Source of the DNA: a virus
Direction: 5' to 3' (one strand)
Length of the DNA stretch: 29,569 bases
Virus record (IMG/VR): IMGVR_UViG_3300009370_000127
Coordinates: 1-29,569 of that record
This document shows positions 1 to 29,569 of the stretch, one piece after another. Position 1 is the stretch's first letter, and each line of letters starts with the position of its first letter. The notes beneath the pieces were generated by a model. It worked only from the letters and a program-made list of their open reading frames with translations. It ran no database searches and had not been told where the DNA came from. The translations under genes were made by a program, and so were the position numbers.

Positions 1-56
1 AGGATTACGACAAAATTACATTTAAAATAAAATCATCGGAAAGAAGTAATTGATTA

Positions 57-242
57 GAGGATTAAAACATTTGACTGACCTTGCATTTTAAGTATGAGAG
101 GATTAGAACACAGAAGGCGCAGTTTTCCAAGAGGATTACAACATCACTACCGCTCCAGTAAACAACCTAGATGAGTGCCGGAAGTTAATCGAGTAAGAGG
201 ATTACAACACCACGTAGCGGGTGACATTGAGGATTAGAACAC
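57..242 (+). repeat. Short interspersed repeat GAGGATTAnAACAy, cluster 1
   Basis: Five copies of a 14-bp motif start at 57, 98, 131, 197 and 229, and a partial copy begins at base 1. Only position 9 (A, C or G) and the last base vary. The gaps between copies are 27, 19, 52 and 18 nt and are unrelated in sequence. The last three copies have the same geometry (52 then 18 nt) as cluster 2 at 1770-1879. I see no convincing gene in 1-271. The cluster may be an iteron-like binding site, a repetitive RNA or a leader of the lysin operon. The gaps are too uneven for a CRISPR array. Confidence 0.75.
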
Positions 243-271
243 AGAATGTAACTGTCAAAGAAAGGTAAACA

Positions 272-520
272 GTGAAAGAAAAGAGATACAACCACGCATT
301 TGATATAGCATTTGCGGTTCCCATGAGCAAGTACGAGGATTGGTATGACTGCCTCAAGCATGAGAAGGGAGCGGTTATTAATGCCCTCCAGAAGCGCATT
401 AGAGAGGTCTTTGAGACTGATGAGTATCTGGAGGCCATGTCGGGCATAGACACCTATGACGAGGATTTTGATGCTCAAATGGAAAAGGATGGTTTCAAGG
501 TGGACATCCCACTAAAATGA
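272..520 (+). CDS. Hypothetical protein, 82 aa, first gene of lysin operon
   Basis: I do not recognise a family. It begins with GTG, and AAAGG lies about 7 nt upstream as a possible Shine-Dalgarno site. The product is a charged soluble protein with an amphipathic helical middle (residues 30-50) and an acidic tail; no signal peptide or membrane segment is visible. Its stop overlaps the start of the SleB-type lysin in an ATGA, so the two are probably translationally coupled. The repeat cluster ends 29 nt before the start. A role linked to lysis is only suggested by position. Confidence 0.65.
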   Translation: MKEKRYNHAFDIAFAVPMSKYEDWYDCLKHEKGAVINALQKRIREVFETDEYLEAMSGIDTYDEDFDAQMEKDGFKVDIPLK

Positions 521-951
521 AAAGAATCATAGCTTTTATTTTATTTGTTGCGCCATTTGTTCAAGCAGATACGGCGTTAACACGTAGCCAAAGGATTGTG
601 GCACTCACAATTTTGGGGGAGGCCAGAGGTGAGGGTAAAGCGGGTATGTATGCTGTAGCTTGTGTTATTCAACAACGTTCCAAAAATAGGAAGATAACCC
701 CAGCACAAGTCTGTTTACAAAAGCGGCAATTTTCTTGCTGGAATGACGGTAAAGAATCTCACTCATTAAAGACTCCGCAGGGGATTTATGCTAAATTTTT
801 AGCTATTAATTTGAGTCGTTTACAGTTGTCTTACGTTAAGAACGCAGACCATTATTGCACATTAAAGACTCACAATTATTGGACTCGCACAAGTAAACCT
901 GTAAAAATTATAGGCAATCACAAGTTCTTTAAGCTAAGAGAAAGGAAGTAA
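517..951 (+). CDS. SleB-type cell wall hydrolase (endolysin) with signal peptide
   Basis: This is a peptidoglycan hydrolase of the Hydrolase_2/SleB family, probably the phage endolysin. Residues 1-18 form a signal peptide or signal anchor (positive start, hydrophobic core, Ala at the likely cleavage site). The catalytic domain follows: LGEARGEG near residue 33, with the expected catalytic Glu, then AVACVIQQRS, QFSCWNDG and a C-terminal HYC...YW segment, all hallmarks of the family. At 144 aa it is close to a bare catalytic domain without a separate wall-binding module. The signal suggests export by the host Sec system, as for signal-arrest-release lysins, so it may need no classical holin. 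It is coupled to the upstream gene by ATGA and followed 1 nt later by a tiny membrane protein. Confidence 0.88.
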   Translation: MKRIIAFILFVAPFVQADTALTRSQRIVALTILGEARGEGKAGMYAVACVIQQRSKNRKITPAQVCLQKRQFSCWNDGKESHSLKTPQGIYAKFLAINLSRLQLSYVKNADHYCTLKTHNYWTRTSKPVKIIGNHKFFKLRERK

Positions 952-952
952 C

Positions 953-1048
953 ATGGAAAATCTTGGCGGGGCAATTTATCTTGGATTGATAACTTGGTGG
1001 TTTATTAGCGCATGGATGGAGGGCATAAAGAAGGCTAAACGGAAGTAA
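953..1048 (+). CDS. Small membrane protein (31 aa) downstream of the lysin
   Basis: It starts 1 nt after the lysin stop and has an AAAGGAAG Shine-Dalgarno site 4-5 nt upstream of ATG, inside the lysin's last codons. Residues 5-22 form one hydrophobic helix with two adjacent Trp residues, and the tail KKAKRK is strongly basic, so the C-terminus should stay in the cytoplasm. Position and shape suggest a holin-like or lysis-accessory peptide, but no family is recognised and the function is inferred from context. Confidence 0.65.
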   Translation: MENLGGAIYLGLITWWFISAWMEGIKKAKRK

Positions 1049-1360
1049 TTAGCATATAAAAGAGAGTATTAACTTGCATTGAATTAAGAATGTGTTATTT
1101 TCTTTATTGTTAGAACACTCGCCCTAAACCTACACTCCCCCAAATCCACAGAACCCTACACTTTCCCCCACTTTTCCCCACAAAACGACACGATTTAGTC
1201 TTTAATGTTCATGTGTATAAGAGGTAATATATATAAGGGAATACATGATTTATTGATTAAAAAATTTTAAAAAAAGGAGTGGCTGGTTTATATATATCCC
1301 AGATACTCATTATATCTGTATTTTTAGCATATGTCAAGCTCATAAAGTGTATATATTTAT
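1049..1360. other. Noncoding AT-rich region with a G-poor C-tract
   Basis: No gene is visible. Bases 1122-1186 hold almost no G (one in 65 nt) and contain a degenerate direct repeat of the form AACCyTACACTyyCCCC, followed by AT-rich DNA with long A and T runs and TATATA tracts. The AACCTACAC motif resembles the sequence found at the 5' ends of cassette mRNAs elsewhere. A promoter for the gene at 1361 is likely in 1330-1360, but no clear -35/-10 pair stands out. Confidence 0.5.
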
Positions 1361-1609
1361 ATGGCTAAGAAGAAAATCAAAGTAGTTGAGCGGCCTCTTG
1401 GCAGGGAGAAAGCCCTTGGTTTGGCGTGGGTAGGAGAAGATAAAATAGAAATAGATGGCAGATTAAAAAGTAAACAATTTTTAAATGTCTTAATACATGA
1501 AATGCTTCATATCTATAATCCTAACTGGTCAGAGACTAGAGTAGACCAAACTGCTAATGAGATGTGCAATATCATCTGGTCAAAAAATTACAGAAGAATG
1601 AAAAGATAA
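1361..1609 (+). CDS. Small HExxH zinc metallopeptidase-like protein, 82 aa
   Basis: A very small zincin-like protein. HEMLH at residues 46-50 is the zinc-binding and catalytic motif, followed by YNPNWSE; the Glu eight residues after the second His may be the third ligand or a structural residue. The spacing (H-E-x-x-H-x-Y-x-P-x-x-S/T-E) matches the second small metallopeptidase at 2317-2622, so the two are probably paralogues. The N-terminus is basic (MAKKKIK). No signal peptide is present, so it acts in the cytoplasm if active. It could be a minimal protease domain or a zinc-binding protein without activity. No Shine-Dalgarno site is evident and TATATA lies just upstream, so it may be leaderless. 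Confidence 0.75.
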   Translation: MAKKKIKVVERPLGREKALGLAWVGEDKIEIDGRLKSKQFLNVLIHEMLHIYNPNWSETRVDQTANEMCNIIWSKNYRRMKR

Positions 1610-1676
1610 TTAATTTGCCAATCATAATTTGCAATTTTTGATTGCCTAAATAAGTAGCCACTCACTAGTGATCGAC

Positions 1677-1728
1677 AAATCCCCCACAAATTAAAATTAT
1701 TTAAAATATATTAAAATCCCCCACAAAT
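1677..1728 (+). repeat. 15-bp direct repeat AAATCCCCCACAAAT, two copies
   Basis: Exact copies at 1677-1691 and 1714-1728 are separated by a 22-nt A/T stretch. They end 4 nt upstream of the -35 box of the promoter at 1733, so they may be activator sites or replication iterons. The rest of 1610-1732 is AT-rich and shows no gene. Confidence 0.8.
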
Positions 1729-1732
1729 CTTC

Positions 1733-1761
1733 TTGACTCGAAATAACGTGCGTGGTATACT
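1733..1761 (+). promoter_or_regulatory. Promoter driving repeat cluster 2
   Basis: TTGACT (1733-1738), 17-bp spacer, TATACT (1756-1761). The predicted transcription start is around 1768, directly at the first repeat copy (1770). No open reading frame follows, so it should make a noncoding RNA. Confidence 0.75.
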
Positions 1762-1769
1762 TCTTTGTA

Positions 1770-1879
1770 GTGGATTACAACACGGGTCAACTGCTATACC
1801 ATCGGACTACCACCATTATGATTTTTAAGTATTAGAGGATTAAAACATCTGAGAGACAGGTTAAAGAGGATTAGAACAT
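1770..1879 (+). repeat. Short interspersed repeat, cluster 2 (three copies, transcribed)
   Basis: Copies of GAGGATTAnAACAy lie at 1770-1783 (GTGG variant), 1835-1848 and 1866-1879. Gaps are 51 and 17 nt, nearly the same as the last three copies of cluster 1 (52 and 18 nt). The copy at 1835 and the one at 98 share a longer flank, TTTTAAGTAT[T/G]A. The predicted RNA starts at the first copy. Function unknown. Confidence 0.75.
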
Positions 1880-2006
1880 CACAGGAGATCATCGATAAAA
1901 AATTAGAATAAATTTAAAAAAATATTAATATACTTATCTAAAGACTTTTAGTCTTATGGGTATCATCTCTATAAAGTGTCTCTCTATTTTGGAGGGGCAT
2001 TTTTTT

Positions 2007-2034
2007 TTGAATGTTTTTTGATTAAATATATAAT
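2007..2034 (+). promoter_or_regulatory. Promoter of the small RNA at 2041
   Basis: TTGAAT (2007-2012), 16-bp spacer, perfect TATAAT (2029-2034), then ATTTCA and a likely +1 at G2041. Confidence 0.7.
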
Positions 2035-2040
2035 ATTTCA

Positions 2041-2151
2041 GCGAGGGACAGACCACCCTGAACCTCGTTATGGAGCTTATCTTCTGCCAGCCCCACAGGC
2101 TGGTATGCTTCAGAAGCCCGCTGCGGGCCTAGTGCTTGCGGCGGGTTTTTT
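2041..2151 (+). ncRNA. Structured small RNA with intrinsic terminator
   Basis: About 110 nt lie between a promoter and a U-tract terminator. Stems seen: GCGAGG (2041-2046) with CCTCGT (2063-2068); CTTCTG (2081-2086) with CAGAAG (2111-2116), enclosing CCAGCC/GGCTGG (2087-2092/2098-2103); and a terminator stem. GCCCG/CGGGC (2116-2120/2124-2128) would compete with the terminator stem, an attenuator-like arrangement. No credible reading frame fits it and the next gene has its own promoter, so a free-standing RNA is the best reading. A riboswitch-like control of read-through is possible. No known RNA family is recognised. Confidence 0.7.
2117..2151 (+). terminator. Intrinsic terminator of the small RNA
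   Basis: CCCGCTGC (2117-2124) pairs with GCGGCGGG (2138-2145) with one wobble pair, followed by six T and then ATTTT. It is the clearest hairpin-plus-U-tract terminator in the window. Confidence 0.8.
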
Positions 2152-2208
2152 ATTTTCCCCGCAAAACAGTGAGACTTAAATATGTGGTTTTTTTGTTCAA
2201 AAATAAGC

Positions 2209-2237
2209 TTGTATAGGGGTACAGGATATGGTACAAT
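2209..2237 (+). promoter_or_regulatory. Promoter of the second small metallopeptidase
   Basis: TTGTAT (2209-2214), 17-bp spacer, TACAAT (2232-2237); predicted start near 2244. It lies inside a longer open frame that begins at 2182, which supports choosing the internal ATG at 2317. Confidence 0.6.
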
Positions 2238-2316
2238 ATTTACATATTTTAAAGATTTTGGAGGTATTTTTAGTTTTTTTGAGTATTTATATAGTATTAG
2301 ACTTATTTTGGGGGGA

Positions 2317-2622
2317 ATGAAAAACTTTTTAAAATTTAAAAATAATGAAGGTGTGCGTTACGAGATCATCTTTCGCAAGCCGGACGCACGTACATGGGGA
2401 GAAGATTGCGATGGAGTGTGCTTCTATCCGAAGAAAGGAAATAAATCTCATATTTATATAAATCCCCACCGATCCAATCAGACTATACTAAACACAGTAA
2501 TACATGAGGTGACGCACGCTTATTTTCCAGAGCTTACTGAAAAAGAAGTGACCTCTTTCGGAAACACCTTGTCTAGAGTATTGTATAACAACTTACAGTA
2601 TAGAGTAGATGAGGACGCTTAA
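2317..2622 (+). CDS. Small HExxH zinc metallopeptidase-like protein, 101 aa
   Basis: HEVTH at residues 63-67 is a zincin zinc-binding motif, followed by YFPELTE. The same H-E-x-x-H-x-Y-x-P-x-x-S/T-E pattern occurs in the protein at 1361-1609, so they look like paralogues, this one with an extra N-terminal strand-rich part. The frame is open from 2182, but that extension is low-complexity and aromatic and spans a promoter, so the ATG at 2317, preceded by a G-rich stretch (GGGGGG), is preferred. The protein should be cytoplasmic. A tiny membrane protein overlaps its 3' end in another frame. Substrate unknown. Confidence 0.75.
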   Translation: MKNFLKFKNNEGVRYEIIFRKPDARTWGEDCDGVCFYPKKGNKSHIYINPHRSNQTILNTVIHEVTHAYFPELTEKEVTSFGNTLSRVLYNNLQYRVDEDA

Positions 2623-2743
2623 AGAGATTGTGGTTGGTTTGTGGGTGGCAGTATTAACAACGGTGTATATATTATTTTTATTTATTAGTATTATTCTTTT
2701 TATTCCTTTTGTTTTCTTTAAAAAAATCTTGACACGAAGTTAG
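2609..2743 (+). CDS. Small membrane protein, 44 aa
   Basis: It overlaps the metallopeptidase by 14 nt in a different frame, which suggests translational coupling. Residues 7-37 are almost wholly hydrophobic (one long or two short membrane segments), with a positive end (KKILTRS). The -35 box of the next promoter (2729) lies inside its last codons. The overlap and hydrophobic profile support a real gene, but no family is recognised and it may be fortuitous. Confidence 0.5.
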   Translation: MRTLKEIVVGLWVAVLTTVYILFLFISIILFIPFVFFKKILTRS

Positions 2744-2757
2744 ATTGGTAGTACTAT
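2729..2757 (+). promoter_or_regulatory. Leaderless-type promoter
   Basis: TTGACA (2729-2734), 17 bp, TACTAT (2752-2757), then TTTTAC and the ATG at 2764. The expected +1 falls on or next to the start codon. Confidence 0.88.
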
Positions 2758-2763
2758 TTTTAC

Positions 2764-3045
2764 ATGAAGAAAACCAGAAAGCCTGGTAGCGGAAGAAAAA
2801 AGGGGTCTTACTCTTTCTGCAATGTTACCCTCCAGCAGTTAAATGATCTTCTCCGCCCCAGTATGACCGTTAGAGTTTCGCGTAAGTGGGCTGTAGACCT
2901 TGGTGTTGTTGACAATGATATTACATCTGTTTCGGATCAACCCAAGCCAACCGTAAACGTTAAAGAAACTAAGTTCGAGGACGACCAGACGACGAATTTA
3001 GAAGATGATGGGGTTCGCGTCGAAGTAAAAGAAACGGAGTGGTAA
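2764..3045 (+). CDS. Hypothetical protein with basic N-terminus, 93 aa
   Basis: No family is recognised. The first 15 residues are strongly basic and Gly-rich (KKTRKPGSGRKKG), which suits nucleic-acid contact. Residues 20-50 look folded, and the C-terminal 40 residues are acidic and probably disordered. The ATG lies 6 nt after the -10 box with no Shine-Dalgarno site, so the mRNA should be leaderless. The next gene starts 1 nt after the stop, and three small genes (2764-3456) form one operon. Confidence 0.7.
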   Translation: MKKTRKPGSGRKKGSYSFCNVTLQQLNDLLRPSMTVRVSRKWAVDLGVVDNDITSVSDQPKPTVNVKETKFEDDQTTNLEDDGVRVEVKETEW

Positions 3046-3046
3046 A

Positions 3047-3280
3047 ATGAGTGTAATAAAGGATATGAAACTTCCTTCCCCACCACCAACAGGCATGGCA
3101 GCAAGATACGAAGTTGCGTGGAATGAAGTGGTGGCAGAGCAGCCCCCGTGGAAACAAAAAATCATTATCGAAAATTTTGAAGTTATTAGCGGTAGACATG
3201 TTTATCACGATAAAAGTGATCAGCGCATGATGGATGATATCGCAAAAGAAGCTATTCGTCGCGCAGAAGGCAGAAAATAA
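3047..3280 (+). CDS. Hypothetical protein, 77 aa
   Basis: Second gene of the operon, 1 nt after the previous stop with CGGAG about 8 nt upstream. It is a charged soluble protein: a Pro-rich start (PSPPPTG), Trp-containing helices in the middle and a helical basic end. No motif or membrane segment is recognised. Tight spacing supports co-expression with its neighbours. Confidence 0.65.
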   Translation: MSVIKDMKLPSPPPTGMAARYEVAWNEVVAEQPPWKQKIIIENFEVISGRHVYHDKSDQRMMDDIAKEAIRRAEGRK

Positions 3281-3282
3281 TC

Positions 3283-3456
3283 ATGACTCTTAAATCGTCT
3301 CACTATTGGGACACTCACAAAGAAGTTTACCAAGAACTCTTAGACGAGTTAGACGGGGAAGTTAGGTCTATAGTATTAGATGATTCTAACTCTCACGAAG
3401 CAAAAGTCTTCAATAAGAAGGTTGAAGATGAGACTAAAAAAAGATTAAGTGCTTGA
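3283..3456 (+). CDS. Hypothetical protein, 57 aa
   Basis: Third gene of the operon, 2 nt after the previous stop. It is a highly charged, mostly helical protein rich in Asp, Glu and Lys, with no recognised family. Its TGA stop lies inside the -35 box (TTGACT) of the promoter for the RuvB-like gene, a packing also seen at 2729 and 7698. Confidence 0.6.
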   Translation: MTLKSSHYWDTHKEVYQELLDELDGEVRSIVLDDSNSHEAKVFNKKVEDETKKRLSA

Positions 3457-3481
3457 CTTTATTTCCGATAGATAGTACTAT
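3453..3481 (+). promoter_or_regulatory. Leaderless-type promoter of the RuvB-like gene
   Basis: TTGACT (3453-3458), 17 bp, TACTAT (3476-3481), TTTTAC, ATG at 3488. From the -10 to the start codon it is identical to the promoter at 2729. Confidence 0.88.
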
Positions 3482-3487
3482 TTTTAC

Positions 3488-4453
3488 ATGAGCGAAACCT
3501 ACACCTCTTTACGATTTGATGGCATTATAGGCCAACCGCAAGCTAAACGAAAGTTAGACTTCTATATTGATTCCTACGAAAAAGCAGGACTGATTCCAAA
3601 CATGATGTTTACTGCGTCAAAGGGGTGCGGCAAAACACTTATAGCTAAAGCTCTAGCAAAAGAGTTAGTTAAAAGCGGAGAAGATAAACCCAAAAAGTAT
3701 TGCGAAGTTAATTGCGCTTCCATTAAGAATACCAAAGCATTTTTTGATGAGTTAATTATTCCTAAAGTTCACGACAGGGACGTAACCGTTCTTTTTGATG
3801 AGGCGAGCGAGATTCCTCCAGATGTTGAGATGGTTATGCTCTCTATTCTTAACCCTAATCCCCAAAACCGTAATTCTTTTAGTTGGGATGAGTTTACGTT
3901 TGATTTTGATTTTCGTCGTCAGACTTTCTTGTTTGCTACGAGCGAACCTCATAAGGTATTTCACGCTCTCATGGATAGGTTGGATAGAGTTGACCTTGAA
4001 GATTACAGCCATGAGGAGTTGGGGGAGATCATTTTACTTAATTTAAGTGAAGTAGAATTTGAAGATGGACTACCAGAGGAAATCGCTTCTGTGTTGCGTG
4101 GCAACCCACGCGCTGCCCAAAAGATGGCAATTAATATCCAGATGTATTTAGATGCCAACGGCAAACCTTCTAAATTTACCCGTAAGGATTGGAAAGCGTT
4201 AACTGGCACTCTAGGCATTACTCCTTTAGGTTTACGCCCGAAAGAGGTGAGGGTGCTGCGAGTATTACGTGACTGTCGAGATGTTTCGCTCACTAAACTC
4301 GGCACAAAAGTAAAGTTGACTGTTCAATCCTTACGGTGTGATTACGAATTGTTTCTTCAGAGTCACGACCTCATGGAGATTACAACTAAAGGCAGGAACA
4401 TCACTCAAAAAGGGCGTAACTACCTAGTAGAACTAGATAAAACTCATGTATAA
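3488..4453 (+). CDS. RuvB-like AAA+ ATPase (Holliday junction branch migration)
   Basis: A 321-aa AAA+ protein with the RuvB architecture. GIIGQPQAK opens the ATPase domain, Walker A is ASKGCGKT (residues 43-50), Walker B is VLFDEAS (101-107), an ATSEP sensor-1-like segment follows near 150 and LMDRLDRVD carries a likely arginine finger. The C-terminal 75 residues match the RuvB winged helix (TPLGLRPKE, then LTKLGTKVKLTVQSL, then a GR..T..G wing). In bacteria RuvB drives branch migration together with RuvA; no RuvA is seen here, so it may use a host partner or act in phage recombination or replication. It is transcribed from a leaderless-type promoter and begins with the shared MSETY/AAACCTAC start. 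Other RuvB-like helicases cannot be excluded. Confidence 0.85.
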   Translation: MSETYTSLRFDGIIGQPQAKRKLDFYIDSYEKAGLIPNMMFTASKGCGKTLIAKALAKELVKSGEDKPKKYCEVNCASIKNTKAFFDELIIPKVHDRDVTVLFDEASEIPPDVEMVMLSILNPNPQNRNSFSWDEFTFDFDFRRQTFLFATSEPHKVFHALMDRLDRVDLEDYSHEELGEIILLNLSEVEFEDGLPEEIASVLRGNPRAAQKMAINIQMYLDANGKPSKFTRKDWKALTGTLGITPLGLRPKEVRVLRVLRDCRDVSLTKLGTKVKLTVQSLRCDYELFLQSHDLMEITTKGRNITQKGRNYLVELDKTHV

Positions 4454-4454
4454 T
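4449..4454 (+). promoter_or_regulatory. Possible -10 box for the gene at 4460
   Basis: Perfect TATAAT 5 nt before the ATG at 4460, overlapping the RuvB-like stop codon. No good -35 lies 17 bp upstream, so the promoter is uncertain. Confidence 0.4.
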
Positions 4455-4459
4455 ATAAC

Positions 4460-4804
4460 ATGGACTTATCTGGAGAATCTGGACTGCAAAGGGTTGTCAC
4501 CCCCTCTGTTCTCAAAAGGTTTGGCGGGTATAGAAAGATATATATATTAGCAGGTACAATTACTAAAAAAAGTTGTGAGTGGAGAGCAGAAACAAAAGAC
4601 AAAATAATATATGTAAGATATTTTTCTCGCACTCTCAGTGTCGGTATAGATGAAACTGATATCGGCGCACAACTAGACTCAATGGTAATAGGGGGATACC
4701 AATATGGGTTTGGCGATCCTCAAATACCATCTACTTCTCAAATAATAAGCTTCATGCACTGGAAAATAAACAGTGATCAAATAATAGAATTTTTTGACTT
4801 CTAA
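4460..4804 (+). CDS. Hypothetical protein, 114 aa
   Basis: No family is recognised. It is a soluble, strand-rich protein with many Tyr, Ile and Gly residues, including a basic KRFGGYRK stretch near the start. It lies 6 nt after the RuvB-like gene and may be read from that operon or from its own near-leaderless start after the TATAAT at 4449. No Shine-Dalgarno site is evident. Confidence 0.6.
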   Translation: MDLSGESGLQRVVTPSVLKRFGGYRKIYILAGTITKKSCEWRAETKDKIIYVRYFSRTLSVGIDETDIGAQLDSMVIGGYQYGFGDPQIPSTSQIISFMHWKINSDQIIEFFDF

Positions 4805-4837
4805 ATATATCAAATAAAGAGTTTTGACCTTGACTCG

Positions 4838-4882
4838 GGATAAGGCTTGCGAAAATCGCTGCGGCCTTCTCAACCCCTTTTT
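4838..4882. repeat. Cassette hairpin element R1
   Basis: Degenerate copy: AAGGC (4842-4846) pairs with GCCTT (4864-4868) around a CGCTGCGG core, then AACCCC. It lies 5 nt upstream of a -35 box. Confidence 0.65.
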
Positions 4883-4886
4883 GCTC

Positions 4887-4915
4887 TTGACACGTAGGTT
4901 ATATTAGTGTACCTT
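4887..4915 (+). promoter_or_regulatory. Near-leaderless promoter
   Basis: TTGACA (4887-4892), 17 bp, TACCTT (4910-4915), 8 nt, ATG at 4924. Confidence 0.85.
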
Positions 4916-4923
4916 AAGTCCCA

Positions 4924-5370
4924 ATGAAGCTATTCTATCAACCACTCGGAAACAGTTGGGCAGTTGGAGTTGAGTCTGACGACCCTCAAAAAATTACCTC
5001 ACAAGATTATAGTTGGTTCAATCATGGAGCCTATAACGGTGAGATGAATTATATGTCCAGTACGTTCGCTTACATATGGACGACAGAAAAAGACATAAAG
5101 AATTACTTCTATAACTCGTCCCTTGCGTATTTTTTGGGTAAGTATGAAAACACGCTAAAAGAAAAAGTTAGACGTTACGCACGTTTACTCGCAAGGCTTA
5201 GATTCAACAACATGATTCACGAAACGTTTATTTCCGTGCAACATGGGGGAGCTTATCGACTTTCTCTCAGTAGCGAAATGTGTGGACGTGGCACTATGAA
5301 AACTGGTGGCGTGTGGAACGATGAAGAAGAGTGGAAACAAACCAGCGAAAGATTCTACAACTTTCAGTAA
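4924..5370 (+). CDS. Hypothetical protein, 148 aa
   Basis: Unrecognised. The N-terminal half is rich in Trp, Tyr and Asn; the middle (residues 70-100) holds a basic helix (KEKVRRYARLLARLR); the end is polar. No signal peptide, membrane segment or catalytic motif is seen. It is a single-gene unit between element R1 with its promoter and the GP88 promoter, so it behaves like one of the phage's swappable cassettes. Confidence 0.65.
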   Translation: MKLFYQPLGNSWAVGVESDDPQKITSQDYSWFNHGAYNGEMNYMSSTFAYIWTTEKDIKNYFYNSSLAYFLGKYENTLKEKVRRYARLLARLRFNNMIHETFISVQHGGAYRLSLSSEMCGRGTMKTGGVWNDEEEWKQTSERFYNFQ

Positions 5371-5374
5371 AGAC

Positions 5375-5403
5375 TTGACAACCTAAGTAAAACCTACTAT
5401 ATT
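5375..5403 (+). promoter_or_regulatory. Leaderless-type promoter of the GP88-family gene
   Basis: TTGACA (5375-5380), 17 bp, TATATT (5398-5403), TACATC, ATG at 5410. Confidence 0.88.
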
Positions 5404-5409
5404 TACATC

Positions 5410-6201
5410 ATGAAACCTACACAACCCCAAGCTCTAACCTTTTCCCAAGCTAACGCAAAGTTAATTGCGATGGCGAAGCGGCTCGGTTTAACTATCAAAT
5501 CTTTCACCCTCCCTAGTGGGTGGACGTGTCCAGCAGCAAAAGACTGCTTGTCTAAAGCGGACAGGACAACGGGCAAGATCACAGACGGCCCACACACAGC
5601 ATTTCGTTGCTTTGCGGCGAGTAGCGAATCACAGTATAAAAACACACGCGCAATGGTGTGGCGTAATTTTGAGGCTATCAAAAACGTTCTCCACAACGCA
5701 TGGCGATACAAAAAGGATCAAGTAAAAGAGGTTGCCGATTTACTAGAGTCGATGCTTCCCAAAAAGTTTGACATCATGCGTGTCCATGTGGGTGGTGATT
5801 TCTTTTCACAGGTTTATTTTGATGCGTGGATGGAAGTTGCAAGGCGTAGACCCGAGCAGCATTTTTACGCATACACAAAGAGCTTAAACTTTTGGGTGGC
5901 GCGTATCGATTCAATCCCTTCAAACTTTTCCCTTACGGCCTCAGAGGGTGGCAAGCATGACGGATTGATTGTAGAGTACGGATTAAAAAACGCGGTTGTT
6001 GTTTACTCTGAAGAAGCAGCAGACGCAATGGGTTTAGAGATAGACCACGACGATTACCATGCGGCATTTGGAAAAGAAAACTTTGCCTTGCTCATTCATG
6101 GCACACAGCCAAAGGGCAGCGCAGCAAGCCAAGCAATTCAAGAACTAAAACGCAGAGGCTGGAACGGGTACAGCAAACGTAAAGAAACGGGGGTGGCTTA
6201 G
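5410..6201 (+). CDS. GP88-family phage protein, 263 aa
   Basis: It matches the phage Gene product 88 family, which is widespread in phages but has no established function. Recognisable parts are a Cys cluster (C40, C46, C67), the central RVHVGGDFFSQ segment with a following DAW (residues 124-140), and FYAYTKS (152-158). These read like a TIM-barrel-type domain with an N-terminal metal or Fe-S site, though that is inference. It starts with the shared ATGAAACCTAC and is leaderless. It heads an operon: its TAG stop overlaps a GTG-started membrane peptide, which in turn overlaps the SprT-like protease. Confidence 0.78.
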   Translation: MKPTQPQALTFSQANAKLIAMAKRLGLTIKSFTLPSGWTCPAAKDCLSKADRTTGKITDGPHTAFRCFAASSESQYKNTRAMVWRNFEAIKNVLHNAWRYKKDQVKEVADLLESMLPKKFDIMRVHVGGDFFSQVYFDAWMEVARRRPEQHFYAYTKSLNFWVARIDSIPSNFSLTASEGGKHDGLIVEYGLKNAVVVYSEEAADAMGLEIDHDDYHAAFGKENFALLIHGTQPKGSAASQAIQELKRRGWNGYSKRKETGVA

Positions 6202-6275
6202 TGTCTACGATAGTAACCTTTCTACTACTTTACATTCTCGTTGACGCCATAAGAAACCCCCAAAAAAGAAAATGA
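6201..6275 (+). CDS. Membrane micropeptide, 24 aa
   Basis: GTG start overlapping the GP88 stop (taGTG), with a GGGGGTGG sequence 6-7 nt upstream as a possible ribosome site. It ends in ATGA shared with the next gene. One hydrophobic helix (residues 4-16) is followed by a basic end (RNPQKRK). Its overlaps with both neighbours suggest that it is translated, if only to couple the two larger genes. Confidence 0.5.
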   Translation: MSTIVTFLLLYILVDAIRNPQKRK

Positions 6276-6835
6276 TAATAACAGAATCATTCGAAAAAAA
6301 AGAGTCGGGTTTACTTGTTCCCACCACCGCAGAATTGCAAGCGCGTTGCGAAGATAGAATTGGAGAACTACATGACTATGCCGAAAAGCATTGGGGGATA
6401 ACAATGGAACCGCCCGATCTACGTTATAGTCTAAAAGGAAATAGGGCAGGAACCGCGAACAGCTATAGAAATATCATTGAAATAAATTACGTTTTGCTAA
6501 AAGAAAACGTGGAGCATTTCATAAAGCAAACAGTCGGCCACGAGTTTGCACACATCTTGACGGACAAACTCTATAGTCTAAGAAGAATTGAAAAGCCTAC
6601 CGCCCACGGACGCGATTGGAAAAAAGTAATGCGTCATCTCGGTCTGAAACCAAATAGGTGTCACAATTATGATACGACGAATGCGGGAGGAAAGAAACAG
6701 AAACGATGGAAATATTACTGCGGGTGTCCGAATCCTTCTCATACTATATCCACGACAATTCATAACAGGATGAAGAAGGGGCGCACATACCGATGCAATA
6801 AGTGCAAAATAACTCTGACACGTAAACGCCCGTAG
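6272..6835 (+). CDS. SprT-like zinc metallopeptidase with C-terminal zinc ribbon
   Basis: A 187-aa protein with the SprT/Spartan layout. HEFAH (residues 90-94) is the catalytic zinc site, HGRDW at 112-116 supplies the third His as in SprT proteins, and a zinc-ribbon-like tail has C150, C152, C175 and C178. The family includes Spartan, which degrades DNA-protein crosslinks; the bacterial and phage members are poorly understood. It is coupled to the upstream membrane peptide by ATGA. It is the third HExxH protein in this window and the only one with the full SprT fold. A DNA-repair or protein-processing role is inference from the family. Confidence 0.88.
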   Translation: MIITESFEKKESGLLVPTTAELQARCEDRIGELHDYAEKHWGITMEPPDLRYSLKGNRAGTANSYRNIIEINYVLLKENVEHFIKQTVGHEFAHILTDKLYSLRRIEKPTAHGRDWKKVMRHLGLKPNRCHNYDTTNAGGKKQKRWKYYCGCPNPSHTISTTIHNRMKKGRTYRCNKCKITLTRKRP

Positions 6836-6839
6836 CAAT

Positions 6840-6878
6840 GGGGATGATGAGGCCGCTGCGTTTTCCTTAACCCCTTTT
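6840..6878. repeat. Cassette hairpin element R2
   Basis: GGGG (6840-6843), core GCCGCTGCG (6852-6860), AACCCC ending at 6874, then TTTT. It sits 4 nt upstream of the next -35 box. Confidence 0.75.
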
Positions 6879-6882
6879 GTCC

Positions 6883-6911
6883 TTGACACAAAGTCCAATG
6901 TGGGCTATAGT
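6883..6911 (+). promoter_or_regulatory. Leaderless-type promoter
   Basis: TTGACA (6883-6888), 17 bp, TATAGT (6906-6911), CCTTAC, ATG at 6918. An upstream in-frame ATG at 6900 lies inside the spacer, so it cannot be the start from this promoter. Confidence 0.88.
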
Positions 6912-6917
6912 CCTTAC

Positions 6918-7121
6918 ATGAAACCTACAAGAAAACCTCCAAGGCAATCTACCGATAAGTACGTTAGAATTCAATTCGAGGACATAGGCGAACTCACAAA
7001 CCATCTAAAAGAAATGGTGGTTGATACTCAATCTCGCAACTCAACCTATAACAGTATGGAGTGGGACGATTTATGCCAGAGGCATGGTATCAGCGGAGAC
7101 TCAAAGCAAGATTGGATTTAA
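6918..7121 (+). CDS. Hypothetical protein, 67 aa
   Basis: Start chosen at 6918 because the -10 box ends 6 nt upstream. Basic N-terminus (KPTRKPPRQ), then a mixed fold with acidic helices; no family is recognised. It begins with the shared ATGAAACCTACA. First of four genes in a tightly packed operon reaching 7708. Confidence 0.65.
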   Translation: MKPTRKPPRQSTDKYVRIQFEDIGELTNHLKEMVVDTQSRNSTYNSMEWDDLCQRHGISGDSKQDWI

Positions 7122-7123
7122 GT

Positions 7124-7297
7124 ATGAGACAATTAAGAAAACCATTTCAACATACGCAGACCCTCGTGATTAAAGAGGTGAGGGAACAAATACAAGAGGA
7201 CATCATCTGCTATGTAGAAGCTGTTGGAGGTGAGGAGGAAAACGCAGATGCCCTCTGCCAAATCGTAGTAGATAACTTTAAGAAGTTAGAGGACTAA
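7124..7297 (+). CDS. Hypothetical protein, 57 aa
   Basis: Start chosen at 7124, 2 nt after the previous stop; an upstream in-frame ATG at 7061 would overlap the previous gene by 61 nt. The protein is mostly helical, with a basic start and an acidic end, and no recognised motif. Second gene of the 6918-7708 operon. Confidence 0.6.
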   Translation: MRQLRKPFQHTQTLVIKEVREQIQEDIICYVEAVGGEEENADALCQIVVDNFKKLED

Positions 7298-7474
7298 ATG
7301 AAAACATTCACAGTTAGAATACCCGAAGTCCATTGGCAATACGTTGTGGTGGAAGCGGAGAATAAGAATGAAGCGATTGCTGCCGCTAAAAATGGTGAAG
7401 GCGATTACGGAAAAGATACAGAGTATGCTTATACTCTCGAAGATTACGAACACTATGACGTATTGGAGCATTAA
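7298..7474 (+). CDS. DpnD/PcfM-like small protein, copy 1 (58 aa)
   Basis: Starts directly after the previous stop, with GAGG 6 nt upstream. The layout (a beta strand, then Y-V-V-x-A-E-x-K-x-E-A-I-x-A-A-K, then strands) resembles the small DpnD/PcfM family, whose role is unknown. The next gene has the same layout, so the pair may be a diverged tandem duplication. No catalytic motif. Confidence 0.65.
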   Translation: MKTFTVRIPEVHWQYVVVEAENKNEAIAAAKNGEGDYGKDTEYAYTLEDYEHYDVLEH

Positions 7475-7708
7475 ATGAAGTATAAAGTAATAACTACTGA
7501 AATGTGGTCATCCACTTATATCGTAGACGCTAACTCCAAGGAGGAGGCTATTCAATCGGCTCGCCTCTCAAGAGACCCAGTTGAGTCGGTATACAATGAG
7601 ACGTTAAGGGATAGGGATTCCATGTACGTCGTTAAGCTGCCTGACTACGAGAAGGGCGAGAAGGTGGCAGAGATGGTTGAAAGACACAAGAAACCACTTG
7701 ACAAGTAG
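7475..7708 (+). CDS. DpnD/PcfM-like small protein, copy 2 (77 aa)
   Basis: Starts directly after the previous stop (taaATG), with GGAG 7 nt upstream. Residues 1-31 (MKYKV... YIVDANSKEEAIQSA) fit the DpnD/PcfM-type pattern more closely than copy 1. Its last codons contain the TTGACA -35 box of the next promoter (7698), so coding sequence and promoter are nested. Function unknown. Confidence 0.7.
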   Translation: MKYKVITTEMWSSTYIVDANSKEEAIQSARLSRDPVESVYNETLRDRDSMYVVKLPDYEKGEKVAEMVERHKKPLDK

Positions 7709-7726
7709 CGTTTCGTGTGTTAGGTT
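7698..7726 (+). promoter_or_regulatory. Leaderless-type promoter inside the previous gene's end
   Basis: TTGACA (7698-7703), 17 bp, TAGGTT (7721-7726), 7 nt, ATG at 7734. Confidence 0.82.
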
Positions 7727-7733
7727 ATACCCA

Positions 7734-7958
7734 ATGAAAGCGAAAATCGAAATCGAACTAGGCAATGACGCTTTTGGCAACAATCCTTCAGAGCGTCTGT
7801 TTGAAATACAAAATGTACTAGAACGCCTTGTTGATAACGCGGGACGCATAATGGCCGTTGACGTTGGTGACTTTGTTACCGCTCAAGACGTAAACGGAAA
7901 TACGGTTGCGAAGCTGGAAATCATCGAAGAAAATTTGCCTACAGACACTCCATCATAA
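7734..7958 (+). CDS. Hypothetical protein, 74 aa
   Basis: Start chosen from the promoter (-10 ends 7 nt upstream); an upstream in-frame ATG at 7677 lies before the promoter. Strand-helix-strand small protein with an acidic end; no family is recognised. Its transcript probably continues into the structured RNA at 7967, because no other promoter is visible for that RNA. Confidence 0.65.
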   Translation: MKAKIEIELGNDAFGNNPSERLFEIQNVLERLVDNAGRIMAVDVGDFVTAQDVNGNTVAKLEIIEENLPTDTPS

Positions 7959-7966
7959 AACGGTGA

Positions 7967-8087
7967 GCGTTGGCATCGTAAAGAATGATGCTTATTAGCT
8001 AGAGAGGTTTTAACATTTTACTCTCTAGAAGTTAAGCGGGAGGAGTTTTCGGAAAGGCATATTGCCCGTAATCATTCTAACCAACGC
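7967..8087 (+). ncRNA. Multi-stem structured RNA (121 nt)
   Basis: A closing stem GCGTTGG (7967-7973) with CCAACGC (8081-8087) and a second helix AGAATGAT (7982-7989) with ATCATTCT (8071-8078) enclose two arms: CTAGAGAG/CTCTCTAG (7999-8006/8021-8028) and GCGGG/CCCGT (8036-8040/8065-8069). All of these are perfect or end in one G-U pair. GCATC/GATGC (7973-7977/7987-7991) would form an alternative hairpin that breaks the second helix, as in an RNA switch. It follows a small gene and precedes the DUF932 unit by about 320 nt. No known family is recognised. Confidence 0.75.
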
Positions 8088-8098
8088 AATTTCTTAAA

Positions 8099-8241
8099 TA
8101 CCCCCATTTTCTCATCGGAGAAATCCCCCTTATATAAGAAACTCTGGGGTAGAATAACACTGAAATACAGCAATTTTTGGCAAATTAAATATACTTAAAT
8201 AACTCTAACAATTAAGGGCATTGGGTTAAGTCTCATTGTAT
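8099..8241 (+). other. Noncoding stretch with two further stems
   Basis: TACCCC (8099-8104) pairs with GGGGTA (8146-8151) and encloses a hairpin TTTCTC-ATCG-GAGAAA (8108-8123). This may be a second domain of the upstream RNA. The remainder to 8241 is AT-rich with no gene. Confidence 0.45.
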
Positions 8242-8294
8242 AGGGACTCGTGAGGCCGCAGCGGCCTACGCAACCCCTTGCTTCGCAAGGGGTT
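8242..8294. repeat. Cassette hairpin element R3
   Basis: GGCCGCAGCGGCC core (8254-8266, self-complementary around one A), followed by the hairpin at 8272-8294. Lies 39 nt upstream of the DUF932 promoter. Confidence 0.8.
8272..8294. terminator. Strong hairpin, possible terminator
   Basis: AACCCCTTG (8272-8280), CTTCG loop, CAAGGGGTT (8286-8294). There is no U-tract; a run of eight G follows instead. It may act as a terminator, an RNA end or a barrier. Confidence 0.55.
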
Positions 8295-8333
8295 AGGGGG
8301 GGGAAGAATCTATCCAGTGAGGTGAAAAAAGGT

Positions 8334-8362
8334 TTGACACTTAATCCGATATATGGTTTAAT
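8334..8362 (+). promoter_or_regulatory. Promoter of the DUF932 gene (with leader)
   Basis: TTGACA (8334-8339), 17 bp, TTTAAT (8357-8362). Unlike most others it has a leader of about 40 nt. The leader starts CCAGTTAGAC, similar to the CAGTTAAAC in the leader of the gene at 10514. Confidence 0.82.
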
Positions 8363-8408
8363 CTTTACCAGTTAGACGAACCCTAAACCCAAGAAAGAAA
8401 ACCTAATC

Positions 8409-9308
8409 ATGGCCAGAAACACTATTCAAACTTCCGACTTTGACTTCACCGTAGAGCGTGTTCCGCTCACCGTATCCACCACCAACAAAAAATCTCGCGT
8501 ATACGCGCACGTCCGCACCGATACGGGCGAGGAACTTGGCTGGGGTACAGAGCAGTATGGCTTTGTGCAAAACGGTGATTTGATTCACAACGCGGAATCG
8601 GCTTTCGAGTCTCGCGGTATGACTCCAACTAATCGTCAAGTTGTCGTGACGGGTCGCGGTGAGCGTATGTTCGCGCAGTACGACTTCGAGAATGAAACGG
8701 CCATTGCTACGAGGCGCGAGGATCGTGTCAAGGGCATGGAGTTGGGAATGCGTCTCACTCTGCAAAACTCTTTTGACCGTTCCCTGCGCGTATCCTTTGC
8801 GCTTGGCATGGTTCGGTTGGTTTGCCTTAACGGCATGACCACAATGGAAAAAGAATTCGGCATGACTCGCAAGCACTCCAGCAATGTGGAAATCGGATTC
8901 ATCGGGGATGCTCTCGACAAGGCAACGGGTAGCTTTCACAAAGCCGCGCAAGGCTTCAGTGTCTTGGGTGAGCGTGACATCACGCAAGACCAAGGTCGCA
9001 ACATCCTCAACCAGTTAGGTAAGTCCAAGGTGCTTTCCAACGTGGTGCGCGATGGCATCCTTAAAGTGTGGGAGAATCCTACTCACGAAGAGGATGAGGC
9101 TCGCAACCTGTGGACTCTCTACAATGCAGCAACTCAGCACCTCACCCATGAGGTTAGCCCTGACCGCTTCGAGTATGCAAACACTGTTAGCAGCAATGTC
9201 TTGCGGCGGTTACGCGGTGCTGCGGAAAACTCTGACAAGTTAAATAGGCTTGTCGTCGCGGTTCCAACTGATACGGTAGTGACCGAATCTGACGTGATCC
9301 TGAACTAA
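8409..9308 (+). CDS. DUF932 phage/plasmid-like protein, 299 aa
   Basis: It matches the DUF932 (phage/plasmid-like, TIGR03299-type) family in length and pattern: an N-terminal region ending in GWGTEQYGFVQN, a central strand-rich part (residues 60-120), VRLVCLNGM near 135-143 and a helical C-terminus. The family is common in phages and plasmids; its biochemical role is not established. No membrane segment. It has its own promoter with a ~40-nt leader, AAGAAAG before the ATG as a weak ribosome site, and a strong hairpin after it. It is more GC-rich than its neighbours, as expected for a highly expressed or recently acquired gene. Confidence 0.85.
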   Translation: MARNTIQTSDFDFTVERVPLTVSTTNKKSRVYAHVRTDTGEELGWGTEQYGFVQNGDLIHNAESAFESRGMTPTNRQVVVTGRGERMFAQYDFENETAIATRREDRVKGMELGMRLTLQNSFDRSLRVSFALGMVRLVCLNGMTTMEKEFGMTRKHSSNVEIGFIGDALDKATGSFHKAAQGFSVLGERDITQDQGRNILNQLGKSKVLSNVVRDGILKVWENPTHEEDEARNLWTLYNAATQHLTHEVSPDRFEYANTVSSNVLRRLRGAAENSDKLNRLVVAVPTDTVVTESDVILN

Positions 9309-9326
9309 ATAACCTCTCCCCCCCCA

Positions 9327-9351
9327 CCCGTAACCCCGAAGGGGTTACGGG
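9327..9351. terminator. Perfect 11-bp hairpin after the DUF932 gene
   Basis: CCCGTAACCCC (9327-9337), GAA loop, GGGGTTACGGG (9341-9351). Preceded by a C-run and without a U-tract. The sequence repeats the GGGGTTACG half of the cassette element. Confidence 0.65.
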
Positions 9352-9375
9352 AGCGGCTGCGGCTTACGAATTCCC
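9352..9375. repeat. Cassette element R4 core
   Basis: AGCGGCTGCGGCT core followed by TTACGAATTCCC and directly by the -35 box. With the hairpin at 9327 it forms a composite element. Confidence 0.75.
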
Positions 9376-9404
9376 TTGACAGTCAGACTTTTTTCGTGTA
9401 CTTT
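9376..9404 (+). promoter_or_regulatory. Leaderless-type promoter
   Basis: TTGACA (9376-9381), 17 bp, TACTTT (9399-9404), ATCCAC, ATG at 9411. Confidence 0.87.
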
Positions 9405-9410
9405 ATCCAC

Positions 9411-9533
9411 ATGAAGGCGAGGAAAAGTAAGGAGGGATACATGAACAGTGCCTCTCGCGTTCACCGAGTTAAGAAGGGCAAAGGCTCTTACATCCGTAAA
9501 CCTAAGCATAAGGAGGAACATGATCAGAGTTAA
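9411..9533 (+). CDS. Small basic protein, 40 aa
   Basis: Leaderless start 6 nt after the -10 box. About a third of the residues are Lys or Arg, with several His and Tyr, so it probably binds nucleic acid or is a leader-type peptide. Its end carries the strong ribosome site (AAGGAGG at 9510-9516) of the next gene, which starts inside it and overlaps by 14 nt. The peptide may therefore act to deliver ribosomes to the next gene. No family is recognised. Confidence 0.6.
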   Translation: MKARKSKEGYMNSASRVHRVKKGKGSYIRKPKHKEEHDQS

Positions 9534-9969
9534 TATCCAATATCGGGACATGACCGAGAAGCAATGTAAAAAGTTCTGGTTGGACTACCCAGAAGAAAAT
9601 TCGGTAGGTTACAAGTACACAGACCATGACATTCTCGATGCAGTGTGGGAGGGTTGGAATAACGGGAGTGGTAAAGAGTGTGACTTGTTTAAGAAGCTCG
9701 AAGTCCGCTCAATGATGGTGGGTGACTACGTTTCTATTTTGCGTCCTACGGTGGCAAGTGTATGGCATGAGTGTTTACCAATCGGGTGGCGTATCAATGT
9801 CCCGTGGGAAGAGGTATTGGGTAACGCACCCAAAGAGGATTTGTCTCACGTTACTGAAAAAGACGTGGCGAAAGCTCTTGCTGAAATGCTAGAAAACCAG
9901 AGGTGGGAAGAAAACATCTTAAAGGTAAACATCCCCAAATCAGATCACGAAATTTCACTTTCAGAGTAA
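9520..9969 (+). CDS. Hypothetical protein, 149 aa
   Basis: Start chosen at 9520 because AAGGAGG lies 3 nt upstream; the frame is open from 9448 but that part overlaps the previous gene. It is rich in Trp and acidic residues, with helices near both ends, no membrane segment and no recognised family. Second gene of the 9411-10415 operon. Confidence 0.65.
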   Translation: MIRVNIQYRDMTEKQCKKFWLDYPEENSVGYKYTDHDILDAVWEGWNNGSGKECDLFKKLEVRSMMVGDYVSILRPTVASVWHECLPIGWRINVPWEEVLGNAPKEDLSHVTEKDVAKALAEMLENQRWEENILKVNIPKSDHEISLSE

Positions 9970-9971
9970 TT

Positions 9972-10415
9972 ATGAAAAGCAGAGTTGAAGTCTACAGAAA
10001 CCTACATCATGAAGGCATTGTTTACTCAGTGCGAACCACTCATGATAGACTCGTATGCAAACACGTTCACGGAATCATTATTCAAGAAGCTGAGTTTGCT
10101 GTTGGAGGAAAGGGCAATCAGCGTGTACGTGATGAGCAGCGTAAGAACGTCCACGCGGTAGTGCGTGGCAATTGGCTCACATGGACAAAGCAACCGCCCC
10201 TGTCTTTAACCCCAATGGTAAGCCCAAAGAAGATGCTAAAGGATATGCAGTCGATGGCTAACTTGCCCGAACACGCAGATTGGGTTTATGAGCGAATTAC
10301 ATACGACCCTTATAAATATAAGACGTTTGTTACGATGAAATACGAAGAACCAATTCTTAATTCACCTCGTTGCTTTGTTGGTCATGAGTGTTGGGCGTTG
10401 GTTCCCCCAAGGTAG
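9972..10415 (+). CDS. Hypothetical protein, 147 aa
   Basis: Start at 9972, 2 nt after the previous stop; no clear ribosome site, so coupled translation is likely. It begins with strands (VEVYRNLHHEGIVYSVR) and a His-rich segment and has a short Pro-rich stretch near residue 80 and a conserved-looking C-terminus. No family or catalytic motif is recognised. Last gene of its operon, followed directly by cassette element R5. Confidence 0.6.
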   Translation: MKSRVEVYRNLHHEGIVYSVRTTHDRLVCKHVHGIIIQEAEFAVGGKGNQRVRDEQRKNVHAVVRGNWLTWTKQPPLSLTPMVSPKKMLKDMQSMANLPEHADWVYERITYDPYKYKTFVTMKYEEPILNSPRCFVGHECWALVPPR

Positions 10416-10449
10416 GGGTGCGGGAAGCCGCAGCGGTTTACGAATTCCC
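10416..10449. repeat. Cassette hairpin element R5
   Basis: GGGG near 10416, AGCCGCAGCGGTT core, then TTACGAATTCCC directly next to the -35 box. The right half is nearly the same as R4. Confidence 0.75.
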
Positions 10450-10478
10450 TTGACAATCAGACTTAAAAATGCTTTAAT
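10450..10478 (+). promoter_or_regulatory. Promoter with leader
   Basis: TTGACA (10450-10455), 17 bp, TTTAAT (10473-10478). The leader of about 29 nt holds AAACCTACAAC from 10489, the same motif found just inside the coding start of leaderless genes, then CGGAG before the ATG at 10514. Confidence 0.85.
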
Positions 10479-10513
10479 CTTCATCAGTTAAACCTACAAC
10501 CACGGAGAATATT

Positions 10514-10903
10514 ATGGGACTCGATCAAAACGCATACAAGCAGAAATCAACCTACGACAAGAGCACACGCACCGAAACCATTACCAAGACAGAGCTTCAC
10601 TACTGGCGTAAACATAATCGTTTGCAGGGGTGGATGGAGAATCTATATCGCAGCAGGGGCGGGCAAGATGAATTTAATTGCGTGGATGTTCGCATTGACG
10701 AAAATGATTTGGAACGTCTGGAAGCGGCCATTCTACACAAAGAGTTGCCACAGACAGGCGGCTTCTTTTTTGGTAATGATTCTTATGATCGTGATGGTGT
10801 CGATGGGGAATATTACTATAAGGAGAGCGACCTTGAATTCGTTCAGAAGGCTAGAAAAGCCATGTCTGAGGGCTGGACTATAGTTTACAATTGTTGGTGG
10901 TAA
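10514..10903 (+). CDS. Conserved phage protein of unknown function, 129 aa
   Basis: A recognisable conserved phage type: MGLDQNAY start, YWRKHNRLQGWMENLY near residues 30-45, FNCVDVRI, GGFFFGNDSYDRDG and a C-terminal ...VYNCWW. Relatives are frequent in T4-like and marine phages and have sometimes been given doubtful enzyme names; the function is not known. It has a Shine-Dalgarno site (CGGAG 8-9 nt upstream) and a leader, unlike most neighbours. It is the last plus-strand gene before the minus-strand cassette block and ends next to a convergent hairpin element. Confidence 0.72.
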   Translation: MGLDQNAYKQKSTYDKSTRTETITKTELHYWRKHNRLQGWMENLYRSRGGQDEFNCVDVRIDENDLERLEAAILHKELPQTGGFFFGNDSYDRDGVDGEYYYKESDLEFVQKARKAMSEGWTIVYNCWW

Positions 10904-10920
10904 AATACGGCCTCGCTCTT

Positions 10921-10967
10921 GTAACCCGAAAGGGTTGCGGAAGCGGCAGCGGGGTTAGTAACCCCTT
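10921..10967. repeat. Convergent cassette element R6
   Basis: GTAACCC-GAAA-GGGTTGC hairpin (10921-10938), GCGGCAGCGG core, then GGGGTTAGTAACCCC (10951-10965). It lies between convergent genes and probably terminates both; no promoter is attached. Confidence 0.8.
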
Positions 10968-11103
10968 ACTTTTCCTTTCTATAGATTAATCCACGCTTCT
11001 TGACTATGCGTCTAGCAGTGTCAATCTGCTGCTTGTTGTAGGAGGGTTTCACGTCGCCATTATGGACGTGCTTCATGATTTTTTTAGCGATACGTAGGTT
11101 CAT
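10966..11103 (-). CDS. Small basic protein, 45 aa
   Basis: A short, Lys- and Arg-rich helical protein with no recognised family. No ribosome site or adjacent promoter is visible, so it should be read from the promoter at 11387 after a ~280-nt leader that contains the structured RNAs at 11244-11380 and 11126-11189. Its stop overlaps the right end of R6. The reading is consistent, but it may be a by-product of an RNA gene. Confidence 0.5.
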   Translation of the reverse strand: MNLRIAKKIMKHVHNGDVKPSYNKQQIDTARRIVKKRGLIYRKEK

Positions 11104-11125
11104 AAAATGTATAGAGGTCTTGTTA

Positions 11126-11189
11126 CCGCGCCACGGCTTCGCTCATTGCCGACAGAAGGATTTCTTATCTGCGTCCGGTTGAGGCGCGG
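11126..11189 (-). ncRNA. Three-way-junction RNA element
   Basis: CCGCGCC (11126-11132) pairs perfectly with GGCGCGG (11183-11189) and encloses CGGC/GCCG (from 11134) and a second imperfect stem. It lies downstream of the tRNA-like RNA on the minus strand and 23 nt upstream of the 45-aa gene, so it could be a leader element. The structure is possible on either strand; minus is inferred from the promoter. Confidence 0.5.
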
Positions 11190-11243
11190 GTCAAAACTGC
11201 ATGGCCTATAACCCAGCACCACAGCAGTAAATTAAATTGTCTG

Positions 11244-11380
11244 CTGGTGCGAGGGGATCGAACCCTCATCCCTCCGGTATCGTGTCACCGTCTAGCTTCG
11301 TCGCGCTTCCACTAGGGGCTTTCCCGCGAGGGCACTCACAATCGCCTTAAACTCAAGTGAGGGCAACCATTGCCACCAAC
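11244..11380 (-). ncRNA. tRNA-like structured RNA 1 (~137 nt)
   Basis: On the minus strand the RNA should begin near 11380, 6-7 nt after a -10 box. It has a near-canonical T-arm, GAGGG-TTCGATC-CCCTC (loop at 11256-11262), directly followed by GCACCAG. The 5' end TTGGTG (11379-11374) can pair with CACCAG (11249-11244), closing the molecule as an acceptor-like stem. Other stems are GGCAA/TTGCC, CTCAC/GTGAG and CGGT/ACCG. It is too long and lacks a clear D-arm or anticodon arm for a normal tRNA. A second RNA of similar size and ends lies at 15727-15884. Confidence 0.6.
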
Positions 11381-11386
11381 AAGAAA

Positions 11387-11415
11387 AGAGTATCAGATAA
11401 ATATAAATAGGTCAA
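11387..11415 (-). promoter_or_regulatory. Promoter of tRNA-like RNA 1
   Basis: Minus strand: TTGACC (11415-11410), 17 bp, TACTCT (11392-11387). Predicted +1 near 11380. Confidence 0.65.
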
Positions 11416-11437
11416 TAAAAAACTTTAATTAATTTTA

Positions 11438-11470
11438 AAGGGTATTAAAAAGCGCAGCGGGGTCATAAAC
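11438..11470. repeat. Cassette hairpin element R7
   Basis: Degenerate left half (GGGT), AGCGCAGCGGGG core, AACCCC at 11468-11473. Between the gene at 11474 and the RNA promoter at 11387-11415. Confidence 0.6.
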
Positions 11471-11473
11471 CCC

Positions 11474-11758
11474 TTACTCCTTCATCCACGGTGGTGGTTC
11501 GTCTTTGTCCCACATTTCATTAACTTTCATCCACGGGATGCGAAGTAGTTCATCCCATGATTCTTGATCTACAACATCATTGTGAGCAGCCCGAACAATA
11601 GCGTGATGACCCGAAAGCTTCCATTTCCAATCTTCACCATACGTTTCAGTCAGCACGTCAGAATCAATGGTATGTTCCTTGCCTTCAGGGTTAATGTAAG
11701 TGAAAACGTGCCTATTAGTTTTCCTGTTAGAGTAAAGTAAGAATTTCTCGCCTTCCAT
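11474..11758 (-). CDS. Hypothetical protein, 94 aa
   Basis: Leaderless start 6 nt after TACTAT. A soluble protein with strands at the N-terminus (EKFLLYSNRKTNRHVFTYINPEGKEH), a Trp-rich helical second half and an acidic Pro-rich end. No family is recognised. First protein gene of the minus-strand cassette block: one promoter, one gene, one hairpin element. Confidence 0.65.
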   Translation of the reverse strand: MEGEKFLLYSNRKTNRHVFTYINPEGKEHTIDSDVLTETYGEDWKWKLSGHHAIVRAAHNDVVDQESWDELLRIPWMKVNEMWDKDEPPPWMKE

Positions 11759-11764
11759 GGGGAA

Positions 11765-11793
11765 ATAGTATGATATAAATATCGGTTTGTCAA
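11765..11793 (-). promoter_or_regulatory. Cassette promoter, leaderless type
   Basis: Minus strand: TTGACA (11793-11788), 17 bp, TACTAT (11770-11765), TTCCCC, ATG at 11758. The same layout recurs through the block. Confidence 0.9.
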
Positions 11794-11803
11794 GCGTATT
11801 AGT

Positions 11804-11866
11804 AGGGGTTAATGATACCGCAGCGGCCCCCGTAAGCCCTTGTGAGCTTACGAGGGTTGGGGGCTA
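11804..11866. repeat. Cassette hairpin element R8 (long)
   Basis: AGGGGTT with an ACCGCAGCGG core, followed by a nested hairpin CGTAAGC/GCTTACG (11831-11837/11846-11852) inside GGCCCCC/GGGGGC. A longer composite copy. Confidence 0.75.
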
Positions 11867-12169
11867 GGCCAAGCTTGGTTCAGTGCCAGCGTAGAGGCCA
11901 GCGGCTTCTTGTCGCTTTTCCTCAGTTAGGTCACGGAATTCCAACATATCCATTTCATCATCTCCAAGGAGACAATCCATATGGTCATTGTATTTGGGGA
12001 TACGACCCTCACGGAGAGAGGCGATATTCTTGAGATCAACTTCATCGAGTTGAGCATGGTGTGGGTTGCAGCGAGTCCCATCGCTGAAGGTGGTTTGGTC
12101 ACGTTCGAGGATGTCCTGTTGGATACGTTGGACGTGGTTCTTTATTAGATGCTCTATTCTGTTGTTCAT
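11864..12169 (-). CDS. Hypothetical protein, 101 aa
   Basis: Mainly helical and acidic, with a DGTRCNPHHAQLDEVDL segment in the middle and an LTEEKRQEAAGL end; the pattern looks like a conserved phage family but I cannot name one. The start lies 9 nt after TACATT, and the sequence before the ATG (ACCTCC) is the opposite of a Shine-Dalgarno site. Single-gene cassette. Confidence 0.6.
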   Translation of the reverse strand: MNNRIEHLIKNHVQRIQQDILERDQTTFSDGTRCNPHHAQLDEVDLKNIASLREGRIPKYNDHMDCLLGDDEMDMLEFRDLTEEKRQEAAGLYAGTEPSLA

Positions 12170-12178
12170 ATCGGAGGT

Positions 12179-12207
12179 AATGTAACACCAAATACGTTAC
12201 CTGTCAA
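12179..12207 (-). promoter_or_regulatory. Cassette promoter, near leaderless
   Basis: Minus strand: TTGACA (12207-12202), 17 bp, TACATT (12184-12179), 9 nt, ATG at 12169. The spacer holds GTAACGTATTTGGTGTTAC, an inverted GTAAC/GTTAC pair that may be an operator. Confidence 0.82.
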
Positions 12208-12216
12208 GCATTTATT

Positions 12217-12252
12217 TAGGGATCACGAAACCCGCAACGGGGTAGCGAACCC
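12217..12252. repeat. Cassette hairpin element R9
   Basis: Variant copy: AGGGATCACGAAACCC, a CGCAACGGGG core (AAC instead of AGC), GCGAACCCC. Confidence 0.7.
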
Positions 12253-12253
12253 C

Positions 12254-12532
12254 TTATTCATCTTCCCAACGATAGCCTTCAGGTGGCATGATGTGCCACA
12301 AGTCATTTTCCCTTGCTCTACCTATGACGTGAGGCTCAATCTCTTCCATGTCTACCATGCCCCACTCGTTTTCGTTGCCCATCACATAGCCAAAGGACAA
12401 GCCGCAACTGTCTGTCTCTTCTAGATAATACTCCCAAAGGTTTTTAGTGATGATATGTTGATGCACGGTGAAAGGCTCGCCTTCGGCGCATGGGCCTGTC
12501 CCATCGTTGCTGATTATGTTTCTAGGTTTCAT
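12254..12532 (-). CDS. Hypothetical protein, 92 aa
   Basis: Leaderless or with a 1-2 nt leader (8 nt from -10 to ATG); starts ATGAAACCTAG, close to the shared 5' motif. Acidic and Trp-rich, with GYVMGNENEWGMVDMEEIEPH in the centre and a PPEGYRWEDE end. No recognised family or membrane segment. Single-gene cassette. Confidence 0.65.
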   Translation of the reverse strand: MKPRNIISNDGTGPCAEGEPFTVHQHIITKNLWEYYLEETDSCGLSFGYVMGNENEWGMVDMEEIEPHVIGRARENDLWHIMPPEGYRWEDE

Positions 12533-12540
12533 GTAGGGAA

Positions 12541-12569
12541 ATAGTACGCTCTAAATATCGGTTTGTCAA
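12541..12569 (-). promoter_or_regulatory. Cassette promoter
   Basis: Minus strand: TTGACA (12569-12564), 17 bp, TACTAT (12546-12541), TTCCCTAC, ATG at 12532. Confidence 0.88.
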
Positions 12570-12578
12570 GCCCTACTT

Positions 12579-12618
12579 TAGGGACCACGAAACTCGCAGC
12601 GGGGTGGCGAACCCCTTT
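12579..12618. repeat. Cassette hairpin element R10
   Basis: AGGGACCACGAAACTCG, CAGCGGGG core, GGCGAACCCC. Confidence 0.75.
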
Positions 12619-12769
12619 AGTGACCACAGCACGGGTAGTCTTCGCAGTTGCAACGTGAGTAGTTATCTGGGCCACCATCATCCCAAAAAGCTTGCTCTCT
12701 TTCATCAAACCATTCGCTCATTTCGGCATGGTCTTGGTTGGTCATTTCACTATAAGGGTCTTTACTCAT
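12617..12769 (-). CDS. Small acidic protein with Cys-rich C-terminus, 50 aa
   Basis: Start chosen at 12769, 6 nt after TACTAT; the open frame extends upstream to 12856 through the promoter and hairpin, so that part is not coding. The protein is acidic and ends RCNCEDYPCCGH, where four Cys and a His could hold a metal ion. The rest is helical with DHAEMSEWFDEREQAFW. No named family. Single-gene cassette. Confidence 0.65.
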   Translation of the reverse strand: MSKDPYSEMTNQDHAEMSEWFDEREQAFWDDGGPDNYSRCNCEDYPCCGH

Positions 12770-12775
12770 GGGGAA

Positions 12776-12804
12776 ATAGTACGGCTGAAATATCGATTTG
12801 TCAA
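12776..12804 (-). promoter_or_regulatory. Cassette promoter, leaderless type
   Basis: Minus strand: TTGACA (12804-12799), 17 bp, TACTAT (12781-12776), TTCCCC, ATG at 12769. Confidence 0.9.
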
Positions 12805-12813
12805 GCATTACTT

Positions 12814-12852
12814 TAGGGGTTACGAAACGCGCAGCGGGGTGACGAACCCCTT
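12814..12852. repeat. Cassette hairpin element R11
   Basis: Consensus copy with AGGGGTTACGAAACGCGCAG and GGGGTGACGAACCCC; the same core sequence as R12 and R20. Confidence 0.85.
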
Positions 12853-12860
12853 TCACACTT

Positions 12861-13025
12861 TTACCAAGTCCATTCAGTGGTGAGCATACAGTGAGCTACT
12901 ACAAAGCTCAAAGCAAGGGCCGCACCCAAGCACGCCGCAATGGTTAATTCAAGATACCACTTAACTTTAGCATCTTGTTCGTTGAGTTGCTGGATTTCTT
13001 TACGTGTTAGGTTTTTATTTTTCAT
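12861..13025 (-). CDS. Small membrane protein, 54 aa
   Basis: Overlaps the preceding gene by ATGA and so is probably coupled to it. The first 23 residues are polar and charged (KNKNLTRKEIQQLNEQDAKVK), then one hydrophobic segment (residues 25-44) spans the membrane. No family recognised. With the 33-aa peptide at 13022 it makes a cassette of two small membrane proteins, which might form a pair. Confidence 0.6.
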   Translation of the reverse strand: MKNKNLTRKEIQQLNEQDAKVKWYLELTIAACLGAALALSFVVAHCMLTTEWTW

Positions 13026-13123
13026 GATATAGATTCAATGTAAATGCCCGTTGCTAGTATCACCACAAATGATACGATACCGACAATAAGAACAAAGTAA
13101 ATATCTCTGAAGTCGTCGTTCAT
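13022..13123 (-). CDS. Membrane micropeptide, 33 aa
   Basis: Start lies 7 nt after TACTAT, without a ribosome site. Acidic N-terminus (NDDFRD), then a hydrophobic helix (residues 8-26). Its stop overlaps the next start (ATGA). Unknown function. The promoter and the coupled second gene make it credible despite its size. Confidence 0.6.
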   Translation of the reverse strand: MNDDFRDIYFVLIVGIVSFVVILATGIYIESIS

Positions 13124-13130
13124 TGGGAGA

Positions 13131-13159
13131 ATAGTACGGCTTAAATATCGATTTGTCAA
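13131..13159 (-). promoter_or_regulatory. Cassette promoter
   Basis: Minus strand: TTGACA (13159-13154), 17 bp, TACTAT (13136-13131), 7 nt, ATG at 13123. Confidence 0.88.
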
Positions 13160-13169
13160 GCATTACTTT

Positions 13170-13207
13170 AGGGGTTACGAAACGCGCAGCGGGGTGACGA
13201 ACCCCTT
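13170..13207. repeat. Cassette hairpin element R12
   Basis: Same core sequence as R11. Confidence 0.85.
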
Positions 13208-13210
13208 ATG

Positions 13211-13426
13211 TTAATAGTCGTTACCTTCCATTTGATTAAAGTCTGCTAGGTCATCCATGCCAGACCCGTCACCAGGCCAGCAACCTTCAAAGCCATCATA
13301 GGCTATTGTAGATGAGGAGAAATTAGGCTTCTCATCATAATACTCCTCTGAGCCAATTTTGGCAAGGCGGTCATCAGGGCTTTGGGGGTCGAGGTTAGAA
13401 TTAGGGTTGTTGTAGGTTTCACTCAT
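13211..13426 (-). CDS. MSETY-type small acidic protein, 71 aa
   Basis: Start chosen at 13426 from the promoter (-10 ends 7 nt upstream); the open frame upstream to 13555 crosses a promoter and hairpin. It begins MSETYNN, sharing its opening codons with genes at 15280, 16186 and 3488. The rest is acidic and probably disordered (NPNSNLDPQSPDD, GDGSGMDD). Single-gene cassette; function unknown. Confidence 0.62.
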   Translation of the reverse strand: MSETYNNPNSNLDPQSPDDRLAKIGSEEYYDEKPNFSSSTIAYDGFEGCWPGDGSGMDDLADFNQMEGNDY

Positions 13427-13433
13427 GGAGAAA

Positions 13434-13462
13434 ATAATAATATCTAAATACTGATTCGTCAA
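13434..13462 (-). promoter_or_regulatory. Cassette promoter (divergent pair)
   Basis: Minus strand: TTGACG (13462-13457), 17 bp, TATTAT (13439-13434), 7 nt, ATG at 13426. Faces away from the plus promoter at 13510. Confidence 0.8.
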
Positions 13463-13474
13463 GAAGTTTTTTTT

Positions 13475-13510
13475 GGGGTTACGAAACGCGCAGCGGCCTA
13501 AGAAACCCCT
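13475..13510. repeat. Cassette hairpin element R13 (between divergent promoters)
   Basis: GGGGTT, GCGCAGCGG core, AAACCCC; the last base is the first of the plus -35 box. No gene end lies here, so it is not needed as a terminator. Confidence 0.8.
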
Positions 13511-13538
13511 TGACAACGTCACAGAGTTCGTGTACCTT
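13510..13538 (+). promoter_or_regulatory. Leaderless-type promoter
   Basis: TTGACA (13510-13515), 17 bp, TACCTT (13533-13538), ATTCCC, ATG at 13545. Confidence 0.87.
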
Positions 13539-13544
13539 ATTCCC

Positions 13545-13928
13545 ATGAGTGACACTTATCAATTCGAGGATGTAGAAATTAAGCTGAACGATTCAACCCT
13601 CCTGTATGTCTTTGGAGAGCTTGAGTACGACCCTTGCTGGGAAAATGGTGATTTCGATTACGAGGGGCCACAAGGGACGGCCACTCATCGGGTCGGCATG
13701 GAATTGACCGATATTGAAATTGAGGATATAAGCATTTTTCATTTTAACGTCTCTGCTAACATGGGTGGCAAGTGGGTAGATTTGGGGCAGATTGAATGGA
13801 GTTACTGCGATCAGGATAAGAGCTTTCGGGCGTTTGTGGAAAAGGAAATTCGCGAAATCGTAGGCAATGACCGTTCATTTACTGAAACGGTACAAGAGGC
13901 GGGCGTGCCAGAATATGACCCTTGTTGA
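13545..13928 (+). CDS. Hypothetical acidic protein, 127 aa
   Basis: Leaderless start 6 nt after the -10; the frame is open from 13473 but that part is promoter. It begins MSDTY, like the MSETY group. Strand-rich and acidic, with a repeated EYDPC (near residue 35 and at the C-terminus) and a WSYCDQDKSFRAFVEKEI helix. The family is unrecognised. Single plus-strand gene inserted among minus-strand cassettes. Confidence 0.62.
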   Translation: MSDTYQFEDVEIKLNDSTLLYVFGELEYDPCWENGDFDYEGPQGTATHRVGMELTDIEIEDISIFHFNVSANMGGKWVDLGQIEWSYCDQDKSFRAFVEKEIREIVGNDRSFTETVQEAGVPEYDPC

Positions 13929-13950
13929 GTGTAAATATCATCTCACCCTT

Positions 13951-13997
13951 GCAACCCGAAGGGGTTGCGGGGGCCGCTGCGGGGTTAGCGACCCCTA
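13951..13997. repeat. Convergent cassette element R14
   Basis: GCAACCC-GAAG-GGGTTGC hairpin, GGCCGCTGCGG core, GGGGTTAGCGACCCC. Between convergent genes, same layout as R6. Confidence 0.8.
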
Positions 13998-14050
13998 AAC
14001 ATCCTATAAGCTATATAAACTAAAAGGATAGTTACTATAGGCTCCATGCT

Positions 14051-14233
14051 CTATTCGCAGGGATTAGGCTGAGTCCACACGTAAGGCCAAACCCCAACAA
14101 TCTCGCTATTAGGGTTATCTGCCAAGGCGCAGCGTTTGGCTTCTTCCAGAGAGAAGTCGCTAAAGCTTTGTTGATGATAATGACCGCTAACGGTGTGGCG
14201 GGTTCGGATCGTGTAGTTTTTGGTGTCGTCCAT
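14051..14233 (-). CDS. Hypothetical protein, 60 aa
   Basis: Start 8 nt after TAGTAT. Its layout (strand-rich start, a His-rich HYHQQSFSDFSLEEAKRCA stretch, then strands) is faintly like the DpnD/PcfM-type proteins at 7298-7708, but too divergent to assign. Single-gene cassette. Confidence 0.6.
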   Translation of the reverse strand: MDDTKNYTIRTRHTVSGHYHQQSFSDFSLEEAKRCALADNPNSEIVGVWPYVWTQPNPCE

Positions 14234-14241
14234 TTAGGGAA

Positions 14242-14270
14242 ATACTACACCCTAAATATCGGTTCGTCAA
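14242..14270 (-). promoter_or_regulatory. Cassette promoter (divergent pair)
   Basis: Minus strand: TTGACG (14270-14265), 17 bp, TAGTAT (14247-14242), 8 nt, ATG at 14233. Confidence 0.85.
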
Positions 14271-14278
14271 GCATTATT

Positions 14279-14315
14279 TAGGGGTTACTAAACACGCTGC
14301 GGCTAAAGAATCCCC
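14279..14315. repeat. Cassette hairpin element R15 (between divergent promoters)
   Basis: AGGGGTTACTAAACACGCTG, GCGG, AATCCCC, directly followed by the plus -35 box. Second divergent example. Confidence 0.8.
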
Positions 14316-14344
14316 TTGACAGTTAACTCTTTTTCTTGTACATT
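14316..14344 (+). promoter_or_regulatory. Near-leaderless promoter
   Basis: TTGACA (14316-14321), 17 bp, TACATT (14339-14344), 10 nt, ATG at 14355. Confidence 0.83.
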
Positions 14345-14354
14345 CTTTCTCGTA

Positions 14355-14663
14355 ATGAAGACCTACAAAACTTATCAAGCTCGTAACGCGGTCAAGGCCG
14401 CAGAGGTAACCAACCACATCAAAGCTCAAAAAAAATTGGGCGTGACTCATGAGAAGGCGAAGGCTGAAGCTTATCGCCTTTATCAAATCAAGGCTGCGAT
14501 GCCTATCCTCCGGCTCTCTTTTGAAGAGGCTCGTGTGGTAGCTGCTCCCCCTATCCCTCAAATGGTAAAAGTGAGCCTTCCACCTCTGCCCCAATCTAGA
14601 GCCTTGCCACCGCTGCCAGTGGGATTAGCCACAAACCCGCCTTCTCAATTACAAATACAGTAG
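14355..14663 (+). CDS. Hypothetical protein with Pro-rich tail, 102 aa
   Basis: Start from the promoter; the upstream open frame to 14316 is promoter DNA. It starts MKTYKTY (ATGAAGACCTAC, close to the shared 5' motif). Residues 8-60 are Ala/Lys/Glu-rich helix, likely coiled coil; residues 72-102 are Pro-rich (PPLPQ, PPLPVG) and probably extended. It might be a scaffold or binding protein; family unknown. Confidence 0.62.
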   Translation: MKTYKTYQARNAVKAAEVTNHIKAQKKLGVTHEKAKAEAYRLYQIKAAMPILRLSFEEARVVAAPPIPQMVKVSLPPLPQSRALPPLPVGLATNPPSQLQIQ

Positions 14664-14675
14664 GCACAGCGTCCT

Positions 14676-14723
14676 CGTAACCTGAAGGGGTTACGGGGGC
14701 CGCTGCGGGGTGGCGAACCCCTT
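14676..14723. repeat. Convergent cassette element R16
   Basis: CGTAACC...GGTTACG hairpin (14676-14695), GGCCGCTGCGGGG core, GCGAACCCC. Between convergent genes. Confidence 0.8.
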
Positions 14724-14988
14724 AAAAACCTAATCGTCGTTTAGCTCGCCACCACCACCCATATGCGGGGTCTTCGCCCCTGAGATTGGTGAGCCAGTAA
14801 AGGCGGTGGCACACGAGGTTAACCCAACGAGAGTTGGGCCACCTGTGGGCAGGGCCATGAGAACGGCTAAAGACCCAGCTACTGAAAGACCACTGCCACT
14901 CATGCGGCATGACTGCACGCACCACAGGGCGCAGGACTTGAGAGCGGCGGACAAAGAAACGAACAAGGTTGAACAGTAGGTCATTCAT
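14722..14988 (-). CDS. Hypothetical basic Trp-rich protein, 88 aa
   Basis: Start chosen at 14988 (7 nt after TACTAT); the frame is open to 15024 through the promoter. Unusually rich in Arg and Trp (ten Trp), ending YGWWWRAKRRLGF; this could suit membrane-surface or nucleic-acid binding. An alternative in-frame start in another frame (14984, 84 aa) also exists, so the true frame is not certain. Single-gene cassette. Confidence 0.5.
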   Translation of the reverse strand: MNDLLFNLVRFFVRRSQVLRPVVRAVMPHEWQWSFSSWVFSRSHGPAHRWPNSRWVNLVCHRLYWLTNLRGEDPAYGWWWRAKRRLGF

Positions 14989-14995
14989 TGGGGAA

Positions 14996-15024
14996 ATAGT
15001 ACGGCTGAAATATCGATTCGTCAA
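14996..15024 (-). promoter_or_regulatory. Cassette promoter
   Basis: Minus strand: TTGACG (15024-15019), 17 bp, TACTAT (15001-14996), 7 nt, ATG at 14988. Confidence 0.87.
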
Positions 15025-15033
15025 GAATTATTT

Positions 15034-15072
15034 TAGGGGTTACGAAACGCGCAGCGGCTTCAGTGATCCCTT
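15034..15072. repeat. Cassette hairpin element R17
   Basis: Consensus left half (AGGGGTTACGAAACGCGCAG), right half degenerate (GATCCCTTCGGGTC). Confidence 0.75.
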
Positions 15073-15091
15073 CGGGTCTGGAGCGTGTTAG

Positions 15092-15280
15092 CTATTCATC
15101 AAAAAGCTCATCGTAGTAATTACGGAATGGCACTACTTCGAGTTCGTCGGGGGTTTCTTCCACACCTTCGAGAGTCATCACTTGGACGGTCTCTTCAAAC
15201 AGGTTGAGGGTGCTGGCGTCAAACTCCAAGTCACACTTGGCGTCCAGGTTAGGATTATGGTGGTCGTAGGTTTCACTCAT
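15092..15280 (-). CDS. MSETY-family small acidic protein, 62 aa
   Basis: Leaderless start 6 nt after TAAGTT. It shares MSETY, LDAK, EFDAST and NLFE with the protein at 15977-16186, so the two are paralogues about 0.9 kb apart. Acidic and helical, ending NYYDELFDE. Unknown function. The repeated family in the same kind of cassette suggests duplication of whole cassettes followed by divergence. Confidence 0.68.
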   Translation of the reverse strand: MSETYDHHNPNLDAKCDLEFDASTLNLFEETVQVMTLEGVEETPDELEVVPFRNYYDELFDE

Positions 15281-15286
15281 GGGAGA

Positions 15287-15315
15287 AACTTACGGCATAA
15301 ATACCCATTCGTCAA
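15287..15315 (-). promoter_or_regulatory. Cassette promoter, leaderless type
   Basis: Minus strand: TTGACG (15315-15310), 17 bp, TAAGTT (15292-15287), TCTCCC, ATG at 15280. Confidence 0.85.
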
Positions 15316-15325
15316 GAATTATTTT

Positions 15326-15363
15326 AGGGGTTACGAAACGCGCTGCGGCTTCAGTGACCCCTT
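15326..15363. repeat. Cassette hairpin element R18
   Basis: AGGGGTTACGAAACGCGCTG, GCGG, GTGACCCC. The core has T in the centre while R17 has A. Confidence 0.8.
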
Positions 15364-15367
15364 ATGC

Positions 15368-15417
15368 TACTCCCCCGTATCCCCCCCGTATTTATTCGAC
15401 AGGGGGGGAGGGGGGTA
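15368..15417 (-). terminator. C-tract/G-tract hairpin, possible terminator
   Basis: Two C runs (around 15370-15388) face two G runs (15402-15415) with a short A/T-rich loop, so very GC-rich pairing is possible and the G runs might also form a quadruplex. On the minus strand it follows the small membrane genes at 15455-15640. No clear U-tract. Confidence 0.45.
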
Positions 15418-15454
15418 ACTTTTTTTTCATTTCAAAAAAATTACGCAGTACGGA

Positions 15455-15553
15455 CTACGTTAATGCTAAGGCGATTAAGGCAAAGCCTAGTGCGGTAAGA
15501 ATAAAGCCAGTTTGAAAGGCTGCGAGAAACATATCCCAATTAATTTTTTTCAT
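15455..15553 (-). CDS. Small membrane protein, 32 aa
   Basis: Begins MKKINWD and continues as one hydrophobic helix (residues 8-31) rich in Ala and Leu. It follows a 23-aa peptide by 15 nt and is probably the second gene of that cassette; the spacer carries AAAAAACCTACTAAATATG, another copy of the AAACCTAC motif. No ribosome site is seen. Confidence 0.55.
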   Translation of the reverse strand: MKKINWDMFLAAFQTGFILTALGFALIALALT

Positions 15554-15568
15554 ATTTAGTAGGTTTTT

Positions 15569-15640
15569 TTAGTTGTTAAAAGACTCACACACGAGGCGAG
15601 TCATAACGTACGCGAATAGGATTCCTGCTATCGGTTCCAT
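15569..15640 (-). CDS. Micropeptide with a membrane segment, 23 aa
   Basis: Start 7 nt after TATTAT. MEPIAGILFAYVM forms a short hydrophobic helix, followed by a polar end. The cassette promoter and position support expression, but at 23 aa this remains tentative. Pairs with the 32-aa membrane protein downstream. Confidence 0.5.
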   Translation of the reverse strand: MEPIAGILFAYVMTRLVCESFNN

Positions 15641-15647
15641 GTAGAGA

Positions 15648-15676
15648 ATAATACTTGTCAAATACCAATTTGTCAA
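15648..15676 (-). promoter_or_regulatory. Cassette promoter
   Basis: Minus strand: TTGACA (15676-15671), 17 bp, TATTAT (15653-15648), 7 nt, ATG at 15640. Confidence 0.87.
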
Positions 15677-15686
15677 GCATCATTTT

Positions 15687-15724
15687 AGGGGTTCGAAAAG
15701 CCGCTGCGCTTCGCGCTACCCCTT
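15687..15724. repeat. Cassette hairpin element R19
   Basis: AGGGGTTCGAAAAGCCGCTG, then GCGCTTCGCGC and TACCCC; the inner part can form a GCGC-TTC-GCGC hairpin. On the minus strand it follows RNA 2. Confidence 0.75.
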
Positions 15725-15726
15725 AA

Positions 15727-15884
15727 TGGTTCTCACGGAGTCGAACCGCCACCATTAGGGAAGGCGAAGCCAAAGCGATGTTGGGCCGCGTTCTTAAGGC
15801 ACTTTTTCGCATCTACACCCGACGACATACGAGGGGCGGTGCCGCGATAATTCTAGGCGGGAACCAGTCAGCCATCGCTTAACT
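15727..15884 (-). ncRNA. tRNA-like structured RNA 2 (~158 nt)
   Basis: A complete cassette promoter (15892-15920) drives a stretch with no gene on the minus strand. Predicted RNA features are a helix AAGCGATG (15880-15873) with CATCGCTT (15780-15773), inner stems GGCAC/GTGCC and CCGC/GCGG, a T-arm-like GCGG-TTCGACT-CCGT (loop 15745-15739) and TGGTTC (15866-15861) able to pair with GAACCA (15732-15727) near the 3' end. Together these imply a pseudoknot and a tRNA-like closed end. It is followed by element R19 at the position where cassette genes end. It resembles RNA 1 at 11244-11380 in ends and size; family unknown. Confidence 0.65.
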
Positions 15885-15891
15885 GGGGAAA

Positions 15892-15920
15892 ATAGTAGCT
15901 TGGAAATATCGATTCGTCAA
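15892..15920 (-). promoter_or_regulatory. Cassette promoter of RNA 2
   Basis: Minus strand: TTGACG (15920-15915), 17 bp, TACTAT (15897-15892), then TTTCCC; predicted +1 near 15884. No start codon follows. Confidence 0.85.
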
Positions 15921-15930
15921 GCATTATTTT

Positions 15931-15968
15931 AGGGGTTACGAAACGCGCAGCGGGGTGACGAACCCCTT
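15931..15968. repeat. Cassette hairpin element R20
   Basis: Same core sequence as R11 and R12. Confidence 0.85.
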
Positions 15969-15976
15969 ATGTGTTA

Positions 15977-16186
15977 TTACTCTTCACGGAGCCCATCCAT
16001 GAAGCGGTCTTCGTTTTCGTTTTCCTCGTAACAGAGTTCATCGATGACGGTGAAATGTTCGTCAGCGAGCACATCCACTTGCGCTTCAAACAAGTTTATG
16101 GTGCTGGCGTCGAATTCGGCGTCAAGCTTCGCGTCAAGGCTCGCGCTAAGTGGGGTTTCTGAATTAGGTTCGTAGGTTTCACTCAT
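15977..16186 (-). CDS. MSETY-family small acidic protein, 69 aa
   Basis: Leaderless start 6 nt after TAGGAT. Shares MSETY, LDAK, EFDAST and NLFE with the protein at 15092-15280. The extra segment ASLDAKLDAEFDAS looks like an internal duplication. Ends ENEDRFMDGLREE. Acidic, soluble, unknown role. Confidence 0.68.
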   Translation of the reverse strand: MSETYEPNSETPLSASLDAKLDAEFDASTINLFEAQVDVLADEHFTVIDELCYEENENEDRFMDGLREE

Positions 16187-16192
16187 GGGAGA

Positions 16193-16221
16193 ATCCTAGA
16201 GCCAAAATATCAGTCTGTCAA
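16193..16221 (-). promoter_or_regulatory. Cassette promoter, leaderless type
   Basis: Minus strand: TTGACA (16221-16216), 17 bp, TAGGAT (16198-16193), TCTCCC, ATG at 16186. Confidence 0.87.
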
Positions 16222-16231
16222 CACTTTTTTT

Positions 16232-16270
16232 AGGGGTTTGGAAGACCGCAGCGGTTTCCGTAACCCCTTT
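16232..16270. repeat. Cassette hairpin element R21
   Basis: AGGGGTTTGGAAGACCGCAG, CGG, then GTAACCCC and TTTT. Confidence 0.78.
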
Positions 16271-16289
16271 TGGGTCGGAAGCGATGCTT

Positions 16290-16511
16290 TTAGGCGTACG
16301 CTGTGCGTACTATATTGAATTCCTTCATTTGCTTCTTCTTCGCCACGCGGAGTTTACTCGCGGGAACGGTAAAAGTCGAACCGTCGTAAGATTCGAGCGT
16401 CCACACATCATTTTCTACGCTTTTCGCACGTCCGATTTGATAACCGCAGAGCGAATCAGGGTCTTTGACCTTATACAGGCATCCGATTTGGTAACGAGTA
16501 GGTTTTTTCAT
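16290..16511 (-). CDS. Hypothetical protein, 73 aa
   Basis: Start chosen at 16511, downstream of the promoter; the frame is open to 16553. Begins ATGAAAAAACCTAC, the shared 5' motif. Strand-rich fold (YQIGCLYKVKD..., DVWTLESYDGSTFTVPASKLRV) that looks like a small beta-barrel or SH3-like domain, with a basic KKKQMK stretch. No family can be named. Confidence 0.6.
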   Translation of the reverse strand: MKKPTRYQIGCLYKVKDPDSLCGYQIGRAKSVENDVWTLESYDGSTFTVPASKLRVAKKKQMKEFNIVRTAYA

Positions 16512-16521
16512 CTCCCGAATA

Positions 16522-16550
16522 GGATAACCGACCAAATACCGACCTGTCAA
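16522..16550 (-). promoter_or_regulatory. Cassette promoter (weak -10)
   Basis: Minus strand: TTGACA (16550-16545), 17 bp, TTATCC (16527-16522), or TATCCT with 18 bp. The ATG at 16511 lies about 10 nt downstream. Confidence 0.65.
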
Positions 16551-16560
16551 CACTTTTTTT

Positions 16561-16599
16561 AGGGGTTAGGAACGCCGCTGCGGCTTTCAGAAGCCTTTT
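16561..16599. repeat. Cassette hairpin element R22 with GGCTT/AAGCC-TTTT
   Basis: AGGGGTTAGG, GCCGCTGCGG core, then GGCTT-TCAG-AAGCC-TTTT (16582-16599), a possible plus-strand terminator. It lies between divergent promoters. Confidence 0.78.
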
Positions 16600-16625
16600 C
16601 GTGTAAAAAAGGTCTATTTTTTCGC

Positions 16626-16654
16626 TTGACCGATCCGTTTAGTCGGTTTACACT
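16626..16654 (+). promoter_or_regulatory. Promoter with inverted repeat
   Basis: TTGACC (16626-16631), 17 bp, TACACT (16649-16654). ACCGA (16629-16633) and TCGGT (16643-16647) form an inverted repeat across the spacer, a possible operator. Confidence 0.75.
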
Positions 16655-16684
16655 CTACGAAGTGGCGAACTTAAAGAAAAACAC

Positions 16685-16765
16685 ATGAAAAAAGACATTA
16701 CATTATGGAATATCGTCTGCGGCACCTTCTGGCTCTTCATTTTAGCTTCCGTGCTCCCGAACTAG
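16685..16765 (+). CDS. Membrane micropeptide, 26 aa
   Basis: After a leader of about 25 nt it starts MKKDITLW and continues as a hydrophobic helix to residue 24. AAAGAAAA upstream is only a weak ribosome site. Plus-strand single-gene unit, divergent from the cassette at 16290. Function unknown. Confidence 0.5.
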   Translation: MKKDITLWNIVCGTFWLFILASVLPN

Positions 16766-16887
16766 GCGATTTTTTTGCGATTTTAATAGGCCCGCCCTAT
16801 TTTTCGAATAACGGATCAAATTGAATTCGTGAGGCGAGGGGGGGGAGGTATTTTTCAGTCTCCCCGAGACCAAACCTTTCAGTCGCA
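16766..16887. other. Short noncoding region between convergent genes
   Basis: A G8 run lies near 16838-16845 with GAGG on both sides. No gene is seen. Confidence 0.4.
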
Positions 16888-17094
16888 TTAAAGACGAATT
16901 TTTGTCGGTTCCATTTTTAGAATTCGTTCGTGTCGAAAAGAGCGTATGCCTTTGCCGTAACAATAAGCAACGATGCCCACGTTTAGACCTTTGTCGTCTT
17001 TTAACAAGTCAAAAGGGCGACTGATTTTGTAGTCTTTTTCTTCACCTTTAGATGTAACATACCTTAGTGAGTAATGTGGTAGTTGTTCGTTCAT
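16888..17094 (-). CDS. Small WYL-like domain protein, 68 aa
   Basis: The sequence follows the core of a WYL ligand-sensing domain: SLRYVTSKGEEKDYKISRP, then GIVAYCYGKGIRSFRHERILKME, which resembles the family's ...LVAYC..R...R.FRLDRI.. pattern. WYL domains often bind oligonucleotides or nucleotides and control transcription or defence genes. Here the domain stands alone, without a DNA-binding part, and the key Tyr-Cys/FR positions are partly kept. It follows the 17103 gene by 8 nt and shares its promoter. The assignment is by pattern only. Confidence 0.55.
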   Translation of the reverse strand: MNEQLPHYSLRYVTSKGEEKDYKISRPFDLLKDDKGLNVGIVAYCYGKGIRSFRHERILKMEPTKIRL

Positions 17095-17102
17095 AATCTT
17101 GT

Positions 17103-17306
17103 TTAGGGTGCTTCGATTACTTCGTTGGGGAGATGATCTAAAAATCCTTCTTCTTTAAGGTATGAAGAAATCGCGGCAATTCTGTTGAATCTTAATTTGT
17201 CTGCTTCTTCTGGCCTATTAGGAAAGATTACGTCTTCGTTTTTGTAATCAATAATGACGTCTTCTCCGTGAACTCTGAGATGTAAGTGTAACTTAGGTTT
17301 TCTCAT
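17103..17306 (-). CDS. Hypothetical protein, 67 aa
   Basis: Start chosen at 17306, 6 nt after the -10; the frame is open to 17390 through the promoter. Strand-rich basic start (KPKLHLHLRVHGEDVIIDY), then a helical C-terminus. No recognised family. First of a two-gene operon with the WYL-like protein. Confidence 0.6.
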   Translation of the reverse strand: MRKPKLHLHLRVHGEDVIIDYKNEDVIFPNRPEEADKLRFNRIAAISSYLKEEGFLDHLPNEVIEAP

Positions 17307-17312
17307 ACAAGG

Positions 17313-17341
17313 AGTATGACATATAGCTAAAAAAAAGTCAA
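17313..17341 (-). promoter_or_regulatory. Leaderless-type promoter
   Basis: Minus strand: TTGACT (17341-17336), 17 bp, CATACT (17318-17313), CCTTGT, ATG at 17306. No cassette hairpin is attached. Confidence 0.8.
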
Positions 17342-17464
17342 GGACGAAAAAATCCCCGAAAGGTATATATTTTAAAGTTTTTATTTGCATTAAATTAGAC
17401 CCGCAAACAAAAGAAGAGCAATCTAACCCTGTTTCTGCGTGTAATAAAAAACAGAGGTGAAAGA

Positions 17465-18220
17465 ATGAGCAGAAAAAGCTCCCAAGACAAAAATAAGGAT
17501 ATAGCTAACCAAATTGAAGAATCCATCCAAAACAATTTCAACCCCAACCCGTTAAAAAGACGAATTAAGGTTAAAAATTTTCCTTGGACCGAGAAACAGA
17601 AGAACTTCTTTAAAATAGCCTTGCATCCACAAACAAGCATCGTTTTTGTTAATGGACCAGCGGGAACCAGTAAAACTTTACTGTCGGTATATTGCGGTCT
17701 TCAGATGCTAAACATGAAATGTATCTCTGACGTTATGTATTTGAGATCATCGGTAGAATCGTCTGACCAAAGACTCGGATATTTGCCGGGGAGTGCAGAT
17801 GACAAACTGTCTTATTATAAGATTCCATTATTAGAAAAGCTTGATGAGCTACTTCCAGAAACGACCACGGAACGTTTGGAAAAAGAAAACAGAATATCAA
17901 TGTTCCCCGTAAACTTCGCTAGAGGCGTTAACTGGACCAACAAGTGTATTATCATGGATGAAGCGCAAAACTGCACCACAAAGGAAATTACGACCATTCT
18001 GACACGGTTAGGGGCGGGGTCTAAGTGTTTTGTTCTGGCTGATCCCATGCAAACTGATCTACACGGGACAAAGAGCGGTTTTGTTAAAATGCACGATTTA
18101 TTTAAGGACGATCAGGAAAGTATGGAAAACGGAATTTACACTTTCCAATTCGATGAAGAAGACGTCATGCGATCAGAGCTTGTTAAGTTCCTTGTAAAGA
18201 AATTAAAACACATAAATTAA
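17465..18220 (+). CDS. phoH: PhoH-like ATPase, 251 aa
   Basis: P-loop ATPase of the PhoH family, frequent in marine phages. Walker A is GPAGTSKT (residues 64-71) and Walker B is IIMDEAQN (162-169). Between them lies the LGYLPGSADDKLSYY segment near 104-118, typical of PhoH. An N-terminal extension of about 40 residues is polar. AGGTG lies about 6 nt before the ATG as a ribosome site. The role of PhoH in phages is uncertain (RNA metabolism and phosphate stress have been proposed). It is followed 1 nt later by a GTG-started membrane protein. Confidence 0.9.
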   Translation: MSRKSSQDKNKDIANQIEESIQNNFNPNPLKRRIKVKNFPWTEKQKNFFKIALHPQTSIVFVNGPAGTSKTLLSVYCGLQMLNMKCISDVMYLRSSVESSDQRLGYLPGSADDKLSYYKIPLLEKLDELLPETTTERLEKENRISMFPVNFARGVNWTNKCIIMDEAQNCTTKEITTILTRLGAGSKCFVLADPMQTDLHGTKSGFVKMHDLFKDDQESMENGIYTFQFDEEDVMRSELVKFLVKKLKHIN

Positions 18221-18221
18221 A

Positions 18222-18563
18222 GTGAGTAAGAAAGTAGATTTCATAAATGGCAAATGGAGGCTTTCTCCGAGGGCGCGAGAAAGCGGAGAATTTGAGCTTA
18301 GGGATGGTGACTGGCATCCAAAACCAAAGAAAAAACAAAAACAGACATTAAAACCTCAAACTGTAAGGAAAAAAATGAGTTGCGGAGCTTTTCCATTAGG
18401 AAAAATTAAAGAATTTTGTAAGGTGGCAACGTTATACTTGCTGTCGGGAGCACTGGGGGTGAGCCTCGCTATAAACGTCTTTCTTTACATGGAGAAAAGA
18501 GCGTCGGAAATAAATAACCTGAAACTCTTGGAGATTTTAAAACAAAGCGGCCAATTAAAATAA
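18222..18563 (+). CDS. Basic single-span membrane protein, 113 aa
   Basis: GTG start 1 nt after the phoH stop, so translation is probably coupled. Residues 1-62 are polar and very basic (PKPKKKQKQ), residues 66-88 form one membrane helix and the rest is a short amphipathic helix. The basic soluble part should lie in the cytoplasm. Its 3' end overlaps the minus-strand zinc-ribbon frame at 18469-18657. Function unknown; the link to PhoH is positional. Confidence 0.65.
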   Translation: MSKKVDFINGKWRLSPRARESGEFELRDGDWHPKPKKKQKQTLKPQTVRKKMSCGAFPLGKIKEFCKVATLYLLSGALGVSLAINVFLYMEKRASEINNLKLLEILKQSGQLK

Positions 18564-18657
18564 AATTAAAATATAACTGAGCAACCCAAAGGCCACATCG
18601 AGGGCATTGAAAGTATTTTTTAGCTATGCAATAACCACAGTTGGGGCAATTCTTCAT
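18469..18657 (-). CDS. Putative zinc-ribbon protein, 62 aa
   Basis: Begins MKNCPNCGYCIAKKYFQCPRCG, a good C-x2-C...C-x2-C zinc ribbon, overlapping the upstream gene by ATGA. The remainder is hydrophobic and overlaps the 3' end of the plus-strand gene at 18222-18563, which is unusual. The Cys motif and coupling support a real gene; the real end or length may differ. Confidence 0.5.
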   Translation of the reverse strand: MKNCPNCGYCIAKKYFQCPRCGLWVAQLYFNFILIGRFVLKSPRVSGYLFPTLFSPCKERRL

Positions 18658-19115
18658 TTAGGTCCGAACTTTTCAAGTATAAGGTTTTTATAGTGGGCAA
18701 ATTCGTAGAAACTCGCCTTACCATTCCTAAGCCAACTGATGTATTTTAATTTTTCGTGAAAAAATGGCCTAACCTCCTCAATTAAGTCGGCAGTCATAAC
18801 CGTTGAAACAAAGTCTATTGTGTAACAATTAGCATCTTCATCTGGCGGGGTGAATAAATTTTCCATATATGAATTTAGAGCTTCTTCCTTGGAGTCGTAC
18901 TTTTTTTTGTTTATGAGCAAGGCTATGTTTTCGGAGCAATAAGCAAACCCTTGATACCTCAAAAACAAATCGAGAAAGTAATTTTTGTTTGTAGTTTTTT
19001 GAGTAAGTATGAACTCACTTTCGGGCTGATTCTTAATTAATAGGTCTTGGCATCGTTGAAAGAAAACGAGCTTTTCGTCATTATTAAATAAGTTTAGTCG
19101 TTTGAACTGATTCAT
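18654..19115 (-). CDS. Hypothetical protein, 153 aa
   Basis: Starts inside the end of the GT9-type gene (32-nt overlap) and ends in an ATGA shared with the zinc-ribbon frame. Charged, mostly helical, with many Asn, Lys and Phe, and a SFYEFAHYKNLI segment near the C-terminus. No family recognised. Member of the minus-strand glycosylation-type operon. Confidence 0.65.
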   Translation of the reverse strand: MNQFKRLNLFNNDEKLVFFQRCQDLLIKNQPESEFILTQKTTNKNYFLDLFLRYQGFAYCSENIALLINKKKYDSKEEALNSYMENLFTPPDEDANCYTIDFVSTVMTADLIEEVRPFFHEKLKYISWLRNGKASFYEFAHYKNLILEKFGPK

Positions 19116-19866
19116 AAGAGTCTATGGCCTCCTCTAGCTTGTGTGTTTGGTTGAAGGTTAGCTGGGTTACTTTATCGAAAGATAATATGTTTTTTCTGCT
19201 ATTATTGGTGTAAAACCCTATCGTTTGCTTGTTGAGACCTCTAGCTATGAGCGTACCACAACTTTCTGTACCTATAAACAAATTACAGTTATCAATAATG
19301 CTTATAAATTCGTGGTAATTTAATTTTTCTTCTCCTATTATATGGTAATTTTCGTATTTTGATAGAGTTTGAAGGACTTCTTTGTTTTCATGCAGACAAC
19401 GATCCTCTTCGTTAGCTCTTAGTTGGGCTACGATATTATAAGAAGGCACGTTTTGCTTTGAGAAGTGAATTTGGGGGATAATGGAATTTAGAGTAATATT
19501 TTTACCTAGTAGCATATGTTTAGCTACAGCGTGAGACATAGGTATTTCATATCTTGGGTCTTGGCTTTTCACTCCCTTTTCCAAAACTCCTTGAAAATCA
19601 AAATGTAAATCAAAAAATGAATTAATGCCCCGCCAATATGGAGACTCTTTTGGTTTTAGCTCATCGTAATACCCCAGATAATAATCCATAGTGTCACAGA
19701 CAACGTCAGAAATTAACGGGTGATGAGTAAGTACATCATAAAAATCTATATACGTTCTAAAGACAATTTCGCACGGCTTGTGTTCTTCGTGAATAGCTCT
19801 TATTATTGGCTCTATGAAAAGGAGGTCTCCAAGACCGCCTAGCCTTGTTAATAGAATTCTTGTCAT
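19084..19866 (-). CDS. Glycosyltransferase family 9-like protein, 260 aa
   Basis: Start chosen at 19866 (MTRILLTRLGGLGD), 2 nt after the previous stop; the frame extends upstream without need. The N-terminal GGLGDLLFIEPIIRAI matches ADP-heptose:LPS heptosyltransferase-type (GT9) enzymes, and the C-terminal part has the NLFIGTESCGT motif typical of their nucleotide-sugar site. It probably transfers a sugar to a phage or host glycan; the donor and acceptor cannot be told. The operon has two GT9-like genes (the other at 22373). Soluble, no membrane segment. Confidence 0.8.
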   Translation of the reverse strand: MTRILLTRLGGLGDLLFIEPIIRAIHEEHKPCEIVFRTYIDFYDVLTHHPLISDVVCDTMDYYLGYYDELKPKESPYWRGINSFFDLHFDFQGVLEKGVKSQDPRYEIPMSHAVAKHMLLGKNITLNSIIPQIHFSKQNVPSYNIVAQLRANEEDRCLHENKEVLQTLSKYENYHIIGEEKLNYHEFISIIDNCNLFIGTESCGTLIARGLNKQTIGFYTNNSRKNILSFDKVTQLTFNQTHKLEEAIDSYESVQTTKLI

Positions 19867-19868
19867 GT

Positions 19869-20498
19869 TTATTCTATTCGTTTTTGCCAACTGGGAAGAT
19901 TTACAGAGCGGCCCCAAGCTACCCCCTGAGGTATGAGGGGCTCTAAAATTAAAAAGCCTTCACTACGATTATCCTTTGTAATAAGGTGGGTCTTTTTGAA
20001 TGGGTTACACATGAAACCTATTCCGCGTTCGTTATCGGAAGCTCTGTAATCTGGGGGGCAATCCCCACTGGTGTAGGGGCCGTCTTCATAAATTCTTACA
20101 TCATCTATAATGAAAACATCCCTTGAAACATCTTTATTTTTAACAATAAGCTCAAGTTCTCTTTTTAGAGGTAATTCAGTTTCGTCATCTCGCGGATGTC
20201 CGTAATGACTAGGTAGATGAGCGTCTAGCCAAAAAAGAGTGGGTACATCATAATTTTCTTTTAGAATGTTTGGGAGAACGTTTACGGAGCTACCCAAGAA
20301 AGCGCGTATATTTGGAATATTAGAGAAGTCATTAGAATCAAACATATGCTCTAGCAACTCTATAGTATAAACCCTCTTAAAGTTTTGAGAGGCTAGGTGG
20401 GTGGTGCCGTCGCCTAAGTGAGTTCCTGTTTCAATAGCTATTTCTAAATTGTATTCTTTTTTTAGTTCTCCGATAGGCCATTCATATATAGCACCCAT
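19869..20498 (-). CDS. Methyltransferase-like protein, 209 aa
   Basis: A Rossmann-type methyltransferase pattern: IETGTHLGDGTTHLA near residues 21-35 as a glycine-rich S-adenosylmethionine site, VYTIELLEHMF, and FWLDAHLPSHY with acidic residues in the 90s. It may methylate a sugar or an intermediate made by the neighbouring enzymes. It is soluble, lies 2 nt upstream of the GT9 gene and 10 nt downstream of the radical SAM gene. The exact methyltransferase family is not certain. Confidence 0.68.
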   Translation of the reverse strand: MGAIYEWPIGELKKEYNLEIAIETGTHLGDGTTHLASQNFKRVYTIELLEHMFDSNDFSNIPNIRAFLGSSVNVLPNILKENYDVPTLFWLDAHLPSHYGHPRDDETELPLKRELELIVKNKDVSRDVFIIDDVRIYEDGPYTSGDCPPDYRASDNERGIGFMCNPFKKTHLITKDNRSEGFLILEPLIPQGVAWGRSVNLPSWQKRIE

Positions 20499-20508
20499 AG
20501 CAATACCT

Positions 20509-21270
20509 TTATCTAGGGCAAACAGAACAATAAGAGTGTTTTAGTCTACCTCCAGCCACAGAAAGGTCATCTACGAGCTCTTGGTGTTTCTGGCTTTCCC
20601 ATATTTCTTTTAGCGACATAGTATTCGTATCCCCAAGACCAAAGTGGCCGACGTAATCATCGCAACAATGGAGAACTGTCCCATTGTAAGCTATAATTAA
20701 CATTTGATTATAGAACGTGCACGGTTTGTGTTTTTGGTCTTCAACTGTTTGCGTGGTATTAGTAAAGGGGCTATAGTGAGTAATCACATGGACGCCTTTC
20801 GTGAATCTTAATTCTGTTTTTTTGAAAAGATTTAGGAGCCATTTTTCTCTCTCTGGTTGTCTTTCTTCAGGTATATACAAGGCGACTACGAAATGATCAA
20901 AAAGGCCGTCCAGTTCTTTTGCTCTTTCTTCAGTCATTAAATCCATGTTAGAACAAGCAGATAAAGCTCCTTTAATTTGGGGTTTACTTTTAACATATTG
21001 ACCTAACTCAGCCAGCCTTTCATCTAAGAGTGGCTCATTAAAGTGTTGCAAACAAACGGTATTGTCAAAACCCATGTCCACAGCTTGATCTATTATTCTT
21101 TTAAATGTGGCCGTGGGCATTTTCATTCCTTCTCCCACTTTAGAAGTCACAGGGAACCTCCCGTAATGAGTTGGGTTATTTTTGTTGATGTACGTTTGCC
21201 TTAAGCAAGTCTGGCACGTCCTATTACAACTTCCAACCGTTTCGATTTCTAGGTGGGTAAAAATGTTCAT
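20509..21270 (-). CDS. Radical SAM protein with SPASM-like C-terminus, 253 aa
   Basis: C15-x3-C19-x2-C22 (CNRTCQTC) is the classical radical SAM [4Fe-4S] motif. The C-terminal half has a SPASM-like Cys set: KPC near 180, HCC after an AYNGTV stretch, then a SLKEIW segment and a final YCSVCPR. Such enzymes modify peptides, sugars or proteins, or act in cofactor and natural product synthesis. In this sugar-transfer operon, modification of a sugar or glycosylated product is a fair inference. It overlaps the upstream GT2 gene by ATGA. Confidence 0.85.
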   Translation of the reverse strand: MNIFTHLEIETVGSCNRTCQTCLRQTYINKNNPTHYGRFPVTSKVGEGMKMPTATFKRIIDQAVDMGFDNTVCLQHFNEPLLDERLAELGQYVKSKPQIKGALSACSNMDLMTEERAKELDGLFDHFVVALYIPEERQPEREKWLLNLFKKTELRFTKGVHVITHYSPFTNTTQTVEDQKHKPCTFYNQMLIIAYNGTVLHCCDDYVGHFGLGDTNTMSLKEIWESQKHQELVDDLSVAGGRLKHSYCSVCPR

Positions 21271-22376
21271 AGTTTATTTTTAGCAAAATTTAAGTTTTTT
21301 TCTATTCTTGGCAAATACGAACGAGGAACGAAAGCGTTTTGCAATAACTCTTGGCAAGCGTCATAGGACTCTTGATAGTGTCCAGCCCAATAAGCGGCAA
21401 TCGAAAATTCGTCAAGCAGTCCATAATCGTAAATCCATTTCTCTGTAAATAGAAAATGTTTTTTTATTTTTTTATTGAGCCCCTCTTTTGACATGAGATA
21501 AGCCAAATGATTTTTATTGTGCGTCCTGCAATATTTAGCGAGATAATGATAAGCTTCGGCTCTTGAGCTATTAAATTCGAGCCCCTTAAGATAGGTCTCT
21601 ACAACTACATTGCTCGGATAACCTAATTGTTCTTGTAGCATTCCACCTTTTATACAGGATTGATAAGACTCTTCTTCCCAATGTCCCATTTTTATACGTT
21701 GCATATAGAAATCGAGAGCTTTTCCCGGAGAATCGCTATCTTTATGACTTTGAGCAGCGTAAAACGTGTATCTTGAACGAAGAAATTCATCTGTTTCGGT
21801 CTCTAAGGCTTCCTCCAGTAATTTTGCGTCATCTTGAAATTTACGAGGATTTTTGTTTCTAGCACTATCTTGGATTGGGTGATTATAGAAGTTTTTTTCA
21901 TGATTTATGAAATCTTTTGTCCCTTCTCCGTCTAGAAACTCATGAACCACGCCTATATATTTGAAGTCTTTTTTGTTAGATGTGAGAGTGGGCCGATAAT
22001 AAATAGTATCAGCCATTTTAGTGGGAATATTGTAAATATCAAAACTTAAGGATTCTTTAAATTTTTTAATATCAAAACTCTTCTGAAATGTTAGTATCTC
22101 ATCAGCATCAATCATCAGTGCGTATTCACAATCTGTTTTTCTTGCTTCTTTTAACGCAAGCGTTCTACCGTGTGCAAAACCTTTCCATTGGTCTTCTATT
22201 ATCTTCCCCGGCAAGTTTTGTTTTTTTAGAAAATTATTTATTACTTTTATTGTGTTGTCTGTACTCCCCGTATCTACAATAACGACTTCATCTATCAAGG
22301 GTTTTACGCTATCAAGGCAACGCTCGATTATGTGAGCCTCGTCTTTCACTATCATACATAAGTTTATTTTTTTCAT
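21267..22376 (-). CDS. GT2 glycosyltransferase with TPR-like C-terminus, 369 aa
   Basis: Start chosen at 22376 (MKKINLCMIVKDE), which overlaps the upstream stop by ATGA; the open frame to 22430 would run into the upstream gene. Residues 1-120 hold a GT-A fold: CMIVKDEAHIIERCLDSV, VIVDTGSTDNT, and a MIDADE DxD-type metal site. The C-terminal half has repeated helical segments with aromatic and Asn-rich positions like TPR repeats (AKYCRTHNKNH, AAYWAGHYQESYDA). This fusion is a recognised type of processive or protein-linked sugar transferase. Substrate unknown. Confidence 0.85.
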   Translation of the reverse strand: MKKINLCMIVKDEAHIIERCLDSVKPLIDEVVIVDTGSTDNTIKVINNFLKKQNLPGKIIEDQWKGFAHGRTLALKEARKTDCEYALMIDADEILTFQKSFDIKKFKESLSFDIYNIPTKMADTIYYRPTLTSNKKDFKYIGVVHEFLDGEGTKDFINHEKNFYNHPIQDSARNKNPRKFQDDAKLLEEALETETDEFLRSRYTFYAAQSHKDSDSPGKALDFYMQRIKMGHWEEESYQSCIKGGMLQEQLGYPSNVVVETYLKGLEFNSSRAEAYHYLAKYCRTHNKNHLAYLMSKEGLNKKIKKHFLFTEKWIYDYGLLDEFSIAAYWAGHYQESYDACQELLQNAFVPRSYLPRIEKNLNFAKNKL

Positions 22377-23260
22377 ATTTTCTGCATTACAGCATCGTAA
22401 ACCATATCGACGGATATTCCCGCCATACATTCATGTTTTGGATTTTCATATGTTTGATTTTTTGGGTTAGGGCACGTACCCTTGGACATTTGAGATACTT
22501 TCGGGTCTTCCCTGAAACACGGCTGGCATGGCAAATTTAGGGAAATATTTGTGTTATGACGATATCCTGCCGCATTATACTGAGTTGACCCCCATAAAAT
22601 AACACAACTCTTTTTGCCTATACCATGCCATGAATAATTAGATGTATGATTAAAGACGGAATCTACACCAATATGAAGTTCCCCCCAAATTTGGGAAGCT
22701 AAATTATCATCGAACGAACGTCCCAAAAAATGCCCATCGAGATTTAACAATTTTGGATCGTTAGGCCCGCCTATTTGATATATTCCTATATCTGGCCTTT
22801 CGTCTTTGAGTCTATTTACGAGTTTTTGCCAACCCCACCACTCTTTGTAAGCGGACCATCCTGTTTTTGTCTGAATCGTAATGTATATGGGCTTTTTAAA
22901 AACTTCAGATGGAGGTTTCATGGGCGTTAACTTCACGTCATCGAATGAAATATCCAAATCTAGCTCTTCAGCAAAATATTCTATTAAGTGTTTTCTCATT
23001 GGCGTATTGGGGTACCCCTCGGACAAGGGATAACCAATACAATTCACAGATTTGTCATATTTAGAAGAATCAAATTCATCTATATCTGAAGCTTCATCAA
23101 CTAGCCCACTTTTTCTACAAAAATTTTTTACAACACCTAATGTGGACCGATGGCAATACAAATCGACTTTATCGTAACGCTCCTTTAGCTTGGGGGCGCA
23201 ATTGAGGATCATCATTATGTCTCCTATGGCTCCCGGACGACAAAGGGCTATCGACTTCAT
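22373..23260 (-). CDS. Glycosyltransferase family 9-like protein, 295 aa
   Basis: The GAIGDIMM motif at residues 11-18 and a later LGRSFDDNLASQIWGELHIGVDSVFNH segment match GT9 (heptosyltransferase-type) enzymes. A Cys-rich stretch near residues 245-280 (CQPCFREDP...CPNPK...C) is typical of one sub-branch. It is the second gene of the operon, overlapping the neighbour on each side by ATGA. Its paralogue is at 19084-19866. Confidence 0.82.
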   Translation of the reverse strand: MKSIALCRPGAIGDIMMILNCAPKLKERYDKVDLYCHRSTLGVVKNFCRKSGLVDEASDIDEFDSSKYDKSVNCIGYPLSEGYPNTPMRKHLIEYFAEELDLDISFDDVKLTPMKPPSEVFKKPIYITIQTKTGWSAYKEWWGWQKLVNRLKDERPDIGIYQIGGPNDPKLLNLDGHFLGRSFDDNLASQIWGELHIGVDSVFNHTSNYSWHGIGKKSCVILWGSTQYNAAGYRHNTNISLNLPCQPCFREDPKVSQMSKGTCPNPKNQTYENPKHECMAGISVDMVYDAVMQKI

Positions 23261-23460
23261 TTCTTTCTTCGGGTCGCTTTTTTCTTCTTTTTCTTGAGAA
23301 CGTACCTATTAACGTATTTGATTGTTTCCCAAGCTAAATTGTTGATTTTTCTCGCTTTATTTTGTACTTTTTCATTATCTTCAAATTTGCAGTATTTATA
23401 GCTCTCGTCTAGAATTTTGTCAAAATCTTTTACAGCCATTTTGGCTTGTTTTTTGTCCAT
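23257..23460 (-). CDS. Small basic protein, 67 aa, first gene of glycosylation operon
   Basis: Helical, ending in a strong Lys/Arg run (KKKKKKATRRKK), which suits nucleic-acid or membrane-surface binding. Overlaps the GT9 gene by ATGA. It may be the first gene of the minus-strand operon; its promoter is not clear but the 23461-23514 AT-rich gap is the likely place. Function unknown. Confidence 0.6.
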   Translation of the reverse strand: MDKKQAKMAVKDFDKILDESYKYCKFEDNEKVQNKARKINNLAWETIKYVNRYVLKKKKKKATRRKK

Positions 23461-23478
23461 ACCTTTATTTTATTTTTT

Positions 23479-23507
23479 TTGGCTTTTTTCTCTTAAAAAT
23501 GTATAAT
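23479..23507 (+). promoter_or_regulatory. Promoter of the packaging block, near leaderless
   Basis: TTGGCT (23479-23484), 17 bp, perfect TATAAT (23502-23507), 7 nt, ATG at 23515. The opposite strand is AT-rich and could serve the minus operon. Confidence 0.72.
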
Positions 23508-23514
23508 AATAAAC

Positions 23515-23907
23515 ATGAAGAAGTACTGCCCAGAGTGTGGAAAGCCGAACCCTGCAACTGCTAAATTCTGCTGTAGTTGCGCTTCACCCATGACTTTGCA
23601 ACTTACCAAAGCGAAGGGGAAAAAGAAAGCTTTACGTGAGGCTGATGATGATATTGACGACTCTAATGAAGATGAAAATGAACTTTTTACTCTTAACGCT
23701 TCAAAGTTAGACGTTGAGATTTCTTTTAATGATCCCAAACCCAAAGAAACCTTTGGGGATATTATGGGAAAAGGTGGACCAGGCGCCATTGGCGAAATTC
23801 ACGAAAACGGCGGTGGTCCCGAACTAAGTCAGGAAGAATTTCTGAAAGAATTTCAAAGGGAGGCTGGTTCCATAAGGAAGGGACCGTCAATTGCCGAAAA
23901 CGAATAA
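23515..23907 (+). CDS. Zinc-ribbon protein with acidic tail, 130 aa
   Basis: Residues 5-22 hold C-x2-C...C-x2-C (CPECGKPNPATAKFCCSC), a double zinc-ribbon of the zinc_ribbon_2 type. A basic stretch (KAKGKKKA) leads into a long acidic, probably disordered middle (ADDDIDDSNEDENE) and a Gly-rich segment (GKGGPGAIGEIHENGGG). The overlap with the sigma-like gene (17 nt) suggests joint expression and perhaps a joint role in late transcription. It could bind DNA, RNA or the polymerase. Confidence 0.65.
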   Translation: MKKYCPECGKPNPATAKFCCSCASPMTLQLTKAKGKKKALREADDDIDDSNEDENELFTLNASKLDVEISFNDPKPKETFGDIMGKGGPGAIGEIHENGGGPELSQEEFLKEFQREAGSIRKGPSIAENE

Positions 23908-24577
23908 AAAATTAAAATTTGAAGATAATATTGATATCATTGACGAGGAAATCGCCAAAAGGAGAAGTAAGTGGAGCCTCTCTTCTTTATCTTGGATAGA
24001 TTATGATGATGTATCTCAAATAATTCGTATCCATATATATGAAAAATGGAACCAGTATGATCCCCAAAAATCTTTGCGGCCATGGCTCAATAGAGTCATA
24101 ACTAATCAGCTTAAAAATATAATTCGGAACAACTACACTAATTACAGTCGCCCCTGTTTAAGATGTGCCGCAGCAGAAGATTCTAACTCGTGCAGAATAT
24201 ATTCCACACAATCGAGCGAATGCCCCCTTTACGCTTATTGGGAAAAGAGAAAGCAGTCCGCTTACAATTTGAAGATTCCATTAGCTTTAGAAAATCACCA
24301 ACAAGAGGTTTGGTCCATTCATGAGGATTTTGTGGATTATGAAACTAAAATAAAAAAGTTAAGAAAAAAAATGAAAGAAATCCTAAAACCTACCGAAATG
24401 CTAGTTTTCGAATCGTTATTTATAAAAGATAAAGATGATCTTGATGTAGCTAAAAAGCTTGGATTCAAAACAAACGAAAAGAAAAGAAGTCCCGGCTACA
24501 AACAAATTCAAAACATCAAAAAAAATATAATTTCCAAAGTTAAAAAGTTGATTGAAAAAGGCGAATTAGATTTATAG
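23891..24577 (+). CDS. Sigma factor-like protein with Cys-rich insertion, 228 aa
   Basis: Start TTG at 23891 with AAGGAAGG about 9 nt upstream, overlapping the previous gene. Residues 36-82 look like sigma70 region 2 (DDVSQIIRIHIYEKW... SLRPWLNRVITNQLKN) and residues 165-225 like region 4 with an HTH (KPTEMLVFESLF... VAKKLGF... IQNIKKNI). Between them C89, C92, C101 and C111 could form a zinc site. It is probably a late sigma factor that directs polymerase to structural genes, as gp55 does in T4. The binding site is not identified here. Confidence 0.78.
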   Translation: MPKTNKKLKFEDNIDIIDEEIAKRRSKWSLSSLSWIDYDDVSQIIRIHIYEKWNQYDPQKSLRPWLNRVITNQLKNIIRNNYTNYSRPCLRCAAAEDSNSCRIYSTQSSECPLYAYWEKRKQSAYNLKIPLALENHQQEVWSIHEDFVDYETKIKKLRKKMKEILKPTEMLVFESLFIKDKDDLDVAKKLGFKTNEKKRSPGYKQIQNIKKNIISKVKKLIEKGELDL

Positions 24578-24578
24578 C

Positions 24579-25712
24579 ATGAAAAATTCAAACAATTCAT
24601 TTTCTCACAGCGGAATAACTATATCCGTCGAACAACAAAAGCTGATTCTAGAAGAGTGGAACAGTAGGGCTATAGATCATCCTGAGGGGCCACCCTCATT
24701 AAACGAATTAATAAAAATTGCATTTCCAGACCTAGAAAAAGCCAACGGCAGAACAAAGGAAGGAAGGGCCGTTAGAGCGTTTTTAACTAGCAAAGAAATT
24801 TCCCCCAGAAGCCTTCACAATTACGTTCCAAAAGAAAAAATAGAACTTACAGAAGAGCAACAAGAATACATTATCAACAACGTAACGACAATGAAAGGGT
24901 ACGAAATTGCTCGTGTTATTTTTGCAAATCCCGACTTGTCTCACGTAAGTCAAGAAGCCAGAACAATTAACGATTTTATAAAAACTGTTGACCCCAGCAT
25001 TGTTCCGTATAACGAAAGCCAACAAACCTCGACAGAAGAGTATAAGCCTCCCAAAACGTTTGATAAAACCTTACATAAGATAAACGGATACGTTCTTAAC
25101 GGCATTGACAAAACTAAAATTACTGCCAAACAAAAAAAAGACATAGCCTCTTTAATCGGCTACTTGAGTACTTTTAGATTTATCCACCAAATTAATAGTT
25201 ATGAAAACGAAACCGCCAGAGAGCTATTTGAAAGCTCATTCGTCCGTTACACTTACGACAAGAATGATCTGACCCAAGAGGAGGTTGACCAATATATTGT
25301 TTTGTCTGGTGAGGTAGTTATTTCTTCTAACATCCAACGTAGAGTAGAGCGTTTACAGCAACTCCTTGACGATACAGCAAACGATACGGAAGGAGCACGC
25401 ATTTCAATGTCCCTAGTTGAGGCTATTAATACGGCCCAAAATGAATACAACCAATGCGTTAATAGACAACATAAACTCTTAGGAGACCTGAAACAAAAAC
25501 GTAGCGACAAGCTAGGTAAAAAAATCAACCAAAACGCAAGTGTACTTAATTTGGTAGAAGCTTGGAAAAGCCAAGAAACTAGGAATAAGATGATCCGTTT
25601 AGCTGAAATGCAAAAAGAGTCCCTTGGAGAAGAGGTTGAAGCTCTTTCTTCCATGGACGAATTAAAATGTCGAATTTTGGGAATAGACAAGGATGAAGCT
25701 ATGAATGGATAA
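24579..25712 (+). CDS. Possible small terminase or packaging protein, 377 aa
   Basis: Begins 1 nt after the sigma-like gene. The N-terminal 110 residues look like helix-turn-helix and arm elements (SVEQQKLILEEWNSR..., LNELIKIAFPD), suited to DNA recognition; the middle is helical and the end holds a coiled-coil stretch (ARISMSLVEAINTAQNEYN...). Position directly upstream of the zinc-finger nuclease and the large terminase suggests a terminase small subunit or packaging partner, but no direct match is known to me. Its stop overlaps the next start by 8 nt. Confidence 0.5.
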   Translation: MKNSNNSFSHSGITISVEQQKLILEEWNSRAIDHPEGPPSLNELIKIAFPDLEKANGRTKEGRAVRAFLTSKEISPRSLHNYVPKEKIELTEEQQEYIINNVTTMKGYEIARVIFANPDLSHVSQEARTINDFIKTVDPSIVPYNESQQTSTEEYKPPKTFDKTLHKINGYVLNGIDKTKITAKQKKDIASLIGYLSTFRFIHQINSYENETARELFESSFVRYTYDKNDLTQEEVDQYIVLSGEVVISSNIQRRVERLQQLLDDTANDTEGARISMSLVEAINTAQNEYNQCVNRQHKLLGDLKQKRSDKLGKKINQNASVLNLVEAWKSQETRNKMIRLAEMQKESLGEEVEALSSMDELKCRILGIDKDEAMNG

Positions 25713-26646
25713 ATCTATTTGCCAGATATGCGAAAAAGAGTTTAGCAACGATACGAGCCTTCATAAGCACTTGAAGGCTCACAAGCTTCGTATGGCTGAA
25801 TATTATCAACAATGTCACCCAAGGCGTGACATGTATGACGGTAAGCTTATAAAATTTAAAAACAAAAAGCAATATTTTTCCAGCGACTTTAATTCTCGCA
25901 CGAATTTAAAAAGATGGCTTAAAGAGGCTCCTGAAGAAGATTCTAAAAAGTACTGCATAGACCTCCTTAAAGCGAGAAAAATCGCTAAGAACCTTGTTTA
26001 CGCTCCAACACAGGTCGAACTGAGAACGTTGATGCTCCCGCCTGTTCATTATTACGATCTTTTATTTGGAGACTATTATCAGCTTTGCGAAAAATTAAAA
26101 TTCAAAAACAAATACCGAACCGCTGGAGAATTTGTCACGGGCGCAGCTTATAGCAAGGATGACTATAAAATATACGTTGACACCAGAGAGCAACTGCCCT
26201 TAGAGTTGGACTGGCCCACTGAGCTCAAAGGTCTAAAGATTGGCGACTACAGTTTAAGCGATTCGGATATTACTTGTGACTGCTATATAGAAAGAAAGTC
26301 ATTATCTGATTTTATTTCCACTTTAAGCGTCAAACATTTTGACAGGTTCGAAAGGGAAATCTTGAGAGCGAAAGAGTTAGACGCTTATTTAGTTATACTT
26401 GTGGAAGATACGCTTAACAATGCGCTTTCTTTTCGGTATCTACCTTACATCTCAAAAAAAATAAGAGTAACGCCGGAGTTTATATTTAGAAATGTTAGAG
26501 AATTGATTCAAAAATATCCTCACATACAGTTTTTGTTTGTTAAAGACAGGGAGGAGTCCTCTAGAATTATCAAAAGAATTTTCTTTTCGAACTGTTATTA
26601 TAGGCAAGTAGACCTTCAACTAGCTTACGACACGAAGAAGCTTTAA
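25705..26646 (+). CDS. Zinc finger plus ERCC4-type nuclease, 313 aa
   Basis: Residues 6-26 form a C2H2 finger (C6, C9, H22, H26). After a helical linker, residues 155-240 follow the XPF/ERCC4 nuclease fold: VDTREQLP, GDYSL at 180-184, and ERKSLSDF at 196-203, with the active-site GDY...ERK pattern. ERCC4-type nucleases cut branched or flap DNA. Placed between the possible small terminase and the large terminase, it may process replication or recombination intermediates before packaging. The exact substrate is an inference. Confidence 0.85.
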   Translation: MDKSICQICEKEFSNDTSLHKHLKAHKLRMAEYYQQCHPRRDMYDGKLIKFKNKKQYFSSDFNSRTNLKRWLKEAPEEDSKKYCIDLLKARKIAKNLVYAPTQVELRTLMLPPVHYYDLLFGDYYQLCEKLKFKNKYRTAGEFVTGAAYSKDDYKIYVDTREQLPLELDWPTELKGLKIGDYSLSDSDITCDCYIERKSLSDFISTLSVKHFDRFEREILRAKELDAYLVILVEDTLNNALSFRYLPYISKKIRVTPEFIFRNVRELIQKYPHIQFLFVKDREESSRIIKRIFFSNCYYRQVDLQLAYDTKKL

Positions 26647-26647
26647 A

Positions 26648-28480
26648 ATGTTTTTTTGTCCTGAAAAATACAAAAGCGGAGCAGAAGACCTTAACAAGGA
26701 CTTCCTTAGGCTTCAGGGCGAACTAGGAGATGAGGAAGCTCAAATTTCTCTCGCTAAATTCCTTCGCCACAACCTTCACTTCACTACAGAGTTGCTTACG
26801 GGAATAAAGCTCGCTCCATTCCAAGAGGTGACTCTCCGTGCGATGCTGAATAGAAACTTTAGTATGTGTGTGTGGGGTCGTGGTTGCGGCAAGACTTTTA
26901 TAGCCTCTGTCTTTTGTCTTTTACAAACTATTTTTGAGCCTAAAACTAAAATTTTAGTTGCTGGCCCCACTTTTCGTACCGCTCGCTTCGTCTTCAACAA
27001 TATAGAAAGCATTCATAACGGTAAAGGGGCAGAGCTTTTGCAACAGGTGTTTGGAGCAAAATCAAAACGTAACGATCAATACGAATGGTTAATTAACGGA
27101 GGGTCTATCACAGCTATCCCCTTGTCTGGTGAAAAAATTCGTGGTTTTCGCGCTAACGTTTTAGTTTTAGATGAGTACCTGCTTCTTCCTGAGGAAATTA
27201 TTAAAACTGTTTTGATGCCGTTTTTGGTAGCACCGCAAGACATAAAGGAACGTTTAGAAGTTAGAGAAATAGAAGATAAACTAATTAAAGAAGGGAGAAT
27301 GAAAGAGGAGGAAAGGATGGTATTTAAAGATAACTCTAAAATGGTCGCCCTTTCTTCAGCTAGTTATACTTTTGAAAACCTATATAAGACTTACCAAGAA
27401 TGGACAAGTAAGATTTACAAAGAAGACGATAACGCAGACTCTACTTATTTTATATCCCAAATGGGATATGAGTCTCTCCCAAACCATATGATTGACGAAA
27501 CTATTATCGAGGAAGCTAAGGATGGAGGGCAAAGTCATTCGAGTTTTCAGCGAGAATATTGCGCTCAATTCACTGATGGTTCCGATTCTTATTTTAGCGC
27601 GAAAAAAATGCACGAGTGCACAATTCCAGACGGAGAATCTCCCACAACGCAAATCAAGGGAAAATCAAATAAAAAGTATATATTAGCAATTGACCCTAGT
27701 TTTTCTGATTCCCCTAGCTCTGATTACTTCGCCATGTCGGTAATGGAGCTAGATGAAGAAAAAAGACAATGTGTATTAGTGCATGGGTACGCTGTGGCTG
27801 GAGGACACCTAAAAGATCATATTAAATATTTTTATTATTTAAATAAATTTTTTAATTTAGAGATGATCATGATAGATAATGCTGGCTATCAATTTATTGA
27901 CAGTGCAAATGAAAGTAAATACTTTAAAGAAGATAAAATAAAATTAAGTTTTTTTGATTTTAATTCAGATGCTGAAGACTTAGATTACAGACAAATGCTA
28001 AAGAAGGCGAGGTACCATTACAATAAAGAGTCAGGAAAAAAATGCATAAAACAAGTATTTACGAGCGGTTTTATAAGAAAAGCTAACGAACACCTAAAGG
28101 CTTCTATCGATTATAAGAAAGTATGGTTCGCTTCGAGGGTTACCGCAAACAACTCAGCTTTTGACGAGTCTATTTCGGTTACTGTAGACAAGGAGCTACT
28201 ACACTCTGAAACCGTTTTAGATTTAATGGAAATGCAAGACGACTTAATCTATCAAACTAAAAAACAGTGCGCTTTAGTAGAGGTTAAGTCTACCGCTAGA
28301 GGAACACAAACCTTTGATTTACCCCTACATTTGAAGAAAAGCTCATCCGCAACTAGGGCAAGAAAAGATAATTACACCACTTTGATGCTGGGGGTTTGGG
28401 CTACTAAGTCTTACTTCGACATGATGAATACTGAAGATATTTCGAAAAGTAGCACTTTTTCTCCTATCATGATTGACTAA
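26648..28480 (+). CDS. Terminase large subunit, 610 aa
   Basis: The DNA-packaging motor and nuclease. Walker A is WGRGCGKT (residues 76-83), Walker B VLVLDE (171-176), and the RNase H-like nuclease starts at YILAIDPSFSD (Asp 349) with a further Asp in MIMIDNAG near 410. Length and layout fit the phage large terminase family. It starts 1 nt after the nuclease gene. It cuts concatemeric DNA and drives it into the prohead. Confidence 0.95.
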   Translation: MFFCPEKYKSGAEDLNKDFLRLQGELGDEEAQISLAKFLRHNLHFTTELLTGIKLAPFQEVTLRAMLNRNFSMCVWGRGCGKTFIASVFCLLQTIFEPKTKILVAGPTFRTARFVFNNIESIHNGKGAELLQQVFGAKSKRNDQYEWLINGGSITAIPLSGEKIRGFRANVLVLDEYLLLPEEIIKTVLMPFLVAPQDIKERLEVREIEDKLIKEGRMKEEERMVFKDNSKMVALSSASYTFENLYKTYQEWTSKIYKEDDNADSTYFISQMGYESLPNHMIDETIIEEAKDGGQSHSSFQREYCAQFTDGSDSYFSAKKMHECTIPDGESPTTQIKGKSNKKYILAIDPSFSDSPSSDYFAMSVMELDEEKRQCVLVHGYAVAGGHLKDHIKYFYYLNKFFNLEMIMIDNAGYQFIDSANESKYFKEDKIKLSFFDFNSDAEDLDYRQMLKKARYHYNKESGKKCIKQVFTSGFIRKANEHLKASIDYKKVWFASRVTANNSAFDESISVTVDKELLHSETVLDLMEMQDDLIYQTKKQCALVEVKSTARGTQTFDLPLHLKKSSSATRARKDNYTTLMLGVWATKSYFDMMNTEDISKSSTFSPIMID

Positions 28481-28526
28481 TTAGTGTAATTTAAAATAAA
28501 TTTAAAATAAAAACTCGGTAAAAGGT

Positions 28527-29569
28527 ATGGCTGACAATTACATTAGGCTTAAGCAAATTTATCAACCAGATATTTCTGGTTACGTGTTGGATGTCGTATC
28601 GGGCGCACCAACCGTTTATTTCGGTGGAGATGTTGTCGCTTCGGGACATCTTTTACCCAAGGAAGACGAAACATACGATTTAGGCTCATCTGCTTACAGC
28701 TTCAGAAAACTCTATATAGCTTCTGGCGATGTCGATGGGGGTATCTATTTTCACGATGGTGCTAACTCCTACAAGCACGTAGAAATCAGTGGAAACTCCC
28801 TTCTTATTGACGGCGAACCTCTTACAATTGACGTTACGTCTCCTCCCGGACCAGTAGGTTTGACTGGTCCCACTGGTCCAGCGGGAGCATCAGGAATGAC
28901 TGGGGAGACAGGGCCAGTTGGCCCAATAGGATATACTGGCCCTACTGGCGTTTCTGTTTCTGGTCACCTTCTTTCTGGCGACAACAACGAGTATTTGGCG
29001 TGGATATATGGAACGGGTACGGGAGCCACAACTGGCGTTCCTCTTTTGCTCCCTAGTGGTGCTACGGGAGAAACGGGACCAGAAGGCAAAATTGGCGGTT
29101 TAATTTACAATTTTCAACAAATAACCGGACTTTACAGCGGAGAAACATTCCCTTATCTCACCGTCGAGGACTTGGGTGGAATAAACCCAACCCTAACAAT
29201 AATCAGGGGGCACTCTTACACGTTTGACTATGACGAGTTAAATGTTACTACAGTACTTAACTCTCCAACTAATTTTTATCAAGACGCTGCTCATTTAAGG
29301 TTTGCTATATTTTCCAGTCAAACTCAAGAAGGTAGATACATTCCTTCAGAAGGCGTTTGTAGTGTTCCAGCGCATGATAACGAAGCGGCCTGTTTAGCTG
29401 CACAAGCGACTTGGACTCCGAATTCCCCAATGCCTTCAGTTTCTGGTTCGAAAGCTTCACTGGGTGATCTGTTTCAAGATTTTGAATACGGTACTAATCT
29501 TGGGCTTGTTACTGGTCCCGTTTCTTTTTCTGCTGGCTCTGATTTCAAATACGGTTTCACAAAAATGCA
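28527..29569 (+). CDS. Collagen-like tail fibre protein (partial)
   Basis: Open from ATG at 28527 (AAAGG 2-6 nt upstream) to the window end, at least 347 residues, with no stop seen. The start is strand-rich and holds DLGSSAYSFRKLYIAS near residues 51-66, a motif of phage fibre beta-structures. Gly-x-y collagen-like repeats lie at about 107-141 and 177-192. Later a C...C...W segment (near residues 280-295) resembles repeats in marine phage virion proteins. It is probably a tail or tail-fibre component that contacts the host surface. The C-terminus lies outside the window. Confidence 0.82.
   Translation, partial: MADNYIRLKQIYQPDISGYVLDVVSGAPTVYFGGDVVASGHLLPKEDETYDLGSSAYSFRKLYIASGDVDGGIYFHDGANSYKHVEISGNSLLIDGEPLTIDVTSPPGPVGLTGPTGPAGASGMTGETGPVGPIGYTGPTGVSVSGHLLSGDNNEYLAWIYGTGTGATTGVPLLLPSGATGETGPEGKIGGLIYNFQQITGLYSGETFPYLTVEDLGGINPTLTIIRGHSYTFDYDELNVTTVLNSPTNFYQDAAHLRFAIFSSQTQEGRYIPSEGVCSVPAHDNEAACLAAQATWTPNSPMPSVSGSKASLGDLFQDFEYGTNLGLVTGPVSFSAGSDFKYGFTKM

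Follow-up and report, generated by a model that had tools for sequence, protein, structure and literature searches.

Twenty-two repeated dyads in a viral genome best read as docking sites for a putative regulatory protein upstream of small-gene promoters

The dyads and their gene junctions

We analysed a 29,569-nt stretch of DNA, a contig from a marine phage (IMG/VR record IMGVR_UViG_3300009370_000127, positions 1 to 29,569; hereafter the window) in which an odd-length dyad with the consensus AGGGGTT-N9-GCWGC-N9-AACCCCT is repeated at gene junctions. The first-pass annotation had counted 22 copies, and a position-weight matrix built from them recovers exactly these 22 and no further site in the window, with scores of 35–59 bits compared with a maximum of 6.6 after shuffling. 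All copies can be aligned from -19 to +19 with zero indels. The invariant core is GCWGC, with a single exception (GCAAC), and not the 9-bp CCGCWGCGG originally proposed, which is exact in only 7 of the 22 copies; an eighth exact occurrence, at 2118, belongs to a terminator hairpin that has nothing to do with the dyads. The proposed arms GGGGTT and AACCCC are both exact in six copies, and AGGGGT/ACCCCT in eight. Variation does lie mainly outside the core, in the linkers joining it to the arms, and the central base does vary, being A in 13 copies and T in 9. Dyads 11, 12 and 20 (centres 12833, 13188 and 15949), said to have a common core, are in fact identical over their full length. The matrix scores the dyads in both directions, which indicates that they are not short asymmetric oriented sites, and an Rfam search of the window gave no match. 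None of the 22 lies within a gene, in agreement with the first-pass annotation, though some overlap a stop codon.

The coordinates given here delimit 37-bp dyads without assigned strand and are based on the gap-free alignment, the weight-matrix scan and a promoter survey. Dyad 1 (4842–4878, centre 4860) lies between tandem plus-strand genes, with a rightward promoter at +27. Dyad 2 (6839–6875, centre 6857) follows the SprT gene, has a promoter at +26 and corresponds to orthologous junctions in the two nearest relatives, G001 and G002. The DUF932 gene (8409–9308, plus strand), a conserved anchor, is preceded by dyad 3 (8242–8278, centre 8260; promoter at +74) and followed by dyad 4 (9340–9376, centre 9358), which is fused to a -35 box (+18) and has a gene-end hairpin in its left half. 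Another fused -35 box (+18) is found at dyad 5 (10414–10450, centre 10432), after an L5-gp82-like gene. A minus-strand promoter lies 41 bp leftward of dyad 7 (11438–11474, centre 11456), at a tRNA-like RNA region, and minus-strand promoters at 29 accompany dyads 8 (11804–11840, centre 11822), 9 (12218–12254, centre 12236), 10 (12580–12616, centre 12598), 11 (12815–12851), 12 (13170–13206), 17 (15035–15071, centre 15053), 18 (15326–15362, centre 15344), 19 (15687–15723, centre 15705; adjoined on its right by a tRNA-like sequence), 20 (15931–15967) and 21 (16232–16268, centre 16250). Divergent promoters flank dyads 13 (13474–13510, centre 13492; 30 on the minus and 18 on the plus strand), 15 (14280–14316, centre 14298; 28 and 18) and 22 (16561–16597, centre 16579; 29 and 47).

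A TTGAC-type promoter thus points away from the dyad on at least one side at 19 of the 22 dyads. A promoter of the family TTGAC(A/G)AAYCGATATTT-N-TACTAT lies within a few bases upstream of the start codon at nearly all minus-strand genes of the array, for example at 12776–12804 (minus strand). The -35 boxes of the promoters beside the dyads are good ones, and such promoters might work without an activator. The first-pass annotation had placed the copies at gene ends just upstream of -35 boxes, which holds for these 19 and fails for dyads 6 (10930–10966, centre 10948), 14 (13960–13996, centre 13978) and 16 (14686–14722, centre 14704), all at convergent junctions without a promoter. These promoterless dyads count against a model in which a regulator acts through the dyads.

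Change of arms among relatives and helical phasing

The window phage encodes a T4-type terminase N-domain and one relative a RIIB-like protein; no close cultured relative was found. At equivalent junctions the window sequence itself is absent from G001 and G002, and a 35-bp TGAGTT/AACTCA dyad of identical geometry stands in its place (15 copies, zero indels). The first-pass annotation had named absence at such junctions as grounds for refutation, and this outcome is one that it did not foresee. In a wider group of contigs the dyad is 33 bp long (TTGGCA-N8-GCWGC-N8-TGCCAA), and all three arm families are found, in different phages, 3' of the DUF932 gene. The dyad is therefore retained at orthologous junctions while its arms change in concert, and because such junctions carry dyads across lineages with different arms, a mobile insertion or MITE was rejected. 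Strict-pattern scans of IMG/VR with either the window form or the TGAGTT form gave no matches, though G001 and G002 contain the latter, and a generic pattern for the three families, GNNACG-N6-GCWGC-N6-CGTNNC, matched the TTGGCA family only. Back-to-back sigma54-type -24/-12 promoters were suggested by the TTGGCA form, which reads TTGGCACG and has the GG-N10-GC spacing. However, neither the window dyad nor the TGAGTT dyad has this spacing, i.e., it is present in one of three arm families, and the -13 T is not conserved; we rejected this reading as extremely improbable.

Across 11 genomes, 66 of 97 dyads have an outward promoter at 15–120 bp, where 15 would be expected. The distances from the dyad centre to the -35 box form a ladder with steps of 9.8–10 bp (18, 28, 37, 47, 57, 67, 77 and 87). 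For non-redundant distances the best of all periods from 4 to 25 is 9.8 bp (n = 51, R = 0.61, P = 5e-4), a statistic to be read with the reservation that de-duplication of junctions removes shared ancestry only partly. The TTGGCA family alone gives a period of 10.0 bp (n = 34, R = 0.64), and distances to any TTGAC give R = 0.53 (n = 73). Phasing was not significant for the distance to the first ATG, used as a control (R = 0.12), nor for strict promoters with a 17-bp spacer in the TTGGCA subset alone (n = 11); the control word GTCAA reached P = 0.009, but with a best period of 14.8. A ladder of this kind points to a DNA-bound regulator that needs to face RNA polymerase, and the position upstream of the -35 box at helically phased distances (period 9.8–10 bp) is that expected of a class-I-type activator site.

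Another protein-based explanation is a roadblock or boundary similar to the stoperators of Cluster A mycobacteriophages, where a bound protein would stop polymerase arriving from either side and so insulate transcription units. Those phages have 20–30 intergenic sites of 13 bp per genome, which are asymmetric and oriented and are bound by repressor in lysogeny (PMC9283540, PMC6550527), and related phages have different motifs at syntenic positions (PMC6550527), much as is seen here. The dyads occur at junctions of all three orientations, including convergent ones, and being palindromic could be used from both sides. A roadblock, however, has no need for helical phasing to the -35 box, and the asymmetry of known stoperators (PMC9283540) sets them apart; we regard this explanation as improbable.

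Hairpins, half-sites and recombination

The copies were initially likened to the promoter/stem-loop cassettes (PeSLs) that have reportedly been described in T4-type phages, in 2010 by Arbiol and in 2014 by Comeau. On this view the dyad would end the transcript of the preceding gene as a stem-loop terminator and be coupled to the next promoter. Part of this likeness stands, since the dyads lie between gene ends and promoters, the promoters are of the early, host type (19/22), and the small genes of the array are shuffled among relatives. The stem-loop part is not supported. Complementarity between halves of the same element is 9.82 of 17 positions, compared with 10.29 in permuted pairs (P = 0.98), so there is no covariation; half-swapped chimeras fold as well as native elements; and a U-tract is missing at most minus-strand exits, which have 1–3 T in 8 nt. 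Taken together, these results indicate that the dyad is not a terminator hairpin. An intrinsic terminator formed by the dyad itself was rejected on the absence of covariation, the equal folding of chimeras and the finding that, 3' of the DUF932 gene, most relatives have an ordinary terminator ahead of the dyad and distinct from it. Dyads between divergent promoters are also at odds with a PeSL-type cassette. In its favour, local hairpins are stronger on gene-end sides (mean -10.9 vs -4.5 kcal/mol, P = 2e-4), and these may terminate the incoming transcript or shield it. Overall we consider a PeSL-type cassette unlikely. The core is more conserved than a terminator needs, as had been remarked from the start, which argues for a protein site.

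Each half of a dyad tracks the neighbour on its own side (P 0.0004–0.015) and not the one on the other side (P 0.43–0.95), and the right half of the dyad at 11822 equals the inverted left half of that at 14704 at 16 of 17 positions. Halves resemble others with the same kind of neighbour, so that the dyad centre looks like the point where modules abut, as the PeSL analogy would have it. Gene order is scrambled and partly inverted relative to G001 and G002, and the gene at 11474 is inverted relative to G001 together with its dyad. These observations would suit a recombination seam, where a site-specific recombinase, or else homologous exchange within the shared core, links one cassette to the next. 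Yet some synteny breaks are without a dyad, helical phasing would be left unexplained, and functional adaptation of the halves gives the same pattern. Tyrosine (PF00589) and serine (PF00239) recombinases are absent from the large relatives searched and Y1 transposase (PF01797) from the genomes searched, so that target sites of these enzymes were rejected and the dyads do not qualify as a REP/RAYT system. The dedicated recombination point entertained in the first-pass annotation is accordingly not supported, and we hold a seam to be decidedly unlikely.

A putative regulator and comparison with known systems

The repeats are best read as DNA docking sites, set just ahead of small-gene promoters of the virus, for a putative regulatory protein, and we think it probable that they are duplex-DNA dyads bound by a regulator that acts on adjacent sigma70-type promoters from a fixed helix face. 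The two-fold-symmetric site would consist of the central GCWGC and two arms of 6–7 bp at a fixed distance, recognised by a sequence-specific regulator that is probably phage-encoded and with which the arms may co-evolve. To act on the promoters of the small-gene array, this protein would have to keep to one and the same helical face with respect to RNA polymerase; a class-I-type activator, rather than a repressor, is the simplest form it could take. Each half may be passed on, or selected, as a unit with its flank, in which case junctions would be assembled as half plus neighbour. No cognate regulator or repressor was recognised among the matches listed for the ~130 proteins of G002, which counts against a regulator. 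Small conserved proteins, such as homologs of the 14355–14663 product, co-occur with the dyads, but these were rejected as binders since they have no recognisable DNA-binding domain.

More tentatively, a large lineage of marine phages could have a regulon not described before, in which one co-evolving regulator reads tripartite gap-free dyads set an integral number of helical turns ahead of dozens of small-gene promoters. Their half-sites would be interchangeable, so that any two modules joined at GCWGC would re-create a functional site. The rule that emerges can be tested: this may be how large, uncultivated phages of the sea hold their arrays of small takeover genes under control and continue to shuffle them. 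More generally, palindromes between genes, which are commonly annotated as terminators, may be protein sites, marked by helical phasing and by missing covariation. Arms that change together at fixed positions offer a natural series for studies of regulator/operator co-evolution.

With the PeSLs of T4-type phages (PMC4503421), the dyads share their nature as composite junction elements with early promoters among small shuffled genes; they differ from PeSLs in having a gap-free core phased to the -35 box, in lacking covariation and a U-tract, and in that terminators are separate from the dyads in relatives. Like stoperators, they are numerous intergenic sites with a lineage-specific motif, but they are dyads of 33–37 bp confined to one region, and no repressor or integrase was found. 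Conserved geometry and a place between small gene cassettes are shared with the dyads of integron attC, lox and dif sites; in contrast to these, no integrase or recombinase was found in the genomes searched, the GTT/AAC order is reversed relative to attC, and the cassettes, whichever way they point, bring promoters of their own. The activator sites of phi29 p4 and of P2 Ogr/P4 Delta are likewise phage dyads that lie upstream of the -35 box, with RNA polymerase contacted from about -55 or -82. Those sites are few per genome and stand at one fixed distance, whereas here up to 22 sites are placed on a ladder of helical turns.

Form and placement of the dyads

The first-pass annotation counted 22 copies of a palindromic element in this 29,569-base virus record, and a weight matrix recovers all 22 and no other site in the window (35–59 bits, against 6.6 in shuffles). 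The copies align over 39 positions with zero gaps, the left arm AGGGGTT lying at -18 to -12 from the dyad centre, the core GCWGC at -2 to +2 and the right arm AACCCCTT at +12 to +19. The longer core CCGCWGCGG proposed for every copy is exact in seven and not common to all 22; a further exact match at 2118 is part of an unrelated hairpin rather than a dyad copy. The element is nearly symmetrical, and the opposite strand scores slightly higher for two copies.

Transcription-unit boundaries of every orientation carry copies (16 tandem, three convergent, three divergent). Placement just upstream of -35 boxes holds for 19 of the 22, from which a TTGAC-type promoter points away, and fails for the remaining three. 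On the minus strand the -35 starts 28–30 bp from the dyad centre, with a single exception at 41 bp; the -35 boxes of plus-strand promoters are often fused with the dyad arm, 18 bp from the centre. An unusual spacer word, GATATTT, is common to the minus-strand promoters at 12000–16700, and an ATG follows these promoters by ~7–10 nt, which suggests very short leaders; several ORFs there have just 20–40 codons, including paralogous ones (MEPI... at ~14045 and ~15640).

Two tRNA-like RNAs of ~140 nt, each with a T-arm (GGTTCGATCC, GGTTCGACTCC), at 11238–11382 and 15729–15868, both on the minus strand, adjoin dyads and could be tRNAs that carry inserts. Neither ARAGORN nor Rfam detects them; the former is conserved in the relative G002, and Rfam reports a 124-nt tRNA match at 8164–8287 of the compared sequence L194. 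The word AGAGGATTA(C/A)AACA has many non-coding copies at window 1–240 and 1767–1882, in the compared sequences L084 and L085, and in both nearest relatives.

Arm families in related genomes

The window codes for a T4-type terminase large subunit, PhoH, a GP88 protein, a clamp-loader-like AAA protein, a SprT-like protein and a DUF932 protein. IMG/VR holds hundreds of contigs with relatives of the terminase; the top matches in cultured phages reach only ~25% identity, which points to an uncultivated, probably marine, phage lineage.

It is the relatives that decide what kind of thing the dyad is. G001 and G002, contigs of 26 and 158 kb and the two closest to the window, have genes 65–90% nucleotide-identical to those of the window and zero copies of the window-form dyad. 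They carry 7 and 8 copies, respectively, of a TGAGTT...AACTCA dyad that measures exactly 35 bp from one outer arm end to the other, as in the window, and has no indels; those of G002 are restricted to the region matching the window. Absence from equivalent junctions, which the first-pass annotation would have counted against its reading, thus applies to the window sequence and not to the dyad as such: both forms precede the 4924 gene and the 11474 gene (inverted in the window), follow SprT and the L5-gp82-like gene, and flank DUF932 and the 14051 gene on each side. A third form, TTGGCA-N8-GCWGC-N8-TGCCAA (consensus TTGGCACGGGNCGNGCWGCNCGCCCCGTGCCAA from 110 distinct copies), is present in other members of the terminase clade; an IMG/VR scan found it in 59 stretches of ~38 contigs, several with arrays of 7–15 copies. 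Downstream of distant DUF932 genes (protein identity to that of the window 37–44%), TTGGCA dyads occupy the same place as the other two families do in the window and in G001 and G002. The position is therefore old, whereas the arms have changed in concert.

Relatives carry other repeats as well. TGTG(A/G)ATAACTT, the reverse complement of the DnaA box (TTATNCACA), lies a little upstream of the array-promoter -35 in relatives (L084 at 12138, 13375 and 13726; promoters of G004, G006, G009, G012 and G013); at window dyad promoters none was seen, save one TTATCCACA at 9403. A second palindrome, TTGAGAC-N3-GTCTCATT, occurs near those promoters in G004, G006 and G009, and G009 has hairpins GCGGGACCGGTCCCGC. 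Another repeated dyad, CGTACTATCGSCGAGGG (40 bp), lies at 3037–5830 of contig G010, and a 54-bp CTCGGCG repeat at 2–1140 of sequence L056.

We reject the dyad as a terminator, and the stem-loop claimed for it is not borne out. In the window, halves of the same copy are complementary at 9.82 of 17 positions, against 10.29 of 17 for halves of different copies (P=0.98); G001 and G002 likewise have no extra complementarity, and the inner linkers of the TTGGCA set have a weak excess (z 2.3). Elements fold at -14.1 kcal/mol against -14.6 for half-swapped chimeras, which is no advantage, and at the majority of minus-strand exits T accounts for one to three of eight bases. Six relatives (G001, G002, G005, G015, G017, G018) have a separate GC hairpin or GC-rich stretch directly 3' of DUF932, mostly with four to eight consecutive T's after it; the dyad lies beyond, ahead of the next promoter. 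In one array, tRNA genes directly adjoin dyads.

Half-sites, helical phase and a putative regulator

The linkers of gene-end-facing and promoter-facing halves differ (left P 0.0004–0.002, right P 0.0008–0.015), the neighbour type on the opposite side has no effect (P 0.43–0.95), and local hairpins are stronger in gene-end halves (-10.9 vs -4.5 kcal/mol). Each half thus belongs with its own neighbour, convergent junctions being end/end, divergent ones promoter/promoter and tandem ones mixed. Either modules are joined by recombination at the centre or each half has adapted to its neighbour; no tyrosine recombinase, serine recombinase or Y1 transposase was found in the genomes searched. The large phage G002 encodes a TnpB-like (OrfB_IS605/Cas12f1-like) protein at ~70–92 kb and has no detectable Y1 transposase.

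Across 11 genomes, a promoter points away at 15–120 bp from 66 of 97 dyads, where random positions would give 15. Once similar spacers are filtered out, the -35 lies 18, 26–29, 37–41, 44–52, 55–60, 64–68, 76–79, 86–88 or 106–108 bp from the dyad centre, and the best period within 4–25 bp is 9.8 bp (n=51, R=0.61, P 5e-4); the TTGGCA family by itself gives 10.0 bp (n=34, R=0.64). The periodicity is kept with any TTGAC as -35 (n=73) and when spacers are de-duplicated more stringently (n=24, P 0.008); control distances to the first ATG have no period. Two results weaken it: the TTGGCA subset with a strict 17-bp promoter spacer (n=11) is too small to display phasing, and one control word gave P=0.009, its best period lying elsewhere. 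Of the functional clues this helical ladder is the strongest, and neither an RNA element nor a recombination site would need such phasing. With the start site assumed ~36 bp beyond the first base of the -35, dyad centres would fall near -54, -64, -73, -83, -93 and -103, positions like those bound by class-I activators, CRP for example.

On balance we lean towards the dyads being a dispersed, lineage-specific site for a putative regulator, more likely an activator than a repressor because they are found at many helical steps on the upstream side of the -35. In the large relative, Pfam and PHROG scans turned up sigma factors, and no cognate regulator is evident among the matches listed. The proposed likeness to the promoter/stem-loop cassettes (PeSLs) of T4-type phages survives in place and context and fails in the stem-loop; stoperators resemble the dyads in dispersal and motif turnover, but differ in form.

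Follow-up and report, generated by a model that had tools for sequence, protein, structure and literature searches.

The stretch at positions 7967-8087 of IMG/VR virus record IMGVR_UViG_3300009370_000127 can be drawn as a multi-helix RNA, and raises the question of whether such an RNA is encoded there and, if so, whether it acts as a switch for the gene behind it or as a stable RNA in its own right. The record was analysed over its full 29,569 bases (the window) and carries phage genes, among them those for the terminase large subunit, PhoH, a clamp-loader-like AAA protein, and SprT-like, GP88 and DUF932 proteins. The element lies where a sequence-only reading had placed it, between a small gene (7737-7958, plus strand) and a DUF932 gene (8409-9308, plus strand; Pfam PF06067, 4.5e-16). 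The product of the small gene has 73 aa and belongs to no family, and only 2 nt separate its stop codon from the element as delimited below. For the window's terminase (26648-28480), 212 stretches were matched in IMG/VR, of which 175 were confirmed as relatives, with named phages at no more than about 28% identity among the matches listed; these matches point to a common uncultivated phage group.

Both nested helices of the sequence-only reading are exact at 7967-8087: a perfect 7-bp outer helix, P1, between GCGTTGG (7967-7973) and CCAACGC (8081-8087), and a perfect 8-bp inner helix, P2, between AGAATGAT (7982-7989) and ATCATTCT (8071-8078). The stretch folds with a minimum free energy of -36.6 kcal/mol (z -3.39), a value reached by none of 200 dinucleotide shuffles; folding of the opposite strand is comparable (z -5.06).

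A search with the DUF932 protein gave two related phage contigs, G001 (25.9 kb) and G002 (158 kb); for these and the window, three related records, 'genus' is used here as a working word. Nucleotide search of both contigs returned a perfect 19-base match elsewhere in G002, the surroundings of which form a homologous RNA, and covariance model R1 was built from the window and G002 copies. R1 matches the window at 7957-8094, by construction, and found a copy in G001 with 58.9 bits (E 1.4e-12). Viral_contigs were scanned for the 5' motif CGGTGAGCGTN0-4GGCATCG, and the 105 stretches obtained were scored with R1, yielding copies in L294 (53.3 bits, E 1.5e-10) and L290 (28.3 bits, E 3.2e-4). The carriers are therefore the window and four phage contigs, from three independent lineages. 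The L294 and L290 sequences are fragments (a whole record of 4.5 kb for L294, 13.7 kb of L290). When reading frames were compared, none from the window or G002 matched L290; between L294 and G002 the matches are a trypsin-like gene (50% over 219 aa) and three others that are short and marginal. On these comparisons L294 and L290 are phages without detectable core genes in common with the window phage, and the distribution of the RNA appears scattered, extending to at least two further phage groups beyond that of the window. Folding energies taken alone were weak outside the window, with z values of -1.15 (G002), -0.60 (G001), -2.20 (L294) and -0.65 (L290), and P2 is missing from the minimum-energy fold of L290.

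Compensatory base changes in relatives, on which the sequence-only reading had staked its helices, are present: P1 and P2 are paired in all five rows, with both bases changed at 7 of their 15 pairs (two pairs in P1, five of eight in P2) and at none in slid controls. Comparison of the window with G002 alone gave changes on both sides at 6 of 27 pairs, against 0 in six slid controls. Across the three genus members, all 84 cells of S1, P1, P2, P3 and P4 (described below) are paired and 8 of 28 pairs are double-changed (slid controls, 0-1); across the five members, S1, P1 and P2 are paired in 100 of 100 cells, with double changes at 7 of 20 pairs (slid controls, 0). The three- and five-member alignments were fitted to R1, a model biased towards its own pairs; none of G001, L294 and L290 was used in building it. 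As the 5' search pattern fixes the 5' side and leaves the 3' partner free, pairing is a fair test in the copies found with it. Among 127 unique motif places, an exact P1 complement together with an inner helix of at least 8 bp occurred in 4 (window, G002, L294 and L290, two of them the R1 training pair), where 0.033 were expected from shuffles. A motif-free descriptor scan over both strands of 6.4 Mb returned the same four copies, all with a 2-nt gap between P2 and P1, together with 9 dissimilar matches with gaps of 1 or 3 nt. On this comparative evidence the helices are real, beyond chance.

Comparison also redraws the outline and the interior of the element. CGGTGA ahead of P1 is kept in all five members, which places the true start at 7960/7961, so that the 121 nt of the sequence-only reading, exact in their helices, begin too late; with its T-rich tail the whole structured RNA spans 7960-8092 (plus strand). 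The two hairpin arms that had been drawn inside P2 are those of a single-sequence fold. Two arms are likewise found by comparison, namely P3, in which GCTT (7990-7993) pairs with AAGT (8029-8032) in all three genus members with a double change in one pair, and P4, in which CGGG (8037-8040) pairs with CCCG (8065-8068) and 2 of 4 pairs are double-changed among the three genus members compared. The single-sequence helix GCTTA/TAAGC is lost in G002 (GCCTG/TAAGC, read by eye), where GCTT/AAGT is retained. The arm at 7999-8028 is an optional hairpin on P3, P5 (CTAGAGAG/CTCTCTAG), swapped for another in G002 and missing from G001. The 3' strand of P2 is followed in all five members by a gap of exactly 2 nt and the 3' strand of P1, behind which come an A and the T-rich tail; a T-run behind P1 is found in the window, G002, G001 and L294, and none in L290. 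By this comparison the molecule is closed by P1 and P2, the latter leading, in the genus of the window, into a three-way junction formed with P4 and with P3, on which P5 may be present or absent.

The 5' strand of P1 is flanked by CGGTG (7961-7965) and CATCG (7974-7978), for which pairing across P1 is proposed. The geometry fits an H-type pseudoknot with S1 of 5 bp, a loop of 1 nt (A7966) and P1, of 7 bp, as S2. It is possible in all five members, with the S1 sequence imposed by the search pattern in L294 and L290. S1 is present in the minimum-energy fold of G001, and any such stem can be formed at 2.3% of window positions. Double changes occur at 2 of 7 pairs in S2 and 0 of 5 in S1, the sequence of which never varies. 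We infer an H-type pseudoknot in which the 5' end lies folded over P1, so that both ends of the molecule would be locked.

The first four bases of the S1 3' strand also belong to the hairpin GCATC (7973-7977)/GATGC (7987-7991), which had been read as replacing one of the nested helices. This claim holds as far as the drawing goes: the hairpin is present in the window and has equivalents in all five members (5, 5, 5, 7 and 4 bp), which allows two mutually exclusive folds. The bases paired in it hardly vary and show no double change, and an exchange is to that extent without covariation.

Several further searches were made. The pattern GCGTTGGNATC..CCAACGC gave at least 119 stretches in viral_contigs, among which, for the matches listed, the internal core was found only in the G002 copy. 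Of 13 stretches found with ACGGTGAGCGT..CGCAWTTT, G002 was one, and the others were judged chance matches by covariance-model scores and sequence; the lower gap limit of this pattern exceeds what G001 allows by about 1 nt. The pattern TTAAGCNGGAGG..ATTGCCNGTAAT returned G002 only, and GGTTAAG..CCNGTAATTG returned G002, G001 and L241, the last with no covariance-model score. L265 (with L275, L310 and L338, 99.7% identical) scored 32.4 bits and was dropped, its 4-bp inner helix being at chance level (0.99 expected over 127 places); the stretch appears coding by eye. L394 (27.9 bits), L395/L396 (26.5 bits) and L393/L354 in bacterial genomes were rejected as having no S1 and/or P2. R1 matched 0 of 50 records of terminase relatives, in a scan with no positive control. 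R2, at E up to 1, matched 8 of these 50, comprising the four known carriers, strongly, and four weak matches that were discarded (E 0.10-0.82). At E up to 0.001 and with few candidates scored per genome and no known positive, R2 gave no match in one phylum (398 genomes) and matched 2 of 296 genomes in a second, both being weak matches already named. A pattern search of genome_contigs gave 40 stretches, none with a covariance-model match better than E 0.087; this pattern is blind to the GCGTAGG form because it demands a T before GGCATCG. The window element has no nucleotide match in phage or plasmid collections, and those of L294, L265 and L290 have none or weak ones (E 3-4), taken as chance.

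What is constant in the genomic setting is a preceding gene or tRNA in the same orientation as the RNA; the downstream side varies. The distance from the end of that gene or tRNA to the motif is 2 nt in the window, 34 nt in G002, 30 nt in G001, 29 nt in L294 (a GC-richer phage, where the preceding gene is a tRNA-Met) and 56 nt in L290. Behind the RNA stand a DUF932 gene, a small SprT-like gene or a trypsin-like gene, depending on the carrier, and the next gene in L290 runs in the opposite direction; the distance to the next gene is about 265-320 nt in the window, G001 and G002. In G001 and G002 other sequence takes the place of the RNA ahead of DUF932, and the RNA stands ahead of the homologue of the window gene at 1361-1609, where the window has no copy (R1 finds in the window only the copy at 7957, plus one 7.3-bit match). 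From these differing locations it follows that the RNA changes place within one phage genus. There is accordingly no constant 5'-UTR position ahead of one kind of gene. A scan of window 7400-9500 gave no promoter-like or terminator-like site; in L290 a GC-rich stem with a T-run lies about 80 nt beyond P1.

Other elements were observed in the same contigs. A second conserved hairpin, TTTCTTAAA then ATTTYCTCATCGGRGAAAT with adjoining C or G runs (window 8088-8125, L007:1482-1518 and L008:1501-1538, minus strand), follows the RNA directly in the window, whereas in G001 and G002 it lies at other places. Window 8250-16250 contains a stem repeat of the kind GGGGTTACGAAACGCGCAGCGGGGTGACGAACCCCTT in many copies at gene borders, several of which run into a TTGACA-like promoter box, as a terminator and promoter fused in one repeat. 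The site ahead of DUF932 in G001 and G002 (L001:3795-3910, L002:3790-3900) holds another stem-rich element, GTGAGTT...ATTTTTT...ACTCAGTGCAAGC, a motif that recurs elsewhere in both contigs. A stretch of G002 (L008:1640-1710), GGTTCAATCCCTCGCACCA, resembles a tRNA T arm with CCA end, for which ARAGORN made no call. In L290:1-13751 a motif of the type TGACGAGTCAAC recurs at many scattered places, perhaps as a leader or promoter repeat, and L294:392-2542 carries in a row tRNA-Met, the RNA, the trypsin-like gene with its 50% identity to a G002 gene, and a gene for an RNA ligase.

We tentatively favour the reading that these copies represent a small undescribed family of phage-borne structured non-coding RNAs, acting stand-alone from a transcript 3' end. 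Transcription of the preceding gene or tRNA would continue through the RNA and stop at the T-rich tail just behind P1, so that the RNA forms the 3' end of that transcript; it would then be stable and act on its own, with a phage or host protein bound at its near-invariant pseudoknot end and with interchangeable inner arms. Its position 2-56 nt behind a co-oriented gene or tRNA, the T-rich tail in four of five members and the lack of a constant downstream gene fit a 3'-end RNA and not a riboswitch, and an RNA that stands alone and is bound by a protein would agree with inner arms that vary next to a putative pseudoknot end that hardly does. The constant place behind a co-oriented gene and the T-run after P1 in 4/5 would also suit an element that works only in cis, as a bulky terminator or an exonuclease block of the upstream mRNA or tRNA transcript, with no trans function. 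We regard this as a lesser possibility: the near-invariant 18-nt 5' end exceeds what a terminator needs, the T-run is missing at P1 in L290, which has its GC-rich stem and T-run further on, and the terminator scan of the window region was negative. The sequence-only reading had left the choice between a switch and a stable RNA; covariation bears out the structured RNA, and the switch is the weak part. A riboswitch or leader of the downstream gene, in which P1/P2 are exchanged for a GGCAUC/GAUGC hairpin, could draw on the fact that this hairpin (4-7 bp) is available in all five members, GGCAUC overlapping P1/S1 and GAUGC overlapping P2. It appears quite unlikely in view of the varied downstream genes, the antisense neighbour in L290, the long distance to the next gene in the genus and the alternative hairpin without any double change; a metabolite switch for the DUF932 gene in particular is not supported, G001 and G002 having no copy at that gene and another gene downstream of the RNA.

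Small size, a proposed pseudoknot, a near-invariant end and scattered occurrence in phages might also be displayed by a new class of self-cleaving ribozyme built around an H-type pseudoknot; as no invariant unpaired core is seen beyond the S1/P1 strands and no Rfam ribozyme matches, we give this very little weight. Cruciform arms covary too, so the locus might instead be a DNA site (cruciform, recombination or packaging), and the frame GTG AGC GTN GGC ATC, readable by eye in four members, might suggest a short coding sequence. Among the P2 oppositions, however, are three G-U and no A-C, which favours an RNA on this strand; orientation to the upstream gene is constant, and the frame is broken by a 1-nt insertion in G001 and stops after 11-14 codons in the genus (read by eye). 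Neither a DNA site nor a coding sequence is thus at all probable in place of an RNA.

The boldest reading, though not the best, connects the RNA with a nuclease. G002 encodes a TnpB/Cas12-like protein of 492 aa (81133-82608, minus strand), matched by the Pfam TNB domain (1.9e-17), PADLOC Cas12u4 (1.3e-47), NCBIfam guided_TnpB (193.6 bits, cut-off 100) and, in the PDB, TnpB 8h1j (5.8e-22) and LaTranC 9jfo (2.4e-11); its alignments contain the GID, ED and DRD motifs, which we take to hold the catalytic residues. An array of 13-nt GAGGATTAMRACA repeats lies just downstream of the gene (gene and array, G002:80283-82608, L135:283-2608), possibly a minimal CRISPR-like guide array. With at most one mismatch, the repeats number 51 on one strand and 0 on the other in G002, 11 and 0 in G001, and 8 and 0 in the window (at 2-241 and 1772-1878); most neighbours in G002 are 30-47 bases apart. 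The RNA is flanked by two repeat clusters in G001 and G002, an arrangement that suggested a tracrRNA; a 13-nt repeat could presumably not itself fold into a scaffold. The RNA might then be a trans-acting tracrRNA-like scaffold for the phage nuclease with its dispersed guide arrays. CRISPR-like arrays with 29-bp repeats adjoin tnpB-like genes in Thermus Lalka phages (PMC11437467), which gives the arrangement of gene and array a precedent with a different repeat. Anti-repeat pairing, however, was not significant: against shuffled repeats, mean duplex energies gave z of -1.22 (window), +0.34 (G002) and -2.53 (G001, the one suggestive value), and against random segments of the same genome -0.25, -0.29 and -1.25, respectively. 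The effector was found in G002 only, the repeats in all three genus members. Neither GAGGATTAMRACA repeats nor a TnpB zinc domain were found in L294 (4.5 kb, the whole record) or in L290 (13.7 kb), both of which are fragments. We therefore consider the scaffold improbable, and similarly doubtful a split-guide TnpB/Cas12 system made up of a nuclease, dozens of 13-nt repeats with short spacers and a pseudoknotted RNA that moves between phages as shared scaffold. If the RNA did serve the TnpB-like nuclease, it would represent a natural guide RNA split in two, en route from TnpB to CRISPR-Cas12.

The sequence-only reading knew of no matching family, and all five copies bear this out. Searches of the window against Rfam 15 gave 0 matches at gathering threshold and, at E up to 10, only unrelated sub-threshold matches around the element; in the G002, G001 and L294 stretches the one true match was the tRNA beside the L294 copy, and the RNA was unmatched there and in L290. 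We take the Rfam library to include GOLLD, ROOL, manA, wcaG and the known ribozymes, to none of whose covariance models these scans gave a match. ARAGORN called no tRNA or tmRNA gene in the window or in the pieces of G001 and G002 that contain the RNA. A literature search found no description of this RNA in the sources covered. Few structured RNAs of uncultivated phages have been catalogued. The present one is backed by covariation, has a covariance model and a proposed pseudoknot that can be tested, and occurs scattered among unrelated phages, so that it can be expressed and probed at once.

Among known systems, the pistol self-cleaving ribozyme has a hairpin whose loop pairs with a downstream strand, as proposed here, but differs from the window RNA in helix order and conserved core and in having an Rfam model that does not match it. 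The phi29 pRNA is a phage RNA with paired ends and a three-way junction, like the window RNA; it is tied to the packaging genes of phi29-like phages, whereas the window RNA has no constant neighbour. Cas12f tracrRNA and TnpB omega RNA are multi-helix scaffold RNAs, and the G002 RNA is likewise multi-helix in a phage that encodes a TnpB-like nuclease, but does not adjoin tnpB and has no significant anti-repeat. GOLLD and ROOL measure several hundred nt, compared with about 95-130 nt for the present family, which has no Rfam match; the accession of wcaG is RF01761. GOLLD and ROOL are described as phage-associated ornate RNAs (PMC12286853). Another source describes manA (RF01745) and wcaG as structured RNAs of marine metagenomes and phages, manA with a possible pseudoknot, and places both in the 5' UTRs of metabolic genes (PMC2864571). 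Neither of their models matched, and where these are, on that account, 5'-UTR elements, the window RNA stands behind genes; by habitat, they are the nearest to it.

Follow-up and report, generated by a model that had tools for sequence, protein, structure and literature searches.

The window, by which we mean the whole analysed stretch of 29,569 bases of an IMG/VR virus record, belongs to a tailed phage, judging by its terminase, PhoH-like protein and clamp loader. No close cultured relatives were found, and the best terminase match has about 25% identity. Between about 10.9 and 16.6 kb, the minus strand contains an array of about a dozen small promoter-driven cassettes, each formed by a TTGAC(A/G/C)-17-TANNNT-like promoter, about 140-310 nt of cargo and, abutting the next promoter, a hairpin element rich in G+C. 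At least 15 copies of the hairpin element are present in the window (repeat families D1/D2/D4), and 5 promoter-like sites were observed in 801 bases, against 0.8 expected. The ATG of 12 protein cassettes (11758-16553, minus strand) is located 35-39 nt beyond the first base of the -35 box and 6-10 nt past the -10 box, so leaderless mRNAs are predicted for them. Short protein genes occur in the array, one of 33 aa (13123-13022) and putative ORFs of 23 and 32 aa read from the sequence within 15640-15459. The PhoH gene at 17465 has a Shine-Dalgarno sequence, unlike the predicted leaderless cassettes, and between it and a sigma-factor-like gene (18654-23260, minus strand) there are glycosyltransferase-like, radical-SAM-like and other sugar-related genes, assigned only by eye from their translations.

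The promoter early stem-loop (PeSL) cassettes of T4-like phages are reportedly the subject of Arbiol et al. 2010 and Comeau et al. 2014. In the window, a stem-loop element stands directly before a host-type promoter, and this arrangement is repeated between small genes. In the close relatives L069 and L070 (for one gene, 89% and 83% identity at the protein level), the cassette cargo differs and is rearranged, and the promoter and hairpin sequences are also different. PeSL cassettes, named in PMC4503421, share with our array the series of small genes, the stem-loop with a sigma-70-type promoter immediately after it and the high turnover of cargo between relatives. The cassette layout thus corresponds to the PeSLs of T4-like phages. 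Our phage differs in having no close cultured relative and in the AUG immediately after the promoter, as predicted for leaderless transcripts.

The cassette investigated here, RNA 2, was proposed by the initial annotation to be a complete cassette promoter followed by about 158 nt with no reading frame and by the usual hairpin element. Both flanking elements are indeed in place, with a standard hairpin element after the cargo (Table 1). Since no T run follows this hairpin, termination of the transcript there is putative.

Table 1. Coordinates of RNA 2, RNA 1 and the features discussed in the text
Feature	Coordinates	Strand	Remarks
Upstream hairpin element, end of previous cassette	15927..15969	minus	repeat families D1/D2/D4
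RNA 2 promoter TTGACG-17-TACTAT	15892..15920	minus	9/12 consensus
RNA 2 predicted transcription start	~15886-15884	minus	from the -10 box
Putative RNA 2 body	15727..15884	minus	~158 nt; longest ORF 31 codons
8-bp helix, 5' arm AAGCGATG	15873..15880	minus	at predicted 5' end; ensemble pairing 0.32-0.68
8-bp helix, 3' arm CATCGCTT	15773..15780	minus	
Acceptor-like 5' strand TGGTTC	15861..15866	minus	pairable with GAACCA 15732-15727
3' hairpin CCCUAAUGGU...ACCAUUAAGGG	15720..15760	minus	tip is the T-arm-like motif; z -1.96
T-arm-like GCGG-UUCGACU-CCGU	15749-15735	minus	T stem ensemble probability 0.73-0.81
Downstream hairpin element, likely transcript end	15683..15725	minus	MFE -17.6, z -2.5
20-aa ORF (MADWFPPRIIAAPPLVCRRV)	15813..15875	minus	alternative coding reading; no Shine-Dalgarno
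31-aa ORF (MSSGVDAKKCLKNAAQHRFGFAFPNGGGSTP)	15733..15828	minus	alternative coding reading; the only place on this strand where the local coding score is positive
29-aa ORF (MRKSALRTRPNIALASPSLMVAVRLRENH)	15723..15812	minus	alternative coding reading; ends at hairpin element
RNA 1, established RNA cassette of the array	11244..11379	minus	tRNA-like acceptor, P2 helix, T-arm; predicted start at own acceptor stem
RNA 1 homologue, L116	2073-2219		
RNA 1 homologue, L115	2582-2725		
RNA 1 homologue, L112	1185-1352		
RNA 1 homologue, L117	5735-5905		
RNA 1 homologue, L110	1142-1312		
RNA 1 homologue, L114	5120-5269		
RNA 1 homologue, L111	1-179		
RNA 1 homologue, L069	11383-11598		

Coding potential of RNA 2

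RNA 2 contains ORFs starting with ATG of 20, 29 and 31 codons, and the proposed lack of a reading frame is correct only above 31 codons. The first ATG is displaced, lying 45 nt from the start of the -35 box, exactly as in RNA 1, whereas this distance is 35-39 nt in the 12 protein cassettes. Scored for coding over its whole length, RNA 2 gives negative values in all frames; those of the minus strand (-0.48 to -0.57 per codon) are lower than any in-frame score of the 13 cassette genes, which vary from -0.32 to +0.23 (leave-one-out). The GC content is 56% in RNA 2 and 59% in RNA 1, against 41% in the window. No Shine-Dalgarno was found before any RNA 2 ATG when reading the sequence, and none of its frames has significant similarity with proteins of the window, of the relatives or of phage records. 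A non-coding cassette gene has its own promoter and no conserved or statistically supported ORF, and this is what we found in RNA 2. Given the start geometry, the missing coding signal, the GC content and one tRNA-like motif (see below), we regard RNA 2 as a probable non-coding cassette. The idea of a noncoding gene in a slot used by protein genes is supported by the first three of these and by RNA 1, although the short ORFs remain.

It could be that the transcript has a short leader and that one of the three ORFs is translated, RNA 2 then being a very short peptide gene. The 31-codon ORF exceeds 90% of the shuffles in length (9.8% equal or exceed it), the 20-aa ORF begins some 10 nt past the predicted transcript start, and other cassettes do have short proteins. 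However, the AUG lies away from the transcript start, unlike in the 12 protein cassettes, and the absence of a Shine-Dalgarno ahead of any ATG, the negative overall coding score and the absence of protein homologues make this quite unlikely.

On the other hand, RNA 2 could be a decayed cassette, either a former small protein gene with a broken frame or scrambled filler, in which promoter and hairpin persist without a functional product. Read from the first ATG, the frame is interrupted once, by a TAG, before reaching a TAA at the hairpin element; the locally positive coding stretch sits in a different frame. Nevertheless, one stop in about 50 codons is no evidence of a broken gene, because random sequence often yields one, and the promoter is intact while no frame significantly resembles the proteins compared. 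A gene with an in-frame stop or a frameshift was also considered and rejected, since homologues and a whole-length coding signal were lacking in all frames.

Fold and relatives of RNA 2

The initial annotation gave RNA 2 a perfect 8-bp helix, a T-arm-like loop and pairing ends, implying a pseudoknot and a tRNA-like shape. The helix, the loop and the pairable ends are all present, but such a helix is common in shuffles and the whole fold is no better than shuffles (z +0.24). The 8-bp helix occurs at any position in 10% of the dinucleotide shuffles and with its 5' arm within the first 10 nt in 1.6%, the T motif GGTTCGANNCC in 0.14% and the T-arm plus 7-nt acceptor geometry in 0.3%. Only the T-arm-like motif GGTTCGACTCC stands out as uncommon in RNA 2 (p about 0.0015-0.003). 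All p values are post hoc, the tests having been picked once the sequence had been seen. Outside ORFs, RNA 1 and RNA 2 have the sole T-arm signatures of the window, and nearly all of those in related contigs are real tRNAs.

In a tRNA-like pseudoknot, the TGGTTC/GAACCA acceptor, the T-arm and the 8-bp helix would be formed together. The end pairing needed for it has an ensemble probability of 0.001-0.002, because the same bases form the local 3' hairpin, and forcing acceptor and T-arm together costs 6 kcal/mol; these energies consider nested folds only, and thus count against the pseudoknot without settling the question. The rarity of the T-arm plus acceptor geometry in shuffles would fit such a fold, as would a length of 140 nt, near that of RNA 1 (136 nt), which has both elements. 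Yet a looser version of this geometry is no commoner window-wide, ORFs included, than in shuffles (7 occurrences vs 7.4), reading RNA 2 showed no counterpart of the GG-containing segment located after the acceptor in RNA 1 and its homologues, and the RNA 1 model does not match RNA 2. We consider this fold highly improbable. With no excess folding energy, an acceptor-like pairing that loses to a local hairpin and no match by ARAGORN (normal thresholds), Rfam or the RNA 1 covariance model, neither the implied pseudoknot nor the tRNA-like shape is supported for RNA 2.

ARAGORN detected no tRNA or intron-containing tRNA in RNA 2 at normal thresholds and only spurious folds at lowered ones, and there is no CCA end and no recognised D-arm or anticodon arm. 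A tmRNA was likewise found neither by ARAGORN at the normal threshold nor in Rfam, although RNA 2 shares with tRNAs and tmRNAs a T-loop-like TTCGACT hairpin. The families of Rfam 15 gave no match with E up to 10. The sequence similarity between RNA 2 and RNA 1 is not significant (122/500 and 53/500 shuffles as good), and the RNA 1 covariance model reaches at best 1.8 bits on the RNA 2 strand with filters off, compared with 36 bits for L069 and 75-175 bits for the L110-L117 members.

No homologue of RNA 2 was found in L069 and L070, in the 158-kb contig of L070 and about 24 further phage contigs searched whole, or by blastn in cultured phages. The PhoH-based relatives L009-L014 have other cassettes, with no RNA 2 found. 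DNA-pattern scans returned 0 matches for its 3' end in IMG/VR and, in GTDB genomes, 0 for this end and for the RNA 1 core. A loose acceptor plus T-arm signature had 50 matches in IMG/VR, corresponding to tRNAs, coding sequence and unrelated stretches, and the cassette-promoter pattern matched 4 contigs there, all unrelated. The lack of homologues and a fold not above chance would be expected from the decayed cassette described above, which would nevertheless turn the T-arm motif and the 5'-end helix into coincidences; we attribute to it some, albeit low, probability.

RNA 1 and its neighborhood

RNA 1 is composed of an acceptor, a GG-containing D-loop-like segment, a P2 domain and a T-arm, with no CCA, and has no Rfam match. 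Its homologue in L070 shows 84% identity, and a covariance model built from these two sequences detects the L069 version (E 1e-8 to 1e-7). Scanning with the invariant core revealed homologues in L110, L111, L112, L114, L115 and L117 besides the L070 contig (E 1e-29 to 1e-19). The core, CGCAGGAAAGCCCCTAGTGGAAGCGCGACGAAGCTAGACGGTGAYACGATACTGG, is almost invariant among nine phage contigs and diverged in L069. When the nine sequences are aligned, both partners vary in 12 of the 31 pairs and 98.5% of the cells are paired, counts that lean towards the model since the alignment was fitted to it; such values were reached by 0/500 shuffles, and the signal is lost when the partners are slid. Compensations in the acceptor can be observed in the raw sequences (TTGGTG/CACCAA, TCGGTG/CACCGA and AGGGTG/CACCCT), and those in P2 are also visible. 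RNA 1 is a real, conserved tRNA-like phage RNA with strong covariation, and it is more interesting and promising for follow-up than RNA 2. The proposal that the cassette system carries RNAs too is therefore upheld through RNA 1, conserved in nine phage contigs. RNA 2 resembles this family in its array, promoter type, 45-nt offset, lack of a sizeable ORF, T-arm-like motif and similar length, but the covarying acceptor, P2 and T stems and the conserved core are those of RNA 1, whose covariance model RNA 2 fails.

Other elements were observed around RNA 1 and in related contigs. The manA RNA motif (RF01745) is a structured RNA of marine T4-like cyanophages (Weinberg et al. 2010, PMC2864571). In L110 (1307-1483) and L117 (5900-6078) it is found immediately 3' of the RNA 1 homologue, which suggests that structured RNAs are clustered in these phages; RNA 2 matches neither this motif nor another Rfam family. 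Downstream of RNA 1 and outside a small ORF, there is a conserved block, CCTCAACCGGACGCAGATAAG...CTGTCGGCAATG, 88-91% identical among the window (11195-11116, minus strand), L069 (10999-10914) and L114 (5128-5049), with no match in Rfam. It is on the opposite side of the small ORF in L069 and thus seems mobile. In L069, about 200 nt of non-coding, hairpin-rich sequence (~11380-11180, minus strand) ending in GGAGGGGTTTAGCGACCCCTCC come after the RNA 1 homologue. L074 contains, with its 3' end at 504 on the plus strand, a T-arm and a 7-bp acceptor spanning 99 nt, with no ARAGORN tRNA call, possibly another unusual tRNA-like RNA.

Proposed role of RNA 2

As the best overall explanation, we suggest with moderate confidence that RNA 2 is a non-coding member of the promoter/hairpin cassette array of this phage, with a small RNA as its product. 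Transcription would start from the cassette promoter, the transcript would bypass the usual leaderless translation of the array, and it would stop at the cassette hairpin, resulting in a small RNA of about 160-200 nt. In its likeliest shape, the 8-bp helix would close a domain on the 5' side and the 3' hairpin with the T-loop-like tip would come next, without a pseudoknot. We infer that its function is most likely that of a small regulatory or decoy RNA in early infection. A host tRNA-handling protein might recognise the T-arm-like tip, but we hold this to be unlikely. We think it very unlikely that this phage has in RNA 2 a further tRNA mimic, unrelated to RNA 1, which would engage the host tRNA machinery by means of its T-arm-like tip and of the alternative pairing of its ends, the array then storing and shuffling tRNA-mimic RNAs along with small proteins.

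That the array has RNA cargo is a general point already firmly backed by RNA 1. If RNA 2 is transcribed, it would be a compact case on which to study early phage RNAs, and the shuffling phage array would trade small RNAs on an equal footing with small proteins.

Follow-up and report, generated by a model that had tools for sequence, protein, structure and literature searches.

Gene content and organisation of the operon

The window, by which we mean the whole stretch of 29,569 nucleotides analysed here (IMG/VR record IMGVR_UViG_3300009370_000127), derives from a marine tailed phage that has not been cultivated and represents a fragment of its genome. Positions 18654-23460 hold seven co-directional genes on the minus strand, most of them overlapping and transcribed in the order o67, GT9a, GT2, rSAM, MT, GT9b and ORF153. 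These genes, the motifs within them and two further genes of the window are as follows.

18654..19115, minus strand: ORF153, last gene of the core operon, conserved in position in relatives
19084..19866, minus strand: GT9b, second family-9-type (heptosyltransferase-like) glycosyltransferase (TIGR02201, E 5e-9)
19116..21266, no strand assigned: insert of 2,151 bp with rSAM, MT and GT9b, between GT2 and ORF153
19869..20498, minus strand: MT, putative class I SAM methyltransferase (ETGTHLGDGT motif and homologues)
20509..21270, minus strand: rSAM, BtrN-like radical SAM enzyme with a Twitch domain, 253 aa (PF13186, E 1e-10)
20518..20721, minus strand: Twitch auxiliary-cluster region of rSAM, C184-x12-G-x4-C202 ... 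C248-x2-C251, cysteines invariant in nine members
21205..21228, minus strand: CxxxCxxC cluster motif of rSAM (C15, C19, C22), invariant in nine family members
21267..22376, minus strand: GT2, family-2 glycosyltransferase with a helical C-terminal half, 369 aa, core gene (PF00535, E 2.3e-13)
22373..23260, minus strand: GT9a, family-9-type, heptosyltransferase-like glycosyltransferase of GT-B fold, core gene (alignment and AF2 model)
22427..22528, minus strand: four-cysteine finger of GT9a, C245-x2-C248-x14-C263-x14-C278, resembling the TibC iron finger
23257..23460, minus strand: o67, opening gene of the operon, encoding a small Lys-rich protein and conserved along with the core
26648..28480, plus strand: terminase large subunit, TerL (phrog_2, E 3e-23)
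28527..29567, plus strand: candidate target, a collagen-like tail fibre containing Gly-X-Thr triplets and running off the contig (phrog_5073, E 1e-10)

The original gene calls were essentially right, since all of the named minus-strand open reading frames are present and free of internal stops. The longest open frame in the operon region spans 387 aa; in 200 Markov shuffles preserving dinucleotide composition, the longest frame averaged 88 aa and never exceeded 156 aa. Internal ATG codons are probably the true starts of GT2, giving the 369-aa protein listed above, and of GT9b, giving 260 aa. The genes had been described as overlapping by ATGA or lying a few nucleotides apart, and this holds: each of the first three junctions (o67-GT9a, GT9a-GT2 and GT2-rSAM) is a 4-nt ATGA overlap, and the rSAM-MT and MT-GT9b gaps measure 10 and 2 nt. 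GT9b and ORF153 overlap by 32 nt.

The terminase was used to place the phage and to find its relatives, yielding 537 relative-encoding stretches in IMG/VR. Related phages, too, carry the core of the operon, o67-GT9a-GT2-ORF153, in this PhoH/sigma-factor hotspot. At the same position, o67 is 48-56% identical in L002, L006 and L007, and ORF153 is 30-49% identical in L006, L007, L084-L087 and L101; family profile scans gave no convincing match for o67. Where the insert is lacking, the gap between GT2 and ORF153 measures just 6, 6, 3, 3 and 2 nt (in L006, L007, L084, L086 and L101, respectively). The three inner genes, rSAM-MT-GT9b, are an insertion into a conserved core, gained in the lineage of the window. 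Insertion of the whole operon was considered and rejected, because the core is kept at this site in relatives. Searches with A9 and A7 in two record sets found no phage besides the window with both GT9a and an rSAM of this type.

Glycosyltransferases and putative methyltransferase

GT9a was examined using an alignment of 15 members and an AF2 model (pLDDT 74). The top 20 Foldseek matches of the model are all TibC chains (4rap/4rb4, E about 1e-8), and VIA matched it to WaaF (1psw, Z 17.7) and TibC (Z 16.8). With TibC, a BAHT heptosyltransferase, GT9a shares the GT9 GT-B catalytic domain, the catalytic Asp and the donor-site Thr, Lys and Trp positions, and it has a putative equivalent of the TibC four-cysteine iron finger. 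D110, T226, K230 and W305 of TibC correspond to D14, T128, K132 and W211 of GT9a at a near-constant offset, whereas for R286 of TibC no equivalent residue was identified in GT9a. In contrast to TibC, GT9a lacks the N-terminal beta-barrel (TibC residues 1-97; GT9a residue 1 aligns with TibC residue 96), which is required for TibC activity, and gene scans of the window detected no autotransporter gene beside it. Nor did a PDB profile search return a sequence match, giving chance matches only or none. The four finger cysteines are invariant across the 15 sequences, down to 51-52% identity, and their spacing, C-x2-C-x14-C-x14-C in a protein whose residues 241-262 are poorly modelled (pLDDT < 50), compares with C-x2-C-x15-C-x11-C in TibC, where the ligands are Cys339, 342, 358 and 370 (PMC4358343). 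No relatives of GT9a were confirmed in 84,980 cellular genomes, in a scan limited by the peptide pattern used, and the GT9a-GT2 pair was found in at least eight unrelated large-phage lineages.

GT2 matches GmaR (E 2.7e-13) and SunS (E 2e-7) in the PDB, as well as phrog_13126. Of the earlier GT2-TPR assignment, the GT2 domain stands, but Pfam finds no TPR in the protein of the window; TPR repeats are seen only in homologues, strongly in L016 (TPR_2, E 2e-9) and weakly in L088. Other homologues are fused to GT9b, FkbM, TylF or other methyltransferase domains (L088, L091, L102, L108 and L111). The GT domain of GmaR modifies flagellin (PMC9638930), SunS is a peptide S-glycosyltransferase, and the GT-A+TPR enzyme SgtA, encoded beside bclA3, glycosylates Thr of the GPT collagen repeats of BclA3 (PMC7157674). 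The GT2 of the window shares with this group its GT2 domain and a helical C-terminal half, and differs in being phage-encoded and partnered or fused with GT9, methyltransferase or rSAM. On sequence and model evidence, GT2 and GT9a both look like protein glycosyltransferases.

In L108, a fusion protein of 1029 aa (GT9b-MT-MT-GT2) has an N-terminal domain with 40% identity to GT9b, and in L091 the identity is 31%; alphaRep matches to residues 2-29 were judged to be chance. The methyltransferase-like character proposed for MT is suggested by an ETGTHLGDGT motif, recognised by eye, and by homologues, but not by any Pfam match. One homologue, in Synechococcus phage S-T4 (E 3e-14), sits beside GT9-like genes in a cyanophage sugar cluster, and there is a weak match (E 0.2) to a homologue in S-SCSM1 annotated as a methyltransferase.

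A Twitch radical SAM enzyme linked to GT2

rSAM had been described as a radical SAM/SPASM enzyme. The SPASM motif has seven cysteines (CX9-15GX4C-gap-CX2CX5CX3C-gap-C), whereas Twitch comprises CX9-15GX4C ... CX2C (PMC6231123). rSAM carries just the first four of the seven and ends at R253, two residues past C251; the radical SAM assignment is upheld, but the C-terminus is a Twitch domain with one auxiliary cluster rather than a full SPASM domain.

The family profile (A9) matches BtrN over its full length (E 2e-17), and the AF2 model (pLDDT 81) retrieves BtrN with Foldseek (E 3e-13). In VIA the model superimposes on 200 residues of BtrN at 2.3 A with a Z of 22.3, the next family reaching Z 16.4. 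Judged by sequence profile and model, BtrN thus appears to be the closest relative by a clear margin, at an identity of about 20-22%, and the cluster and Twitch cysteines of rSAM align with those of BtrN. Arg152 of BtrN, which we take to be an active-site residue, aligns with a non-Arg position within an invariant T-H-x-S-P strand of rSAM. BtrN is the 2-deoxy-scyllo-inosamine dehydrogenase of the butirosin pathway and carries out a two-electron oxidation of an aminocyclitol (PMC9012708). Its partners are antibiotic genes, whereas that of rSAM is a protein-type GT2. Function cannot be read off sequence clustering in the subfamily of rSAM (PMC6231123), and homology to BtrN does not fix its reaction.

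Relatives of rSAM were found with a degenerate CNRTCxTCLR scan, exact-peptide patterns being too strict and finding none in viral and genome collections. A tblastn search of cultured phages returned nothing at 1e-5; at a relaxed E value the best match was a bacterial-looking faecal contig, followed by weak 'BtrN' genes of Campylobacter phages within a run of radical-SAM genes. Among 25 related phage records there was no further rSAM of the window's kind, only a different, N-Twitch-like protein in L081. In two phages (L119/L123 and L116/L128), homologues 35-46% identical to rSAM form a single polypeptide with a GT2 of this kind, the L119 fusion being 652 aa long. In L122 the homologue directly follows such a GT2 gene and in L124 it follows a remnant of the GT2 C-terminus, in both cases among or upstream of head genes; outside the window, the pair adjoins head genes or collagen-like genes. 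More general sugar clusters house the BtrN-like relatives of L125-L127, with no GT2 of this kind beside them. From the fusions and adjacency we infer that rSAM and GT2 act together.

Candidate acceptor and proposed function

The glycan-making function originally proposed for the operon is strongly supported. Its product had tentatively been placed on virion proteins, DNA or host LPS; the protein-type glycosyltransferases and the adjacency to fibre and head genes favour a virion protein, no support was found for DNA, and LPS is the main rival. A candidate acceptor is the collagen-like fibre gene that follows the terminase 5 kb from the operon, which encodes 16 triplets, eight of them with Thr at Y. 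In three unrelated large phages (L088, L089 and L091), GT9a-GT2 directly adjoins threonine-rich, Gly-X-Thr collagen-like fibre genes, an arrangement like that of sgtA and bclA3. Within the terminase clade a collagen-like fibre follows TerL in 5/5 phages bearing the cassette and 4/32 without it, a comparison confounded by ancestry; some relatives lacking the cassette have Gly-X-Thr fibres too. No collagen-like gene was seen in flanks of up to 6 kb in L102 and L106-L111.

On balance we favour, as probable if far from certain, O-glycosylation of a virion protein, plausibly the collagen-like fibre, with radical-SAM tailoring of the glycan. GT9a, whose active site and cysteine finger resemble those of TibC, and the GmaR/SunS-like GT2 would put sugars, drawn from ADP-heptose or a similar donor, on the virion protein, most plausibly the threonine-rich tail fibre, which the helical C-terminal half of GT2 may grip. 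In the order of transfer that we envisage, GT9b, acquired with the three-gene cassette in this lineage, would then extend the glycan, and MT and the BtrN-like rSAM would tailor one of its sugars. rSAM would most likely take a hydrogen off a sugar carbon and oxidise the radical via the auxiliary cluster, giving a keto sugar. The benefit to the phage may be shielding or altered adsorption.

A competing explanation, and the main one, is that the target is the surface of the infected cell, where the operon would decorate LPS or another glycan with a tailored sugar and so block superinfection. The classical GT9 enzymes are LPS heptosyltransferases, WaaF fits GT9a as well as TibC does, and the relative L007 carries a nucleotide-sugar cluster with a GDP-mannose dehydratase and an RfaE-like gene. 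Glycosyltransferase clusters of pelagimyophages have likewise been interpreted as modifying the host surface (PMC7029224). Family profile scans, however, found no GtrA-type flippase or O-antigen polymerase in the operon, and the match of GT2 to protein-modifying enzymes, the rSAM-GT2 pairs among head genes and the fibre genes adjoining GT9a-GT2 all speak against it, so we regard this explanation as rather unlikely, though deserving of serious attention. Less likely still, rSAM might act on a polypeptide as RiPP maturases do, by epimerisation, cross-linking or side-chain oxidation of fibre or capsid, alongside glycosylation. Its fold class includes SuiB, ChlB, anSME and EpeE (Z 13-16), and fusion with a protein-type GT2 would bring it to a protein substrate; yet no RRE domain is apparent in its 253 aa, which comprise the radical-SAM core and Twitch, its clear best match acts on a sugar-like cyclitol, and the L125-L127 relatives lie in sugar gene clusters. 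Hypermodification of DNA, with the transferases and rSAM making a glycosylated base, is very improbable: some phages are known to modify DNA with glycosyltransferases, and certain phage modification loci include radical-SAM genes, but the transferases here resemble protein glycosyltransferases, and no thymidylate-synthase or hydroxymethylase member was found in the window or in eight related records, a weak absence as these are mostly fragments.

Returning to glycosylation of the virion, a more specific version, which we put forward tentatively and with no great expectation, is that rSAM, working with a protein glycosyltransferase in one complex or one polypeptide, oxidises a sugar already attached to the collagen-like fibre, yielding a keto-glycan that is possibly reactive or cross-linking. 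Phage-encoded transferases also decorate virion proteins of mycobacteriophages (Freeman 2023, cited in PMC12619734), which are other phages with other genes, and the accessible part of that source mentions no radical SAM tailoring enzyme. The set of genes had been thought unusual for a phage. Many phages of this clade, and marine phages generally, have hotspots for glycosyltransferases. In the host-recognition clusters of pelagimyophages, glycan genes and radical-SAM cassettes are gained and lost, and the available part of that study makes no mention of a BtrN-like rSAM-GT2 fusion (PMC7029224); the hotspot of the window differs in lying between PhoH and the sigma factor/terminase. What remains distinctive is the association of a BtrN-like rSAM with a protein-type GT2, for which we found no description in the literature that was searched.

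By uniting a Twitch radical SAM enzyme and a protein-type glycosyltransferase in one polypeptide, the fusion connects radical SAM chemistry with protein glycans. To our knowledge, few phages have been found to glycosylate their virions, and we know of no case in which such sugars are remodelled by radical chemistry. The L119 fusion, with two domains and a small size, lends itself to testing, and its neighbours allow a guess at the substrate. As a module that recurs in unrelated phages and whose tailoring domains (methyltransferases, GT9b) are interchangeable, GT9a-GT2 provides a new marker of phage glycoprotein systems; in the window, a radical SAM enzyme joins this tailoring set.

Core and insert of the operon

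The seven genes on the minus strand (18654-23460) are genuine, tightly packed and of lengths far beyond chance; two start codons of the original prediction are to be corrected. In order of transcription they are o67 (a small Lys-rich protein), GT9a (family-9-type glycosyltransferase), GT2 (family 2), rSAM (radical SAM enzyme), MT (putative methyltransferase), GT9b (family-9-type) and ORF153. Using tblastn with the window proteins, we located o67, GT9a, GT2 and ORF153 in the PhoH-to-sigma interval of L006, L007, L084-L087 and L101, except that o67 was not seen in L085, a contig that begins just before GT9a, or in L101; in L002, o67 and the edge of GT9a are present. GT2 and ORF153 lie 2-6 nt apart in L006, L007, L084, L086 and L101, and 2,151 bp apart in the window, where rSAM, MT and GT9b stand between them. 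Since even L101, a more distant relative (terminase 59% identical), is without these three genes, the simplest reading is that they were gained in the window's lineage. This interval is a hotspot. GT9-like, GT2-TPR, TylF methyltransferase or sulfotransferase genes occupy it in other relatives, and in many it is little filled or empty.

The 29,569-base window, an IMG/VR virus record, has a gene order that is plausible for a phage (endolysin, clamp loader, PhoH-like, sigma-like factor, ERCC4-type nuclease, terminase large subunit and collagen-like tail fibre), together with a region of ~6 kb (10900-17000) of short ORFs only, on both strands, none >151 aa. Nucleotide comparison revealed no close cultured phage, and the terminase gave only distant matches to cultured phages. 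Because 537 stretches in IMG/VR encode relatives of this terminase, the longest contigs reaching ~158 kb, the phage belongs to a large uncultivated lineage; the company it keeps suggests a marine origin.

The GT9a-GT2 pair in other phages

GT9a relatives are encoded on 18 viral contigs, some near-duplicates, and the GT9a-GT2 pair occurs in ~8 lineages beyond the terminase clade, some >200 kb, where GT2 is often fused:

GT2 fusions outside the terminase clade
L088: methyltransferase-like N-terminus (by eye)
L102: FkbM and TylF
L111: two methyltransferase domains
L091: GT9b
L108, 7522-10611: GT9b (40% identical to window GT9b) and two methyltransferase domains (Methyltransf_23, FkbM), in a 1029-aa protein

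The window's mixture of GT9a, GT2, GT9b and MT is therefore one arrangement of a recurring toolkit. Near the module in L102 (1180-2136) and L111 (378-1328) are Planctomycete-style prepilin-like sequences (28 residues, not shown), which may point to the host or to the presence of bacterial DNA within those contigs.

The GT9a fold is that of GT9, with WaaF (Z 17.7) and TibC (Z 16.8) tied, and TibC provides all of the top 20 Foldseek matches. Four GT9a cysteines, invariant in 15 homologues, have nearly the spacing of the TibC iron finger, and TibC Asp110, Thr226, Lys230 and Trp305 correspond to D14, T128, K132 and W211, each invariant or almost so; the correspondence is by offset, from published residue numbers and the span of the alignment (1-295 to 96-387), rather than by residue-level alignment. 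GT9a is TibC-like but, because the TibC barrel is absent, is not filed as a BAHT. Among solved structures, GT2 matches SunS and GmaR; the GT domain of GmaR glycosylates flagellin, and recognition of flagellin has been proposed for its TPR (PMC9638930).

Target and donor sugar

In L088, L089 and L091 the GT9a-GT2 module adjoins genes that contain 77-84 Gly-X-Y triplets, with Thr mainly in the Y position, and the window fibre, starting 5 kb from the operon, has the same repeat style. Within the terminase clade, a collagen-like fibre is present in 5/5 cassette-bearing phages with readable downstream sequence, versus 4/32 without the cassette (Fisher p 3e-4, inflated by kinship). A bacterial precedent close in kind is SgtA, an enzyme that combines GT-A with TPR and whose gene neighbours bclA3; it glycosylates Thr in the GPT collagen repeats of BclA3 (PMC7157674). 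Counting against a fibre target, L102 and L106-L111 have no collagen gene within the flank examined. The reading with the best support, somewhat favoured overall, is protein glycosylation with tailoring by the radical SAM enzyme; modification of the host surface ranks second and is rather unlikely.

ADP-heptose is a plausible candidate donor, because L007 has a gene resembling RfaE domain II (its score is under the curated cut-off) that clusters with GT and methyltransferase genes and one for a GDP-mannose dehydratase, and L108 has an HldE-type kinase-cytidylyltransferase fusion near the module. A second glycan cluster in L007, a close relative, is found at L132 619-8275 (L132 belongs to the L007 contig), far from the PhoH hotspot, and comprises GT, FkbM-like MT, GT9-like, RfaE-like and GDP-mannose dehydratase genes.

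The radical SAM enzyme and its probable GT2 partner

The enzyme had been labelled SPASM; its C-x12-G-x4-C ... CxxC motif, followed by the protein end, is instead Twitch and not seven-cysteine SPASM, as defined in PMC6231123. Cysteines C15, C19, C22, C184, C202, C203, C248 and C251 are kept in nine aligned members. BtrN, which performs a two-electron oxidation of a cyclitol alcohol (PMC9012708), matches the family profile at E 2e-17 and the model (pLDDT 81) at Z 22.3, the next family reaching 16.4. By analogy, the most likely reaction would be an equivalent sugar oxidation. The chemistry may differ, however, since at the place of the active-site Arg152 of BtrN the family has a residue other than Arg, next to an invariant T-H-x-S-P. 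Elsewhere, Campylobacter phage WX1 (L093 1-5462) has several radical SAM genes, one annotated BtrN, in a run with amidinotransferase and aminotransferase genes, and L081 1456-2814 (contig shared with L064) encodes a phage radical SAM protein distinct from this one, which has a SPASM/Twitch-like segment at its N-terminus and, as flanking genes, methyltransferase-like and sulfotransferase-like ones.

Degenerate motif and profile scans recovered rSAM relatives 34-46% identical, and in L119/L123 and L116/L128 GT2 and rSAM form one polypeptide, an arrangement of which we found no description, for BtrN-like enzymes, in the literature searched:

GT2-rSAM single polypeptides
L119, 3374-5332 (652 aa; preceded by short GPT-repeat proteins)
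L128, 598-2724

In L122 the matched rSAM segment starts 6 nt after the GT2 gene ends, and the L124 contig opens inside what appears to be the C-terminal part of such a GT2, with rSAM coming directly after it. These fusions and adjacencies in other contigs independently support a joint action of rSAM and this kind of GT2. In L118, L122 and L124 the sequence goes on to genes for a portal, head protease or major head protein (L124 by likeness to L118), and in L125-L127 rSAM is located in sugar clusters. In L118 (2708-5584) the head maturation protease and major head protein are fused in one 958-aa frame. Phage glycosylation is already known as a kind; the rSAM-GT2 fusion is the most surprising element here.
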